DNA of 44,535 nucleotides from a virus, in the IMG/VR virus record IMGVR_UViG_3300001282_000797, positions 125 to 44,659 of that record. One strand, 5' to 3'. A model generated the notes under the pieces. The model was given only the letters and a program-made list of their open reading frames with translations, had not been told where the DNA came from and did no database searches. This document shows positions 1 to 44,535 of the stretch, one piece after another; position 1 is the first letter of the stretch; the number at the start of each line of letters is the position of its first letter. The position numbers and the translations under genes were made by a program.

Positions 1-545
1 CCACTAGAACCCGTCGCTCCCGATGTTCCTGACGAACCACTAGTACCTGATGTACCTCTTGTTCCTGAAGAACCACTTGTTCCGGATGTACCTCTTGTTC
101 CCGATGTACCACTAGAACCATTTGCACCCGATGTTCCACTAGAACCATTTGCACCCGATGTTCCACTAGAACCCGTCGCTCCCGATGTTCCTGACGAACC
201 ACTTGTTCCGGATGTACCTCTTGTTCCTGAAGAACCACTTGTTCCGGATGTACCTCTTGTTCCCGATGTACCACTAGAACCATTTGCTCCCGATGTTCCA
301 CTAGAACCCGTCGCTCCCGATGTTCCTGATGAACCACTTGTTCCCGAAGAACCACTAACCCCACTAGCACCAGATGTCCCTGACGAACCACTAGTACCTG
401 AAGTACCTCTCGTTCCTGAAGTTCCACTAGAACCACTAACACCACTAGTCCCCGAAGACCCACTATTTCCACTAGTACCTGAAGTTCCTCTCGTTCCTGA
501 AGTCCCACTAGAACCACTAATACCACTTGTTCCTGAAGAACCACT
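1..545. repeat. Long direct repeats in the collagen-like tract
   Basis: The Gly-X-Y coding DNA is repeated at two scales: 9-base triplet units, and larger blocks. The block beginning CCACTAGAACCCGTCGCTCC recurs at 1, 163 and 298, spacings of 162 and 135 bases, both multiples of 27 (three Gly-X-Y triplets). The reading frame is kept, so unequal recombination would lengthen or shorten the fibre without breaking it. Confidence 0.85.
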
Positions 546-1691
546 ACCACCAGTGCTTCCGGATGTTGTAACCAATAAACCATTAGAACCCACACACACC
601 AAACATCCTGATGAACTAGTGAAACTACATACAGATAAATCATTAACAAATGTGGTACATGCTCTGTTTGCGGTTATATTACTACCAATAATATTGGTAT
701 GTGTAAATGAGGAAGATATTGTATTACCTATACCACCTAATATTGATGAACAATTACCATTTGCACAATTACAACAACCTCCACCAATTACAGAATAACA
801 ACTGGTTATAGTATTTAGATAACCACCACCAATTGATGAATAAGATGCACTAATACAAAGTTTATTACCATAACCACCCGATATAGTTCCTAGTCCAGAT
901 AAAACACGATTAGAATAACCACCACCAATGAATGACCTAGTACCTGAAACTATATTATCATGACCTCCGCCAATAAATGAGGAAGATACTAACTCACAAA
1001 TTATATTAGATAAACCACCACCAATTGATGAGGTAGTTCCTGATACGCGATTACTAAAACCACCACCAATAAATGAAAAACATTCTGATACGGTATTTCC
1101 ACTACCTCCTAATGCTGCCGAAAAATTTCCTGATGCGGTATTTCCAACACCACATCTAACAGATGAGTTAATACCACCACCTAATATTATTACCGGAGGA
1201 TTAGGACTTGTTCCACTAGTACCAGCCGAACCCGTTATACCTGAAGACCCCGATGAACCATTAATTCCACTAGTACCTGAAGAACCACCGGCACCTGATG
1301 TCCCCGATGTCCCTGATGTCCCACTATTACCCGATGTTCCTGATGTTCCCGATGTCCCACTATCACCTGATGAACCACTAGGTCCTGAAGTACCATTAAC
1401 ACCTGAAGTACCATTAGCACCTGAAGTACCATTAGCACCAGATGTTCCCGATGTACCATTAATAAAACCTGTTATTGTAACTATACCACCCGTTGAGTCG
1501 TATAGTTCCAATGTTGTTGCAGCAGAGAAATAAGTTCCTCCTGTAATATATGGGAATATATTTAATACTTGACCTATTTCGGCCTTATATGATGACCCTT
1601 GAGGACTTTGCGTCGTATCATAAGGTTTAACAATATGTATTAAGTCATTAACAGTTACGCCAGTCGCTAAAAGTCTATCGGTTAATCTCAT
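1..1691 (-). CDS. Collagen-like / beta-roll tail fibre protein (partial, C-terminus beyond window)
   Basis: The frame is open from the ATG at 1691 to the window edge (at least 563 codons, no stop), so the C-terminus is missing. Residues 1-75 form a non-repetitive head, perhaps the virion-attachment part. Residues about 76-164 are Gly-X-Y triplets (GTS, GAN, GSS), as in collagen-like phage fibres. Residues about 165-375 repeat a pattern of a small hydrophobic strand, GGG, aromatic, S-N and a short SG turn, resembling YadA/Hia-type trimeric beta-roll heads. From about 385 to the edge Gly-X-Y triplets resume. The second collagen tract is clearly more GC-rich than the neighbours and has long internal DNA repeats. 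It is probably a trimeric side fibre, and lies last in a minus-strand group after the FISUMP adhesin and a small SprB-like protein. The collagen and repeat character is visible; the fibre role is inferred. Confidence 0.8.
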   Translation of the reverse strand, partial: MRLTDRLLATGVTVNDLIHIVKPYDTTQSPQGSSYKAEIGQVLNIFPYITGGTYFSAATTLELYDSTGGIVTITGFINGTSGTSGANGTSGANGTSGVNGTSGPSGSSGDSGTSGTSGTSGNSGTSGTSGTSGAGGSSGTSGINGSSGSSGITGSAGTSGTSPNPPVIILGGGINSSVRCGVGNTASGNFSAALGGSGNTVSECFSFIGGGFSNRVSGTTSSIGGGLSNIICELVSSSFIGGGHDNIVSGTRSFIGGGYSNRVLSGLGTISGGYGNKLCISASYSSIGGGYLNTITSCYSVIGGGCCNCANGNCSSILGGIGNTISSSFTHTNIIGSNITANRACTTFVNDLSVCSFTSSSGCLVCVGSNGLLVTTSGSTGGSGSSGTSGISGSSGTSGTRGTSGTSGNSGSSGTSGVSGSSGTSGTRGTSGTSGSSGTSGASGVSGSSGTSGSSGTSGATGSSGTSGANGSSGTSGTRGTSGTSGSSGTRGTSGTSGSSGTSGATGSSGTSGANGSSGTSGANGSSGTSGTRGTSGTSGSSGTRGTSGTSGSSGTSGATGSS

Positions 1692-1723
1692 TTTTTAAAT
1701 AATATTTATATGTGATAAATAGT

Positions 1724-2029
1724 TTAATTTTGGAAATCGTACAAGATATTATCCATAAATTCAAAATCTACCAAATCTTGGAATTCCTTACCGGATACAG
1801 TAACAACACAAGAATAGATTTTAAACTCCTCACAACCATCTGAAGTAATTAATTTAATACCCAATGAAGGAGCATTATCAAATTGCGGTGGTAAAAATAT
1901 ATTTACATACGGAGAAGGAGGTACGTTAATGATTGACACCAAAATGCATTGGTTTCCGTATATATCACAAGCATAAACTGTGTATGGAGGATTTAACCCT
2001 GATACTGAATATATCGCAACTGCTTTCAT
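1724..2029 (-). CDS. Small SprB-like single-domain protein (101 aa)
   Basis: This 101-residue protein has the order G-x-x-PPY-x-VYxCD, a central Pro-rich stretch, then hydrophobic strand, S-DGCE. The same order is seen in the 71-residue product at 32038-32253 and, more loosely, in the SprB-type repeats of the 1099-residue adhesin (PPYTYLW ... TVTDxxGC). It is therefore read as a stand-alone beta-sandwich module of that type. It has no signal peptide or membrane segment. It sits between the 819-residue adhesin (stop at 2033, 3 bases away) and the collagen-like fibre, so it is likely a small tail or fibre-connector component. The paralogy is visible in sequence; the role is inferred. Confidence 0.7.
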   Translation of the reverse strand: MKAVAIYSVSGLNPPYTVYACDIYGNQCILVSIINVPPSPYVNIFLPPQFDNAPSLGIKLITSDGCEEFKIYSCVVTVSGKEFQDLVDFEFMDNILYDFQN

Positions 2030-2032
2030 CTA

Positions 2033-4492
2033 TTAATCTTTTATTAATCTTACTGAGAAACCATATATTTTATTGTAACCATATCTATTAGCAACACTGG
2101 TATTAGCAGCCAAATATAGAAGCCAAGCAAAATCACTATCAACTTCTGTTGAACTCCAAAACCCACCATTGTTTCTAATATTATTAAATCCTCCAAAGTT
2201 TGAACGCCAACCTCCAGGTAATCCTGTAAAACCGCTAGAGTTAGAGGCTCCTGTATTGGGACTTAACCAGTGTACTGTACCTGTTTCTTTTAATTTACCA
2301 CCCGCAACACTATTTCCACCTAAATAAGTGGTTAAAGTTGTCCATTCTGTATCAGTTGGAATGTGATATCCTGATGGTGCCAATTGTTTTCTTTGACCTA
2401 CATCAGTTTTTGAGGCCTCATTCCAAATTCCCATCACAGCATACCAATTATATAACTTACCATATGTGTCTCCCGTTGTTGTACTACCGCTGTAATAACA
2501 CCAAGCACCTGTTGTTAATGTCGCCCACTGGCTTGTTCCTGTGATTTGTGGAATTAATGTACCATCTCTATAAGTAGGAACATTTAAATTACACGCCGCC
2601 CAAGTTTGAGTTCCAATTGTTACATCATTCAATGAACAAAGATATGATGAGGAAACATTTAAATTAGTTAATAAACAACTAGGTATTTGAGACGCTCCTG
2701 AAATAACTTTTGAAACACTATTAACAGATGTTATATTATATGGATAATTTTTACCAATCATATATAGATTTGTGGTTATACCATCAAGGTTAACCGATGT
2801 TATATAGATATTACCACTATCCTCGAAAATACCATATGTCGCACAACTATTATTCGGTAATAATAATTCAACATCAACTTCTAAAGTTCCTGTTAAATAA
2901 TTCCATTGACTTAAATAACATTTATCAGTAAAAGCATCAGTATTAAGTACCAAAAATTTATAAGCGAGTGTTCTATAAAAATCTCCAGTGATATATCTAC
3001 CAACTATTAAAGGAAATTTAGTTGTCATAACAGGACTTACACCTGATATATCTATTTCAACAACTTCGTTAGGGCTATTAAAAGTATTTACCGCTAAAAT
3101 AACTGTGTCCGAAATCGCCGCAAGACCCGCAGAATTACTAAAATTTAATGGAGAGGGGATATTACGATTAAATATCGCACTAAATGATGGTAAAGTTATA
3201 TTATATTCGTTAAAACTAAGACCAATTGGTTCCCAAAGTTTATTTGAGGTATGAGCAATATCATTACCACCAGAATATTCTGCAGGCATTGTTAATAATG
3301 TTGAAGTATTTGTCGAAACATTATATGACCAAACTTTATCTTGATTATCATTATATATTACAGCACAAGTCGCTATAACAGGACAAGATTCAATATCAGT
3401 AAAATTAATTATTGAATCAATAACTCCCAAAGTGGTATGAACAACATATCTACCAGGATATGTATATCCAGGTGTTGGTCCTAAATCAGTATCTAAAATA
3501 AATTTAGTCGTTCCAAGATATATCGTGTTATTAAAATTATATAATTGAACCCCAATACCAATATTTACAAATGTTTTAAAATTAAAACCATTTGGGTCAC
3601 CATTTAAATTCACATAATAACTTTCCCATAAACATTTAGCCTCGTAATCCGTTGTTGAATTATTAATATTATGGGTTGTCTCATTTTGAGTAACAGATGT
3701 TGAAAAATAAGTATATATCGATGGTGTTGCCGGTTTTGTTGATGAAGGTGTCATTGTCATTGTTGGAGTCATCGTCATTGTTGGAGTTATTGTAGGTGTT
3801 TGAGTTGGAGTTTGGGAAGGTGACGCACCAGGTGTTGAGGTCATAGTAGGTGTTATAGTAGGTGTAGGTGTCATGGTAGGAGTTTGAGTTGGCGTTGGAG
3901 TTTTAGATACTTCGGCAGGGTCAGTTAAAGTACATACCGTTATTGCCGTATAATCAAGCCAAAAATCTGTTGTTGTTGCCGTATATAACCCGGCAGGTAA
4001 ATTCTGAATTGCCGGTGATATACTACCTTTATTATCTACACCCCCATTCCACCATACAGTTTTATACGGTGGTGTACCACCACTTATTGTAACCGACGCC
4101 TTACCATCAATAGCTCCAGGGTATGATGGGTCTCTTGTATCATTTGGATTACAAGCAACCCCCATTGGGAAAATGGTTATTACATTACATTCATTTGATA
4201 GAGTATATGCTGTTATTACTGGTGATGGCGGAGGAAAACAACTAACGGAGTCATCACTACCAATACAAGTAACACAATCATCATAGTTTGTTAATATCGC
4301 ATCACTTCCATTATATATTTTTGAATTACTTGGGATAGGTTCATCAATCACATATCCACAAGCACTAAATTCAGGTGTTATTATAGAATAAACCTGATTA
4401 AGATTAGGTGTATCACCAACATAATTACTTAACCCAAAATAATTATCTGAATTATTAGATTTAGTACAACAAGTTTGAAAATAATAAGTCAT
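2033..4492 (-). CDS. Tail adhesin: SprB-like repeat, PT linker, propeller-like region, C-terminal FISUMP domain
   Basis: This is an 819-residue modular protein. Residues 1-90 are a cysteine module (TCC near the start, CVTC at the end). Residues about 105-190 contain one SprB-like repeat (SGGTPPYKTVWWNGG, then LPAGLYTATTTD). Residues about 196-257 are a Thr-Pro linker. Residues about 375-620 have repeated beta-strand blocks suggestive of a propeller. Residues about 620-819 match the Fibrobacter succinogenes major paralogous (FISUMP) domain: VTIGTQTWAACNLNV, YGKLYNWYAV, GYHIPTDTEWTTL, GLPGGWRS, GFWSSTE, FSVRLIKD. SprB repeats and FISUMP domains occur in Bacteroidetes/Fibrobacteres surface proteins, so this is probably a receptor-binding tail protein with the FISUMP domain at the tip. 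A paralogous C-terminus ends the 1099-residue protein at 36931. The domain calls are strong; the propeller and adhesin role are inferred. Confidence 0.85.
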   Translation of the reverse strand: MTYYFQTCCTKSNNSDNYFGLSNYVGDTPNLNQVYSIITPEFSACGYVIDEPIPSNSKIYNGSDAILTNYDDCVTCIGSDDSVSCFPPPSPVITAYTLSNECNVITIFPMGVACNPNDTRDPSYPGAIDGKASVTISGGTPPYKTVWWNGGVDNKGSISPAIQNLPAGLYTATTTDFWLDYTAITVCTLTDPAEVSKTPTPTQTPTMTPTPTITPTMTSTPGASPSQTPTQTPTITPTMTMTPTMTMTPSSTKPATPSIYTYFSTSVTQNETTHNINNSTTDYEAKCLWESYYVNLNGDPNGFNFKTFVNIGIGVQLYNFNNTIYLGTTKFILDTDLGPTPGYTYPGRYVVHTTLGVIDSIINFTDIESCPVIATCAVIYNDNQDKVWSYNVSTNTSTLLTMPAEYSGGNDIAHTSNKLWEPIGLSFNEYNITLPSFSAIFNRNIPSPLNFSNSAGLAAISDTVILAVNTFNSPNEVVEIDISGVSPVMTTKFPLIVGRYITGDFYRTLAYKFLVLNTDAFTDKCYLSQWNYLTGTLEVDVELLLPNNSCATYGIFEDSGNIYITSVNLDGITTNLYMIGKNYPYNITSVNSVSKVISGASQIPSCLLTNLNVSSSYLCSLNDVTIGTQTWAACNLNVPTYRDGTLIPQITGTSQWATLTTGAWCYYSGSTTTGDTYGKLYNWYAVMGIWNEASKTDVGQRKQLAPSGYHIPTDTEWTTLTTYLGGNSVAGGKLKETGTVHWLSPNTGASNSSGFTGLPGGWRSNFGGFNNIRNNGGFWSSTEVDSDFAWLLYLAANTSVANRYGYNKIYGFSVRLIKD

Positions 4493-4570
4493 TGTCTCTT
4501 TATATATAAATAATCGTTTATTTGATTTTTAAATAAAAAGATACAAACAATTTTATTTTTATAAATGGGA

Positions 4571-4597
4571 CAAAAAAAATCCCCAATCAAGGGGATT
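4571..4597 (-). terminator. Intrinsic terminator after the thioredoxin/glutaredoxin genes
   Basis: On the minus strand ATCCCC (4591-4596) pairs with GGGGAT (4579-4584) across a 6-base loop and is followed by eight T residues. It starts just past the glutaredoxin stop at 4602, so it probably ends that operon. Confidence 0.8.
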
Positions 4598-4601
4598 ATA
4601 T

Positions 4602-4886
4602 TTATTTTCCAAAATGTTCTTTGATTATTGCAATTCCTTCATCAATTTCATTGTAATCTCTTTCGGGAGCAAATAATAAACTATTCGGTTTAACATCCGG
4701 AGATTCAACAATCATAAATGCGGGAACAAAATCATTTTCTGTTATCTCCACAAACATATCGTATTCGTCCTTATGTTCATTAATATCTCTTTCAACAAAG
4801 AATATGTCGGACTCAACTAGTTTGTCCTTCATTTGGGTACAAAAAGGACACCCTTCCATTGTGAAAAGAATTAATAACTTATCCAT
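4602..4886 (-). CDS. Glutaredoxin-like thiol-disulfide protein
   Basis: This 94-residue protein has the glutaredoxin fold pattern: an N-terminal strand, then the dithiol active site CPFC at residues 13-16, and VPAFMI with the cis-proline that flanks the active site. Family members reduce disulfides, typically as electron donors to ribonucleotide reductase (T4 nrdC is the phage precedent). The ATG overlaps the last 8 bases of the upstream thioredoxin gene, so the two are probably translationally coupled. A hairpin terminator follows directly. It is of about normal length for a glutaredoxin, with an acidic helical C-terminus. No ribonucleotide reductase gene lies in this window, so its partner is unknown. 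Confidence 0.85.
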   Translation of the reverse strand: MDKLLILFTMEGCPFCTQMKDKLVESDIFFVERDINEHKDEYDMFVEITENDFVPAFMIVESPDVKPNSLLFAPERDYNEIDEGIAIIKEHFGK

Positions 4887-5202
4887 TTAGTAAGTTATCA
4901 ACTAATTCTTTTATTTGGGATTCCATTTGCATTCCTGGTTGAGAATAAACTTCTTTACCTTCTGAAAATGATTTTACAGTGGGTATTGCTCTAATACCTA
5001 AAGAAGAAGCGAATTCTTGATTTTTATCGACATCCATTGTATATAGTTGAACCTCGGAATTTTGATTTCTATATTCTTCTGAAAGTTTTTCAAAGGCAGG
5101 TTTCATTACGCGGCAGGGTTGGCACCAAGTGCCCCAAAAGTCCACGATTAATTTATCACCATTCTCAATTTTTTGTTTTAATTCTTCTGTTGTAATTTCC
5201 AT
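4879..5202 (-). CDS. trxA: Thioredoxin
   Basis: This 107-residue protein has the full thioredoxin layout: VDFWGTWCQPC with the active-site dithiol at C27 and C30, a following helix starting at about R31, the MDVDKNQ strand, and IRAIPT with the cis-proline. Length matches bacterial thioredoxins. The active site is CQPC instead of the usual CGPC, a change expected to shift redox potential or specificity. It is cytoplasmic, with no signal peptide. It sits between a small hypothetical gene (stop at 5207) and the glutaredoxin it overlaps. It likely keeps phage or host reductases reduced during infection; T7 uses host thioredoxin as a polymerase clamp, but nothing here tests that role. Confidence 0.93.
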   Translation of the reverse strand: MEITTEELKQKIENGDKLIVDFWGTWCQPCRVMKPAFEKLSEEYRNQNSEVQLYTMDVDKNQEFASSLGIRAIPTVKSFSEGKEVYSQPGMQMESQIKELVDNLLNG

Positions 5203-5206
5203 AATT

Positions 5207-5533
5207 TTAATCTTTTTTTATTGTTAATCGTTTTAATTGTGATATCATATAATCCACCACATTTTTTTTATCCACCGTTGTTAAAATAAATATATCAGTT
5301 TCCATTCTTCTATAAATTAAAATTCCGGTTGAGTCATATTCATATAATCTACCTTGATGCAATGTCATATATTCATCATTCATCCAATCTTCATACCATA
5401 ATAGATGGGATTTACTTAAAAATGTATCCATATCTTTTGGAGATATTGGTGTAACTCGTAAGTCAATAATGCTCGGGTATAAACCAAACCTTTCCTTGAA
5501 GGTGTCTATACAATTTTGTGGTATTTCTTCCAT
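5207..5533 (-). CDS. Hypothetical protein (108 aa)
   Basis: I do not recognise this 108-residue product. The ATG at 5533 is preferred over an in-frame TTG at 5545, because the ATG lies directly after the stop of the upstream PcfJ-like gene (5535) whereas the TTG start would overlap it. The protein is soluble, with no signal or membrane segment; it has a Trp-rich middle (LLWYEDWMNDEYMTLHQGR) and a Lys-rich end. It is co-directional with thioredoxin (4-base gap) and probably in the same transcript. Confidence 0.65.
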   Translation of the reverse strand: MEEIPQNCIDTFKERFGLYPSIIDLRVTPISPKDMDTFLSKSHLLWYEDWMNDEYMTLHQGRLYEYDSTGILIYRRMETDIFILTTVDKKNVVDYMISQLKRLTIKKD

Positions 5534-5534
5534 A

Positions 5535-7256
5535 TTAAAAATCAAATAAGTTATCGTTGTTTTCTATCTCTACAGCCCAATTAGAATTATAAGAATTCAT
5601 TTTATAAATTAAATCGTTCTCCCACCCTAAATTATAAACTATTGGTGGTGTGGTACCAGCAATGTGTAATCCTATTCCTTTTGTTGTTTTATAATCTGAT
5701 TGTATTTCTTTTCCCTTAACTTTAGCAATAATCTCTAAAGTATCAAATAATTTATTATCAACCAAAGTTGAAATTCTATCATCCAACACATTCAAAACTT
5801 TATCCCAACTATTATCTAACAATTTATTATATCTACCTAAAGTTTGAACTCTATGTAAATTAAATTTTTTACCATTATGCGATATACAATATTCTATTGA
5901 TGCTCTATCACTAGAATCAATATCACCTCTTCGTAATGATATTAATAAAGATTGTGGTGTTTTTATATATATCTTAACACAATTAGATTGAGATATTGAT
6001 TCCGTATTATAATCTTTGGTGGTTTGTAATACAAGAGGTATATAACAATCATCCGCTTGAAGGATGACATCATTTACTTCTTGGATAAATTTCTCATTAT
6101 AAACCCTTGTGAAATCCCCCGAATGATAATGAGAATGTTTTTCTGACCATTCAAAATGTTCCTCAATAAATTCAGTATGTGTGTTTGATTTCCATTTAAC
6201 CGGTTCTTCAAATCTTTTTAATGAATCATAAAATCTAAAATGGTCTCTATAAGTCGCACTACTAATTTCCCCATCAATAACTAACTTAAAAATTTCAAAA
6301 GCGTTACTTTTCTCTTTATTATTTAAAAACTCACTACCAACGCCAATATAAAACCCCATTATGGGATTCTCCAACATTTTTTTAATTATGTCATCATTTT
6401 GAGAAGTTATATAATTTTTCCCAAATAATTTACAAGCAAAATCATAAGTCTCAAAATTACAAGATTTAACGGTATGTAATATTCGTTTTAATTTATCACC
6501 ACTAACATTATGAACATCCATAAAGGCGTCAATATATTTAAAATCTCTTTTCACCAAATCTTTTTTCTTTGGTTGCGGAAATACCGTCATCAACTCAAAC
6601 CAATTATTTGGGAATTTAATACCCGAATTATCCAAATATCTTTTGTAAATTCTCATATCGGGAGACATATCTAAATATTTTTCAGTACCAGGAATGGCAT
6701 TTACAAATGAGTTAATGATTTCATTTATTTTTTCCGGAACATCCTCAATAATACCTTTAGCCAAAAAACCATTTAGAATCTCTCTTAAATGAACTCTTAT
6801 TTTATTTATTGGGTCAACATTAAACATACACCTTCTAACATTTTTTCTACATTTTGTTTTAAGATGATAATTAGTTAAGGAACCTGTGTATAATGAATTA
6901 CTTTTAGAATTAAATGTTACGAATTGACATTTAGTATTCACCTTGAACCACTTACCAGCAAGTCGTCGTCGTTTAGCGTATTGGAAAATTTTAAATGATA
7001 TTTTATCCTCATCGGTGGTAACACAGATTATTACTCTCTCAAATGATAAGGAACACAATGGGTTTGAGTAATTATTTTTAAACTCATCTTCAGTGTTATG
7101 AGTGTCTTTATAGGTAAAACTACCCCAAGGAGTCATATTAGCGTCATAATCATCAGAAAAAGGACACTCGGTCAACACCTGTTTTATAGGGTTAGAACTA
7201 TGATATTCTTTTGTTTGATGTTGTCTGATTGTGTAATTATATATCTCTTGACGCAT
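5535..7256 (-). CDS. PcfJ-like protein (573 aa)
   Basis: The C-terminal part (about 400-510) reads IPLVLQTTKDYNTE ... QSNCVKIY ... LISLRRGDIDSSDRASIEY, followed by VQTLGRYNKLLDNSW. This matches the pattern I know from PcfJ-like proteins (first described from enterococcal plasmid pCF10 and common in phages and plasmids): a TTKD strand, Q-x-H/N-CV, then an SLR / TIE-type strand and a Q-x-x-G-x-x-N motif. The N-terminal 400 residues are unrecognised, with a basic Cys-containing patch near 130-145 (KTKCRKNVRRCMF). The biochemical function of PcfJ-like proteins is not established. A host-type promoter (7273-7304) lies just upstream, and the gene leads the thioredoxin group. Confidence 0.6.
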   Translation of the reverse strand: MRQEIYNYTIRQHQTKEYHSSNPIKQVLTECPFSDDYDANMTPWGSFTYKDTHNTEDEFKNNYSNPLCSLSFERVIICVTTDEDKISFKIFQYAKRRRLAGKWFKVNTKCQFVTFNSKSNSLYTGSLTNYHLKTKCRKNVRRCMFNVDPINKIRVHLREILNGFLAKGIIEDVPEKINEIINSFVNAIPGTEKYLDMSPDMRIYKRYLDNSGIKFPNNWFELMTVFPQPKKKDLVKRDFKYIDAFMDVHNVSGDKLKRILHTVKSCNFETYDFACKLFGKNYITSQNDDIIKKMLENPIMGFYIGVGSEFLNNKEKSNAFEIFKLVIDGEISSATYRDHFRFYDSLKRFEEPVKWKSNTHTEFIEEHFEWSEKHSHYHSGDFTRVYNEKFIQEVNDVILQADDCYIPLVLQTTKDYNTESISQSNCVKIYIKTPQSLLISLRRGDIDSSDRASIEYCISHNGKKFNLHRVQTLGRYNKLLDNSWDKVLNVLDDRISTLVDNKLFDTLEIIAKVKGKEIQSDYKTTKGIGLHIAGTTPPIVYNLGWENDLIYKMNSYNSNWAVEIENNDNLFDF

Positions 7257-7272
7257 AGGTATCTATTTTTAT

Positions 7273-7304
7273 CAAAGATACAATAAATTTTGGGATAAAA
7301 CAAT
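7273..7304 (-). promoter_or_regulatory. Bacteroidetes-type promoter for the PcfJ-like/thioredoxin group
   Basis: On the minus strand the -7 element TATCTTTG (7273-7280) matches the Bacteroidetes consensus TAnnTTTG exactly. ATTG at 7301-7304, 20 bases upstream, is a 3-of-4 match to the TTTG -33 element. The -7 element lies 17 bases before the ATG at 7256, implying a very short leader. Confidence 0.5.
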
Positions 7305-7594
7305 TAATTTAAAGAAAAAGACGCAAATTGGGTTCGTTGGATAATTGATTCAACATTTTTGGCCTCTATCTCATCATATTGGATATTTTTTAATTCAACA
7401 ACAACACTAATTAATTGTGTTTTTGTTAATTCAACAGGTTCGTTGTTTTCCACATTCTTATAACATTGTTCTTTAACTTTTTCATAGAAGTCATCTTTCA
7501 ATAAGTCCCCAATCAAATCTATTAAATCATTGGGGTTCTTATCGAAGAAAGTTATAAATTGATTAATGTAGATTTCAACATCAACATTTTTCAT
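7304..7594 (-). CDS. Hypothetical acidic helical protein (96 aa)
   Basis: I do not recognise this 96-residue product. It is acidic and mostly helical (FFDKNPNDLIDLIGDLLKDD), with one cysteine and no signal or membrane segment. It lies 25 bases downstream of the leucine-rich-repeat gene and is co-directional with it. Coding is supported by the ATG start, tight spacing and absence of an overlapping alternative. Confidence 0.6.
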   Translation of the reverse strand: MKNVDVEIYINQFITFFDKNPNDLIDLIGDLLKDDFYEKVKEQCYKNVENNEPVELTKTQLISVVVELKNIQYDEIEAKNVESIIQRTQFASFSLN

Positions 7595-7619
7595 ATCATT
7601 ATTTTTTAAAAGGTGAAAT

Positions 7620-8999
7620 TTAGGAAACTATCCAAAACCCTGGTTCTTGTTCACTAAGATTTTCTAAAACTTTTTCCGGTATCTTAATATTTGGATTACT
7701 ATTTCTTAAATTAATAAAGACCAATTCAGGAAGTTCAGAAACACTCTCCGGAATACTTTCAAGACTAGGATTGTTTTGTAATGATAAAAATTGTAAATTT
7801 TTTAAATTACCAATTGATTCCGGTAAACTTTTACAAATGTTTTGTAATAATAAAGCTTCAAGATTTACAAATCTACCAACCGAATCTGGAACTTCTAATA
7901 CAATATTTTCATTAGATTTGTTGCTGATTAATAAACGAATTATGGTATCAGGTAAACTTTCAAACAATTCGTCAAACCCATAAAGAGCAACAAATTTACC
8001 TGATGAACTTTCCGGATAATTTACCTCAACAGTATCTCCACCAGTTTTTACCAAACCTTCGGCAAATTCTTTTTTGAAGTATTCTTTAAGTTCTTTCCCT
8101 TCACCATTTAAGAATTCAACAAGATTTATTTGTCTATCTCTTCTATTCATAAATTGACTAGACGGGAAATGGAATTGGTATCTGTTTTTTGGTAATCCGG
8201 TTTTATCACTAAATTCTGTATCGTTATTTGGTAATACAACATAATATTGTCCACCTTGGTTTAAGTAATAATCAAAATATGTTCCGTCAAGTTTTGATGT
8301 ACACCAACTTGTTTCACCAAATTGGTCAGCAGTATCATAATACCCACCAAAAAAAGCACCCGCCTCTTTTGCCGGTTGACTCATATCACTAATTGTTACA
8401 ACAGTCCAACTTGGACTTACAAAATCAATTTTTGACCCAGGATAAGCAAAAGGATTTTCTTTAGTTAATCTTTCAGCCTTATTTGATTTAGAATCTTTAG
8501 ATAATTTAAAATCTTCTACGGCGGTATATAATTGTTCTGGAGTTATTTTATTAATATCCCTTAATTCCTCCGGAATTCTTCCTTTAAAACGCTCGTGTTT
8601 CAATAAATCAACACCAAGTTTATCAATGTCTTCTAAAAACATTCTTCTATATTCTTGAGCAACTCTCTTATATTCCGGAGTACCAACTTCAATGTCAGCT
8701 CTCTCATCAGTAAAAGTCGGTCTTATAAAATGTTTTAACATCCATTGAGTATACTTACCAACTTTAACATTATCCATATCTTCTAAAGTAGCCCCTTCTT
8801 TATCAAAATCTTGAGGAACTCTAGTTGTTGGGTCAGCAAATATTATTGTTTTTAATGTGTCCAAATCCATAGCTCCTTTAGGTTTTTGTCCCGGAGCTGT
8901 TGGTTTTGCCGCAACAGTTGGTTTAACTAATTTGTCGTATAATACTTGGAAACGAGATTGTTCTGTAATCAAATTTGATAATACTGAGGTTATTTTCAT
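7620..8999 (-). CDS. Leucine-rich-repeat protein (459 aa)
   Basis: Residues about 340-450 contain leucine-rich repeats of the plant/bacterial type: LEVPDSVGRFVNLEALLLQN, then SLPESIGNLKNLQFLSLQNN, then SIPESVSELPELVFINLRN. Residues about 215-320 form a separate aromatic domain with ETSWCTS, YFDYYLNQGGQYYVVLPN and RYQFHFPSSQFMNRR; similar text occurs in large phages but I know no function for it. The N-terminus (SNLITEQSRF) and a Lys/Pro linker precede this. It is cytoplasmic or virion-associated, with no signal peptide. It has both a host-type promoter (9075-9105) and an AT-rich element (9013-9024) upstream, so it may be expressed in two phases. The LRR assignment is clear; the role is unknown. 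Confidence 0.75.
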   Translation of the reverse strand: MKITSVLSNLITEQSRFQVLYDKLVKPTVAAKPTAPGQKPKGAMDLDTLKTIIFADPTTRVPQDFDKEGATLEDMDNVKVGKYTQWMLKHFIRPTFTDERADIEVGTPEYKRVAQEYRRMFLEDIDKLGVDLLKHERFKGRIPEELRDINKITPEQLYTAVEDFKLSKDSKSNKAERLTKENPFAYPGSKIDFVSPSWTVVTISDMSQPAKEAGAFFGGYYDTADQFGETSWCTSKLDGTYFDYYLNQGGQYYVVLPNNDTEFSDKTGLPKNRYQFHFPSSQFMNRRDRQINLVEFLNGEGKELKEYFKKEFAEGLVKTGGDTVEVNYPESSSGKFVALYGFDELFESLPDTIIRLLISNKSNENIVLEVPDSVGRFVNLEALLLQNICKSLPESIGNLKNLQFLSLQNNPSLESIPESVSELPELVFINLRNSNPNIKIPEKVLENLSEQEPGFWIVS

Positions 9000-9012
9000 T
9001 TTAATAGTTTTT

Positions 9013-9024
9013 TATTATAAATAT
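9013..9024 (-). promoter_or_regulatory. AT-rich upstream element ATATTTATAATA
   Basis: The 12-mer ATATTTATAATA (minus strand) lies 13 bases before the LRR gene start. The same 12-mer precedes two other minus-strand genes (10867-10878 and 15816-15827), with near copies before further starts. It contains a TATAAT-like core and may be a phage-specific promoter. Confidence 0.45.
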
Positions 9025-9074
9025 TCGTTTTTTATAAATAATTCACCAAACACCATTACTTTTGTTTGACGGGA

Positions 9075-9105
9075 CAAAGATAATGATAATTTTTAATAAT
9101 CCAAA
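9075..9105 (-). promoter_or_regulatory. Bacteroidetes-type promoter for the LRR gene
   Basis: The minus strand reads TTTG (9102-9105), 19 bases, TATCTTTG (9075-9082). This is a perfect match to the Bacteroidetes primary-sigma consensus TTTG-N19-TAnnTTTG. It lies between the methylase stop and the LRR gene start (8999), giving a leader of about 70 bases. Confidence 0.75.
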
Positions 9106-9951
9106 TTAATTTTTATAATTCATAATTAAAATTTCTTCACCCATTGTTTGTACCTTACCCTTCTTAGCCGCAGCCGCTTTTGCAAATAATTTTCTCTCCC
9201 ATTGATATTGATTCTGAGGAAACCATACTTGTAATTGGGGAAAATCATAGTAAGACATCCCAAATTTACCCTTAACCCTTTTTAATGTGTTAGCTAATCT
9301 TTCGTGGTCTTTACTATCAAAGTCATGATTATTGTAATAGTTCTCTGTTTTCCAATATGGCGCATCCACATAATGAAACGTTTTATCAGAATCATATTTT
9401 AATATTAAATCTTCAAAATCCATATTTTCAATATGAGTAATATTAAGAAAATATTCCACCCAATCAGGTTTAGATAATTTGTCTCGGAATGTTAGATATT
9501 TTGATTTATACTTTCCTTTAAGGTCAATAAACGAACTTGTTTCAGGTTTAGAACCACTAAAAACTTGAGTAACCACATAAACATATTTCGCGGCGACTTC
9601 ATAATTATATTCACCAACATTAAACCCTTCTTTAAAAATTTCAGACTGAAATTTAATAAATTGTTCTTTACATATTTCTGGTGTAGGAAACACTCCTTTT
9701 TCTTGACAAGGGATTTTATTTATCTCCTCTAATAATCTTGAGGGATTTTTAATACACTGAAATAAATTATAATTTAACGGATTCAAATCATTATATACAA
9801 TTTTTTTAAGATTTGGATATTTACTTAAATCCATATTAAAATAACACCACATCATTCCACCGAAACTCTCGGTATATATTTCCATATCATTTGGATAATA
9901 TTCTATTAACCACTTACCTATTCTACTCTTACCACCAATCCAACTTAACAT
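9106..9951 (-). CDS. Dam-type (D12 class) DNA adenine methyltransferase
   Basis: The 281-residue product starts WIGGKSR (residues 4-10), the usual N-terminal substrate/SAM-binding loop of D12-class N6-adenine methylases. ESFGG (28-32) stands for motif I, YNDLNP (53-58) is the acidic strand, and FHYVDAPYW (192-200) is motif IV. Motif IV is normally DPPY; here it is DAPY. Length is normal for the family. The ATG at 9951 is chosen over 10020 because the upstream homing endonuclease reads through to 9956 and the family N-terminus starts at this Met. Expected role: methylating adenines in phage DNA, protecting it from host restriction; the target site cannot be read from sequence. The homing endonuclease lies directly upstream. 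Confidence 0.85.
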   Translation of the reverse strand: MLSWIGGKSRIGKWLIEYYPNDMEIYTESFGGMMWCYFNMDLSKYPNLKKIVYNDLNPLNYNLFQCIKNPSRLLEEINKIPCQEKGVFPTPEICKEQFIKFQSEIFKEGFNVGEYNYEVAAKYVYVVTQVFSGSKPETSSFIDLKGKYKSKYLTFRDKLSKPDWVEYFLNITHIENMDFEDLILKYDSDKTFHYVDAPYWKTENYYNNHDFDSKDHERLANTLKRVKGKFGMSYYDFPQLQVWFPQNQYQWERKLFAKAAAAKKGKVQTMGEEILIMNYKN

Positions 9952-9955
9952 ATTA

Positions 9956-10720
9956 TTAAAATTTAAAATTATATTCTGATTCAGGATTTCTTGGAAATCT
10001 TGAAAGTTTATTAAACGCAATATAACTCACGTATTTATTAAATGTAATTAAATTATTCTTTTTAATCAAATCACAAAATTCTTCTTTACTAACAAAATTA
10101 TTTATAACCTCATTAAATTTATTTTTTTTTCTTTCTAAAAAAACAGTATCATCACTATATATAATATTTTTAAATTTAAAAACATCCGTCAAATTAGTTA
10201 TTGATAATATTTTTATTTTACCGGAAGAGTAAATGTTTAATTTATAAACACCATTGTCCGATAAAAACTTTTTCAATGAAATAATAAACCCCTCATTCCC
10301 CGCAATCGAGACGTGATGCCATTTATTTTTAATCTTACTAATACACCCATCCCCGTCAAAATAACCCCTAACAAAATGTTTAATTAAATTAGGTTCAATA
10401 TTGGGGAATATTATTTTAAATGTTTTATTATTAACACAACCTAAATCAAATAATCTATTAACCAATAAATTTGAATAAACCGTTACCGAACAAAATTTAG
10501 ATTTACCATCTATGCCGCATTTTATTGGCTTGTCACATTCTATATCTGTAAGAAATTTTTCAATATGGGGTTTATCAGTATCTTTTAATTTTAATTTTAA
10601 CTCTCCACTTTTACCATCTTTCATTCTGGTATACCCATCCGCATATAAAAACCCTAACCAATATGACGACTTCTCATTTAACTCATCAAAAAAATGTTCA
10701 TTAAAACTATATTTTCTCAT
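9956..10720 (-). CDS. LAGLIDADG homing endonuclease
   Basis: This 254-residue product has two LAGLIDADG helices: YWLGFLYADG at residues 20-29 and HFVRGYFDGDG at about 115-125, spaced about 95 residues apart as in monomeric double-motif enzymes. Each motif ends in the metal-binding acidic residue. The enzyme makes a site-specific double-strand break that spreads its own gene. No intron or intein boundary is visible, so it appears free-standing, inserted just before the Dam-type gene. Its ATG overlaps the last 14 bases of a 52-residue ribbon-helix-helix-like gene, the same arrangement as the HNH endonuclease at 27929-28549. It is very AT-rich, like its partner. Confidence 0.88.
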   Translation of the reverse strand: MRKYSFNEHFFDELNEKSSYWLGFLYADGYTRMKDGKSGELKLKLKDTDKPHIEKFLTDIECDKPIKCGIDGKSKFCSVTVYSNLLVNRLFDLGCVNNKTFKIIFPNIEPNLIKHFVRGYFDGDGCISKIKNKWHHVSIAGNEGFIISLKKFLSDNGVYKLNIYSSGKIKILSITNLTDVFKFKNIIYSDDTVFLERKKNKFNEVINNFVSKEEFCDLIKKNNLITFNKYVSYIAFNKLSRFPRNPESEYNFKF

Positions 10721-10865
10721 AATACTCTTTAACTAATTTTTGGATAAACTTGGAAATACTAACCTCCTCGTTTTTCATTTTATCAAAAAGATATCGGTTA
10801 ATACTTATTCCGTATTTAACTTTCTTATCTTCGTCATTTTTATTAGGTCGTCCAATCTTTCCCAT
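10707..10865 (-). CDS. Ribbon-helix-helix-like small protein (52 aa), homing cassette 1
   Basis: This short gene has ATG at 10865, stop at 10707 and 52 residues. The N-terminus is basic (MGKIGRPNKNDEDKKVKYG), followed by a short strand (YGISI), a helix (RYLFDKMKN), a turn and a second helix (SISKFIQKLVKEYYEKI). This is the layout of MetJ/Arc-type ribbon-helix-helix DNA-binding proteins. A second 52-residue protein of the same layout lies at 28530-28688, also overlapping a homing endonuclease start. It probably represses its own cassette through the conserved upstream element at 10866-10894. The fold and role are inferred; the gene's existence is supported by the matched pair. Confidence 0.72.
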   Translation of the reverse strand: MGKIGRPNKNDEDKKVKYGISINRYLFDKMKNEEVSISKFIQKLVKEYYEKI

Positions 10866-10894
10866 ATATTATAAATATCCCAAAGAATAGTAAA
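10866..10894 (-). promoter_or_regulatory. Conserved promoter/operator of homing cassette 1
   Basis: Minus strand: TTTACTA (10888-10894), 8 bases, GATATTTATA (10870-10879), 4 bases, then the ATG. The same two blocks with the same 8- and 4-base spacings lie before the second small RHH-like gene (28689-28717). The gaps differ in sequence while the blocks are identical, which suggests a protein-binding site. Confidence 0.65.
10867..10878 (-). promoter_or_regulatory. AT-rich upstream element ATATTTATAATA (cassette 1)
   Basis: This is an exact copy of the 12-mer found before the genes starting at 8999 and 15805; here it overlaps the conserved cassette element and ends 1 base before the ATG at 10865. 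Confidence 0.4.
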
Positions 10895-10933
10895 AGTGCG
10901 TTAAAAAGTGAAGTTTTTTTGAGAAAAAAATAG

Positions 10934-10964
10934 TTTTTCTTTTAAAATTTTTCCCCTATATTTG
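10934..10964 (+). promoter_or_regulatory. Bacteroidetes-type promoter for the small membrane protein
   Basis: TTTT (10934-10937), exactly 19 bases, then TATATTTG (10957-10964). The -7 element is a perfect TAnnTTTG match and the -33 element is 3 of 4. It lies 21 bases before the ATG at 10986 and drives the plus strand. Confidence 0.55.
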
Positions 10965-10985
10965 ATATAAATTAATATTATTTAT

Positions 10986-11204
10986 ATGGAAACAGTAGAA
11001 GGTCAGATTATCGACGAAAAAGACATTAAAACAACAGAAAACATTAATCAAAATACAAAGGGTGAAAAAGCAGGTTGTAAATCTTGCAAAAAAAAAGGAA
11101 TATCAAACACCGATTGGCTTATGATAATCCTTTCATCTTATATTTTATTCTCATCAGTTTATGGTACTATAAAATTGATTAAAGAACTTATGTTGTTATT
11201 CTAA
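10986..11204 (+). CDS. Small single-span membrane protein (72 aa)
   Basis: I do not recognise a family for this 72-residue product. Residues 1-44 are polar, with a CKSC pair (about residues 31-34) in a Lys-rich context; residues about 45-70 form one hydrophobic span (WLMIILSSYILFSSVYG). A host-type promoter precedes it. It is one of the few plus-strand genes in this half of the window and converges with dnaJ, with only 2 bases between the stop codons. Confidence 0.65.
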   Translation: METVEGQIIDEKDIKTTENINQNTKGEKAGCKSCKKKGISNTDWLMIILSSYILFSSVYGTIKLIKELMLLF

Positions 11205-11206
11205 AA

Positions 11207-12130
11207 TTACTTACGAGAGAATTTAACATTTAATTTTATAAACAAATCCCCAACATTATTAAACCCTTTAGATTTAACTCGAAGGGGTTTTGTTGTGTCA
11301 AAGTCAATCGGCAATTTAACCGATATATTACCTTTTGGATGATTAACATCTAAAGTATCTTTCTTTAACGACTCTAAATCAAAAAAGGTATTATACACTA
11401 AATCATTACCAAGTTTTTCAAAATTATTTTCAGGTGAAACTTTAATCCTTAAAACTAAATTTCCGTAAATACCATTATGGAAATCACCTTTCCCTTGTAA
11501 TCTTAAAAATTGTCCATCATCCACAGCATGAGGTAATTTAATTGATAAATTTTCAATAGAACTTTTGGTTGTTTCTCCATTACAAGACCCACAAACTCTT
11601 GAATATGAGAACCCTTTTCCATTACAAGAATAACAAACTTGTCTCACCATCTGAATAAACATTCCTGTACCAATTCTTTGGATTGTGAACCCTTCTCCTC
11701 TACAAGTACCACAATTTACCCTATCACCACCACTACCATTACAACCGCCACATTTATGTTTTCTACTATATGTGATTGTTTTATCAGAACCATTATAACT
11801 TTCTAAAACCCCAACCATAACTTCAATCACTTTATCCGGAACTGATGGTTGTCTATGAGAGTGCATGTTATTAAACATATCTTCAAATGGGTTTCCACCA
11901 CCACCAAATGGGTTAAAACCACCACCAAAAGGATTTGACCTTTGATTATCGTATTGTTGGCGTTTATCGTTGTCCCCTATTGTATCAAACGCTTCAGAAA
12001 TTTCTTTAAACTTATTCTCATCACCACCTTTATCCGGATGATGTTCCACCGCCAATTTTCTATAGGATTTTTTAATCTCTTCTTGGGTAGCTGTTTCATT
12101 AACACCTAATGTCTCATAAAAATTTTTCAT
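11207..12130 (-). CDS. dnaJ: DnaJ-family (Hsp40) co-chaperone
   Basis: This 307-residue protein has the type I DnaJ order. The J domain (residues 1-65) has HPD at 31-33, which stimulates DnaK ATPase. A Gly/Phe-rich linker (66-86) follows, then four zinc-binding CxxCxG repeats from C127 (CGGCNGSG, CGTCRGEG, CYSCNGKG, CGSCNG), then the beta-sandwich substrate-binding region (LRLQGKGDF onward). It is shorter than the roughly 375 residues usual for bacterial DnaJ, mostly by a short C-terminal domain. It is probably used with host DnaK for folding virion proteins or remodelling replication complexes. Phage-coded type I DnaJ is uncommon. It converges with the small membrane gene and diverges from the gene at 12185. 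Confidence 0.95.
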   Translation of the reverse strand: MKNFYETLGVNETATQEEIKKSYRKLAVEHHPDKGGDENKFKEISEAFDTIGDNDKRQQYDNQRSNPFGGGFNPFGGGGNPFEDMFNNMHSHRQPSVPDKVIEVMVGVLESYNGSDKTITYSRKHKCGGCNGSGGDRVNCGTCRGEGFTIQRIGTGMFIQMVRQVCYSCNGKGFSYSRVCGSCNGETTKSSIENLSIKLPHAVDDGQFLRLQGKGDFHNGIYGNLVLRIKVSPENNFEKLGNDLVYNTFFDLESLKKDTLDVNHPKGNISVKLPIDFDTTKPLRVKSKGFNNVGDLFIKLNVKFSRK

Positions 12131-12184
12131 ACTTATTTACTTATATTTAATTTAAAACTAATCTATTTAATAACAACTATCAAC

Positions 12185-12826
12185 ATGAATTACTTAATTG
12201 TTCTATTCAAAAATAAAATAAAAAAGAAAATAATCAATAAATTTAAGACACATAAAAAGTCAGATGATTTATTTATTACCTTATCTAATCAAAGTAATGA
12301 TGTTATTTTTGAAAAAAAGTATACGAATGGGGATGAGTGTAGTTATGAATTAGCAATATTGGAAAAGTCTCCCGATACATTTCTTCCTGTATATTTAAAA
12401 GATGAGTTGGGTCGACAAATTAAAGTTAATTTAGACGATGATGATTATACAATAACAAAAATAATAACCTATAAAATTGAGGAGACTTTATTAGACCTCA
12501 CTTTAAATAAAAAAATAAACTCTCTCGAGTTTATTAAATTATATTTAGACCCAGTGGGGTTTAAATTAGTATCAAAATTAAATAATAAAATTATCGTTCA
12601 GAATGACGATAAAGTTAATTTATTCATTTTAAAAAACGAGTATGATTCCTCTCGTTTTATAGATTCTATTTCAAATAAATTCATTTCAGAAAAAAGAATG
12701 GATTGTATGTTTGTTAAAGATTATTCCATCACCCAAAAAAAATCCCTGTATAATTTATTAATTAATCAGGGGTTTTCAAAAGACTACCTTCTTCGGTATT
12801 CAACAACTCATCCAGTAAAAAAATAA
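12185..12826 (+). CDS. Hypothetical protein (213 aa)
   Basis: I do not recognise this 213-residue product. The N-terminus is highly basic (FKNKIKKKIINKFKTHKKS), followed by alternating strand/charged text and an acidic patch (LDDDDY). There is no signal peptide or clear membrane span. It is one of the isolated plus-strand genes, divergent from dnaJ with a 54-base gap. Its last 65 bases overlap, tail to tail, the end of the minus-strand 88-residue gene. Confidence 0.65.
   Translation: MNYLIVLFKNKIKKKIINKFKTHKKSDDLFITLSNQSNDVIFEKKYTNGDECSYELAILEKSPDTFLPVYLKDELGRQIKVNLDDDDYTITKIITYKIEETLLDLTLNKKINSLEFIKLYLDPVGFKLVSKLNNKIIVQNDDKVNLFILKNEYDSSRFIDSISNKFISEKRMDCMFVKDYSITQKKSLYNLLINQGFSKDYLLRYSTTHPVKK
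12735..12772 (-). terminator. Possible intrinsic terminator of the 13.9-12.8 kb minus operon
   Basis: On the minus strand CCCTG pairs with CAGGG across an AT-rich loop of about 18 bases and is followed by A and eight T residues (12735-12742). The 5' arm covers the last codons of the 88-residue gene. The stem is short, so the call is modest. Confidence 0.4.
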
Positions 12827-13028
12827 ATTCAGTGTTTGAAATATCAATTTTGAATTGTTTATAATTTCGGTCAACATCTCTGAAATTTTTTTGAACTGTT
12901 TTATAATCTTTCTCTTTAAGTTCAAAAGCTATCATACATTTTCCATCGGGGAATAAACTTTCAATAGCATCAGATATCATCGCCAATTTTTGAATTATCC
13001 CATCAACACTTTTTTTATTCTCATCCAT
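12762..13028 (-). CDS. Hypothetical protein (88 aa)
   Basis: I do not recognise this 88-residue product. It is acidic and soluble, with predicted helix-strand-helix text (IIQKLAMISDAIESLFPDGKCMIAFELKEKDY). The start overlaps the end of the 63-residue gene by 34 bases, as expected for coupled genes in a packed operon. Its end overlaps the plus-strand 213-residue gene. Confidence 0.6.
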   Translation of the reverse strand: MDENKKSVDGIIQKLAMISDAIESLFPDGKCMIAFELKEKDYKTVQKNFRDVDRNYKQFKIDISNTEFIFLLDELLNTEEGSLLKTPD

Positions 13029-13186
13029 AATGTAAGTTTTTCTGGTATTATTTGTTTTGGAAGAATGTCCTCCTTTTTTATTTTTACTATATCTTTGATT
13101 AATTTTGATTTTTCATTATGTAAATCAATCTCATCTTTTTTAATCTCATTCTGATACCAGTTTAGGTGTTTTAAGCTCTTCTTCAT
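12995..13186 (-). CDS. Hypothetical protein (63 aa)
   Basis: This 63-residue product is Lys-rich, with an amphipathic N-terminal helix and an ending (LTLWMRIKKVLMG) that could touch a membrane or a partner protein. It overlaps its upstream neighbour by 41 bases and its downstream neighbour by 34 bases. I do not recognise it; coding is supported mainly by its place in the chain of overlapping genes. Confidence 0.5.
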   Translation of the reverse strand: MKKSLKHLNWYQNEIKKDEIDLHNEKSKLIKDIVKIKKEDILPKQIIPEKLTLWMRIKKVLMG

Positions 13187-13574
13187 TATCTTCTAACTCA
13201 ATTTTAGTATTTTTTATATTAAATTTTAAACTTTTCAAATTATTTAAATTTTGTTTTTCAAAAATATTTTTTAATTCATCCACTTTGTTTTGGAACAGTT
13301 TGTCTTTTTCTTCTCTCTCTAAATTATATTTAATAATATTTTGTAAATTTTCAGAAGTTTTTTCAACATTACTCTCACTTATTTCACTAACAAATGAAAA
13401 AAATCTATGGTCAGTCATTGTACTTTCTTGTTCCATTACTTTATCTTCCTCAACATATTTTTTAGGTAGTTTCCAACTCATTGGGAAAGCAACATCAAAA
13501 CTTAAATATTTTTCAATTTTTCTAACTGATTGTAAGTAAGGGAATAGTAGTGAAAATTCTTTATATAAGCTCAT
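13146..13574 (-). CDS. Hypothetical coiled-coil protein (142 aa)
   Basis: The ATG at 13574 (MSLYKEFSLLFPYL) is preferred over 13604, because it follows the stop of the upstream membrane gene (13577) without overlap. The N-terminal 45 residues are hydrophobic/aromatic with DVAFPMSWKLP; residues about 75-142 are charged and helical, likely coiled coil, with many Lys, Glu and Asn. I do not recognise a family. It sits in a chain of small genes of unknown role. Confidence 0.65.
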   Translation of the reverse strand: MSLYKEFSLLFPYLQSVRKIEKYLSFDVAFPMSWKLPKKYVEEDKVMEQESTMTDHRFFSFVSEISESNVEKTSENLQNIIKYNLEREEKDKLFQNKVDELKNIFEKQNLNNLKSLKFNIKNTKIELEDNEEELKTPKLVSE

Positions 13575-13576
13575 AA

Positions 13577-13762
13577 TTAATATTTTATAATATAGGTTAA
13601 ACAATAGGATATTGCCAATCCTAAATAAATAAGTTCCCCATTATTCAATAAAAACCTTTTCGGTGGATTTGATATTAGGGAACCTATTAATCTAATAACC
13701 GTTCTTGAAACGGTCAAAATCGAAAAGATAAATATAAACAATAAAATTGTTTTAATATCCAT
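13577..13762 (-). CDS. Small membrane protein (61 aa)
   Basis: Two hydrophobic segments can be seen: residues about 5-20 (TILLFIFIFSILTVSR) and about 44-59 (LIYLGLAISYCLTYII), separated by a Pro/Lys/Arg loop. This suggests a two-span membrane hairpin. Its stop is 2 bases from the next start and its start is 2 bases from the Hc1-like gene's stop, so it is in the same operon. No family recognised. Confidence 0.65.
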   Translation of the reverse strand: MDIKTILLFIFIFSILTVSRTVIRLIGSLISNPPKRFLLNNGELIYLGLAISYCLTYIIKY

Positions 13763-13764
13763 AA

Positions 13765-13941
13765 CTACTCGTCTTTTTTTCTTTCCGATAAAATTTCTTT
13801 TCGTAAAGTATCTAATGATTTTTTTAAATCTTGTGCTAATTTTCTAGCTCTAGTACCAGCACTTTTATTACCTGCGAAGAATTTTGTTGCGTCCACCGAT
13901 AATTCTTCGGTTAAAGCCTTAATTTGTTCTAATGTTTCCAT
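13765..13941 (-). CDS. Histone H1-like (Hc1-type) DNA-binding protein (58 aa)
   Basis: This short gene has ATG at 13941 and stop at 13765. The text FFAGNKSAGTRARKLAQDLKKSL followed by LRKEI is the hallmark of the small Hc1-type histone-like proteins common in Bacteroidetes, whose core is K-GNKAAGTRARK. Family members are short, helical and Lys-rich, and are thought to bind DNA or nucleoid. Here it may help compact phage DNA or alter the host nucleoid. Length (58) is close to chromosomal homologues. It leads a run of small minus-strand genes. The family call rests on the GNKSAGTRARK core; the role is inferred. Confidence 0.8.
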   Translation of the reverse strand: METLEQIKALTEELSVDATKFFAGNKSAGTRARKLAQDLKKSLDTLRKEILSERKKDE

Positions 13942-14021
13942 TTCAAAGTTTGTTAATAATTTATTTTATATCTTTAAAAGTAAATTTAATTATACCATTG
14001 TAAACACTATATGGTGTTTTT

Positions 14022-14489
14022 TTATGTTTTGAGGTTATTATTCAATACTTTGTATATCATTAAAATCATTTCTAAATCAGATTTTGTAAATGTCTTATCT
14101 AAATTAAATAAATCGGTAAAAAATTCACCTACAGAAATTCTAATTTTTTCTTCCTTTTGATGGTAAAAAATTTCATCAAAAAAAGATTCAAAATAATCGT
14201 AATGACCACCTTTAAGATGGAAATTAATATTTTCTTTTTTAAAGTTTTCAATTGTTTTTTTCCAACACCAATCAAAATGGTTTAAATTATCTTTATCAGA
14301 CAAAATTATTTTTGTTTCGTTAGAAATAGTGTTTTGACCTAAATAGGTCTGTAAAATTAGAGAATTAAGTGAATGGGAAAAGTCTGAATATAATTCTAAT
14401 TTTTCGGGAATAACATTATTCACCCTAAACCAGACTTCTACATCTTCGGGGGACATTGGCTTTGTTATATAATTAAAAAAATTCTCCAT
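14022..14489 (-). CDS. Hypothetical protein (155 aa)
   Basis: I do not recognise this 155-residue product. It is soluble and Asp/Glu/Phe-rich, with MSPEDVEVWFRVNNVIPEKL near the start and a helical C-terminus (LEMILMIYKVLNN). Its ATG lies in the 3' arm of a perfect 11-base-pair hairpin (14482-14508) followed by seven T residues that encode Asn-Phe-Phe, so expression may be tied to that structure. Confidence 0.65.
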   Translation of the reverse strand: MENFFNYITKPMSPEDVEVWFRVNNVIPEKLELYSDFSHSLNSLILQTYLGQNTISNETKIILSDKDNLNHFDWCWKKTIENFKKENINFHLKGGHYDYFESFFDEIFYHQKEEKIRISVGEFFTDLFNLDKTFTKSDLEMILMIYKVLNNNLKT

Positions 14490-14508
14490 AGAGTTAGTCT
14501 ATGGAGAA
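14475..14508 (-). terminator. Perfect hairpin plus T-run overlapping a start codon
   Basis: On the minus strand TTCTCCATAGA (14498-14508) pairs perfectly with TCTATGGAGAA (14482-14492) across loop CTAAC, followed by TTTTTTT. It has the form of an intrinsic terminator for the upstream 422-residue gene (stop at 14537), yet the 3' arm contains the ATG (14487-14489) of the next gene. It may be an attenuator or a start-site switch. Confidence 0.75.
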
Positions 14509-14536
14509 ATTATAATTCATTTTATTTTTTTGTAAA

Positions 14537-15805
14537 TTATTGAGTCTTACCTTTGTAAGTAATTAGTGATTTCATTCTGTCAAACTCTTCTGATATTTGT
14601 TTTGATTGTTTAGGTTCTAACGACTCTAATTTAGCCATTAATTTAGACCCTTCATCTTCACCAGCATTATCATTAACAGTTGGTTGTGGAGCTTTATTGT
14701 AAGCTTTCTTTTTAATTTGACCCAATATATTCTTTTTCCTAATTGTATTTCGTTTTTTGTTAACATCGGATTCTCCAGTGTTAGCCCATTCCGGATTATT
14801 ACCTGTTCTTGATGACCCCTCAATGTTATCTGTTATCCACTCTTCATTTGGATTTATTTCATCATACATTAAATTCTCTTGTCCTGCCGCTGTTAAATTA
14901 TCAGTATACTCCTCAACAGCCCCTGATGGGATATAAGCCTTTTTATCCATTTTAGTTAACTCACCATTACCTTTTGGGAAAATTTTAGGTTCTGTAGTAT
15001 AATCACCTTTAGAACCATCCTTTAGATATTCTTTCATTTTTTTTGTAACAGATTTAAGATAATCATCATTTTCTTTACCTGATTTTTTATGAATTTGAAT
15101 TTGTTTATCTAAACCTTTAGGTGTACCCATAGATTTAATGTTTTTTTCTTTACTCTGTTCCATAATAACACTCTCAATTAACTCAATCATTTGACTTTCA
15201 GTTAATTTAACAGACTCTTTGTGTTTACCCTCTTCACCCATCTCTAATTTTTTACTTTTTCTTAACATTTTAAAATCTTCAGTATCTAATCTATTGTTTT
15301 TATTTTTATCTAAAACTCTTTGATTCCCTTTTAAAGATTCACCCATCTCCGATTTTTTACTTTTTCTCAACATTTTAAAATCTTCAGTATCTAATCGGTT
15401 ATTTTTATTTTTATCTAAAACTTTTTGATTTCCTTTTAAAGATTCATTAACATCAGTTCCACAAAATTTTTCAATTCTATCTTTGGGAGCGTTATTTTCT
15501 TTATGCCATTTACAAGCCTCTTCATCATAATCATAATTACCGTCGGAATCAACCTCACCTTCTTCTTCTTCAATATAGTCGAAAGATTGACTTTTTGGGA
15601 ATTTTTTTGAAACATCGTAAATTCCTTCACCACACTCTGAACATTCTCCTTCATACATCATTCCACCACACTCACAAATATTAGATTCTTTCTCATCCAT
15701 ACTAGTTTTTATTTTAGAGACTAAATTATCTGCTCTTTCTTCTAAAGTTTCATTTAAAATTTTAGACACTAAATTTTCTAAATAAGTCGTATTTAATTTT
15801 TTCAT
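14537..15805 (-). CDS. Hypothetical virion/assembly protein with zinc-finger-like and EF-hand-like motifs (422 aa)
   Basis: Residues about 43-58 hold a four-cysteine cluster (CECGG ... CSECG) likely to bind zinc. Two almost identical tandem repeats of about 34 residues follow (about 122-190), each containing DKNKNNRLDTEDF, whose spacing (DxNxNxxLxxxDF) resembles an EF-hand or dockerin calcium loop. The rest is charged and Lys/Glu-rich with a helical LTESQMIELIESVIMEQ segment. There is no signal peptide. The neighbours 15829-19754 look like a conserved set of large-phage proteins that could act in head assembly; this one may be a scaffold or inner-head protein. Motifs are seen; the role is a guess. 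Confidence 0.65.
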   Translation of the reverse strand: MKKLNTTYLENLVSKILNETLEERADNLVSKIKTSMDEKESNICECGGMMYEGECSECGEGIYDVSKKFPKSQSFDYIEEEEGEVDSDGNYDYDEEACKWHKENNAPKDRIEKFCGTDVNESLKGNQKVLDKNKNNRLDTEDFKMLRKSKKSEMGESLKGNQRVLDKNKNNRLDTEDFKMLRKSKKLEMGEEGKHKESVKLTESQMIELIESVIMEQSKEKNIKSMGTPKGLDKQIQIHKKSGKENDDYLKSVTKKMKEYLKDGSKGDYTTEPKIFPKGNGELTKMDKKAYIPSGAVEEYTDNLTAAGQENLMYDEINPNEEWITDNIEGSSRTGNNPEWANTGESDVNKKRNTIRKKNILGQIKKKAYNKAPQPTVNDNAGEDEGSKLMAKLESLEPKQSKQISEEFDRMKSLITYKGKTQ

Positions 15806-15815
15806 TTTTTGTTTT

Positions 15816-15827
15816 TATTATAAATAT
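15816..15827 (-). promoter_or_regulatory. AT-rich upstream element ATATTTATAATA
   Basis: This is an exact copy of the 12-mer also found before the genes starting at 8999 and 10865, here 10 bases upstream of the ATG at 15805 and just after the stop of the 261-residue gene. It probably gives the 422-residue gene its own transcript start. Confidence 0.45.
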
Positions 15828-15828
15828 A

Positions 15829-16614
15829 TTATTTTTTATTTAAAAGCATTTTTTCGTACTCATAAGAGATAATTGTTTTAATAACATTTTCACTTATATT
15901 ATGTTTTTCACTAATATTTTGAATCGCTTTCTTAACCATATCATTCTCATATAGTTTTAAAGACTTAATGTCACCTTGATTACAATATGGAAATTTTTTA
16001 CATTTTTTCTTAACTTGAACAAATTTTCCACCAGGGATTTGAGTTTTAGAAGCACCTCTCCAATCTTTTTTACTTGGTGATTTAGCCCAAGCCGCGGGAG
16101 TTTCATATGAACCAGATGAACCCGAACCTGTAGATTCAGTTGCCTCAACTTTTTTAATATCACCATCTTCATCTTCTTTTATACAGTTAGGCACCATTCT
16201 ATCACCTTTCTTTTTTACACCTTTTTGTTGATATCCTACCCAACATTTTTCTTGCATTTCTTGTTTGGTTGTTGAAAATAATGGTCCTTCAAATCCACCA
16301 GCTGAAGATGCACCCATAGATTCAGTTGCCTCTTCTTTCTCACCCATAATAGGTAAGGATGATGATAATTTACCAACAGGTTTTTTTAATTTAGTATTAC
16401 CAACTAATTTAGTTGCAATCCCCTTATTAATTGGTCTCTTAATCATGTCTAATTTTTTATTTTTTTTATTTGATTCACCTAACTCTTTTGTTATGTCTTG
16501 AGCAGCAATTATAGTATCAACCACATATCCGTCCTTATAAGGAGCTGTTTGGGTTACTTCACCATTAATTTTCTTCTTTAAATCATCAGACATTTCATCT
16601 TCTTCTATTTTCAT
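15829..16614 (-). CDS. Conserved large-phage protein with two EATES-type repeats (261 aa)
   Basis: Two related segments are visible: EATESMGASSAGGFEGPLFS (about residue 95) and EATESTGSGSSGSYETPAAW (about 157), each a Ser/Gly-rich hinge followed by an aromatic anchor. Between them is WVGYQQKGVKKKGDRMVPNC, and after the second KKDWRGASKT and a basic Cys-containing stretch (KKKCKKFPYCNQGD). Similar text occurs in structural-region proteins of large environmental phages, but I know no function. The C-terminus is a helix. It is co-directional with its neighbours, 3 bases from the next gene. A role in head assembly is an inference from neighbours. Confidence 0.6.
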   Translation of the reverse strand: MKIEEDEMSDDLKKKINGEVTQTAPYKDGYVVDTIIAAQDITKELGESNKKNKKLDMIKRPINKGIATKLVGNTKLKKPVGKLSSSLPIMGEKEEATESMGASSAGGFEGPLFSTTKQEMQEKCWVGYQQKGVKKKGDRMVPNCIKEDEDGDIKKVEATESTGSGSSGSYETPAAWAKSPSKKDWRGASKTQIPGGKFVQVKKKCKKFPYCNQGDIKSLKLYENDMVKKAIQNISEKHNISENVIKTIISYEYEKMLLNKK

Positions 16615-16617
16615 TTT

Positions 16618-16863
16618 CTACGCGTTTTTAAGTCTTGTTTCCCAAAAACTTCGTTGATTCCACATTACACTATATAATTCTCTGAATGACCTAATTACAA
16701 TGTCTTTAACCTCTACTTCAAGTTTCCCTCGTTTTATTTCACGACCTATCATTTCAATAAGTTTTTGTTCATATTGTTTCATTGTGGTTGTGCCAAAGAA
16801 ATCTTTAATTTCTTTTCTCATCATAACCTCAATCTCTTTTTTTTCCGCTGCTGTAAATGCCAT
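16618..16863 (-). CDS. Hypothetical helical protein (81 aa)
   Basis: This 81-residue product is all-helical in appearance: FTAAEKKEIEVMMRKEIKDFFG, then a linker, then VKDIVIRSFRELYSVMWNQRSFWETRL. It is tightly packed between the 261-residue gene (3-base gap) and the 134-residue membrane gene (1-base gap). This type of short protein recurs near structural genes of large phages, with no known function. Confidence 0.65.
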   Translation of the reverse strand: MAFTAAEKKEIEVMMRKEIKDFFGTTTMKQYEQKLIEMIGREIKRGKLEVEVKDIVIRSFRELYSVMWNQRSFWETRLKNA

Positions 16864-16864
16864 T

Positions 16865-17269
16865 TTATTTAAGTATTAATAAGTATGTTGAAGTTATTAC
16901 TCCGGCAAACGTTCCAAGTTTCCATAAAAAAGATTTAAATTTTTGTCCGGTAAGTTCTTTATGTAATTTATTAGATAATTCTTCAGAGATTTTTAATTGT
17001 TCGTCTTTTTTACCTAATATAAAATTATTATTATTGTCTTTCTCTTCTAATAATGAAATTTGGACATCTTTTTGTTTTTCTCTTTCTTCAGTTTTAATTA
17101 ATTTTTCTTGAGTTAATTTTAATTCAATATTACACCCATCACCCTTAATAATATCTTTAATGACTAATTTGGCAATTGGTGTTTTAATTTTTACCGTTGT
17201 TGTATCTATTTGTGAAAAACTGCTCAAGCTCGTTAGCAGTAAGAGTATCGACACTATTAATTTTTTCAT
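16865..17269 (-). CDS. Exported coiled-coil protein with C-terminal membrane span (134 aa)
   Basis: Residues 1-20 are a typical Bacteroidetes signal peptide (MKKLIVSILLLLTSLSSFSQ). Residues about 50-105 are charged and heptad-like (coiled coil). Residues about 112-132 are a hydrophobic span ending LLILK. There is no lipobox cysteine at the cleavage site. The start lies inside the 3' end of the 119-residue coiled-coil gene in another frame (86-base overlap). With the endolysin about 0.9 kb upstream, this overlap recalls spanin gene pairs, but the missing lipobox and the C-terminal span argue against a classical outer-membrane spanin. Lysis accessory role: plausible inference. Confidence 0.65.
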   Translation of the reverse strand: MKKLIVSILLLLTSLSSFSQIDTTTVKIKTPIAKLVIKDIIKGDGCNIELKLTQEKLIKTEEREKQKDVQISLLEEKDNNNNFILGKKDEQLKISEELSNKLHKELTGQKFKSFLWKLGTFAGVITSTYLLILK

Positions 17270-17543
17270 TAGTTTGTTTTTTAATTATTGTTATATTATT
17301 ATCTATGTGGTTAATATCTTTTGTTAAATTAATAACATTACCTTTCACAGAATCAATCTTAATATCAATTCCTTTGTTAACCAATTTAGTCGAATCAATT
17401 TTAGTTTGAAGGGACTCTATTTTATTTTTATACGATTTAACATCAGTTTTAATCCCGTTTGTTGTGAAAATATTATATCCACATAAAACAATAAGAATCA
17501 CTAATAAAATATTCTGTTTATTATCACCAATAACATCTCTCAT
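17184..17543 (-). CDS. Membrane-anchored coiled-coil protein (119 aa), possible inner spanin
   Basis: Residues about 10-28 form an N-terminal membrane span (NILLVILIVLCGYNIFTT), followed by about 80 residues of charged, heptad-patterned sequence. This is the topology of an inner-membrane spanin (Rz-like): N-in, with a periplasmic coiled coil. Its 3' end overlaps the start of the exported 134-residue protein by 86 bases in a different frame. It lies 5 bases after the 199-residue gene. The topology is visible; the spanin call is tentative. Confidence 0.6.
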   Translation of the reverse strand: MRDVIGDNKQNILLVILIVLCGYNIFTTNGIKTDVKSYKNKIESLQTKIDSTKLVNKGIDIKIDSVKGNVINLTKDINHIDNNITIIKKQTNEKINSVDTLTANELEQFFTNRYNNGKN

Positions 17544-17548
17544 TATTA

Positions 17549-18148
17549 TTATGTTTTAATTGTTTTTTTTCTTGATGCTAAAATTTTAGCCCATTTTGAT
17601 TTAAATTTCTCATAAAAAGTTTTTAACTTATTAATCATTTCTAAAAATTCGTCATCAGCCTTTATCATTTCACCATTAATATAAACACCACTTTCTTCAC
17701 CAATTGATAAGAAAAAATCAACATCATAGTCAATTAATTTACCTGACCATTCAACATTATTTGGATAAATATTTAATTTGTTAAAATCTACTAAATCAGA
17801 CACTTCAGCAATAAATTCATCCATTGTTTCTTGGAAAGCAATTTTTTCATCTGTAGTTAATTCTAAATCAGTTTGTTCTTTACCATGTAAGACTAAAATC
17901 CCACCTGAAATTCTATACCCTTGTGTTTTATCATCTTTACTTTCATTATCGTCGTCAATTGTATCTTCAACAGATTTAGTTACATCATATTTTTTAGTGA
18001 TATCACCTGAAGACACTTCAGTTTCTTGTTCAGTAATAACGCCATATTTTTGTCTAATATTATTAATATCTTCATTAATGGTATCGTTGGATAACATTTT
18101 TCTAGAAGCATTAAGTAAATTTCTTATTTCATCATGTGAGTTGTTCAT
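17549..18148 (-). CDS. Conserved large-phage protein (199 aa), possibly head-related
   Basis: The N-terminal 80 residues are polar and Asp/Glu-rich (SHDEIRNLLNASRKML, IRQKYGVITEQE). The C-terminal 120 residues form an ordered domain: YRISGGILVLHG, LTTDEKIAFQETMDEFIAEVSDLVDF, VEWSGKLIDYDVDFFLSIGE, YINGEMIKADDEF, and a basic end (KWAKILASRKKT). Proteins with this text recur in large environmental myoviruses, apparently near structural genes, but I know no assigned function. Its start overlaps the endolysin stop by 17 bases. Confidence 0.65.
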   Translation of the reverse strand: MNNSHDEIRNLLNASRKMLSNDTINEDINNIRQKYGVITEQETEVSSGDITKKYDVTKSVEDTIDDDNESKDDKTQGYRISGGILVLHGKEQTDLELTTDEKIAFQETMDEFIAEVSDLVDFNKLNIYPNNVEWSGKLIDYDVDFFLSIGEESGVYINGEMIKADDEFLEMINKLKTFYEKFKSKWAKILASRKKTIKT

Positions 18149-18737
18149 ATTCTATTTTTTTTAAAAATTCTTCAAAATTAAATGCGGGGCTAACATCTGT
18201 AAAATTAGTGTTAAAATTACTTTTAGTTACCACCCCACAATATTTTTCAATACCGGTTATTTTTGTATTATGTTCGACTATTTGACGTTTAATTGACATA
18301 TCTTTAAATAATTCATTACATAATTTTGATGTATTATCAATCTGTATTGAAGTATAAGGTTGCCAAAAATAGTAGTCTCTCCATTTTTTTTCAAACACAT
18401 TACCCTTATAAATATCACCAATCCAGTTAACGTAATGGTCGGTTAAAGGTTCTTTGTGTAACCACCCTAAATTTTCTAAAGAAATGACTATAGAATTCCT
18501 ATTTATATTGGGATTTGAGAAATAGTCGGTGTGCCCTTCATTCCCTAATAACTGTAGTATTTTACCCTCTCTGGTTATAATATAATTGGGTATTCTGTTA
18601 TATTTACCGTTATTTCTATATTTTAATAATTGTAAATAATCATTAATATTTCTAGATGTATGAGTTAGAATTATTTGATATTTCTTTTTTTGTTTTCCTT
18701 TTGGTTTAAAATCACCATAATTAATAATGTCCACCAT
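18132..18737 (-). CDS. Endolysin: N-acetylmuramoyl-L-alanine amidase
   Basis: This 201-residue protein has the Amidase_2/PGRP (T7 lysozyme-like) layout. ILTHTSR has the first zinc ligand H26; IPNYIITREGKILQL is the YHFVI-like strand; NSIVISLENLGWL is the core strand; IVEHNTKITG has the second ligand H156; TDVSPAF has the likely third ligand D181. FWQPYTSIQ is the usual helix start. Family enzymes cut the bond between muramic acid and the stem peptide of peptidoglycan. There is no signal peptide, so release would need a holin-like protein. Coiled-coil membrane genes about 0.6-0.9 kb downstream may complete the lysis set. Confidence 0.85.
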   Translation of the reverse strand: MVDIINYGDFKPKGKQKKKYQIILTHTSRNINDYLQLLKYRNNGKYNRIPNYIITREGKILQLLGNEGHTDYFSNPNINRNSIVISLENLGWLHKEPLTDHYVNWIGDIYKGNVFEKKWRDYYFWQPYTSIQIDNTSKLCNELFKDMSIKRQIVEHNTKITGIEKYCGVVTKSNFNTNFTDVSPAFNFEEFLKKIEYEQLT

Positions 18738-18764
18738 ATAATATAATGTAAAAAATTTATTTGA

Positions 18765-19754
18765 TTACGATGTTTTTACATAACTTAATCTAACAATATC
18801 GTCAACAACTTCTTCTATTGGTTCCTCTACGACATCCTCGATTGGTTCTTCAATTAGTTCTTCAACGACTTCCTCGATTGGTTCCTCGATTAGTTCTTCA
18901 ACGACTTCCTCGATTGGTTCCTCGATTGGTTCTTCCACAACTTCTTCTATAGGTTCCTCGATTAGTTCTTCAACGACTTCCTCGATTAGTTCTTCAACGA
19001 CTTCCTCGATTGGTTCCTCGATTGGTTCTTCCACAACTTCTTCTATAGGTTCCTCGATTAGTTCTTCAACGACTTCCTCGATTGGTTCCTCGATTGGTTC
19101 TTCCACAACTTCTTCTATTGATTCCTCGATTGGTTCTTCAACAACTTCTTCTATTGGCCCCTCAAACACATCTGATTGTACAATATTTTTCGTATAATCC
19201 AATTCAGTCACTGTAAATTCATCGATTATAACACCAGAAGATTCTTCAATAACACTAACAGGTATCACATTTTTATTACTTTCATCAATCAATTCATCAT
19301 ATTTTACAAAGAAATGTAATGAAGTTAATGATATAATTGGTAATAAACCACCACTTAAAAAGGCTAACCATCTTTTCAATGATACTATATCAGTAAGGTC
19401 TGAACCAAACATTTCCCATATAGGTCCTGTCAACTCTACCCACGACTTAAATAACACACTATTTGCGTCAATCTCTTTATAGGAAAAGAATATATTACCA
19501 ATCATTTGTATGAAAGTCACCATACCAAACATAAACCAAACACCACCTTTAATTTTATTTGTGGCCGCTAACAATGCTGTCATAGCTCCTATCTCAATCG
19601 CAATTGATAAATATATTGCCCAACTAATTGGATTTGTTAAATTATACCACGAAACAACATGCGATATTGATATTCCCGCAACCAAAAAAATCGGAACTAA
19701 AAACATAGCCCTGATTGGATGAGCCTTAACCCATTCTAATATTGTTTTTTTCAT
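18765..19754 (-). CDS. Four-span membrane protein with acidic tandem-repeat tail (329 aa)
   Basis: Four hydrophobic segments lie within residues 10-150: MFLVPIFLVAGISISHVVS, ISWAIYLSIAIEIGAMTALL, WFMFGMVTFIQMIGNIFFS and FLSGGLLPIISLTSLHFFV. From about residue 197 to 320 the chain is an almost pure repeat of EEPIEEVVEEL-type units, strongly acidic. The membrane part resembles proteins seen in large phages; the repeat tail would project into the cytoplasm or periplasm. It may anchor a phage complex at the host membrane; no firm function is known. It starts 4 bases inside the end of the next upstream small gene. Confidence 0.7.
   Translation of the reverse strand: MKKTILEWVKAHPIRAMFLVPIFLVAGISISHVVSWYNLTNPISWAIYLSIAIEIGAMTALLAATNKIKGGVWFMFGMVTFIQMIGNIFFSYKEIDANSVLFKSWVELTGPIWEMFGSDLTDIVSLKRWLAFLSGGLLPIISLTSLHFFVKYDELIDESNKNVIPVSVIEESSGVIIDEFTVTELDYTKNIVQSDVFEGPIEEVVEEPIEESIEEVVEEPIEEPIEEVVEELIEEPIEEVVEEPIEEPIEEVVEELIEEVVEELIEEPIEEVVEEPIEEPIEEVVEELIEEPIEEVVEELIEEPIEDVVEEPIEEVVDDIVRLSYVKTS
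18808..19165. repeat. Tandem repeats encoding the EEPIEEVVEE tail
   Basis: About 360 bases are built from short variants of TCTTCAACGACTTCCTCGAT and GGTTCCTCGATTGGTTCTTC, repeated in blocks of about 66-72 bases in one frame. Near-identical blocks (for example around 18910-19010 and 19000-19110) show recent duplication, so copy number may vary. Confidence 0.85.
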
Positions 19755-20020
19755 TTCTCTATTTTAGAAATTTCTTTATCAATTTCTGATTGTCTATTAA
19801 CATCCATAATTTTTCTATCCGTAGACTGAATCATTCTTCTTTCTGTTTTTAAACCTTCAACTTTAATTTCTTTTTTTAAATTAACTTCTAATGATTCAAC
19901 ATTTTTAGTTAATTTTTCAATTTTAGTGTTAGTACCACAAGTTTTAAAAAATACAATTACCACCAGTAATGTCATTATTCTAATACCCCAATCGTCAATA
20001 AATTTTAATATTGTTTTCAT
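19751..20020 (-). CDS. Small membrane-anchored coiled-coil protein (89 aa)
   Basis: One N-terminal hydrophobic span (residues about 14-28, IMTLLVVIVFFKTCG) precedes a charged helical region (about 32-89) with heptad-like Leu/Val/Ile spacing. It overlaps the start of the 329-residue membrane protein by 4 bases (ATGA-type coupling), so the two may act together. No family recognised. Confidence 0.65.
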   Translation of the reverse strand: MKTILKFIDDWGIRIMTLLVVIVFFKTCGTNTKIEKLTKNVESLEVNLKKEIKVEGLKTERRMIQSTDRKIMDVNRQSEIDKEISKIEK

Positions 20021-20050
20021 AATTTTTAAATTAGTTTTACTATAAAAGTA

Positions 20051-20090
20051 AAAAACCTTCTATCATAATAAATAGAAGGTTTCTTTTTTT
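20051..20090 (-). terminator. Intrinsic terminator after the sigma factor gene
   Basis: AAACCTTCTAT (20053-20063) pairs with ATAGAAGGTTT (20072-20082), an 11-base-pair stem with an 8-base loop. On the minus strand, directly after the sigma stop (20091), the stem is followed by a T-rich tail. T-runs flank both sides, so it could also work on the plus strand. Confidence 0.8.
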
Positions 20091-20891
20091 TTACATATAA
20101 TCGAAAAGTATCGAACTCTCATTCCTTAATTTTCTTAAGGCTTTTTCCTTAATCTGTCTTACCCTTTCTTTAGTAAGATTAAAATCACCACCAATGTCTT
20201 CTAAAGTCCTTGGAGTACCCGTCAACCCAAAATAATCACCAACAATAGTTTTCTCTCGATTATCTAAAACATCTAATAAAGAAATTAATTGTTTTTTTAA
20301 TTCATCTTTAGTGTTAAAAATTGCGTCGGGCATATCTGCCTGTTCATTCTTTATAATATCAACTAAAGTATCTCCATCCTCATTAATACCCATATCTAAA
20401 TCAACAATAGATGGTAAATTTTGAAACTTGTCCGAGAGTTTACCCCCATTAGACTCAATCTCTTTTTTAGCTCTCTGTAAATCCTGAACCACATTAACCG
20501 GAAGTCTAATCGTTCTAGCGTTATCATTTAACGATTGGAGGATAGACTGTTTGACCCACCACACAGCGTATGATATAAATCTTAAATCTCTTGACCAATC
20601 AAAATGATTAATAGCCTTCATAAGACCTAAATTACCTTCAGCAATTAAATCAGGAAAATCTAACCCTTGGTTTTGATATTGTTTCGCCACCGTAATAACA
20701 AAACGCAAATTTCCCTCAAGTAATTCTTTATTAATCGATTCCAATTCTTTTTCTGTTAGACCTCCCGAACTAATTAATTTGGATAACTCTCTTTCCCTAT
20801 CAGGAGTCATCACTTTAATCTTACGAATGTCTTTTAAATACAGTTGTATTTCTTCTTGATTAATTGGAATCCCCGAATTTTTTTCTTTCAT
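20091..20891 (-). CDS. Sigma-70 family factor, Bacteroidetes primary-type
   Basis: This 266-residue protein uses the ATG at 20891 (upstream gene stops at 20893; an ATG at 20954 would overlap it). Region 1.2 is near residues 12-45 (QLYLKDIRKIKVMT). Region 2 is about 58-128 (GNLRFVITVAKQYQNQGL, DLIAEGNLGLMKAI, RFISYAVWWVKQSIL). A reduced region 3 follows, then region 4 with LEDIGGDFNLTKERVRQIKE. Region 2 is close to the Bacteroidetes housekeeping sigma factor, while region 3 seems about 20 residues shorter. It is not the very divergent gp55 type of T4. It probably redirects host RNA polymerase to phage promoters. A terminator follows. Confidence 0.93.
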   Translation of the reverse strand: MKEKNSGIPINQEEIQLYLKDIRKIKVMTPDRERELSKLISSGGLTEKELESINKELLEGNLRFVITVAKQYQNQGLDFPDLIAEGNLGLMKAINHFDWSRDLRFISYAVWWVKQSILQSLNDNARTIRLPVNVVQDLQRAKKEIESNGGKLSDKFQNLPSIVDLDMGINEDGDTLVDIIKNEQADMPDAIFNTKDELKKQLISLLDVLDNREKTIVGDYFGLTGTPRTLEDIGGDFNLTKERVRQIKEKALRKLRNESSILFDYM

Positions 20892-20892
20892 A

Positions 20893-21459
20893 TTATTTTG
20901 AGTATTGGTTAAGTAATTGTAATTCTTCTTCTGATAATGATTTAATTCCCTCATCGACTAATTTATCAAATAATTCGTCAAATGTTGGTTTTCTTTTCTT
21001 ATATTTAAGTTGACTAATATCATCATCCTCATCTTCATCAACAAATTCAGAAAAATCTAAAAAGAATTCCGCTCTAATGTTATTCATTAACATATTTCGT
21101 ACCTCATAATCATTTTCATCACATATTTTGTTTTTACCTGACATATAGTCATTAACACCATCGTTAAATAGATGTTTTGCAACTTCATCTGGTAATCCGT
21201 ATGACAAATTGTCATCTGTGTATGGTAATAAAATATAACTTATTGTGTCATAATCTAATATCATATCAATATAGTCTTTAACATCCAAATAGGAATCTAA
21301 AGTTGAGATTGTGTACACTGTCGATTCCGGACCAAAGTAAAAATTGACCTTTGGAACATCCGAAATAACACTTAATTCATCAGCAATTTGTTCTGCGAAT
21401 TCTTGGGGGTTGTCGTTTTTTGTAAATACAAATAGAATGTATTTGGTTAAGTTCTCCAT
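20893..21459 (-). CDS. Hypothetical protein (188 aa) upstream of the sigma factor
   Basis: The first 100 residues look like an alpha/beta fold (YILFVFTKNDNPQEFAEQIADEL, YILLPYTDDNLSYGLP). Residues about 140-150 are a run of Asp/Glu. The end (RKPTFDELFDKLVDEGIKSLSEEELQLLNQY) resembles the short helical hairpin found at the C-terminus of various Bacteroidetes proteins (SLTxEExxxL). The stop is 2 bases from the sigma factor start, so both are likely co-transcribed; a sigma-regulating partner is conceivable but untested. Function unknown. Confidence 0.65.
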   Translation of the reverse strand: MENLTKYILFVFTKNDNPQEFAEQIADELSVISDVPKVNFYFGPESTVYTISTLDSYLDVKDYIDMILDYDTISYILLPYTDDNLSYGLPDEVAKHLFNDGVNDYMSGKNKICDENDYEVRNMLMNNIRAEFFLDFSEFVDEDEDDDISQLKYKKRKPTFDELFDKLVDEGIKSLSEEELQLLNQYSK

Positions 21460-21490
21460 ATGTTATACGTTTAAGTTATAAATTATGTTA

Positions 21491-21498
21491 CAAAGATA
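21491..21498 (-). promoter_or_regulatory. Possible -7 element for the sigma operon
   Basis: TATCTTTG on the minus strand matches the Bacteroidetes -7 consensus and is identical to the elements at 7273, 9075 and 31956. It lies 32 bases before the ATG at 21459. No TTTG is seen 19-20 bases further upstream, so the call is weak. Confidence 0.35.
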
Positions 21499-21534
21499 AT
21501 GAAATTAGTTTAATAAAAATATTTTTTTATATAA

Positions 21535-22374
21535 TTAAGTTGTTCCATTTTTTATTTCACACAAAACTTTCTCTAATCTTCGTTTTTCTATATCACAATA
21601 TTCTTTAGATATTTCAGACCCAATATAACTTCTTTCAATTAATATACACATTTTTGATGTTGTACCGCTACCCATAAATGGGTCATAAATAATATCACCC
21701 TCATTTGACCAAGACTCTAAATGTTTTTTCACTAACTCTTCAGGAAATATCGCCGGATGTTCAAATGCCATTTTATCATTAGTAGAATTTCCACCCCCAA
21801 CATAAAAATCCCATATATTATAATCTGGTACTCTATCTTTAACAAAATAATCATTTTCATTAAATTCACCATCTTTATTTCTTGAGAATTTCTTTTTTCT
21901 ATAAGTTCTTTTATCATCACATTTATTACTTCTATCTCTTAACGCTATATTTGTTGTTGTCGGTTTACCTTTTGAAAATACAAACATATATTCAAACATT
22001 TGTTGGTATCTAGCACCAGCATTTGGTGGTGGATTTAATTTTCGGTATACCATAGTATCGTGAATATTAAATCCAATTTCTTTAAAAAACAACGCCTGTC
22101 TAAATGAGGTACCAGTCTCCGACCCATTTTTAACAGCATCCGAAACAACCCAAACAACAATACCACCTTTTTGAGTAACCCTAAAAAGTTCTTTAGCTAT
22201 ATCCTCAAAAGGAAATGAGTACCCATTATATTCATCTTTATTTTTACCGACATTTTTATTGTAAGTCCTTAAATCATCGTAAGGTGGTGAAGTAACTGTT
22301 AATTTTATAAAATTATCAGACATTTTTTTCATTGTGTCTAAACAACTTTCGTTATAGGTTTTATTTAATTCCAT
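21535..22374 (-). CDS. DNA methyltransferase (N4/N6, TSPPY type)
   Basis: This 279-residue protein has catalytic motif IV TSPPY at residues 28-32 near the N-terminus and SAM-binding motif I DPFMGSGTT at about 231-239 near the C-terminus. This is the order of beta-type N4-cytosine/N6-adenine methylases. IIYDPF, IGSEISKEYCDIEKRRL and RYQQMFEYMFVFSKGKP fit the family. SPPY is more often seen in N4-cytosine enzymes. The target cannot be read. Its start overlaps the upstream 232-residue gene by 14 bases, the arrangement of many restriction-modification pairs. Alternatively it is an orphan protective methylase. Confidence 0.9.
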   Translation of the reverse strand: MELNKTYNESCLDTMKKMSDNFIKLTVTSPPYDDLRTYNKNVGKNKDEYNGYSFPFEDIAKELFRVTQKGGIVVWVVSDAVKNGSETGTSFRQALFFKEIGFNIHDTMVYRKLNPPPNAGARYQQMFEYMFVFSKGKPTTTNIALRDRSNKCDDKRTYRKKKFSRNKDGEFNENDYFVKDRVPDYNIWDFYVGGGNSTNDKMAFEHPAIFPEELVKKHLESWSNEGDIIYDPFMGSGTTSKMCILIERSYIGSEISKEYCDIEKRRLEKVLCEIKNGTT

Positions 22375-23059
22375 TATTTTTTATTAAATTTAAACTTTTA
22401 TCATAAATTTCGTCCCAATTTATACATTCAGATATTGCATCATAAAAATGATTTTGAATTCTATTATTTTTTTCTATTAACATAGCAAGTTCAACTATAT
22501 CAATATCCAAACCTAAATAAGATAAATATTCATTATTTGTATAGTATTTTATTTCAACATTATTTTTAATTTTAATTTTGCTACCACAAGCGTTAACCAT
22601 ACCAACACATACATCCACAACATATTTTTTTCCACACTTATTTGGATTTAAATTATCCGGTAATAAATTAAAAAATTCCTTGAATGTTTCATTTAACAAG
22701 CAATCAGACATACATTCTAATGTTTTAGATTCCGATGTTGAATTAAAACTTGCGTTATTACCTTTTTGTTGACATAGAGAAATTTCTAATACATCCTTAT
22801 TTTCATTATAATTAACCGCCATTATATCAAGTTTTTTTAAATCTTGAGGTAATTTAATTAAAGTTCGTCTTTTTTGATTTTCAATTATTAAATCTTCTCG
22901 GATAATCGCTTTTATAGTATCTTTAGATGTCTTACTAAAATAACTTGAGTATTTTTTTTTTACCTCATTACGTAATTGTTCACCATTTAAATTTGATAAA
23001 TCCATTGACATTAATATTTCTAATATAATACTTGGGTCAGCTCCTTTTTTTGTTGTCAT
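22361..23059 (-). CDS. Hypothetical protein paired with the methyltransferase; possible restriction endonuclease
   Basis: The ATG at 23059 (MTTKKGADPS) gives 232 residues; an upstream ATG at 23113 adds a hydrophobic stretch overlapping the terminator region and is less likely. Residues about 5-70 are helical and basic, possibly a DNA-binding region. VVDVCVG, about 20 residues, then VEIKYY fits the spacing of a PD-(D/E)XK nuclease core, though this pattern is loose. It overlaps the methyltransferase start by 14 bases. Several cysteines cluster at about 85-165. I do not recognise a named family; the restriction enzyme reading comes from context plus the D...ExK pattern. Confidence 0.55.
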   Translation of the reverse strand: MTTKKGADPSIILEILMSMDLSNLNGEQLRNEVKKKYSSYFSKTSKDTIKAIIREDLIIENQKRRTLIKLPQDLKKLDIMAVNYNENKDVLEISLCQQKGNNASFNSTSESKTLECMSDCLLNETFKEFFNLLPDNLNPNKCGKKYVVDVCVGMVNACGSKIKIKNNVEIKYYTNNEYLSYLGLDIDIVELAMLIEKNNRIQNHFYDAISECINWDEIYDKSLNLIKNNGIK

Positions 23060-23093
23060 TTTATTAATTATATAATTTTTTAAAAAGATAATT

Positions 23094-23124
23094 AAAAAAA
23101 GAATACCCATCAAGAGATGGGTAC
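23094..23124 (-). terminator. Intrinsic terminator after the gp46-like gene
   Basis: On the minus strand TACCCATC (23116-23123) pairs with GATGGGTA (23104-23111) across a 4-base loop, followed by TTC and seven T residues. It starts 5 bases after the gp46-like stop (23128) and should end the recombination operon. Confidence 0.88.
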
Positions 23125-23127
23125 TTT

Positions 23128-25497
23128 TTATTGAGAAACATAACTAATATTTTCTTCTTTTTTAATCCTCACCACATTGTCCGCCCAATTCGTTACCAGT
23201 GGATTGTGTGTGATGACGAATATCTTCTCAAAATACTCTTTAATCTTGGTAAAGAACTCCGATACCATCTCCAAGTTATCGTTGGATATCTTCCCGAATA
23301 CTTCATCAAACACCACAACATTGGCTCTTGGTAATGAACATATCTTACTCAACACCGCTCTCAACGCTAATGAAGCAATTGACCTTTCATATCCTGAACC
23401 GGATGACATTGGTTTCTCAACTTGAGTATTGTTATCAATCATTAAAAAATCAACCTCATTCTTGTCGTTAATTCTAACCTCTAATCTGAAGTGACAACTA
23501 TCTTCCAACAACCTTTGAAGTTCACTATTAATAAGTGGCATCATCGTTTTCATTATAAATTTGGTTACCCCATTTTTACCAAATATTTCCAAATATATTT
23601 TATAAATTCGTTCTCTCTCGGCTTCTTCACCAATTTTCCTAATTGTTTCCAAGTTAGATGTTATATTGGTTATAAGATTGGTTATTGTAAATTTATTGTT
23701 AGAGATACTGGTTTCTATAGTTTTTTTCTCACCTTCAAGTTCATCTATTCTAATTCCGGCTTTGATTAACAATCCATCGGTTTTATTATTTTCAATAACC
23801 TTATCCTGAACTTCGGTATATCTTTCCAATTTGGTTTTCAACGCCTCAATCATTAACTGGAATCTCTCAACACTTAATTCATATTTTTCTTTAATAAGTT
23901 TGTTTTTTTCATACTCATCAAATTCTTTTTTAAGATTAACAAAACCGAGTTCTTTGCTGGTTAAATCACGCATTAACCCCTCTAATTCCCCTTTGTGTGT
24001 GATAAACCCCGCAAGCTCTCCAATTTTTGCGTTGGTAATTGCTGCGTTCATAAGTTCAATACCACAGTGTTCACATTTGATTCCACCATCAACAGAACTT
24101 TTAAGTTCCTCAATGTTTTTAATCTTTGCGTTGTTGTCGGCTTGTTTGGTAATTAAATCTTTAATCTCTTGTTTTACCTCATCGTGTTTATCCTCGTGGT
24201 AAAATTCGGATGGTTCAACAACTTTAACCCCATCTCTATCAGAAACGGATTTAGATTTTTGTGTCTCCAACCCGCTAATTTCTTCCTGAACCTTATCCGG
24301 AGATACCATTGTTAATTCCTTATCAATGTTGTGTTTGGAATTTAATAACCCATCGCGATACTGTTGACCTTTAAGAATCCTTTCTTTAGTATCACCCAAT
24401 TGACCATCCAATGTAAGATTAGTTTCCGTTAGATTATCAATTGTGTCTTGACTGGTTTGGTTATCCGTTTTAAGTTGTTCTGAGTTATAAATGTTTGATA
24501 ACATTCCTTTGGAAAATTCACTATAAATTTCTTTGGCAGCTTCTTCCTTACGCTTAAGAAAATCTAACCCCATAAATCTTGAAAGAACCTGACCCCTCGC
24601 TGTTGGTTTGGCATCAATTAGTTCTTCCAAGTTAGTGGCAGTTGTTAGGATGGTCATTAAGAAGTCCTCTTTAGTTCCGATAGACGTTTTGATAAACGCC
24701 TCGGTCTCTCTTCGTTGTTCTCCGGTGAAGTTCTGCAAACTACCATCAGACAATCTTTTATAAAAGTCCAACTCGGTCTTAACCGTCCATTCGTTTTTCT
24801 TTGATAACTTTCTCTCAATATTTCTCAATATGATATACTCCTCACCATCAATTGTAATTTCTCCTTTTACAGCAACTTTATTTCTTTCGGTGAATCTATT
24901 AAATATCTCCTCGGCTTTGGATGTCTTGGTGGTCTCATTAAAGAATAAGAACATAAGTAAATCTACCGTAAGAACCGTCTTACCTCCAAAGTTAGGTGGG
25001 TTTGATTCCACAACCGTAATCCCATCACACTTCTCAAAATCTATCTTCTGATTCTCACCATAGGATAAAAAGTTTGAGAATTCAATATTTTTGATATACC
25101 ATCTTTTAAATGGTGATGCGTCGGTTTGGTCCTGCAACAATTTGTTATCCACAATACTATTAAGCTGGTAGATATCATCGTAGTGTTCCATATTCCCTTT
25201 TGACTCCAAGAATGAACGAACTAACTCTAATTGATAGTTCTCATCCAAAATGTTAAAGGAGATGTCTACGGTATGCGTGGTGTCGTCAGCAACCTTTGTT
25301 TTTGTTATTACATTAACATTGGTTGTGTTATACTTCTTTTGAAAGTAATGACGAACACTCTTTATTTTTTCTTGTGTAAAATTTTCTACATAATCCTCCC
25401 ACACAATCTGTAGGTAAGGATTATCAAAGTTTGTGATATCTAAATCTTTTATCATTATTGTGTAATTAAATTCTATTGCAGGATTAAATAAATCCAT
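23128..25497 (-). CDS. Rad50/SbcC-like recombination nuclease subunit (T4 gp46-like) with N-terminal extension
   Basis: This is a 789-residue SMC-type ATPase. The ATPase N-lobe begins at about 132 (RWYIKNIEFSNFLSYG). The Walker A-like loop is SNPPNFGGKT at 165-174, with Pro-Pro where most have NGxGKS. Coiled coils flank a zinc hook CEHC near residue 472. The C-lobe has signature SSGSGYERSIASLAL, Walker B VVVFDEVFG and the H-loop in FVITHNP. With gp47 it resects DNA ends for recombination-dependent replication. Residues about 20-125 precede the normal start and look like the C-terminal Rad50-binding part of an Mre11/gp47 protein, missing from the short gp47-like product here. Confidence 0.93.
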   Translation of the reverse strand: MDLFNPAIEFNYTIMIKDLDITNFDNPYLQIVWEDYVENFTQEKIKSVRHYFQKKYNTTNVNVITKTKVADDTTHTVDISFNILDENYQLELVRSFLESKGNMEHYDDIYQLNSIVDNKLLQDQTDASPFKRWYIKNIEFSNFLSYGENQKIDFEKCDGITVVESNPPNFGGKTVLTVDLLMFLFFNETTKTSKAEEIFNRFTERNKVAVKGEITIDGEEYIILRNIERKLSKKNEWTVKTELDFYKRLSDGSLQNFTGEQRRETEAFIKTSIGTKEDFLMTILTTATNLEELIDAKPTARGQVLSRFMGLDFLKRKEEAAKEIYSEFSKGMLSNIYNSEQLKTDNQTSQDTIDNLTETNLTLDGQLGDTKERILKGQQYRDGLLNSKHNIDKELTMVSPDKVQEEISGLETQKSKSVSDRDGVKVVEPSEFYHEDKHDEVKQEIKDLITKQADNNAKIKNIEELKSSVDGGIKCEHCGIELMNAAITNAKIGELAGFITHKGELEGLMRDLTSKELGFVNLKKEFDEYEKNKLIKEKYELSVERFQLMIEALKTKLERYTEVQDKVIENNKTDGLLIKAGIRIDELEGEKKTIETSISNNKFTITNLITNITSNLETIRKIGEEAERERIYKIYLEIFGKNGVTKFIMKTMMPLINSELQRLLEDSCHFRLEVRINDKNEVDFLMIDNNTQVEKPMSSGSGYERSIASLALRAVLSKICSLPRANVVVFDEVFGKISNDNLEMVSEFFTKIKEYFEKIFVITHNPLVTNWADNVVRIKKEENISYVSQ

Positions 25498-25502
25498 ATT
25501 TT

Positions 25503-26018
25503 TTAGTTCACTTCTTCAACCTCTTCTTGAATGGCGTCTCCACCGTCTCTCCTATCTTGAGCTTCCAACACATTGTCTAAATTCCAACCATCATAAGCCG
25601 TTAATTTCACACAACCACCTTCCATCCAATAGTATTCCGACATCCATTCATCCCATTTGGAATCAACTAACTTAATGAAGTTCTCGTCATTACCTCTATC
25701 TCGGTATCGTTTGATGAACTCCTCTTTTCTATCACTATCCGGATAAACCAAATAGAAGAAAATACAATTATCCAATAAAGCGTCTCTAACTTCTTTATGT
25801 GAAGACACAAAGATGTATTTATATTTACCAATATTATCTTTGATATGGGTAATGTAGTTCTGTGGAAACTCTGGATTTCTAACCTTTTCACCACTCTCAT
25901 TAACAACCCAGCTAAAACCACTTGAATCGGAATCCAAAGTGGTTTTAGGGTTGTTTATATGATAAGTTGTTTTTCCTACTCCAGGAAATGCGGATACTAT
26001 TTTAGTTCTCAACTTCAA
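25503..26018 (-). CDS. P-loop nucleotide kinase-like protein (171 aa)
   Basis: Walker A is SAFPGVGKTT (residues 9-18). It is followed by LDSDSSGFSW, FPQNYITHIKDNIGKYKYIFVSSHKEVRDALL, then FYLVYPDSDRKEEFIKRYRDRGN with a basic, lid-like segment, and a helix with WDEWM. This is the layout of adenylate/nucleoside-monophosphate kinase-like phage proteins. Substrate is unknown; a role in nucleotide supply is likely. The C-terminus is acidic. It lies 5 bases before the gp46-like gene and overlaps the 87-residue gene by 17 bases, so the three form one transcript. Confidence 0.75.
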   Translation of the reverse strand: MKLRTKIVSAFPGVGKTTYHINNPKTTLDSDSSGFSWVVNESGEKVRNPEFPQNYITHIKDNIGKYKYIFVSSHKEVRDALLDNCIFFYLVYPDSDRKEEFIKRYRDRGNDENFIKLVDSKWDEWMSEYYWMEGGCVKLTAYDGWNLDNVLEAQDRRDGGDAIQEEVEEVN

Positions 26019-26265
26019 CTTCAGGTGTTACTACCTCAGCCTCAACGATGTTAATATCATTTACATCACTTACAACCTCGGCGTTTATATCCATTGTTTC
26101 ACCATTCTCATTTTGGTATTGAGCTTTCATTGTTTCCATTTGTTTCTCAAACATTTCGGTATACTCCGCTTGAGCTTTCTTTCTTAATCCTCTAAGAGAG
26201 TTGTTTCTTGTTGTAACTCTTGTTTTGTGAGCTTTTGCTCCACCTCGTAATTTTGACTTTGGCAT
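26002..26265 (-). CDS. Small hypothetical protein with basic N-terminus and acidic tail (87 aa)
   Basis: Residues 1-35 are very basic (MPKSKLRGGAKAHKTRVTTR), the middle is a charged helix (YTEMFEKQMETMKAQYQ), and the last 30 residues are acidic with repeated VEAEVV. A nucleic-acid-binding tail is possible. It overlaps the kinase gene by 17 bases. No family recognised; similar short proteins recur in large phages. Confidence 0.65.
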   Translation of the reverse strand: MPKSKLRGGAKAHKTRVTTRNNSLRGLRKKAQAEYTEMFEKQMETMKAQYQNENGETMDINAEVVSDVNDINIVEAEVVTPEVEVEN

Positions 26266-26277
26266 GATTGTTTTTAT

Positions 26278-26784
26278 TTAATTGTTATTTATTTCTTTTT
26301 CTATTTCTTCTAAAGTTATTTCCGGTTCATTCTCAACTTGTTCTCTTAATTCTTGAGTTAACATATCAGTAATTCGTTGATATGGATTTTCATTTGACAC
26401 CTCCATTTTAGACCGTTCTATTTTTTCATCTGTCGAATCATCTCTATACATTTCCAACCATTCAGGTCTCTCTTGGACTTGAATACTATTCACCTTTTCA
26501 ATCATTTTTTGAACTTCTGTTTTACTACCTTGTAACATTTTAGATAGTTTAACTTTTCTCTCAATTGATTTAAATCGTGAGTAATAATCCCCCGTAATTT
26601 CATCAAAATTTATATCTATCTCATTTTGGTCCAAATATTCAACAATATTCATAACCTCAACACATTCATCACTGAGACCCATATCAATTATTAATTGAAA
26701 AAAATCCACACATTTGATTACTTTTCTAGTTTGAGTTTTTTCTTTCAAATACTTAATTACAAAATCACCTAATTTACTTTCCAT
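26278..26784 (-). CDS. Hypothetical protein (168 aa)
   Basis: I do not recognise this 168-residue product. It is helical and acidic overall, with a Lys/Arg cluster early (KYLKEKTQTRKVIKC) and a long charged region after residue 75. There is no signal peptide or membrane segment. It lies 3 bases after the 115-residue membrane gene and 12 bases before the 87-residue gene, in one operon leading to gp46. Confidence 0.6.
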   Translation of the reverse strand: MESKLGDFVIKYLKEKTQTRKVIKCVDFFQLIIDMGLSDECVEVMNIVEYLDQNEIDINFDEITGDYYSRFKSIERKVKLSKMLQGSKTEVQKMIEKVNSIQVQERPEWLEMYRDDSTDEKIERSKMEVSNENPYQRITDMLTQELREQVENEPEITLEEIEKEINNN

Positions 26785-26787
26785 ATT

Positions 26788-27135
26788 TTAATTTTTCACT
26801 GGTCTGTTCTCCTCAAACCATTCAACAATAGAATTTATTATCCACACAGCCCCTGATGATAATAGACCATCAAAGAACCAAGACACATTTTCGGAAATAC
26901 CGAATAATTGGTGTATTGGAGAGTATAATAAAAAACTCAATAAAAATCCACTCCAGGTGCTAAAACACATTGGACAGGTTAATATACCCGATATAAAACG
27001 TCCTAATCCGTTAAAAGGTGTGTATTGGTTATTTCCCCATTTTTTAAAGAAATCTCTCAATCCCTGAAAGATTGACCCGTATACCATAATGTTCATAAGC
27101 CCATAACTTAAAATGAACCAAACTAATATTTCCAT
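26788..27135 (-). CDS. Membrane protein with CPMC motif (115 aa)
   Basis: Hydrophobic segments lie at about residues 3-25 (LVWFILSYGLMNIMVYGSI), 47-72 and 83-103. Between them is LTCPMCFSTWSGF, a Cys-Pro-x-Cys motif followed by a Trp-Gly that recurs in small phage membrane proteins (DUF1360-like text). The C-terminus is charged and cytoplasmic. No biochemical role is known. It is tightly packed with its neighbours (1- and 3-base gaps). Confidence 0.65.
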   Translation of the reverse strand: MEILVWFILSYGLMNIMVYGSIFQGLRDFFKKWGNNQYTPFNGLGRFISGILTCPMCFSTWSGFLLSFLLYSPIHQLFGISENVSWFFDGLLSSGAVWIINSIVEWFEENRPVKN

Positions 27136-27136
27136 A

Positions 27137-27850
27137 TTATAAATTTTCTGTTAAGTTAGAACCTTTCATATAAACCGCACCACGCTCTATATTACTTGAT
27201 TCCAATTGTTTATTTATTTTTTCAAGCTCTTCTATTCTTGTGTTCTTTAAAGATAGTTCTTTTCTTAATTTCTGTAAAGTTTCTTGGATAAGTTTTAATT
27301 TATCATTTCCGGAATCAACCTCAACTATAACTTCTTTAATAACCTCTACCACCTTCTCCACCTCAATAATTCTATCCACCGGAACTTCCTTAATAACCTC
27401 CACTATCTTCTCAATAATAATTGGTTCAGGTTCGTCCCTTTTTTCCTCTATAATTGGGACGGGATTGTCGTAAATATATACTATTTTTTCGACAGGAACT
27501 TCCACTTTTATCTCCCTAATGACTTCTCTATCAACATATTTGATAATTTCTATTTCCGTGGGTGGGCTCGGAACTTCTTTAATGATTTCCACTTCCTTAA
27601 TGACCTCAACTTCTTTGATAACTTCAACAGGAACTTCTACCCGTATTTCACGGATTACCTCAATTTCTACCTGTTTTTCCTCAACAATACTCGTTTTTCC
27701 CGAATCATCACCAAGCAGACCATATTTAGTTGTGTTAAATCCACCAGTAAAACATTTTACGATGAATTTATCAATGTCCTCAATATCGTTTAATTTACAA
27801 TACTCATTGACACTAGTTAATTGACTATTTGTTAACACGATTTGCTTCAC
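27137..27850 (-). CDS. VEVIKEV-repeat protein (237 aa)
   Basis: Residues 1-50 form a small globular start (LTNSQLTSVNEYCKLNDIED). Residues about 55-180 repeat units such as VEVIKEVEVIKEVP, alternating hydrophobic and charged residues with Pro breaks. Residues about 185-225 are a classic coiled coil (LIQETLQKLRKELSLKN). Such KEV/VEV repeats occur in many large-phage and eukaryotic scaffold-like proteins. It is probably an extended fibrous or oligomerising protein; role unknown. The start overlaps the 34-residue gene by 26 bases. Confidence 0.65.
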   Translation of the reverse strand: MKQIVLTNSQLTSVNEYCKLNDIEDIDKFIVKCFTGGFNTTKYGLLGDDSGKTSIVEEKQVEIEVIREIRVEVPVEVIKEVEVIKEVEIIKEVPSPPTEIEIIKYVDREVIREIKVEVPVEKIVYIYDNPVPIIEEKRDEPEPIIIEKIVEVIKEVPVDRIIEVEKVVEVIKEVIVEVDSGNDKLKLIQETLQKLRKELSLKNTRIEELEKINKQLESSNIERGAVYMKGSNLTENL

Positions 27851-27929
27851 GCTCTTTGTCTTCTTGTTCTATTTTTTTAAGTAATTCTTCCCACTCCTCA
27901 TCGGAGTATTTATGTCTAAGATTTCCCAT
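27825..27929 (-). CDS. Very small conserved-type protein (34 aa)
   Basis: ATG at 27929, stop at 27825. The product is MGNLRHKYSDEEWEELLKK followed by an acidic/basic helix. The start shares one base with the HNH endonuclease stop (TAATG), and the end overlaps the 237-residue gene by 26 bases, indicating translational coupling. I recall similar short proteins with the HKYxDEEW text from other large phages, but no function. Confidence 0.55.
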   Translation of the reverse strand: MGNLRHKYSDEEWEELLKKIEQEDKEREANRVNK

Positions 27930-28549
27930 TATATTATTTTATCTCGTTTAATTATATTCTCAATAGCCCATAAAGGTTGTAAATTAGTATAATGACATAA
28001 TTTTTTTAATTCATCATCATTTTTAGCGGATGATAATGGAATAATATGGTCAATATGCCAACCAAATAATCCGTGATTCTCCCAACACATACCATCTTTA
28101 AATTGTTTTTCCAAATAACTTTTTAATTCTGAAGGTGAACAACCAATTAAATCAAAGGTGGATTCTCTATTACTACCCAAAATTTTATTTGTCTTACTTC
28201 TATACAACATTTTTAATTTTAAGATAGGGTCATCTTTTTTTCGTTGAACCATTTTTGAGTTAATAAAATCTCTATTCCTTTCAACATAATCTTTTTTATA
28301 TTGTTCAACTTTATCTTTATTATTATTCCCCCAAATTTTAACTCTATCAATAATTATTTTTTGATTTTCAATGTAATATTCTTTAGATTTTTCTAATATT
28401 TTTTCTTTATTATCAATATAATATTGTTTTTTATATTCTTTAACACAAACTTTACAATTGTCCTGTAAACCATCCTTAGAACTTTTATTTTTATTAAAAT
28501 CAAATAATGATTTATCTACCGAACATTTTTTACAAATTTTCTTTTTCAA
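27929..28549 (-). CDS. HNH homing endonuclease
   Basis: This is a 206-residue protein. The N-terminus has a zinc-finger-like pair, CKKC (about 6-9) and CKVC (about 32-35). The middle is Lys/Tyr-rich and helical, probably DNA-binding. The C-terminus has WHIDHIIPLSSAKNDDELK, then HYTNLQPLWAIENIIK, the DH...N...N pattern of HNH nucleases. The enzyme would nick or cut a specific site to spread the cassette. It is free-standing, between the gp47-like gene and the 34-residue gene. Its ATG overlaps the end of a 52-residue RHH-like gene by 20 bases, mirroring the LAGLIDADG cassette at 9956-10865. Confidence 0.88.
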   Translation of the reverse strand: MKKKICKKCSVDKSLFDFNKNKSSKDGLQDNCKVCVKEYKKQYYIDNKEKILEKSKEYYIENQKIIIDRVKIWGNNNKDKVEQYKKDYVERNRDFINSKMVQRKKDDPILKLKMLYRSKTNKILGSNRESTFDLIGCSPSELKSYLEKQFKDGMCWENHGLFGWHIDHIIPLSSAKNDDELKKLCHYTNLQPLWAIENIIKRDKII

Positions 28550-28688
28550 ATTTATAATCTTCTAATAATTTATTAACGAGTGACGACAAGTTAATATGAA
28601 GACCCCTGTAATATTCCAACAATTCAGGTTTAATAGCTATCGATATACTCTGTTTTTTTTCTTCATTATTTTTTTTGTTTCTTCCCAT
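28530..28688 (-). CDS. Ribbon-helix-helix-like small protein (52 aa), homing cassette 2
   Basis: ATG at 28688, stop at 28530, 52 residues. The N-terminus is basic (MGRNKKNNEEKKQ), then strand SISIAIK, helix PELLEYYRG, a turn and helix LSSLVNKLLEDYKFEKE. The layout and exact length equal the product at 10707-10865; both start MG and keep I-S-I, S-x-x-x-x-KL and the charged end. It is a probable DNA-binding regulator of the downstream HNH nuclease. Fold and role are inferred from the pattern. Confidence 0.72.
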   Translation of the reverse strand: MGRNKKNNEEKKQSISIAIKPELLEYYRGLHINLSSLVNKLLEDYKFEKENL

Positions 28689-28717
28689 ATTATATAAATA
28701 TCATAGTTTTTAGTAAA
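28689..28717 (-). promoter_or_regulatory. Conserved promoter/operator of homing cassette 2
   Basis: Minus strand: TTTACTA (28711-28717), 8 bases, GATATTTATA (28693-28702), 4 bases, ATG. Blocks and spacings are identical to those before cassette 1 (10866-10894), while the spacer bases differ. Confidence 0.65.
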
Positions 28718-28740
28718 GTTGTTATTTTTAACAATTTTAT

Positions 28741-29523
28741 TTATAAATTTACCAATTTTTCAGTTCCATTTATTATATCATCAAATGATTTCATTTTAAA
28801 CGATAAGAAAGGTTTTGGATTGTGTAAATCAACAAACGAGTATTCATCAGTTTCTAAATTATATATTCCAAATCCGTGTTTAGTAATACTTTCCCCATAG
28901 TTCTGAGCAATCAAACTCCCTATCATTACACCTCTTTTACCATTTGGGATATTAAAGCTTGCTCTCTTATGAACATCTCCACATAGAACGAGGTCAAGAC
29001 CGTTAAATTTTTCAACATCATAAGCGTGTGAACCAAAGTCAAACCCTAAATCTGTAGTTAATCCGGCAACAGGGTCGTGAAATAACCCAATCTTAAATCC
29101 AACCGCAGTATCAACTTCCGGTGGAATATTACCTTGAAATTGTGAATATACGCACCAAGACACATTCTCATCCTCATAAATCCCTCTATTCTTGTAATAA
29201 ACAATATTTGGATTATTTAAATTATCAACAATAGGTGTTATACTATCCAACCTTTCATCATTCTTTAAATTTGCGTCGTGATTACCAGGAATTAAAACTA
29301 TTTTAGCGATTTTAGAACATTCTGTTAATACCCAAGAAGACATTTCTATCGCCTCAGGGGTTAATTGATTTTTTGAATGTAATAAATCCCCCGTAAAGAC
29401 AATTCTATCCGGAGCAATCTCTCTGAATTGTTCCAACATATTATTTAAGATACCACGATATAAATCGTGGTCTTTAAATAATCGTATATGTAAGTCACTA
29501 AAGTGAACTAATTTTTTTATCAT
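28741..29523 (-). CDS. Mre11/SbcD-like nuclease (T4 gp47-like), C-terminally short
   Basis: This 260-residue metallophosphoesterase starts at the ATG at 29523 (29535 would overlap the upstream stop). Motifs in order: FSDLHIR, TGDLLHSK, IPGNHDAN, GLFHDP, LCGDVHK, IGSLIAQNYGE. All five phosphoesterase metal-binding motifs are present, so it should be active. It is shorter than T4 gp47 (about 340 residues) and stops soon after the capping-domain strand FLSFKMKSFDDII. The Rad50-binding C-terminal region is absent. A matching segment appears at the N-terminus of the gp46-like protein. The homing cassette begins directly downstream. Confidence 0.92.
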   Translation of the reverse strand: MIKKLVHFSDLHIRLFKDHDLYRGILNNMLEQFREIAPDRIVFTGDLLHSKNQLTPEAIEMSSWVLTECSKIAKIVLIPGNHDANLKNDERLDSITPIVDNLNNPNIVYYKNRGIYEDENVSWCVYSQFQGNIPPEVDTAVGFKIGLFHDPVAGLTTDLGFDFGSHAYDVEKFNGLDLVLCGDVHKRASFNIPNGKRGVMIGSLIAQNYGESITKHGFGIYNLETDEYSFVDLHNPKPFLSFKMKSFDDIINGTEKLVNL

Positions 29524-29524
29524 A

Positions 29525-29710
29525 TTATTTTTCAATTTTCCAATTTAATAATCCCCATACTAAAATTAAAGCAGGTATTCCTACCCACCATAACCATTCA
29601 TCATGACATTTAACACCATTAATTGACATAATGATATATGTTATTGTTGGTATCCACCACAATGACGCAGTGCAAGGAGCACAAACACCTTCTTTTTTAA
29701 TTAATTTCAT
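29525..29710 (-). CDS. Small two-span membrane protein with CAPC motif (61 aa)
   Basis: GVCAPCTASLWWIPTITYII begins with a Cys-x-x-Cys pair at the edge of the first span; the second span is WLWWVGIPALILVWGLL. An N-terminal Lys cluster suggests a cytoplasmic start. Its stop is 1 base from the gp47-like start and its start overlaps the zinc-ribbon gene by 1 base. No family recognised. Confidence 0.6.
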   Translation of the reverse strand: MKLIKKEGVCAPCTASLWWIPTITYIIMSINGVKCHDEWLWWVGIPALILVWGLLNWKIEK

Positions 29711-29925
29711 TATTTATCAAATAATTTAAAATCCTCATTGACGTGACCACAATCATCACAACGATAAGTGGGGAATGGAACAATCGTATCTTCCTGACTT
29801 CCTGTTAATAATTTGTTTACTTTTTTTATCATAACAACTTCCTTGAAGTAGATGCTTCCGCATTCTTCACACTCAAGTGTTGGTTGTTTTTTTAAATCAA
29901 TCTTTGGTTGCAATAAATCATCCAT
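29710..29925 (-). CDS. Zinc-ribbon protein (71 aa)
   Basis: Two Cys pairs, CEEC (about residues 19-22) and CDDC (about 56-59), flank about 33 residues and form a rubredoxin-like zinc ribbon. The protein is otherwise small and soluble. Such zinc ribbons are frequent near replication genes of T4-like phages and may act in transcription or protein contacts; the target is unknown. Confidence 0.7.
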   Translation of the reverse strand: MDDLLQPKIDLKKQPTLECEECGSIYFKEVVMIKKVNKLLTGSQEDTIVPFPTYRCDDCGHVNEDFKLFDK

Positions 29926-29953
29926 ATACTTTTTTTATAAATTTAGTTGTTAA

Positions 29954-30820
29954 TTACTTACTAGTCAAATATTTTTTCATATCCATATCCAAGATAGTTT
30001 GTTGAACTTCTTTTGGAATCCTAAACTCCTCAAATGTTCCATCGTCTTTAACCAAAACAATTATACACCCATAAACTTTAATGTTTTCATATTTAGACCC
30101 TTTCAACATCTTCAACAACAATTTACAATAAAATGGTAATTGTGTTGAGTAGTGACCCAAAGCAGTGTCATCCAATTTTTCAAAAGGTGAAAACATTTTT
30201 TTGGTAAAATATCCCGCTTCAAAGTTTTTTGGTTTGTTTGTTTTATAATCGGTACAGACAATCCCTACTTCAGTTTTATCTTTATTCTCAATTAACCACA
30301 TTTTATCCGGAGCTCCTGTATAACCATATTCATTATCACCAAGAATTAACTCGGTATCTAATAATATTGCACCACGCTCTTTCATAGTTTCTAAAAAGTT
30401 GGTTCCTGCGGACACCATAGAATCACTGCGTAATATTTGTTCAAAATTACATTCAAATTCAGGTTGTCTAACTTCTTTATCTAACCCAAACATCTCTAAT
30501 GATTTTTTTTCTAATAAAAAGTGAGTTCTACTCCCCACATTTATAGAATAGTCAGCCGCAGCCTTCCATTCATCTAATAGTTGTTGTTGAACTTCAGGGT
30601 CTCCCTTGGCTTTCTTTAGTGAGATACCTTCGGTATCAAACTCCTCATAGAAGTATTTCATTACCTTACTAACGGAGGGATAATCATTTCTAACAACACC
30701 CGTCTCATCTTTCATATAATAAGTGTGGGTGTCTTCAACAAAGGTTAAATCAAGTTCCTCTCTTCGTTTATCCAACAATCCTCTAATCTCTTTCGCAACC
30801 TCGTTTAAATCTATTTTCAT
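29954..30820 (-). CDS. PD-(D/E)XK (RecB/Cas4-like) nuclease
   Basis: The ATG at 30820 gives 288 residues and avoids overlap with the 55-residue gene (stop 30822). VGSRTH at 95-100 matches the GxxxH motif of RecB-type nucleases. LLDTELIL has E157, GAPDKMWL has D172, and CTDYKT has D191-x-K193, completing the E/D-D-DxK metal site. QLPFYCKLL resembles the QxxxY motif. It is a probable DNA exonuclease for recombination or repair. It lies downstream of a small gene with its own promoter, between the primase and the gp47 group. Confidence 0.8.
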   Translation of the reverse strand: MKIDLNEVAKEIRGLLDKRREELDLTFVEDTHTYYMKDETGVVRNDYPSVSKVMKYFYEEFDTEGISLKKAKGDPEVQQQLLDEWKAAADYSINVGSRTHFLLEKKSLEMFGLDKEVRQPEFECNFEQILRSDSMVSAGTNFLETMKERGAILLDTELILGDNEYGYTGAPDKMWLIENKDKTEVGIVCTDYKTNKPKNFEAGYFTKKMFSPFEKLDDTALGHYSTQLPFYCKLLLKMLKGSKYENIKVYGCIIVLVKDDGTFEEFRIPKEVQQTILDMDMKKYLTSK

Positions 30821-30821
30821 A

Positions 30822-30989
30822 TTATTTTTCAAATTTTGTTTTAAGATATTCAATTAGATATTTCGCATAACTAGTTAAATATTCATTACCCTCAAAGGTG
30901 AATACAGTAATGTTGTTTTGAATGGCGTTTTGGTACTCGTTTTTTAAATTTCTGAAGGTCGTCAAATCAAATGAAACTGTGTTGGACAT
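30822..30989 (-). CDS. Small hypothetical protein (55 aa) leading the nuclease operon
   Basis: ATG at 30989, stop at 30822; a 55-residue product starting MSNTVSFDLTTFRNLKNEY, with an internal VFTFEGNEYLT strand and a C-terminal helix. The stop is 1 base from the nuclease start, indicating coupling. A promoter-like sequence precedes it. I do not recognise a family. Confidence 0.6.
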   Translation of the reverse strand: MSNTVSFDLTTFRNLKNEYQNAIQNNITVFTFEGNEYLTSYAKYLIEYLKTKFEK

Positions 30990-31012
30990 AACTTATTGTT
31001 TTAATGTTGGGG

Positions 31013-31044
31013 CAAAGTAATAACATTTATTTCATATAACCAAA
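31013..31044 (-). promoter_or_regulatory. Bacteroidetes-type promoter for the nuclease operon
   Basis: Minus strand TTTG (31041-31044), 20 bases, TTACTTTG (31013-31020): a perfect -33 element and a 5-of-6 match to the fixed bases of TAnnTTTG. It lies 23 bases before the ATG of the 55-residue gene. Confidence 0.5.
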
Positions 31045-31050
31045 TAAAAT

Positions 31051-31950
31051 CTACTTTATTTCATAATAATATTCACCAATATTACCCCTTAAATCCGCAA
31101 CATCCTTATCATCAGTTAGTTTAATGATTTTTATTTTACCATATAATCTACCCCCATTTAACTGGTGATACAATTTAACCGCATCTCTCCAAGCATCGGA
31201 GTCAAGACAAATGGTAATATTATTGATTGCCTTTTCATACAATGTCTCAAATAATAACTCTGACATATGTTTCCCTAACATAGGTATACTATTGGGTAAA
31301 AACAATCCATCAAATACACCCTCAACAATAAAAATAGGTTTAAACCAATCAATTAACTTTTCATTAAATATGATTTCATCCTTTGGTGTTTCAGGATTTT
31401 TATATTTTGCTCGACTATTTGGGTCCCAACTTCTAGCAATAAAATAATTTAAATAACCTTTTTCATTATATGAAGGTATGATAACTCTACCACCGAAACT
31501 ACCCTTATCACAAAAACCAATACCATACTTTTCAATAATATCATCACCAATACCACGAATTTTAAGATAATTGTAGGCTTGATTCCTAATTGGATATCGT
31601 GGGCTACTATCTTTGAATAAAGTGAATCCTTCAGGAAGTGTTAATCTTTTCTTTTTTTCTTCTCTTGGTTTATACTCTTCCGGTTGGAGAACATTATAAA
31701 TTTTCTTTTGTTTTTTATTACCATATAAGTCAAATAATTTACCTAAAGGACCTTTGGTATTATCCACATCTCCACAAGACCAGCACTTATAAACATGCTG
31801 AAAATAATTCACCTCTAAATTACCTTTGTGTTGTCCTTCATCACAATTAACACAATCAAACGATATTTGACCTTTATGTCCATAGTGTTGTTTCTCGTCT
31901 CCAAGTATTTCTCGTAATAATTCTATTAATATTTCCGCATCATCTGACAT
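31051..31950 (-). CDS. DnaG-type DNA primase (T4 gp61-like)
   Basis: The ATG at 31950 (MSDDAEILIELL) gives 299 residues. Zinc ligands are C33, C36, C56 and C59 (DCVNC ... KCWSCGD). The core has AYNYLKIRGIGDDIIEKYGIGFC and GGRVIIPSYNEKGYLNYFIARS. The Toprim motifs are FIVEGVFDGL at about 196-205 and CLDSDAW at about 240. It makes RNA primers for lagging-strand synthesis. It is much shorter than bacterial DnaG, lacking a separate helicase-binding domain. An in-frame ATG at 31986 is rejected because a strong promoter (31956-31987) lies between the two starts. No helicase gene lies in this window. Confidence 0.9.
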   Translation of the reverse strand: MSDDAEILIELLREILGDEKQHYGHKGQISFDCVNCDEGQHKGNLEVNYFQHVYKCWSCGDVDNTKGPLGKLFDLYGNKKQKKIYNVLQPEEYKPREEKKKRLTLPEGFTLFKDSSPRYPIRNQAYNYLKIRGIGDDIIEKYGIGFCDKGSFGGRVIIPSYNEKGYLNYFIARSWDPNSRAKYKNPETPKDEIIFNEKLIDWFKPIFIVEGVFDGLFLPNSIPMLGKHMSELLFETLYEKAINNITICLDSDAWRDAVKLYHQLNGGRLYGKIKIIKLTDDKDVADLRGNIGEYYYEIK

Positions 31951-31955
31951 AAAGA

Positions 31956-31987
31956 CAAAGATAATAATAAATTTTATAATATCCAAA
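31956..31987 (-). promoter_or_regulatory. Bacteroidetes-type promoter, nearly at the primase start codon
   Basis: Minus strand TTTG (31984-31987), 20 bases, TATCTTTG (31956-31963). The last base of the -7 element is only 5 bases before the ATG at 31950, so transcription would start at or beside the start codon. This decides the start and suggests a leaderless mRNA. Confidence 0.65.
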
Positions 31988-32011
31988 CTACAAAAGTTTT
32001 ATAAACCCTTT

Positions 32012-32023
32012 ATATTTATAAAA
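32012..32023 (+). promoter_or_regulatory. AT-rich element before the plus-strand fibre group
   Basis: ATATTTATAAAA, 9 of 12 matching the ATATTTATAATA element, lies 14 bases before the ATG at 32038. A second near copy, ATATTTATATTA (33858-33869), lies 1 base before the ATG at 33871. Confidence 0.35.
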
Positions 32024-32037
32024 TATATTATAAAAAG

Positions 32038-32253
32038 ATGCCAACACAAATAACGATTAACGATATCACCGGTACACCACCATTCAATATATATATATGT
32101 GATAACCCTATCACAATATGTGTATATGAAGAAACCATAACATCATTCCCATATTTGTTTAATGTTCCATCTATAATACCAGAACAATCGTCTGTTAATT
32201 TAAAAGTTATTGACAATAACGGTTGTGAATCAATTTTAAATTTAAATCTATAA
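32038..32253 (+). CDS. Small SprB-like single-domain protein (71 aa)
   Basis: This is a 71-residue product with ITGTPPFNIYICDNP, a central FPYLFNVPSII, and LKVIDNNGCES. It shares order and spacing with the 101-residue protein at 1724-2029 and with SprB-type repeats (GTPPY ... VTDNxGC), so it is a single beta-sandwich module. There is no signal peptide. Its stop codon is immediately followed by the ATG of the 520-residue PT-linker protein, implying co-translation and probably joint use in the tail. The paralogy is seen; the role is inferred. Confidence 0.7.
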   Translation: MPTQITINDITGTPPFNIYICDNPITICVYEETITSFPYLFNVPSIIPEQSSVNLKVIDNNGCESILNLNL

Positions 32254-33816
32254 ATGGCTTGTAATTCAACATATTGTATAAGCAATACCGGTAATATCAC
32301 ATATGATGATAACTATACCAGTGGTGGAACACATAACTCAAATCTTTATTGGACAGGTCAATCAAATGGGTTATTTATTTATTACTCAACAGGAGACACT
32401 CAATGGTGTTTATCATCAATTTTGGATGGGTCTTGTTTATTATCAGGAAAATCTCCTTGTGTGAGCGAATGTCCTGACTTATGTGATGTATATTTCTCAT
32501 CAGGAATGTGTTTAACACCAACTCCAACACCAACAATTAATTGTGATGTGTTAGATTTTGTTGCTGTGTTAGAATGTGATAATATTCCATCACCATCATC
32601 TACCTCAACACCTACACCAACTGTTACACCAACAGTTACACCATCTTTAAACTTATGTTTAACAAATAATATTGACGCAACAATTGAGGGTATATCTCCA
32701 ACTCCAACTCCAACACAAACCGTCACACCAACATCCTCATCTATAATTGAAAGGAATTGTACTTTTGCCGCACCTGTAGATTATAATATCATTGATGATA
32801 GTATAATATGCCCTCAAAGTTATCTATTTCAAGATTGTTATAATGGTGAGATATATTCCACAACAAATCTTACAAACTCAATAGGTGATATATCTTTAGA
32901 AAAATTCCAAGTTTATTTAGCCATGATAGATGGTTTAAGTAAATGCGTTTCATATTATGATAAGAGCGAAACAACTTTAGGTGGTTATAACATTGATTTA
33001 ATTGATGGACATTTTGGGTTTAGTAATTTGGGTGATTGCGTTTATTGTGAACAGGTAACAACACCTACCCCAACACCTACACCCACATTAACTCCCACAA
33101 TGACTCAAACCCCCACAATGACTCGCACACCAACTAAAACACCAACAATGACCCCAACAACAACAACTACTCAAACACCAACTAATACTCAAACACCAAC
33201 AATGACTCAAACACCAACAATGACTCAAACACCAACAATGACTCGTACACCAAACGCATCACTAACACCAACACCAACAATCACGATGACCCCTACTTCA
33301 TCACCACCAACTCTAATTCAGTGTTTAAACTCGTTGAATATTGTTGTAGAATATAACGAACTTAACACCGGAAATGGAAATCCTTGTTTTGGTGGACATA
33401 CTTGTAATCGAGCCGTATTTACAGTTTTAGCGAATAATGTAACTATTGGTACAGTATATTTAAATAATATTGGTGGTATTTACGACCAATTAAATGTACC
33501 ACCGGGCTATACCTCGTTACCACCTGGTTGGACTTACAATTCATCGAATATTCATGAATACAACTCATCCCCTTATAGTGATATTGACCGATATAATTCA
33601 TTTACTATCACCTCACAACAGGCGATTAATATTGCCGCCTCAGACCCTTCAGGTGAAGTTCAAATAGCTATTAATTGTAATTGTACTGCGGGTGTTAATT
33701 GTTCATCATCCAGTTGTCACGGCTCCGTTAACTTTGTTAGAGTATATAAAGATTCTACATTAATTTACGCCGGATGTCCAACAGGTAATGCTGTTAAGTT
33801 TACACCTTGTGTGTAA
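32254..33816 (+). CDS. PT-linker structural/fibre protein (520 aa)
   Basis: This is a 520-residue modular protein. A Cys-rich N-terminal domain (1-87) is followed by a Thr-Pro linker with a short Cys segment inside (88-162), a globular module (about 163-268, with ERNCTF early and CVYCEQ at its end), a long Thr-Pro linker of TPTMTQ repeats (270-350), and a C-terminal domain (355-520) with many strands and Cys (CNCTAGVNCSSSSCHGSV). The globular part at 163-268 resembles the Cys modules of the FISUMP adhesins (starts with a Cys after an aromatic run, ends in C-x-x-C). It is probably a tail fibre or decoration protein. No FISUMP domain is present. It lies 54 bases before the 806-residue tail protein. 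Confidence 0.65.
   Translation: MACNSTYCISNTGNITYDDNYTSGGTHNSNLYWTGQSNGLFIYYSTGDTQWCLSSILDGSCLLSGKSPCVSECPDLCDVYFSSGMCLTPTPTPTINCDVLDFVAVLECDNIPSPSSTSTPTPTVTPTVTPSLNLCLTNNIDATIEGISPTPTPTQTVTPTSSSIIERNCTFAAPVDYNIIDDSIICPQSYLFQDCYNGEIYSTTNLTNSIGDISLEKFQVYLAMIDGLSKCVSYYDKSETTLGGYNIDLIDGHFGFSNLGDCVYCEQVTTPTPTPTPTLTPTMTQTPTMTRTPTKTPTMTPTTTTTQTPTNTQTPTMTQTPTMTQTPTMTRTPNASLTPTPTITMTPTSSPPTLIQCLNSLNIVVEYNELNTGNGNPCFGGHTCNRAVFTVLANNVTIGTVYLNNIGGIYDQLNVPPGYTSLPPGWTYNSSNIHEYNSSPYSDIDRYNSFTITSQQAINIAASDPSGEVQIAINCNCTAGVNCSSSSCHGSVNFVRVYKDSTLIYAGCPTGNAVKFTPCV
33181..33245. repeat. 18-base tandem repeat coding TPTMTQ
   Basis: About three to four copies of ACACCAACAATGACTCAA in frame in the 520-residue protein. 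The same unit occurs in reverse orientation at 37880-37966 in the 1099-residue adhesin. Confidence 0.85.
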
Positions 33817-33870
33817 TTTGAATATACAAAACAAAACAAAATAAATTAATAATCACAATATTTATATTAC

Positions 33871-36291
33871 ATGGGATTCATATTAAAAAATACATCAGGG
33901 TTAATTAATACTAGATTAACGGACACCGCAAGACAAAAACTATCACAAGGTAGTTTCAACATATCTTATTTTCAAATAGGTGATAGTGAAGTAACCTATA
34001 ACGCTTTTGGTTCATTAAATTTATCAAGTCTTAATATATTAGAACCAAATTTTAATTCTCAAAATTCAACAGGTTCACCTCAAAAAAACAAACAAAATAT
34101 TAAATACCCATACTATGTAGATGGAACCGAAGGTAATACATACGGAATTCCTTATATGGCATCTGATGTTAGCCCTATCTACAACAGAGCTTCAATGAGA
34201 GGATTTTTTACTGGTGAGACAACAAATGAAACCATCAGTAGTTGGAGTGCGTTAACTGACAATCAACACGTAATTAACTCAAATTACGTTATTGATATGT
34301 TTTCATTAAGAGGTAATAACTCAGTATCCATTAAATATTCCGGTTGTAACACCAATATAGTCAGACAACCTTCTATCGGAGATTTTATAACAATTTATTA
34401 CGATGGAAATGGATATAATAATTGTTCTTGTGATTTAGGAACCCCTATTACTCCAACACCAACACCAACACCTACTGTTACACCATCTTACGATGAGTGT
34501 ATTATATATCCAACACCAACACCGTCATCCACTTGTTGTATAACACCAACACCAAGTTGTGGTCCTGAACCAATAACGGAATGTGTTATGTCAGTTTCAT
34601 GTGGTTATACAATATTAACATATAAAATTATTGATATTTGTAATCTTATATTAACTGTTGATAGACCTTTACCCAATTTCACTAACTTAAACGAAGGTTG
34701 TTATTACGCCAGAACATTAATCTACCCACCAAACATGACATCATTATATGATAGTGTAACTCCTTCACAACATTGGAGTGACGATATCATTAATTTTGAA
34801 TCTATTTGTACTACAGATGAATTTGACGTTAAAATTTGGAACATGAACATTCCTTGGTCTGAAAGTCCAGCGGGATTGAATTCTGCACTAAATAAAGATT
34901 ATACCAAATTTGGTTCAACATCTTATTTAGGTACAAAAGAATATTTAGGGTATATGTCTAATAGTGGACAAACCAGTAACAACACGGTTAATTATGTAAA
35001 TTCCCTCGGAGATGTTATCATTGTACCACCTAAAGACCAAAAAGCGATTTCAATTATTCACTATACTAATCAAAGTATAGATTTATTTTATGGTGAAAAA
35101 TTTGCATTAGAACCATACGACACCACAACACCTGAAGACACAACAGGTGAGGCCAGAAACTTTAGATTACATATACCAACATTAATGTGGCATAAATCAC
35201 CGACTTGTTGTAATGGACAAACTTTTTGGGTTGACCCTCCTGGGTTTGATGATTTAACAGTATCGGGAAGCCCATTATTCAAAGTTCACTATATTCAATC
35301 AACTAAAAATGCTAGTATGAATCAGCCAGGGATAAGATATTATAATTTATGGGACACAAACGCCAACGAATATAATAATGAATACCCTAATAGAGTTGGT
35401 AAAGTATTTCCTGACCAAAAAATTATTGTTATTGATGATGAGGAAATTATTGCATCATTATCTTATAAGTCAAATAGAAATTGGACGTTACCGTCACCAA
35501 GAATATCTTTAATCACTCCTAACACTTGTGAAATAAATAATGGTTCAATATCTGTAGATGGTGTTTTATCTGGTTCATCTGAATATATGTATGTTACATA
35601 TAGATTAGGTAATACTGAATTAACCACAAATTCATTACATTGTAATTACTATTCAAAAATACAAGGAACAACGATTACACCAACTAATTTGGTTACTAAT
35701 AATGTTGGTGTTAGATTTGGTAATGAATTTCCATGTTTAAATCAAAACCCAGAATATACCACCCTTAACACAGGATTTGTTGCCAATACATTTGAAATAA
35801 TATGTCAGAAAGTGACAGGAAATGTTAGACCAGACCCTTCATTGTGGAGAGTTATTGATTTTACATCAATGGTTAGCGCAACAACAATTAATGGAAATAT
35901 AACTGTAGAAGGTTTAACAGGTACAACATTTGTTATCACATCAGATGACTACGATAATGCCGAAAACGATATATATAATTTAGATTATCTCTCGTTACCA
36001 TCTAAAACTGGTAATACCGAAACTTCATTAAATTTTGGAGATGAATATTATTTTTACGGAGCATTAGAAACCGATATAGAAGCAACAATTTATGAAATGA
36101 AATATAAAGTAAATTTAAGTGCAACTGAATTCCAAGCAAGCTCTAACCCTACATGGTCAAGCTCCGTAAAACCATATATTTCAGAAATAGGTCTTTACGA
36201 TACTGAAGATAATCTTATGATTATATCAAAGCTACAATCACCTGTTTTAAGACAAGGATTACAACAGTTTTTAATTAAATTTGATTTTTAA
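33871..36291 (+). CDS. Tail/baseplate structural protein (806 aa)
   Basis: The N-terminus reads FILKNTSGLINTRLTDTARQKLSQGSFNISYFQIGDSEV, a pattern I associate with tail-associated proteins that begin by a loop-helix anchoring segment. A short Thr-Pro linker with several Cys lies at about 194-230. The rest is rich in beta strands (ISIIHYTNQSIDLFYGEKFAL, PSPRISLITPNTCEINNGSI). The C-terminus (PYISEIGLYDTEDNLMIISKL, then QFLIKFDF) resembles the ends of baseplate or tail-collar proteins, where SEIGLYD is common. It is a likely baseplate or fibre-attachment component. It is followed by the RuvC-like gene after 6 bases. Confidence 0.65.
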   Translation: MGFILKNTSGLINTRLTDTARQKLSQGSFNISYFQIGDSEVTYNAFGSLNLSSLNILEPNFNSQNSTGSPQKNKQNIKYPYYVDGTEGNTYGIPYMASDVSPIYNRASMRGFFTGETTNETISSWSALTDNQHVINSNYVIDMFSLRGNNSVSIKYSGCNTNIVRQPSIGDFITIYYDGNGYNNCSCDLGTPITPTPTPTPTVTPSYDECIIYPTPTPSSTCCITPTPSCGPEPITECVMSVSCGYTILTYKIIDICNLILTVDRPLPNFTNLNEGCYYARTLIYPPNMTSLYDSVTPSQHWSDDIINFESICTTDEFDVKIWNMNIPWSESPAGLNSALNKDYTKFGSTSYLGTKEYLGYMSNSGQTSNNTVNYVNSLGDVIIVPPKDQKAISIIHYTNQSIDLFYGEKFALEPYDTTTPEDTTGEARNFRLHIPTLMWHKSPTCCNGQTFWVDPPGFDDLTVSGSPLFKVHYIQSTKNASMNQPGIRYYNLWDTNANEYNNEYPNRVGKVFPDQKIIVIDDEEIIASLSYKSNRNWTLPSPRISLITPNTCEINNGSISVDGVLSGSSEYMYVTYRLGNTELTTNSLHCNYYSKIQGTTITPTNLVTNNVGVRFGNEFPCLNQNPEYTTLNTGFVANTFEIICQKVTGNVRPDPSLWRVIDFTSMVSATTINGNITVEGLTGTTFVITSDDYDNAENDIYNLDYLSLPSKTGNTETSLNFGDEYYFYGALETDIEATIYEMKYKVNLSATEFQASSNPTWSSSVKPYISEIGLYDTEDNLMIISKLQSPVLRQGLQQFLIKFDF

Positions 36292-36297
36292 TTAAAT

Positions 36298-36897
36298 ATG
36301 AAAAAAACACTTAAAGAAACCCCTAAAGTTTTAGGTCTTGATGTATCTACCCGAACAATTGGATGGGCATTATTTGATATACAAAGTAGAGAACTATTGG
36401 AATTAACCCATATCTCACCAGTACCAAAACCAAAAGAAGAAAATAAAATTAAAGAATTATTACTTAAAAGTGAAATTTTTAAATCAAAACTTATTCAATA
36501 TAAAGATTTAGGTATAACTAAAGTTATTATTGAGGAGCCATTATTAAATTCTAATAATGTATATACCATTCAAACTCTATTAAGATTTAACACCTTAATC
36601 ACTAAAGAAATTTATGATGTATTGGGGATTGTTCCCGAATACATTTCAACCTACAACTCTCGTAAATTCGCCTTTCCTGAACTTGTTAAACAAAACGATA
36701 AAAACAAATTTGTTTTATTTGGTGGTCTTCCTAAAGATTGTGACAAAAAACAAATTATTTGGGATTTGGTCGCAAAACGAGAACCTCAAATACAATGGTT
36801 GTACACTAAGAACAATACACTCAAAAAAGAGAATTTTGACCAAACAGACGCTTACGCTTGTGTTTTAGGTCATATGACTCAAGAAAATATTTGGTAA
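36298..36897 (+). CDS. RuvC-like Holliday junction resolvase / RNase H-fold nuclease
   Basis: This 199-residue protein has the RuvC acidic set: VLGLDVSTRTIGWAL with D15 on the first strand, KVIIEEPLL with E79/E80, and FDQTDAYACVLG with D181 and D184 at the C-terminal helix. The middle (YTIQTLLRFNTLITKEIYD) fits the family helix. It would cut branched DNA, resolving recombination intermediates or trimming DNA for packaging (T4 uses the unrelated gp49 for this). It is the last plus-strand gene, co-transcribed with the tail protein, followed by a strong terminator. Confidence 0.85.
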   Translation: MKKTLKETPKVLGLDVSTRTIGWALFDIQSRELLELTHISPVPKPKEENKIKELLLKSEIFKSKLIQYKDLGITKVIIEEPLLNSNNVYTIQTLLRFNTLITKEIYDVLGIVPEYISTYNSRKFAFPELVKQNDKNKFVLFGGLPKDCDKKQIIWDLVAKREPQIQWLYTKNNTLKKENFDQTDAYACVLGHMTQENIW

Positions 36898-36902
36898 AAA
36901 TT

Positions 36903-36928
36903 AACCCACCTTTATGGTGGGTTTTTTA
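36903..36928 (+). terminator. Intrinsic terminator after the RuvC-like gene
   Basis: AACCCACC (36903-36910) pairs with GGTGGGTT (36916-36923) across a 5-base loop and runs into six T residues. It separates the plus-strand group from the converging adhesin gene, whose stop is at 36931. A-residues on the other side may let it work in both directions. Confidence 0.88.
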
Positions 36929-36930
36929 TT

Positions 36931-39900
36931 TTAATCTTTTATTAATCTAACCGATACCCCCACACCTTCTGATACCCAGTTTCTTTCAATATTACTACTA
37001 AGATTACTTAATTCATACTGATAATAATGCTCATTTGGGGATTTTGAAGTTGTTCCAAAAGTACCTATTGTCTGAAGTAAGTTAGAAACCCCGTTTGTAC
37101 CAACAGTCCCACCAGGTAATGCGGTAAAAAATGAACTATTATTTGGCGAATCAAAACCTGGAGACCAATAACAAGAACTAGCATCTTTTAACTTATCACC
37201 GATTAAAGGTTGGATATATCCATCATAATTTCCAGACCCATAAACATCAATCCAAGTACCCCCACCTAAAGTAGCTGTTAAAGTTGTCCACTCAGTGTCT
37301 GTTGGTATATGATAACCATTTGGTGCTAATTTTTTTCTTAAACTAGGTGTAGTATATGACGCCGAATTCCATATTCCTAATATAGCATAAATATTGTATA
37401 ATTTACCGTAAATAGGGCCATTGGCAGAATTAAATCCGTAATAACACCAACCACCTTTGGGTACAAATTGAAAAGCTTGCCATTCAGCTGCAGTATTAGC
37501 TTGTGGTATCACAGTACCGTCACTATAAGTAGTGACATCTAAATTGCATTTTGTCCATATTTGAGACCCAATTGTTACAAGACTATTTGGTACACAATTA
37601 GGACAAGGATTATAATTTATACAATCTGTACAAGTTGTGAATGTCTGATTTAATACTGGCGTAAAATAATTCCCAGAATTATTTATCACATCAAATAATG
37701 GACTTAATACTGGGTAACCATTAGATATATACATAAATTCCCAACAAGTATCATCATCTGTTTTTCTTAAAATTTCCCCAACAACAGTTGTAAATCCTGG
37801 TAATACTTGTACAACATATTGGTTAATATTAGAACAATTCCTATAAACATAATATTTTTGTGGTGATGACGGTGTAACTGTAGGTGTTTGAGTCATTGTA
37901 GGTGTTTGAGTCATTGTAGGTGTTTGAGTCATTGTAGGTGTTTGAGTCATTGTAGGTGTTTGTGTAGGTGTTTGTGATGGAGACGCACCAGGTGTTGATG
38001 TTACCGTTGGTGTTACCGTCATTGTTGGAGTTTGAGTATTTGTAGGAGTTTGTGTTGGCGTAGGTGTAGGAGTTTGTGATGGAACCGGCCCACAATATTG
38101 ACACGAAATATTATAATTAATTCTCAAACTAACAACAACATTATTTGGAACTAAAGATTCCTCATCACATTTAGTTATAATTTGAATTTGATTATTTATT
38201 GGGTCAATGATAGTTTGCCCAACTTGGTCAAAACTATCCACTAACACCTTTAACTCTTCATAAAATTGATTATCAAACGGATAATCATTTAACGAATAAC
38301 TAATATAAAAATCATTAAATTTTAATTCATCCCCAATTGATACTGATATTCTAAAAAAAGCAATGTCTAAAACACAATTAGTGAAACCCGATACATGACT
38401 ATAATATCCATCATAATACATTTCATATATACCATTTTTACCTAATTCTCCAATATCTTCAAAATTACTATCACAAATAGTATAAGATTCATAAGACGAT
38501 AATTTATCATACCCATAAATTGTTATTGAGTTTTGTTTAACACAATTATCTGAATCAGTCACAGTTAAAGTATATGTTCCCGCACTTAAATTAGTTATAG
38601 TATAACCGGTTTGTCCATTCACATTAGGACTCCATTGTAATTCAAATGTTGGTGTACCTCCCGTTATTGATACATTAATTGTTCCATCAGAACCATTCAT
38701 TGCATCAGTCTTAACTAATATAAATCCAACATTCTCGGATGAGTCTATAACAAAATTTTGAGTTTGTCTACATGGAGTTGGACTAGAATCTATTACCTCA
38801 ACAGTATATGAACCTGAAATTATATTATTTAAAGTTATAGAACTATATGGTGGGTCAATTATCACTGATTGGAATCCTACATTAACATAATAAGGTGAAA
38901 CACCCCCAACTATCCCTATTTCAGCAGTACCATTATTTAAATTACAAGTAGTTCCCGTGGTTAAAACATTAATAGTATATAACGATTCATTAATAACCTC
39001 ATATGTGTTGGTATAAACACATACCCCATTTGAAATGGTTAAAGTGTATGTATCAGATTTTAAATTATTAAATGACCAACTTAAACTACTGGTCTCGTTT
39101 TCTATTGAATCGTTATTTGAATCTGTTAATGTATACACAATGTTACCATTAGTACCATTAAGGACTATAGATATAGTACCATCTGAATTACTACATTTTG
39201 AATTAGTCACATTCACTGACTCCACATTAAAACCTGTTGGTGTTTGAACAGTCGTTGACGCAACAAAACTACATAAACCAGCATCCTGCACATACACTGA
39301 AACAACTCCACCAGGAATATTAGTAAATGTATATTGGGTATCAAACGAAGTATAAAATCCTCCGGTTGAGGCTGAATAATAATATGGTGCTGTACCCCCT
39401 GTTACAAAAACCGTTAACTCACCATCGTTTGCGAAACAACCAGGACTAACGGATGCGAAGCCACCTAAACCAATTTGAGGTACTTTTACAACTTCAGTAC
39501 TTTTAGAGATTACACACCCTGTATTATCTGTTATTGTAACGCTATAAGGACCATTAGTTAATCCTGTAATTGATGATAATGTAACACCGTTAGACCATAG
39601 ATAAGTATATGGTGGATTTCCTGTTAATCCTGTTACAAATATCTTACCTGAATTAACATTACAACCGGCATCATTAACAACATAAAACCCATAATCTAAA
39701 GTGGTTGATGATTTAATTATACAAGTTTCAGATTTACCCGTACATCCACCACCATCGTTGGCAACAACATAATAAGTTCCAGCGGATAATGAATTAAAAG
39801 AAAAGTTAGAATTTAATGTTGACCCTGAAGATAAATATCCACTAGTACTTTCATATAAATAGTAACTCGCAACACCATATTGATTTTGTGTTTGAGCAGT

Positions 39901-40230
39901 TATCGCTCCATTATCAAAATCACAAGTAGTATTTCGTTGGTTTATTATGCTAACACAAGTACCACTTGATATGTAAATATTTACCGGAACTGTTGTTATT
40001 CCAGGACTGTTACATGAATCGAGAATATTAAACGAGTATGTTCCCGCCGATAAACTATTAACAGTATATCCTGTTATACCCGCACCTAGCGGTATTGTCC
40101 CATAAGCAGGTGATAACCATTCTATTGTATAATCAGGTGCTGTCCCCTGAATATCAATTGAGAAAGACCCTAATGAGAGATTAGAACAATCTCCAGTTAT
40201 ACTCGATATATATGATAAACTACAAGCCAT
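36931..40230 (-). CDS. Large tail adhesin: about seven SprB repeats, PT linker, Cys module, C-terminal FISUMP domain
   Basis: This is a 1099-residue protein. Residues 1 to about 575 hold around seven SprB-type repeats of about 80 residues; the clearest is GNPPYTYLWSNG ... LTNGPYSVTITDNTGCV, and others show GGTPTFELQWS ... LSAGTYTLTVTDSDNC. Residues about 575-715 are a unique strand-rich domain. Residues about 717-787 are a Thr-Pro linker; 790-880 a Cys module (YYVYRNC ... CTDC); about 885-1099 a FISUMP domain (VTIGSQIWTKCNLDV, YGKLYNIYAI, GYHIPTDTEWTTL, ALPGG, VSVRLIKD). SprB repeats are known from the flavobacterial gliding adhesin. It is a probable long receptor-binding fibre. The ATG overlaps the baseplate gene's stop by 1 base. 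Confidence 0.88.
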   Translation of the reverse strand: MACSLSYISSITGDCSNLSLGSFSIDIQGTAPDYTIEWLSPAYGTIPLGAGITGYTVNSLSAGTYSFNILDSCNSPGITTVPVNIYISSGTCVSIINQRNTTCDFDNGAITAQTQNQYGVASYYLYESTSGYLSSGSTLNSNFSFNSLSAGTYYVVANDGGGCTGKSETCIIKSSTTLDYGFYVVNDAGCNVNSGKIFVTGLTGNPPYTYLWSNGVTLSSITGLTNGPYSVTITDNTGCVISKSTEVVKVPQIGLGGFASVSPGCFANDGELTVFVTGGTAPYYYSASTGGFYTSFDTQYTFTNIPGGVVSVYVQDAGLCSFVASTTVQTPTGFNVESVNVTNSKCSNSDGTISIVLNGTNGNIVYTLTDSNNDSIENETSSLSWSFNNLKSDTYTLTISNGVCVYTNTYEVINESLYTINVLTTGTTCNLNNGTAEIGIVGGVSPYYVNVGFQSVIIDPPYSSITLNNIISGSYTVEVIDSSPTPCRQTQNFVIDSSENVGFILVKTDAMNGSDGTINVSITGGTPTFELQWSPNVNGQTGYTITNLSAGTYTLTVTDSDNCVKQNSITIYGYDKLSSYESYTICDSNFEDIGELGKNGIYEMYYDGYYSHVSGFTNCVLDIAFFRISVSIGDELKFNDFYISYSLNDYPFDNQFYEELKVLVDSFDQVGQTIIDPINNQIQIITKCDEESLVPNNVVVSLRINYNISCQYCGPVPSQTPTPTPTQTPTNTQTPTMTVTPTVTSTPGASPSQTPTQTPTMTQTPTMTQTPTMTQTPTMTQTPTVTPSSPQKYYVYRNCSNINQYVVQVLPGFTTVVGEILRKTDDDTCWEFMYISNGYPVLSPLFDVINNSGNYFTPVLNQTFTTCTDCINYNPCPNCVPNSLVTIGSQIWTKCNLDVTTYSDGTVIPQANTAAEWQAFQFVPKGGWCYYGFNSANGPIYGKLYNIYAILGIWNSASYTTPSLRKKLAPNGYHIPTDTEWTTLTATLGGGTWIDVYGSGNYDGYIQPLIGDKLKDASSCYWSPGFDSPNNSSFFTALPGGTVGTNGVSNLLQTIGTFGTTSKSPNEHYYQYELSNLSSNIERNWVSEGVGVSVRLIKD
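37880..37966. repeat. 18-base tandem repeat (reverse orientation) coding TPTMTQ
   Basis: About five copies of GGTGTTTGAGTCATTGTA, the reverse complement of the unit at 33181-33245. It lies in frame in the Thr-Pro linker of the 1099-residue adhesin. The two arrays form inverted repeats about 4.7 kb apart. Confidence 0.85.
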
Positions 40231-43200
40231 TAATTACATAAAATTTCAAAATTTATTCCAACATTTAATTCAAAATTAATGCCGGTTGAGTTCTCGGAAC
40301 ATACAGAATGATAAACCACTATTTGGTTAAATGGTTCTCCCTTTTCTACGAAAATATTATCTTCACTAAAATAATACGCATAACCATAATTTAGTAAACT
40401 TTCTAAACTATTCATTAAAGCCTCCGCCCATTCATTATCACTAGGTACACTTATACTTTTGGTAAGCCCTGACCCCACAAAAAATGGGTCTTTTACAATA
40501 TTTTCACCATTAAGTCTCATATCAACATACCAAACACTTTTTAAATTTTCATACAAACAATCATTTAATTCGTAAGTTGTTCCTAAATTAGCATTTGTTG
40601 CGCTTAAATAAGTATTTAATGCATTACTTAAAACAACACCAAAAGTGTCATCCGGATACGCATTACAAGACACCGATTGAATCGGACAATCATATGTAAA
40701 AATATTTGATGTTAGAGAACAAGGTCGACAAAGAACGGGAACAAATTTACAACCTTCTTGTCTTCTCCATACAAACTTTTGTCTATGAAAAATTGAGTTC
40801 TCATATCTAACACCCGTATTCCATATGGTTGTTGCCGGTATCATTTGTTCCACTAATCTAATCCAATAATCACCAAGACCATTAACATACTGAATCATTG
40901 TCTGATAATTAAAATTATCGTTCTCTAATCCGGCAAGTTTTTCTGATTCTAAATATTTCCAATAAATAGATTCTAAAGTTGGGTAACCCATTGTTTTACC
41001 ATCACTAATATATTGTCTATTTCTAACATTAATTGTGTTTAACCAAAAAGTTTGAGCAAACTCAAAAAATGTTTTATTCTTTGGTTGTGGATTAATAACC
41101 GTATTATCAATACCACCCCTATCCGGATAATTTGATACAGGATTTGGATTGCAATAAGTCGGAGCGACATAATTTAACCCCTCATTTGGTATTGGGAAAT
41201 TATATTGTCTTGACATCGCCCAAACATCATACGATAATCCTTGACCAGGATTTAAAAATAAATCAGTATTTTTAGCGTTTAAAACTAATTTATCACTTTC
41301 CGTATAATATCTTGCGTTATAATTACCATCTAAATTTTGTCGTAAACCAATTTCATTATCAACCCAACTTTTATTATTATCAATTGTTTGGGTAATGTTA
41401 TACCCTAATGGCATAAACGGAAATTTAACATATCTATCCAAATATTCACCACCATAGGTATATGGTGTTAATGTTGTTTGATAATCAGGATTTGACCCTG
41501 TAAAAACACTATTGGTAAGATTAACTTCTTCCGGAGCTCTATGTTGAGGTGTTGATTCGAACCAACCGCTACCTTTTTCATAATAATAATCTTCAGTATT
41601 TGGAGGTGTTGATGGGTATCCTTCACTATCAATAGGATATTCACTTAATGAAACATTTACATCTTTCATTATTGTTGTTGATGTAAATCCTGTGTATTCC
41701 ACATTCTGAAATCTATATGTGTTACCAGCCTCTATTGTTGGGACATTTTTAACATATGTTCCACCTGATATCGCGGCATAACTATTATTAAAATCACTTA
41801 CACTAATTCTTTGGTCTGCCAAGTATATGTATTCGTTAAAATCAACTAACGCATCCGGAGCACCAATCAACCTTAATAATATCTCAACAGATTTTCTCGT
41901 TCCTTTAGATTTAAACAAATAAGCTGAATTAAGAATTAAATTCCTATAATATTGATAATTTAATTCATCCGGAGTTTGTTGGTCGCTACTCCCCGCAAAT
42001 TCGGGAACATTTTTGTTTTTCTCACCAAAAACTGATGTTAAAAATTCATCATTAGTTATTGGAGATATATTAGTATTCCACCCTAAAGTTTGTGCTAAAT
42101 TTTTTAATAATTGAGATGGGATATCATTACCCACATTATAATTAACCGAATTCATATATGCTAAAGCGTCTATGAATTTTTTTGTTTCGTCAAAACTTCT
42201 ACCATATATTTGTAGAACAGACTCCATCTTTTGACCTATAGTATCAAAGTCTTTAAACGCCCCTGTCGTTAAAAATCTTGATATTAAATTTGTTTTATAC
42301 AAGTCAAATGATTCACTCAAACCATTCAATGTTGTTAAATAGTTGGTAAAGGCTGGTGTGATAATATCAAGATTCCAATTACCATATAATGGCCAAGTAA
42401 CATTTTTATTTAAAACATAATATGTACCATCATCAGCATCTGCCGGTACTTGAAATGTTGCTGTATACTTTGGTACAACATTTCTATTTAATAAAAATCT
42501 TTGAACCTCATCTAAACTTTCATTAAACACCTGATTAACTTCAGAATCATTAGGTCTAATCACTAAATCATCATAAGTGTTAGTTTGACCCGAAAATGGA
42601 TTACCCTTAACATATATTTTTAATACTCCCGAAGACAATGATGTTGTCGGAACTATCGCAACCACATCAAATCCATTATTGTTATAATATAACGAATACT
42701 TTGCGTATTGCATTGTCATATTTCTTAACACCGATACTTGAACTTCCCTTAATTGTAAATTTCTTGTGGCGTTAACCGTAAAATCAACATCAAAAGGGTT
42801 TCTAATTCTAGAAACATTTAGTTCAAAACTAGTTTCATCATCAGAACCAATATATGTGATATTTGATGCCGTTTCACCAGTCACATAATTTTCATCCATT
42901 AAAGTCACCTCTAATGCCGCAGGAAATTTACTAATGATTGTCTCAACTGATGTTGAGATTCTTTTAACCATTGACCCATATTGGGTGAAATTGGTAACTT
43001 GGGTAAGGTCGAAATTTGGATATACTTTGAAATTATTCTCAAATATTAATCTAGATTGAGCAACACTACTAATCCCAAGACCGTCCAAATTAATTGGTTC
43101 TGAAAAATTACCAGTGTTAAATGTCCTGTTGTTCTTTTCAGTAATTGATGTTGTAAATTCAAAATTCCCCTGCGTTAAACCACCTCCTTGGACTAATTGG

Positions 43201-43277
43201 AAACCAACTAAATCATCGGAAAATGTGCCAGCTCCTGTTGCCGATTGTGGGGGACAAGTATATTTTATTAACGCCAT
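40230..43277 (-). CDS. Baseplate / tail protein with tail-protein-I-like region (1015 aa)
   Basis: This is a 1015-residue virion protein. The N-terminal 330 residues are strand-rich. Residues about 335-520 are helical and contain LISRFLTTGAFKDFDTIG, LLKNLAQTLGW and NLILNSAYLFKSKGTRKSVEILLRLIGAPDA. The last matches the KGT...LLxxLG motif of P2 gpI-type baseplate wedge proteins, which tie the wedge to the fibre. The remainder includes aromatic, strand-rich text and a Cys-rich stretch (CKFVPVLCRPCSLTSN, CPIQSVSC) at about 835-870. It lies directly upstream of the adhesin (1-base overlap), as expected for a baseplate protein that holds it. Confidence 0.7.
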   Translation of the reverse strand: MALIKYTCPPQSATGAGTFSDDLVGFQLVQGGGLTQGNFEFTTSITEKNNRTFNTGNFSEPINLDGLGISSVAQSRLIFENNFKVYPNFDLTQVTNFTQYGSMVKRISTSVETIISKFPAALEVTLMDENYVTGETASNITYIGSDDETSFELNVSRIRNPFDVDFTVNATRNLQLREVQVSVLRNMTMQYAKYSLYYNNNGFDVVAIVPTTSLSSGVLKIYVKGNPFSGQTNTYDDLVIRPNDSEVNQVFNESLDEVQRFLLNRNVVPKYTATFQVPADADDGTYYVLNKNVTWPLYGNWNLDIITPAFTNYLTTLNGLSESFDLYKTNLISRFLTTGAFKDFDTIGQKMESVLQIYGRSFDETKKFIDALAYMNSVNYNVGNDIPSQLLKNLAQTLGWNTNISPITNDEFLTSVFGEKNKNVPEFAGSSDQQTPDELNYQYYRNLILNSAYLFKSKGTRKSVEILLRLIGAPDALVDFNEYIYLADQRISVSDFNNSYAAISGGTYVKNVPTIEAGNTYRFQNVEYTGFTSTTIMKDVNVSLSEYPIDSEGYPSTPPNTEDYYYEKGSGWFESTPQHRAPEEVNLTNSVFTGSNPDYQTTLTPYTYGGEYLDRYVKFPFMPLGYNITQTIDNNKSWVDNEIGLRQNLDGNYNARYYTESDKLVLNAKNTDLFLNPGQGLSYDVWAMSRQYNFPIPNEGLNYVAPTYCNPNPVSNYPDRGGIDNTVINPQPKNKTFFEFAQTFWLNTINVRNRQYISDGKTMGYPTLESIYWKYLESEKLAGLENDNFNYQTMIQYVNGLGDYWIRLVEQMIPATTIWNTGVRYENSIFHRQKFVWRRQEGCKFVPVLCRPCSLTSNIFTYDCPIQSVSCNAYPDDTFGVVLSNALNTYLSATNANLGTTYELNDCLYENLKSVWYVDMRLNGENIVKDPFFVGSGLTKSISVPSDNEWAEALMNSLESLLNYGYAYYFSEDNIFVEKGEPFNQIVVYHSVCSENSTGINFELNVGINFEILCN

Positions 43278-44185
43278 TATTCAGTTATATTTGTAAAGTT
43301 TTTACTATAATCAATATTGCTACCTCTATCTTGTCTAACTTCATATAACAAGTTATTAAATTGGTCTCTAATTTCGTATAAGTTATATTGTTTGTATATG
43401 TTATTAGATGTGTCATATAGAGTGTAAATTCCATCATCCATTGATTTAGTTTGATTACCAAACAACGCAATTGCGAGAGTTGAGAAATCGTGTTCAGCGA
43501 TTTCAACATCTAATGTTATTGGATTAAAGAAAGTATTACTAATAATAATATTTTGATTTGGCTGTCCAATATATGGTGTTGCATTTGGTTTATTAGTTGG
43601 TGCTGATGATGGGGACATAGTACAAAATATCAAATTAGTACTATTATCCGTATATCTATATCTTATCGCCTTTTGAGATGTATTAATCAAATTTTGAACA
43701 ACCGGTTCACAAAAGAAAGAAGATGTTATTAATCTGAAAAAATTAGGTATTTTAGTGTTATCAGAATTTAAATATTCTACCCTAAACCCTACCAATCCTT
43801 GATTAACAAATTTGTTTTTATATTCCGCCGGTACAGCATTCAAGTCAATGATAATACCTTTAACATTAGGTAATGCGGATAACACTCCACAATCCAATAT
43901 AGTGGTTCTAATTTGAGCTGGTCTAATAAATAAGGTATAGATACCTATTTTGTTAAATTGGTCAGCAGGGAGTCTTAAATTGTATAATCCACCCAATATT
44001 TCAACATCCGCAACACCACCAGTGGTTTGACTGTTAAAATACGGTCTTAATATGTCCGCCGAGTTTAATTTTGTTAAAACAAAATTATCTGTTTCATCTC
44101 TTGATGGTGTGTAATTTAAAATTATCTCCACATCCGCTGGAGATACATCTGCTGGTCTTATCGTTCCGTATGTTCCTGTTGCCAT
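43277..44185 (-). CDS. Virion structural protein (302 aa), baseplate region
   Basis: This 302-residue protein is strand-rich, with TIRPADVSPADVEIILNYTP near the start, a central LYNLRLPADQFNKIGIYTLFIRP, and a C-terminus with YTLYDTSNNIYKQYNLYEIRDQFNNLLYEVR. It has the look of an immunoglobulin-like virion module (strand, YTLFIRP, strand). It shares one base with the baseplate gene start and lies 1 base from the next upstream gene. No named family recognised; virion role inferred from neighbours. Confidence 0.6.
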   Translation of the reverse strand: MATGTYGTIRPADVSPADVEIILNYTPSRDETDNFVLTKLNSADILRPYFNSQTTGGVADVEILGGLYNLRLPADQFNKIGIYTLFIRPAQIRTTILDCGVLSALPNVKGIIIDLNAVPAEYKNKFVNQGLVGFRVEYLNSDNTKIPNFFRLITSSFFCEPVVQNLINTSQKAIRYRYTDNSTNLIFCTMSPSSAPTNKPNATPYIGQPNQNIIISNTFFNPITLDVEIAEHDFSTLAIALFGNQTKSMDDGIYTLYDTSNNIYKQYNLYEIRDQFNNLLYEVRQDRGSNIDYSKNFTNITE

Positions 44186-44186
44186 A

Positions 44187-44535
44187 TTATATTGTTATTA
44201 TATTAAAAAATCCGTAACCATATTTTTCAAGGTCACCTATATTATCAATTTCACCCATTCTTTCAAGTCTTTCTAAACCCGACTGTTTTCCTCTATCAAT
44301 AAATACATTAGATTGCACTTCTGCTTCATCAATTACATTTAATAATACCTCATTTTTTGTAATAATTGAGCAATCCGTCTCAATTGGTGCAACATCACTA
44401 ACCACAAATATTGTTGTACCATCTTCATAATCGTAATAATCAATATTATTAATACTATATCCAATGTTTAAACCATCTCTTGATATTCCTGAATATATTC
44501 CAACAACACCCGATGTACCTGTGACTTGAAGTCCT
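44187..44535 (-). CDS. Virion protein (partial, N-terminus beyond window)
   Basis: The minus frame is open from the stop at 44187 to the window edge with no in-frame stop, so the start lies outside; a GTG at 44405 is internal. The visible 115 residues include VTGTSGVVGIYSGISRDGLN, NNIDYYDYEDGTTIFVV and a C-terminus VFIDRGKQSGLERLERMGEIDNIGDLEKYGYGFF. I recall this DRGKxSxLERxxRxGE...YGYGFF ending from tail-region proteins of large phages. It is co-directional with and 1 base from the 302-residue gene. Confidence 0.65.
   Translation of the reverse strand, partial: GLQVTGTSGVVGIYSGISRDGLNIGYSINNIDYYDYEDGTTIFVVSDVAPIETDCSIITKNEVLLNVIDEAEVQSNVFIDRGKQSGLERLERMGEIDNIGDLEKYGYGFFNIITI

Follow-up and report, generated by a model that had tools for sequence, protein, structure and literature searches.

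Gene organization of the two cassettes

The window analysed here is the whole 44,535-nucleotide stretch of the IMG/VR virus record IMGVR_UViG_3300001282_000797 (positions 125 to 44,659 of that record). It carries two cassettes, A and B, each composed of a 52-residue gene of the ribbon-helix-helix (RHH) type and an overlapping nuclease gene, with the following features:

9106..9951, minus strand: Dam-type methyltransferase, directly 3′ of cassette A and flanking insertion site A
9956..10720, minus strand: LAGLIDADG homing endonuclease A, 254 aa, its frame overlapping RHH gene A by 14 nt
10707..10865, minus strand: RHH gene A, 52 aa, just 5′ of the LAGLIDADG ORF
10871..10877, minus strand: -10-like promoter element of cassette A, TATTTAT (sequence match only)
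10892..10909, minus strand: candidate RHH operator of cassette A, ACTTTTTAACGCACTTTT (no binding data)
27929..28549, minus strand: nuclease B, zinc-ribbon HNH/endonuclease VII-like, 206 aa, overlapping RHH gene B by 20 nt
28530..28688, minus strand: RHH gene B, 52 aa, matching Pfam CcdA above the gathering score
28694..28700, minus strand: -10-like promoter element of cassette B, TATTTAT (sequence match only)
28719..28734, minus strand: candidate RHH operator of cassette B, inverted repeat TTGTTA-AAAA-TAACAA (no binding data)
27931..28746, minus strand: extent of the cassette B insert (SbcD site) as compared with L349, in which the site is empty; the borders are uncertain by a few bases

The overlaps of 14 and 20 bases reported in the first-pass annotation are exact in their coordinates, and its assignment of the two nucleases to different families was borne out. 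Nuclease A matched Pfam LAGLIDADG_3 (5e-7) and phrog_4645 (1e-42), and nuclease B matched phrog_1035 (endonuclease VII, 1e-20) and, weakly, Pfam HNH (0.13), with an Endo VII-type core, WH-DHI ... NLQPL, that does not vary among 21 aligned sequences. Nuclease B starts with TTG, and most of its relatives listed start with ATG. Its catalytic motif resembles that of F-CphI and other Endo VII-motif homing endonucleases (PMC6083498); however, the words "repressor" and "operon" are absent from the main text of that report. The end coordinate of the annotated interval, 28717, falls inside the control region upstream of RHH gene B.

The small proteins

Both small proteins are supported as members of the RHH type by sequence comparison, while the strand, absent from the monomer models, and the dimer are presumed. 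RHH A and RHH B are homologous (30% identity, E 5e-5), and among 36 diverse family members CcdA was matched by 21, BrnA by seven and RHH_3 by one (Pfam, E<=0.01); the RHH-like character ascribed to them earlier stands on this mutual homology and these profile matches. RHH A itself had no Pfam match at E<=1 and only a weak match to the Arc-like repressor phrog_582 (0.03). The AlphaFold monomer models contained helices at residues 24-31 and 37-50 in RHH A (pLDDT 77.5) and at 21-29 and 34-51 in RHH B (pLDDT 84), with no strand in either monomer. Foldseek against the PDB gave no match, and the RHH profile searched against PDB sequences gave repeat proteins as top matches, the sole nearly full-length match being 2kel (E 2.2), which we take to be an RHH repressor. 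The proteins are about 50-54 aa long, and the aligned ones stop shortly after helix 2. A median dN/dS of 0.10-0.12 over 45-47 codons indicates purifying selection.

Recurrence of the gene pair

RHH-first searches of IMG/VR yielded 34 + 79 = 113 loci (for the B type, 80 of the 272 relatives found were kept), 111 of which were assessable because L073 and L092 run off the contig end. Listing the gene that follows the small gene in these relatives, as the first-pass annotation had proposed, gave an overlapping frame starting as a nuclease in 105 of the 111 loci, five of them truncated; 82 of the 105 frames were of the zinc-ribbon and 23 of the LAGLIDADG kind. The remaining six loci (L015, L017, L031, L071, L091 and L093) have an intact RHH gene without an intact nuclease. 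Whole-contig searches supplied 24 further loci, reduced to 21 by dropping L217 (a spurious weak match) and the duplicates L212 (= L053) and L214 (= L038), and all 21 have an overlapping nuclease frame after the RHH gene. On 50 contigs that we selected from the 80 found by way of dam, all 12 RHH genes lie immediately 5′ of a nuclease, one of which (L276) is damaged; 42 of the 50 had no RHH match, but these contigs are fragments. The association of the RHH gene with homing nucleases thus exceeds chance. Nine of the 18 zinc-ribbon HNH places on these 50 contigs lack an RHH gene, and that nuclease family can therefore do without the regulator.

The frames overlap by 11-53 nt, and the overlap register is 2 mod 3 in 98 of 103 distinct combinations of RHH gene and downstream gene, compared with 70:64 for control overlaps in the same loci. 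Identical sequences were merged for this and the swap analysis, as well as for the core-spacing and upstream-element analyses. Isolate phages searched with RHH A, RHH B and L206 gave no match, two weak Microviridae matches and no match, respectively; no recognisable RHH gene lies upstream of any of six nuclease B relatives in named phage records, and none of the 47 stretches of GTDB genome contigs that fit a pattern was confirmed.

Insertion sites and empty alleles

Among 80 relatives examined at the dam site, 61 are empty, 16 are occupied and three have too short a flank. Both RHH and nuclease genes are present in 15, the RHH gene alone in one, the nuclease alone in none. Given this joint gain and loss in the Dam-first sample, the RHH gene was rejected as a resident regulator of dam. 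At the SbcD site, 70 of 80 relatives are empty, five are occupied and five carry a nuclease further downstream. The match to the flank of the empty site stops just outside the A-type candidate operator in 18 of 36 rows. These comparisons show that the element, the RHH gene and the nuclease gene were inserted jointly into defined sites between genes.

An upstream element that follows the RHH class

Upstream of the RHH genes lies a core of ACTTT and TATTTAT separated by 14 or 15 nt, a spacer found in 76 of 77 RHH-linked core matches versus six of 29 other matches. ACTTT occupies its fixed place exactly in 74 of 91 pairs, with one mismatch in 12 and a worse fit in five. Added to this shared core are motifs particular to one RHH class, counted over 92 distinct pairs: TCACAC in 29/30 KSA-LL elements versus 1/62 others (L069, of the nearest relative class), ACGCAC in 23/23 A-type elements versus 0/69 others, the TGTT..TAACA type in 10/10 SSA elements (with a slightly looser pattern) versus 0/82 others, and TGATACTATTA in 5/5 KSA-LP elements versus 0/87 others; ACGCACTTT is likewise present in all 23 distinct A-type elements. 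Judged by eye, at least eight operators are distinct in appearance. Inverted repeats exceed shuffled sequences in the SSA (0/100 as high) and KSA (0/100) classes, but not significantly in the KGS class, which includes the A type (37/100 as high), nor in the small classes. The candidate operator of cassette A, which has no significant inverted repeat in its class, may be a direct repeat.

The distance between two operators rises with that between their RHH proteins (r 0.46-0.48; 91 pairs, L026 dropped), with permutations that leave relatedness in. No correlation remained between operator and nuclease given RHH (-0.03, 211/300 permutations; 0.05, 86/500). As far as sequence comparison can tell, the upstream element inside the cassette follows the RHH class and not the nuclease, and such a class-specific element is new here. 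Because the partial correlation with the operator is no better for the RHH strand (0.25) than for the helices (0.28), the match may partly reflect shared descent instead of coevolution of contact residues. In an operator-first scan, eight of nine loci continue into an RHH gene and a zinc-ribbon nuclease frame, and L407 has no cassette.

Exchange of nuclease partners

Three kinds of nuclease follow the RHH gene: LAGLIDADG, zinc-ribbon HNH/EndoVII-like and zinc-ribbon NUMOD3/TnsA-like. The proposal that one small regulator has paired with different nucleases is upheld by L029, L032 and L034, which are pairwise identical at 145-146 of 147 nt of the RHH gene and 52-57 of 60 nt upstream, but at only 57-63 of 150 nt beyond it at the best shift; behind their near-identical RHH gene stand an HNH enzyme in one locus and two LAGLIDADG enzymes, divergent from each other, in the others. 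One RHH gene before differing nucleases implies that the control half and the nuclease have been exchanged at the overlap, and points to a portable switch that turns selfish genes on and off, in which one operator and RHH unit is joined to several kinds of nuclease. The first-pass annotation would have fallen had the small proteins shown no RHH fold and not recurred beside homing endonucleases; recurrence and multi-family pairing were both found, so it withstands that test.

No toxin family was matched in Pfam or PHROGs, at the limits used, by the downstream proteins of 11 representatives and the two of the window. Their matches were to nuclease families and once to a methyltransferase; L047, without a Pfam match, lay outside the PHROGs scan, and L042 had no PHROGs match. 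The methyltransferase was rejected as an extra partner class: a C5-methyltransferase that stands after the nuclease in L098 and L105 has nuclease-type first codons (METKI) fused to it in L091 and L093, and the nuclease is therefore taken as lost.

Proposed mechanism

We consider it likely that these are autorepressed, translationally coupled homing cassettes, with repression inferred in the absence of binding or expression data. The order would be operator and promoter, RHH repressor gene and homing endonuclease gene, with the two frames overlapping. An RHH dimer would bind the element beside or over the -35 region and repress its own operon, and coupled re-initiation at the overlap would keep nuclease output low. 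On entry into a repressor-free cell or genome, a brief derepression would allow the empty allele to be cut before shut-off. That the RHH protein restrains nuclease expression is an inference to which the class-specific element inside the cassette lends indirect support; binding and repression are untested. Because control would be exerted by a distinct protein at a DNA site of its own, it would be independent of the nuclease that follows, and the module could be re-used. A more tentative extension, which we hold to be possible but less likely to be right than wrong, is that operator and RHH gene form an independent switch lineage of many specificity classes, recombined at the stop/start overlap onto at least three nuclease families. 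A resident switch would silence incoming cassettes of its own class, as prophage immunity groups do, and the nuclease would fire only in a switch-free cell. Co-resident cassettes are of the same class in 2 of 45 pairs versus a shuffled mean of 4.6, which is not significant (604/5000 shuffles as low).

Comparison with known systems

The earlier assertion that no two-gene homing unit of this kind had been described was too strong. One paragraph of a November 2025 paper (PMC12619734) notes for large aquatic phages that PacI-like homing endonucleases occur in pairs with CcdA/HicB-like antitoxins. These moraphage pairs likewise consist of a small antitoxin-type gene and a putative homing endonuclease, occur in several copies in some genomes, mostly with predicted Bacteroidota hosts, and a regulatory role was suggested. 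That paragraph, however, describes no operator, overlap register, module exchange or empty sites, and the words LAGLIDADG and HNH are absent from the main text. In phage T4, I-TevI is also controlled through a DNA-binding function at an operator by its own promoter, but in that case repression is exerted by the nuclease, at an operator similar to its homing site (PMC2988022). The presumed repressor of the present cassettes is a separate, exchangeable gene, and the failure of the operator to track the nuclease given RHH counts against control of the I-TevI type. The start codon of T4 mobE overlaps the upstream nrdA and translational coupling is presumed (PMC2988022); nrdA, however, is a resident phage gene, whereas the RHH gene here travels with the nuclease.

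Alternative roles of the small protein

Type II toxin-antitoxin operons, such as those of CcdA and BrnA, pair an RHH DNA-binding antitoxin with a toxin in a two-gene, probably autoregulated operon, and CcdA binds its toxin through its C-terminal part. The RHH protein could bind and neutralise the nuclease protein, which would act as a toxin or addiction module, and CcdA as best Pfam match and the order of antitoxin before toxin with an overlap would fit. However, RHH B covers only positions 1-34 of the 71 in CcdA, and proteins of about 50-54 aa have no C-terminal toxin-binding part; homing-type nucleases from several families serve as partners, two LAGLIDADG enzymes of divergent sequence and an HNH enzyme sharing a near-identical RHH gene, and both the six intact RHH genes without an intact nuclease and the HNH relatives without RHH (9/18) speak against it, so that we regard this reading as very unlikely. 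Just as unlikely is that the RHH gene is a cargo, benefiting the phage, for example against host toxin-antitoxin defence or by anti-homing immunity, and so paying for the selfish nuclease. An antitoxin fitness benefit is offered as an alternative in PMC12619734, and both purifying selection and RHH genes left intact after nuclease decay or loss (6/111) agree with it, but an upstream element tracking the RHH protein is not predicted, and most of the selected related contigs, though fragments, lack an RHH match.

About equally unlikely is a targeting partner that leads the nuclease to its homing site. All 38 A-type loci have dam as a neighbour, 37 as part of the dam cluster and L017 with dam directly after RHH, and RHH correlates weakly with insertion site given the nuclease (0.18, 0/500 permutations); yet the site is better tracked by the nuclease given RHH (0.51, 0/500), the KSA-LL class occupies five insertion sites, site 4 carries four RHH classes, and the RHH-matched DNA sits within the cassette. 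Least credible is a mere leader whose translation sets that of the nuclease by coupling, as may limit T4 mobE (PMC2988022), for although the register is constant, a roleless protein is at odds with a dN/dS of about 0.1, recognisable RHH profile matches and an upstream element matched to RHH.

The autorepressed cassettes preferred here would separate control from cutting and provide small proteins, DNA elements and nucleases that nature has already matched. To our knowledge, little is known outside T4 of how free-standing homing endonucleases spare their phage. With these cassettes, selfish-gene regulation, zygotic induction and module exchange become directly testable, and they would supply a collection of repressors of about 50 residues with different specificities.

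Pairing of small ribbon-helix-helix genes with nucleases

The window is almost the whole of its IMG/VR record (44,659 bases), and blastn with its dam region matched four records, all uncultured phages of 635–735 kb. Both two-gene units described in the first-pass annotation were present as given there; their genes, with the adjoining dam, are:

9106–9951, minus strand: dam, directly downstream of cassette A
9956–10720, minus strand: LAGLIDADG nuclease of cassette A
10707–10865, minus strand: ribbon-helix-helix (RHH) gene A
27929–28549, minus strand: zinc-ribbon HNH/EndoVII-like nuclease of cassette B, at the SbcD site
28530–28688, minus strand: RHH gene B

The small proteins of cassettes A (MGKIGRPNKNDEDKKVKYGISINRYLFDKMKNEEVSISKFIQKLVKEYYEKI) and B (MGRNKKNNEEKKQSISIAIKPELLEYYRGLHINLSSLVNKLLEDYKFEKENL) matched each other (30%, E 5e-5). 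Protein B matched Pfam CcdA at 1.1e-5, above the gathering score, and protein A matched nothing in Pfam at E ≤ 1; among 36 diverse relatives, CcdA was found in 21, BrnA in seven and RHH_3 in one (Pfam, E ≤ 0.01). CcdA and BrnA are RHH families. AlphaFold monomer models of both proteins contained two helices at the RHH positions, without the strand. The top BFVD match was an uncharacterised phage protein of 50 aa (TM 0.77, E 9e-3), and a Foldseek search of the PDB gave no match. Median RHH dN/dS was 0.10–0.12 across three subfamilies (22, 27 and 18 distinct sequences). Two pig-faeces Microviridae carried an unannotated stretch ~40% identical to RHH B (MG883711.1:4926–5051, E 0.01; MG945134.1:4724–4822, E 0.5). 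Elsewhere in the window, three large proteins (2033–4492, 32254–33816 and 36931–40230) matched parts of phrog_15511, of unknown function.

The IMG/VR searches with each small protein yielded 34 loci for A and 79 for B (the best 80 of 272 relatives); two of these 113 end at a contig edge, leaving 111 assessable. The small genes were found to recur beside homing nucleases, with an overlapping frame of nuclease-type beginning in 105 of the 111 (82 zinc ribbon, 23 LAGLIDADG), including five truncated frames (L066, L067, L085, L100, L102) and four that run off the contig end (L043, L044, L060, L088). In the other six, only a nuclease remnant followed (L015, L031), the RHH gene ran directly into dam (L017) or overlapped a resident gene by 4 nt (L071), or the nuclease was gone and METKI was joined to a C5-methyltransferase (L091, L093). 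That fusion is in frame (L091:322–2457, L093:4143–6278), its methyltransferase contains a LAGLIDADG intein, and the upstream element and RHH gene remain intact despite the nuclease loss. An RHH search over 71 contigs gave at most six matches per contig, a 309-kb record having five at E ≤ 3.2e-12 and one at 0.003. Another 24 matches from whole-contig searches were fetched; excluding one spurious (L217) and two fetched before, the RHH–nuclease layout was present in 21 of 21.

Searches were also made from the insertion sites. The dam-first sample (best 80 of 485 loci) contained RHH plus nuclease in 15, RHH alone in one, nuclease alone in none, neither in 61 and a short flank in three; the SbcD-first sample (best 80 of 107) contained both in five, a farther-off nuclease without RHH in five and neither in 70. 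A whole-contig search of 50 of the 80 dam-first contigs found 12 RHH copies in 8 of the 50, a biased frequency because longer contigs were favoured and many known RHH carriers excluded. A nuclease lay directly behind all 12: nine were placed by position against the HNH search, and three were at the dam site with LAGLIDADG; in one of these three (L276) the nuclease was short and the overlap offered it no usable start. Zinc-ribbon HNH homologues occupied 18 places in the 50 contigs (counted after hand-merging of pieces, some contigs being near-identical), nine with RHH and nine without. The zinc-ribbon HNH nuclease can persist without RHH, and RHH was seldom met without a nuclease or its remnant. 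Same-family HNH nucleases with TATTTAT upstream and neither RHH nor ACTTT occurred in L298:5248, L308, L358 and L383, lying in L308 and L358 just behind a coiled-coil gene resembling window 27137–27850.

Exchange of nucleases behind the RHH gene

Eleven downstream representatives were scanned (Pfam 10, PHROGs 10, nine in common) and motifs inspected, supporting the earlier view that one kind of small gene is paired with different nuclease families: LAGLIDADG (part of them with a zinc ribbon), zinc-ribbon HNH/EndoVII-like and zinc-ribbon NUMOD3, the last with weak TnsA/endonuclease I similarity, both below Pfam cut-offs. L047 gave nothing in the Pfam scan and L042 nothing in the PHROGs scan. 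The clearest exchange is among the A-type cassettes (relatives of cassette A) beside dam in L029, L032 and L034. Compared pairwise, their RHH genes are identical at 145–146 of 147 nt and their upstream stretches at 52–57 of 60 nt, against merely 57–63 of 150 nt downstream at the best shift. Two of the nucleases are LAGLIDADG enzymes of divergent types and the third is of HNH type, and similarity breaks off within the RHH–nuclease overlap. Among 103 distinct RHH–downstream combinations, 98 overlapped by 11–53 nt in one register, 20 nt being the commonest length (53 cases) and the longest values depending on alternative starts; a single combination overlapped by 4 nt, and four did not overlap. 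Control gene overlaps from the same loci were split 70 versus 64 between two registers and were most often 4 nt.

The first-pass annotation knew of no described two-gene homing unit of this kind, a claim that cannot stand: the accessible part of PMC12619734 reports that, in 'moraphages', CcdA/HicB-like antitoxins are associated with putative homing endonucleases resembling PacI, and proposes that the pairing serves regulation or brings a fitness benefit. Accessible passages elsewhere describe I-TevI autorepression, with mobE possibly coupled (PMC2988022), and EndoVII-motif homing endonucleases and nuclease hot spots (PMC6083498, PMC10448857); those of PMC10853773, PMC8987985 and PMC10272220 contain no such RHH–nuclease unit. 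The operator (the candidate RHH site upstream), its match to the RHH, nuclease-family exchange and empty sites were not found in searches of the open PMC library, subscription papers, preprints and supplements being outside the search. In Rhizobium phage 16-3, a helix-turn-helix gene of 69 aa shares 47 nt with an endonuclease VII-like gene (p099/p100; L417:1260–1469, 1423–2220), possibly a parallel pairing with a different repressor fold; in two of its relatives that were inspected (Ruegeria phage V16, Paracoccus phage Pkon1), no nuclease is annotated immediately behind the helix-turn-helix gene.

Insertion together with the upstream element

Relative L349 has an empty cassette B site (GGTAAAT/AATGGGAAATC), the bases of which flank, in the window, an insert of ~816 nt with operator, RHH and nuclease; the insert supplies a new stop codon for SbcD and leaves the following start codon intact. 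L321 and L324 show the 3′ end of the sbcD-like gene a second time downstream of the cassette, as if the insert carried its own copy of that end. Of 38 A-type upstream flanks at the dam site, 36 could be matched to empty alleles, the match stopping 36–59 nt before the RHH start, just beyond the operator, in 18, at 90–240 nt in 17 and at 3 nt in one (L016). L034 and empty L253 are identical over 123 nt as far as the border outside the operator. The A-type cassette replaces the sequence from this border to the dam start codon, and dam is therefore probably read from the cassette at occupied sites. By eye, several resident upstream regions of empty dam loci (among L222–L297) have TTGCTTTTT or TTGCCTTTTT ~25 nt before a TATAC-like element, an arrangement somewhat like that of T4 middle promoters.

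Among 92 distinct element/RHH pairs, TATTTAT starts 8–14 nt upstream of the RHH start, except in L026 (31), and ACTTT stands at a fixed position upstream of it (exact in 74 of 91, one mismatch in 12, worse in five). Over 1.15 Mb of partly overlapping loci, ACTTT-n10/24-TATTTAT had 106 distinct matches, 77 leading into an RHH gene and 29 not; the spacer was 14 or 15 in 76 of the 77 versus 6 of the 29. TATTTAT alone also precedes many other phage genes, often starting 11–13 or 20–29 nt before them (window 9017–9025, 15820–15828, 33857–33865 and many loci), and so may serve this phage lineage as a promoter element in general. TATTTATA would presumably be the reverse complement of the T4 late promoter TATAAATA.

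The class-specific portion lies before or over ACTTT. RHH classes were lettered by strand residues 2, 4 and 6 following KK, which we take to be DNA-facing. TCACAC was present in 29 of 30 KSA-LL elements (the full TGTGAA...CACAC repeat in 15) and in 1 of 62 others (L069, of a class differing by one residue); ACGCAC in 23/23 A-type versus 0/69 others; the TGTT...TAACA repeat in SSA (10/10 under a slightly looser pattern, cassette B included) versus 0/82; and TGATACTATTA in 5/5 KSA-LP versus 0/87. By eye, TGATACTTT accompanies the R,S,T class (4/4) and AAAGTATAACTTTTCATACTTT the K,A,S-LF class. Inverted repeats exceeded shuffles in SSA (6.0 versus 4.4) and KSA (4.5 versus 3.7; 0/100 as high in both), with no excess in KGS, the class containing the A-type (37/100 as high), or in the small classes. 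A blind IMG/VR scan with one operator gave nine loci, eight leading into RHH plus a zinc-ribbon nuclease frame (just 82 aa in two); the other, L407, had no RHH and nuclease behind.

Across 91 pairs (L026 left out), operator distance correlated with the RHH strand (0.46) and helices (0.48), and the nuclease added nothing once RHH was given (−0.03, 211/300 permutations as high). For 55 HNH cassettes with an assigned site, the correlations were 0.51 for nuclease with site given RHH, 0.18 for RHH with site given nuclease, and 0.26 for operator with RHH given nuclease and site (0/500 permutations each), and 0.05 for operator with nuclease given RHH and site (86/500 as high). Coevolution of RHH and operator at the contact level is suggested, not proven, because the permutations take no account of common ancestry and the strand is just as informative as the helices.

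Proposed operation of the cassette

Only anatomy and correlations have been shown for the cassettes; repression, binding and cutting are inferred. The cassette would be an autorepressed operon, in which the RHH protein would be made first and would bind the element by the −35 position (no binding data exist), and the nuclease would follow through initiation coupled to the RHH frame where the two overlap. Where a genome or cell is free of repressor, the promoter would fire and the nuclease would cut the empty allele, after which the RHH protein would shut the operon off.

Follow-up and report, generated by a model that had tools for sequence, protein, structure and literature searches.

A shared upstream element of phage RHH–homing endonuclease cassettes as putative promoter and type-specific operator

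Two homing cassettes in a stretch of viral DNA of 44,535 nucleotides (positions 125 to 44,659 of IMG/VR record IMGVR_UViG_3300001282_000797; hereafter "the window") are preceded by the same two-block element, TTTACTA-N8-GATATTTATA-N4-ATG. In our judgement this element is rather likely to act as promoter for a self-contained homing cassette, which its own RHH protein autoregulates through a type-specific half-site at ACTTT. Each copy of TTTACTA-N8-GATATTTATA precedes a 52-aa RHH-like ORF, which overlaps a homing endonuclease (HEN) gene, and a homing-endonuclease domain was found in both cassettes by using Pfam and phrog profiles (Table 1).

Table 1. Positions of the cassette genes, of the putative control sites and of related features in the window.
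Feature	Position	Strand	Basis or remark
GATATTTATA, -10-like promoter box of cassette 1 (predicted)	10870..10879	-	same box before other phage genes
TTTACTA block, cassette 1	10888..10894	-	
ACTTT, refined upstream-box core, 19 bp before ATATTTATA, cassette 1	10893..10897	-	present in all RHH loci
CGC prefix, KYG-type RHH genes only	10898..10900	-	34/34 KYG-type vs 0/23 other loci
Upstream repeat of ACTTT (direct, 12 bp away), putative second half-site of the operator, cassette 1	10905..10909	-	
RHH-like protein 1, 52 aa, KYG type	10707..10865	-	AlphaFold2 model
LAGLIDADG homing endonuclease, 14-nt overlap with RHH gene	9956..10720	-	Pfam LAGLIDADG_3 5.1e-7; phrog_4645 1.4e-42
Resident D12 DNA methyltransferase gene, downstream of cassette 1	9106..10020	-	Pfam 8.4e-17; synteny
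GATATTTATA, -10-like promoter box of cassette 2 (predicted)	28693..28702	-	
TTTACTA block, cassette 2	28711..28717	-	
ACTTT, refined upstream-box core, 18 bp before ATATTTATA, cassette 2	28715..28719	-	
AAAAT, weak inverted ACTTT partner (4/5, gap 4), putative second half-site, cassette 2	28724..28728	-	read from sequence
RHH-like protein 2, 52 aa, CcdA-like	28530..28688	-	Pfam CcdA 1.1e-5, 26.1 bits vs cut-off 22.4
HNH / endonuclease VII-like homing endonuclease, 20-nt overlap with RHH gene	27929..28549	-	phrog_1035 1.3e-20
Phage sigma-70 family factor	20091..20954	-	Sigma70_r2 2.6e-16, r4 1.7e-14
TATATTTATA, predicted promoter box without ACTTT, before ORF 14537-15805	15819..15828	-	
AATATTTATA, predicted promoter box without ACTTT, before ORF 7620-8999	9016..9025	-	
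AATATTTATA, predicted promoter box without ACTTT, 4 nt before ORF 33871-36291	33857..33866	+	

The two exact copies of the element lie on the minus strand at 10863–10894 and 28686–28717, ATG included, and no third was found anywhere in the record of 44,659 bases; a first-order Markov model puts the chance expectation at 1.3e-4 exact matches per window. Identity of the blocks and equality of the 8- and 4-base spacers, which differ in sequence, were confirmed letter for letter. When three mismatches were allowed, 3 matches were found in the window against 1.48 expected, which is not significant, and the weight therefore rests on the exact match only. The preliminary description had taken the spacing to be fixed, which is true of both window copies; in relatives, however, the blocks are separated by N8 or N7, the ATG follows at 3, 4 or 13 nt, and at some loci the block spacing is one helical turn shorter. 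Its left block, TTTACTA, is present, but the conserved form is ACTTT(T)ACTA, which starts 2–3 bases further upstream. Its view that the blocks are constrained, rather than recently copied, is borne out by flanks and spacers that have diverged across different RHH types and nuclease families.

IMG/VR was scanned for exact copies of the element, ATG included, which gave 14 loci. Thirteen of these precede an RHH-like ORF, and a nuclease follows in 12 of the 13; in the remaining one, L014, the locus is truncated where the stretch ends. A set of 57 distinct RHH loci was collected by protein similarity alone, not by the upstream element; the next gene encodes a LAGLIDADG enzyme in 26 and a zinc-HNH nuclease in 26. 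ACTTT was present upstream in 57/57, either 18–19 bp or 8–10 bp before ATATTTATA (at L347 and L305, where the ORF start had been called too early and ACTTT lay inside the ORF, it was read by eye and counted). The box starts 18 or 19 bp before ATATTTATA at most RHH loci and at 8–9 bp, one helical turn less, at L313, L317, L329 and L333; FA-type RHH genes have two ACTTT boxes, 19 and 10 bp away. The information content is 2.0 bits at ACTTT against 0.1–1.3 in the spacer. No relative was found in a scan of bacterial genomes, and named phages searched with two RHH proteins gave no match.

The right block had been recognised correctly as part of an AT-rich promoter motif that stands before other genes. 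Its TATTTATA core precedes five other ORFs of the window; an ORF starts ≤32 nt downstream at 8/16 window sites of TATTTATA; the proportion is 1/16 for TATAAATA, its reverse complement, and 11% for random sites. Distinct, exact copies of GATATTTATA were examined in five phage records, and 20 of the 22 have an ORF in sense 3–32 nt on. In related phages the -10-like box lies before head-protease, baseplate, neck and HEN genes, and ATATTTATA without ACTTT precedes prohead protease, baseplate gp25 and head-tail adaptor genes, among others. Judged from these positions, GATATTTATA is predicted to serve as the -10-like box in a class of phage promoters, which would drive virion genes as well; expression of the cassettes would presumably be late, and the phage sigma-70 family factor is a candidate reader of the TATTTATA class. 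This factor has regions 1.2, 2 and 4. T4 late promoters likewise have a short AT-rich -10-like box before virion genes, but their sense is TATAAATA and they have no upstream element (PMC2988020), whereas here the sense is TATTTATA and some sites have a fixed-distance element; the T4 late type does not describe the present sites (TATAAATA before ORFs in 1/16; ACTTT at fixed distance in a subset). The T4 box lies about one turn before the transcript start (PMC2988020), and with such a geometry the 3–4 nt between box and ATG would give a nearly leaderless message. In L438–L503 the distance from ATATTTATA to ATG falls into two clusters, 3–5 and 12–17 nt. T-runs at -16 before structural genes were rejected as a promoter box, as they look like terminators of the preceding genes.

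ACTTT was counted at 165 promoter-like ATATTTATA sites before ORFs in 1.34 Mb (the window and four phage records). It lies 18 or 19 bp away at 22/165 sites; for distances from 21 to 45 the average count is 0.48 per distance. The 25 carriers with ACTTT at 17–20 bp include 8 RHH genes, the window's two among them; the rest are GIY-YIG and HNH HENs that lack an RHH gene, plus a few genes of other kinds. With RHH genes excluded, HEN-like genes (assigned by motif classes) account for 9/17 boxed and 12/135 unboxed sites (Fisher 4e-5). Five RHH-like genes of the set have no ACTTT at 17–20 bp; one of them has the box closer, and the others are more distant relatives. ACTTT as an RHH-specific site was dropped because RHH-less HENs with the box were found; it is best read as a putative promoter element associated with HENs, and as more than a site for RHH.

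The proposal that the RHH protein blocks a promoter through the two blocks was retained in its promoter part, but not as to RHH binding: HENs without an RHH gene carry ACTTT and ATATTTATA, and the shared blocks are therefore best read as promoter. Many copies of both blocks away from such cassettes, which the preliminary description would have counted against itself, do not occur in this genome; other phages provide some, with both blocks at N8 also before GIY-YIG endonuclease and tail-sheath genes. Overall, the first interpretation is partly supported. The AC extension of TTTACTA was found at 11/11 RHH genes, 0/12 sheath genes and 1/19 other ORFs, and since it is almost absent from the latter two, their two-block copies look like partial matches; the idea that tail-sheath and similar genes behind TTTACTA-N8-GATATTTATA reveal a late promoter of general use, built from both blocks, was rejected. 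A GIY-YIG family (HIHYIYKT) without RHH has TTTACTA-N8-GATATTTATA with the ATG 13 nt away (L423 and about 8 further loci).

The sequence next to ACTTT, which the preliminary description does not mention, differs with the type of RHH gene. CGC directly precedes ACTTT at all 34 KYG-type RHH loci and at none of the 23 of other types, p-values being indicative only, as the sequences are related. The same split was found within HNH-linked cassettes (5/5 KYG-type, 0/21 others), so the half-site follows the RHH type, not the nuclease; KYG-type RHH genes keep CGCACTTT when HNH follows (L296, L301, L304). At KYG-type loci ACTTT recurs 12 bp upstream as a direct repeat, and most other RHH types have the inverted repeat AAAGT-N3-ACTTT, with a score of 3.5–4.1 of 5 in the main non-KYG types against 1.64 in shuffled sequence. 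Cassette 2 departs from its relatives in having AAAAT at a gap of 4. That the repeat is direct for one RHH type but inverted for others is an untidy point, as it fits poorly with a single kind of dimer. Viral sequences were scanned with AAAAGTNNNACTTTTN{8,14}ATATTTATA as a predictive pattern and its reverse as a control: the pattern gave 33 loci, with an RHH ORF behind 21 and one more cut by the contig end, and the control gave 5 loci, 0 with RHH. Half-site and RHH gene are only about 40 bp apart, so that their matching could be joint inheritance.

According to the mechanism proposed here, the cassette unit would consist of a promoter, a small RHH gene and an overlapping homing endonuclease, with ACTTT(T), 18–19 bp upstream or one helical turn nearer, as a second promoter element mainly at HEN genes. 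Polymerase with a phage factor would initiate at the ACTTT/TATTTATA promoter. From the resulting transcript the RHH protein would be produced first, and the nuclease would be translated, presumably by coupling, through the overlap of its reading frame with the RHH gene. As RHH dimers accumulate, they would bind half-sites around ACTTT and shut the promoter, repression being the presumed sign of control. The putative operator is CGC with the 12-bp direct repeat or the AAAGT-N3-ACTTT inverted repeat, and the putative target DNA of the cognate RHH protein is CGCACTTTT or AAAGTNNNACTTT.

T4 middle promoters consist of a MotA box about 30 bp before the start and a -10 box, and serve several T4 HENs; a fixed-distance box is present here too, but its sequence differs. 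By analogy, ACTTT could be the -30 box of a phage activator, the HENs just using this promoter class and the RHH protein acting elsewhere, which we regard as possible but unlikely. The helical phasing suits an activator touching the polymerase equally well as a repressor: a fixed distance with one-turn variants would keep this box and the -10 box on one face of the DNA. Its occurrence before GIY-YIG and HNH HENs that lack RHH, and before some other genes, also points this way, and most free-standing T4 HENs with promoters of their own use middle ones (PMC2988022). An activator leaves unexplained, however, the RHH-type-specific CGC or AAAGTGAA flanks and the repeats. It seems rather improbable that ACTTT and ATATTTATA mark a phage-wide HEN regulon, in which RHH proteins from some cassettes would control, in trans, the promoters of GIY-YIG and HNH HENs elsewhere in the same phage; if this were so, competing selfish elements would share or hijack one control circuit.

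A weak point of the autoregulation reading is the RHH fold, assigned from one Pfam match and a monomer model. RHH-like protein 1 gave no Pfam match and aligns with RHH-like protein 2 at 31% identity. In its AlphaFold2 monomer model (pLDDT 82) an extended N-part is followed by helices 24–32 and 37–50; a Foldseek search of the model against the PDB gave no match, and a PDB profile search yielded no more than weak matches to RHH proteins (E about 0.4). The Pfam HNH match of the HNH / endonuclease VII-like HEN is weak (0.13), and the mechanical ORF start of the D12 methyltransferase is probably too far upstream. Fib_succ_major and SprB domains in the window suggest a Bacteroidota host.

Operons of the CcdA/Arc type are autoregulated, with a small RHH gene as the first of two and repeats at the promoter. 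The cassettes have the same order and repeats, but their second genes are LAGLIDADG or HNH endonucleases, not a CcdB-type toxin as in the ccd operon. The CcdA match of RHH-like protein 2 would also agree with an antitoxin mimic directed against host toxin-antitoxin defence, the promoter merely expressing the RHH protein, and such a role is proposed in the available text on related aquatic jumbo phages (PMC12619734). We consider this quite improbable, as the near-constant pairing with HENs, the frame overlap and the type-specific flanks would go unexplained.

KYG-type cassettes occupy a slot between dnaJ and the D12 methyltransferase, in which the nuclease varies or is missing; other RHH types are found at different recurrent sites, several antisense to both neighbours. 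Neither RHH nor HEN is present at the methyltransferase site in L396–L398, and both are missing in L404, L408 and L409 from a site occupied antisense elsewhere; the empty sites cover cassette 1's site and that of one other cassette type, as distinct from cassette 2's exact site. Sites that lack RHH and HEN alike indicate that the two genes are gained and lost as a unit, and they overturned the view of the KYG-type RHH gene as a resident of a constant dnaJ/D12 methyltransferase slot. In L136 and L137 a near-identical RHH gene and upstream region are followed by different LAGLIDADG genes. The final RHH residues vary with the downstream nuclease (L136/L137, L296, L301), because the same DNA encodes the nuclease start, so that nuclease swaps rewrite the RHH tail. 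A 72-aa ORF (10986–11204) between cassette and dnaJ differs in orientation among relatives (L283 vs L284), as a small inverted gene.

I-TevI represses a late promoter through an operator that resembles its homing site (PMC2988022), but that the endonuclease is its own autorepressor here is very improbable: the block is common to LAGLIDADG, HNH and GIY-YIG enzymes, the nucleases of L136/L137 differ behind nearly the same RHH gene and upstream region, KYG-type RHH genes retain CGCACTTT before HNH, and no dependence of the operator on the nuclease was found, the element being kept across nuclease families and the half-site tracking the RHH type. Common descent alone, in the form of an ancestral upstream region still undiverged, is hardly credible even though the RHH genes are related and the block adjoins them, as ACTTT and ATATTTATA were retained while flanks and spacers diverged, the window's two RHH proteins share so little identity (just 31%), and unrelated GIY-YIG genes carry the same block.

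RHH autoregulation would answer the dilemma of a HEN, which needs enough expression to spread and not enough to harm the phage. T4 HENs are kept low through the use of middle or late promoters, through autorepression and through coupling, and likewise use reading-frame overlap (PMC2988022). As with I-TevI of T4, HEN expression would be limited by a protein at a promoter site just before the gene (PMC2988022; putative here); repression, however, is presumed to come from an RHH protein, distinct from the nuclease and encoded by the first gene of the cassette, and it is the RHH type that the site follows. The nuclease is its own repressor in the T4 solution; the cassettes suggest a modular one, in which a tiny regulator and its promoter are reused with unrelated nucleases. 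In the available text on moraphages (2025), CcdA/HicB-like antitoxins are paired with PacI-like HENs, for which regulation was proposed, in large aquatic Bacteroidota phages with dnaJ (PMC12619734), a setting that this phage probably shares. No upstream element is described in that portion of the account (PMC12619734), and, compared with it, the pairing here extends to LAGLIDADG enzymes and to a putative promoter that the cassettes have in common and that bears RHH-type-specific half-sites. The open papers searched gave no description of the shared upstream element; the promoter/operator anatomy appears to be new, the RHH–HEN pairing itself being known since 2025, as far as the available text goes (PMC12619734). 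The proposal made there, that antitoxin-like proteins regulate paired HENs, is now directly testable, with the bases named, and a putative promoter class is described for large Bacteroidota phages.

An N-terminal stretch around "[IVL]ITE" recurs in virion-like proteins (e.g. MKNIITEELGYMKYLLGYQ, MKITSVLSNLITEQSRF), among them the product of 7620–8999 in the window and those of many ORFs behind ATATTTATA in L438–L503; it might serve as a tag, for targeting or as a propeptide, that the prohead protease removes. The Bacteroidota host promoter motif is TAnnTTTG. TATCTTTG sequences upstream of 5535–7256 and 20893–21459 resemble it and suggest, by this resemblance, host-type early promoters alongside the TATTTATA class.
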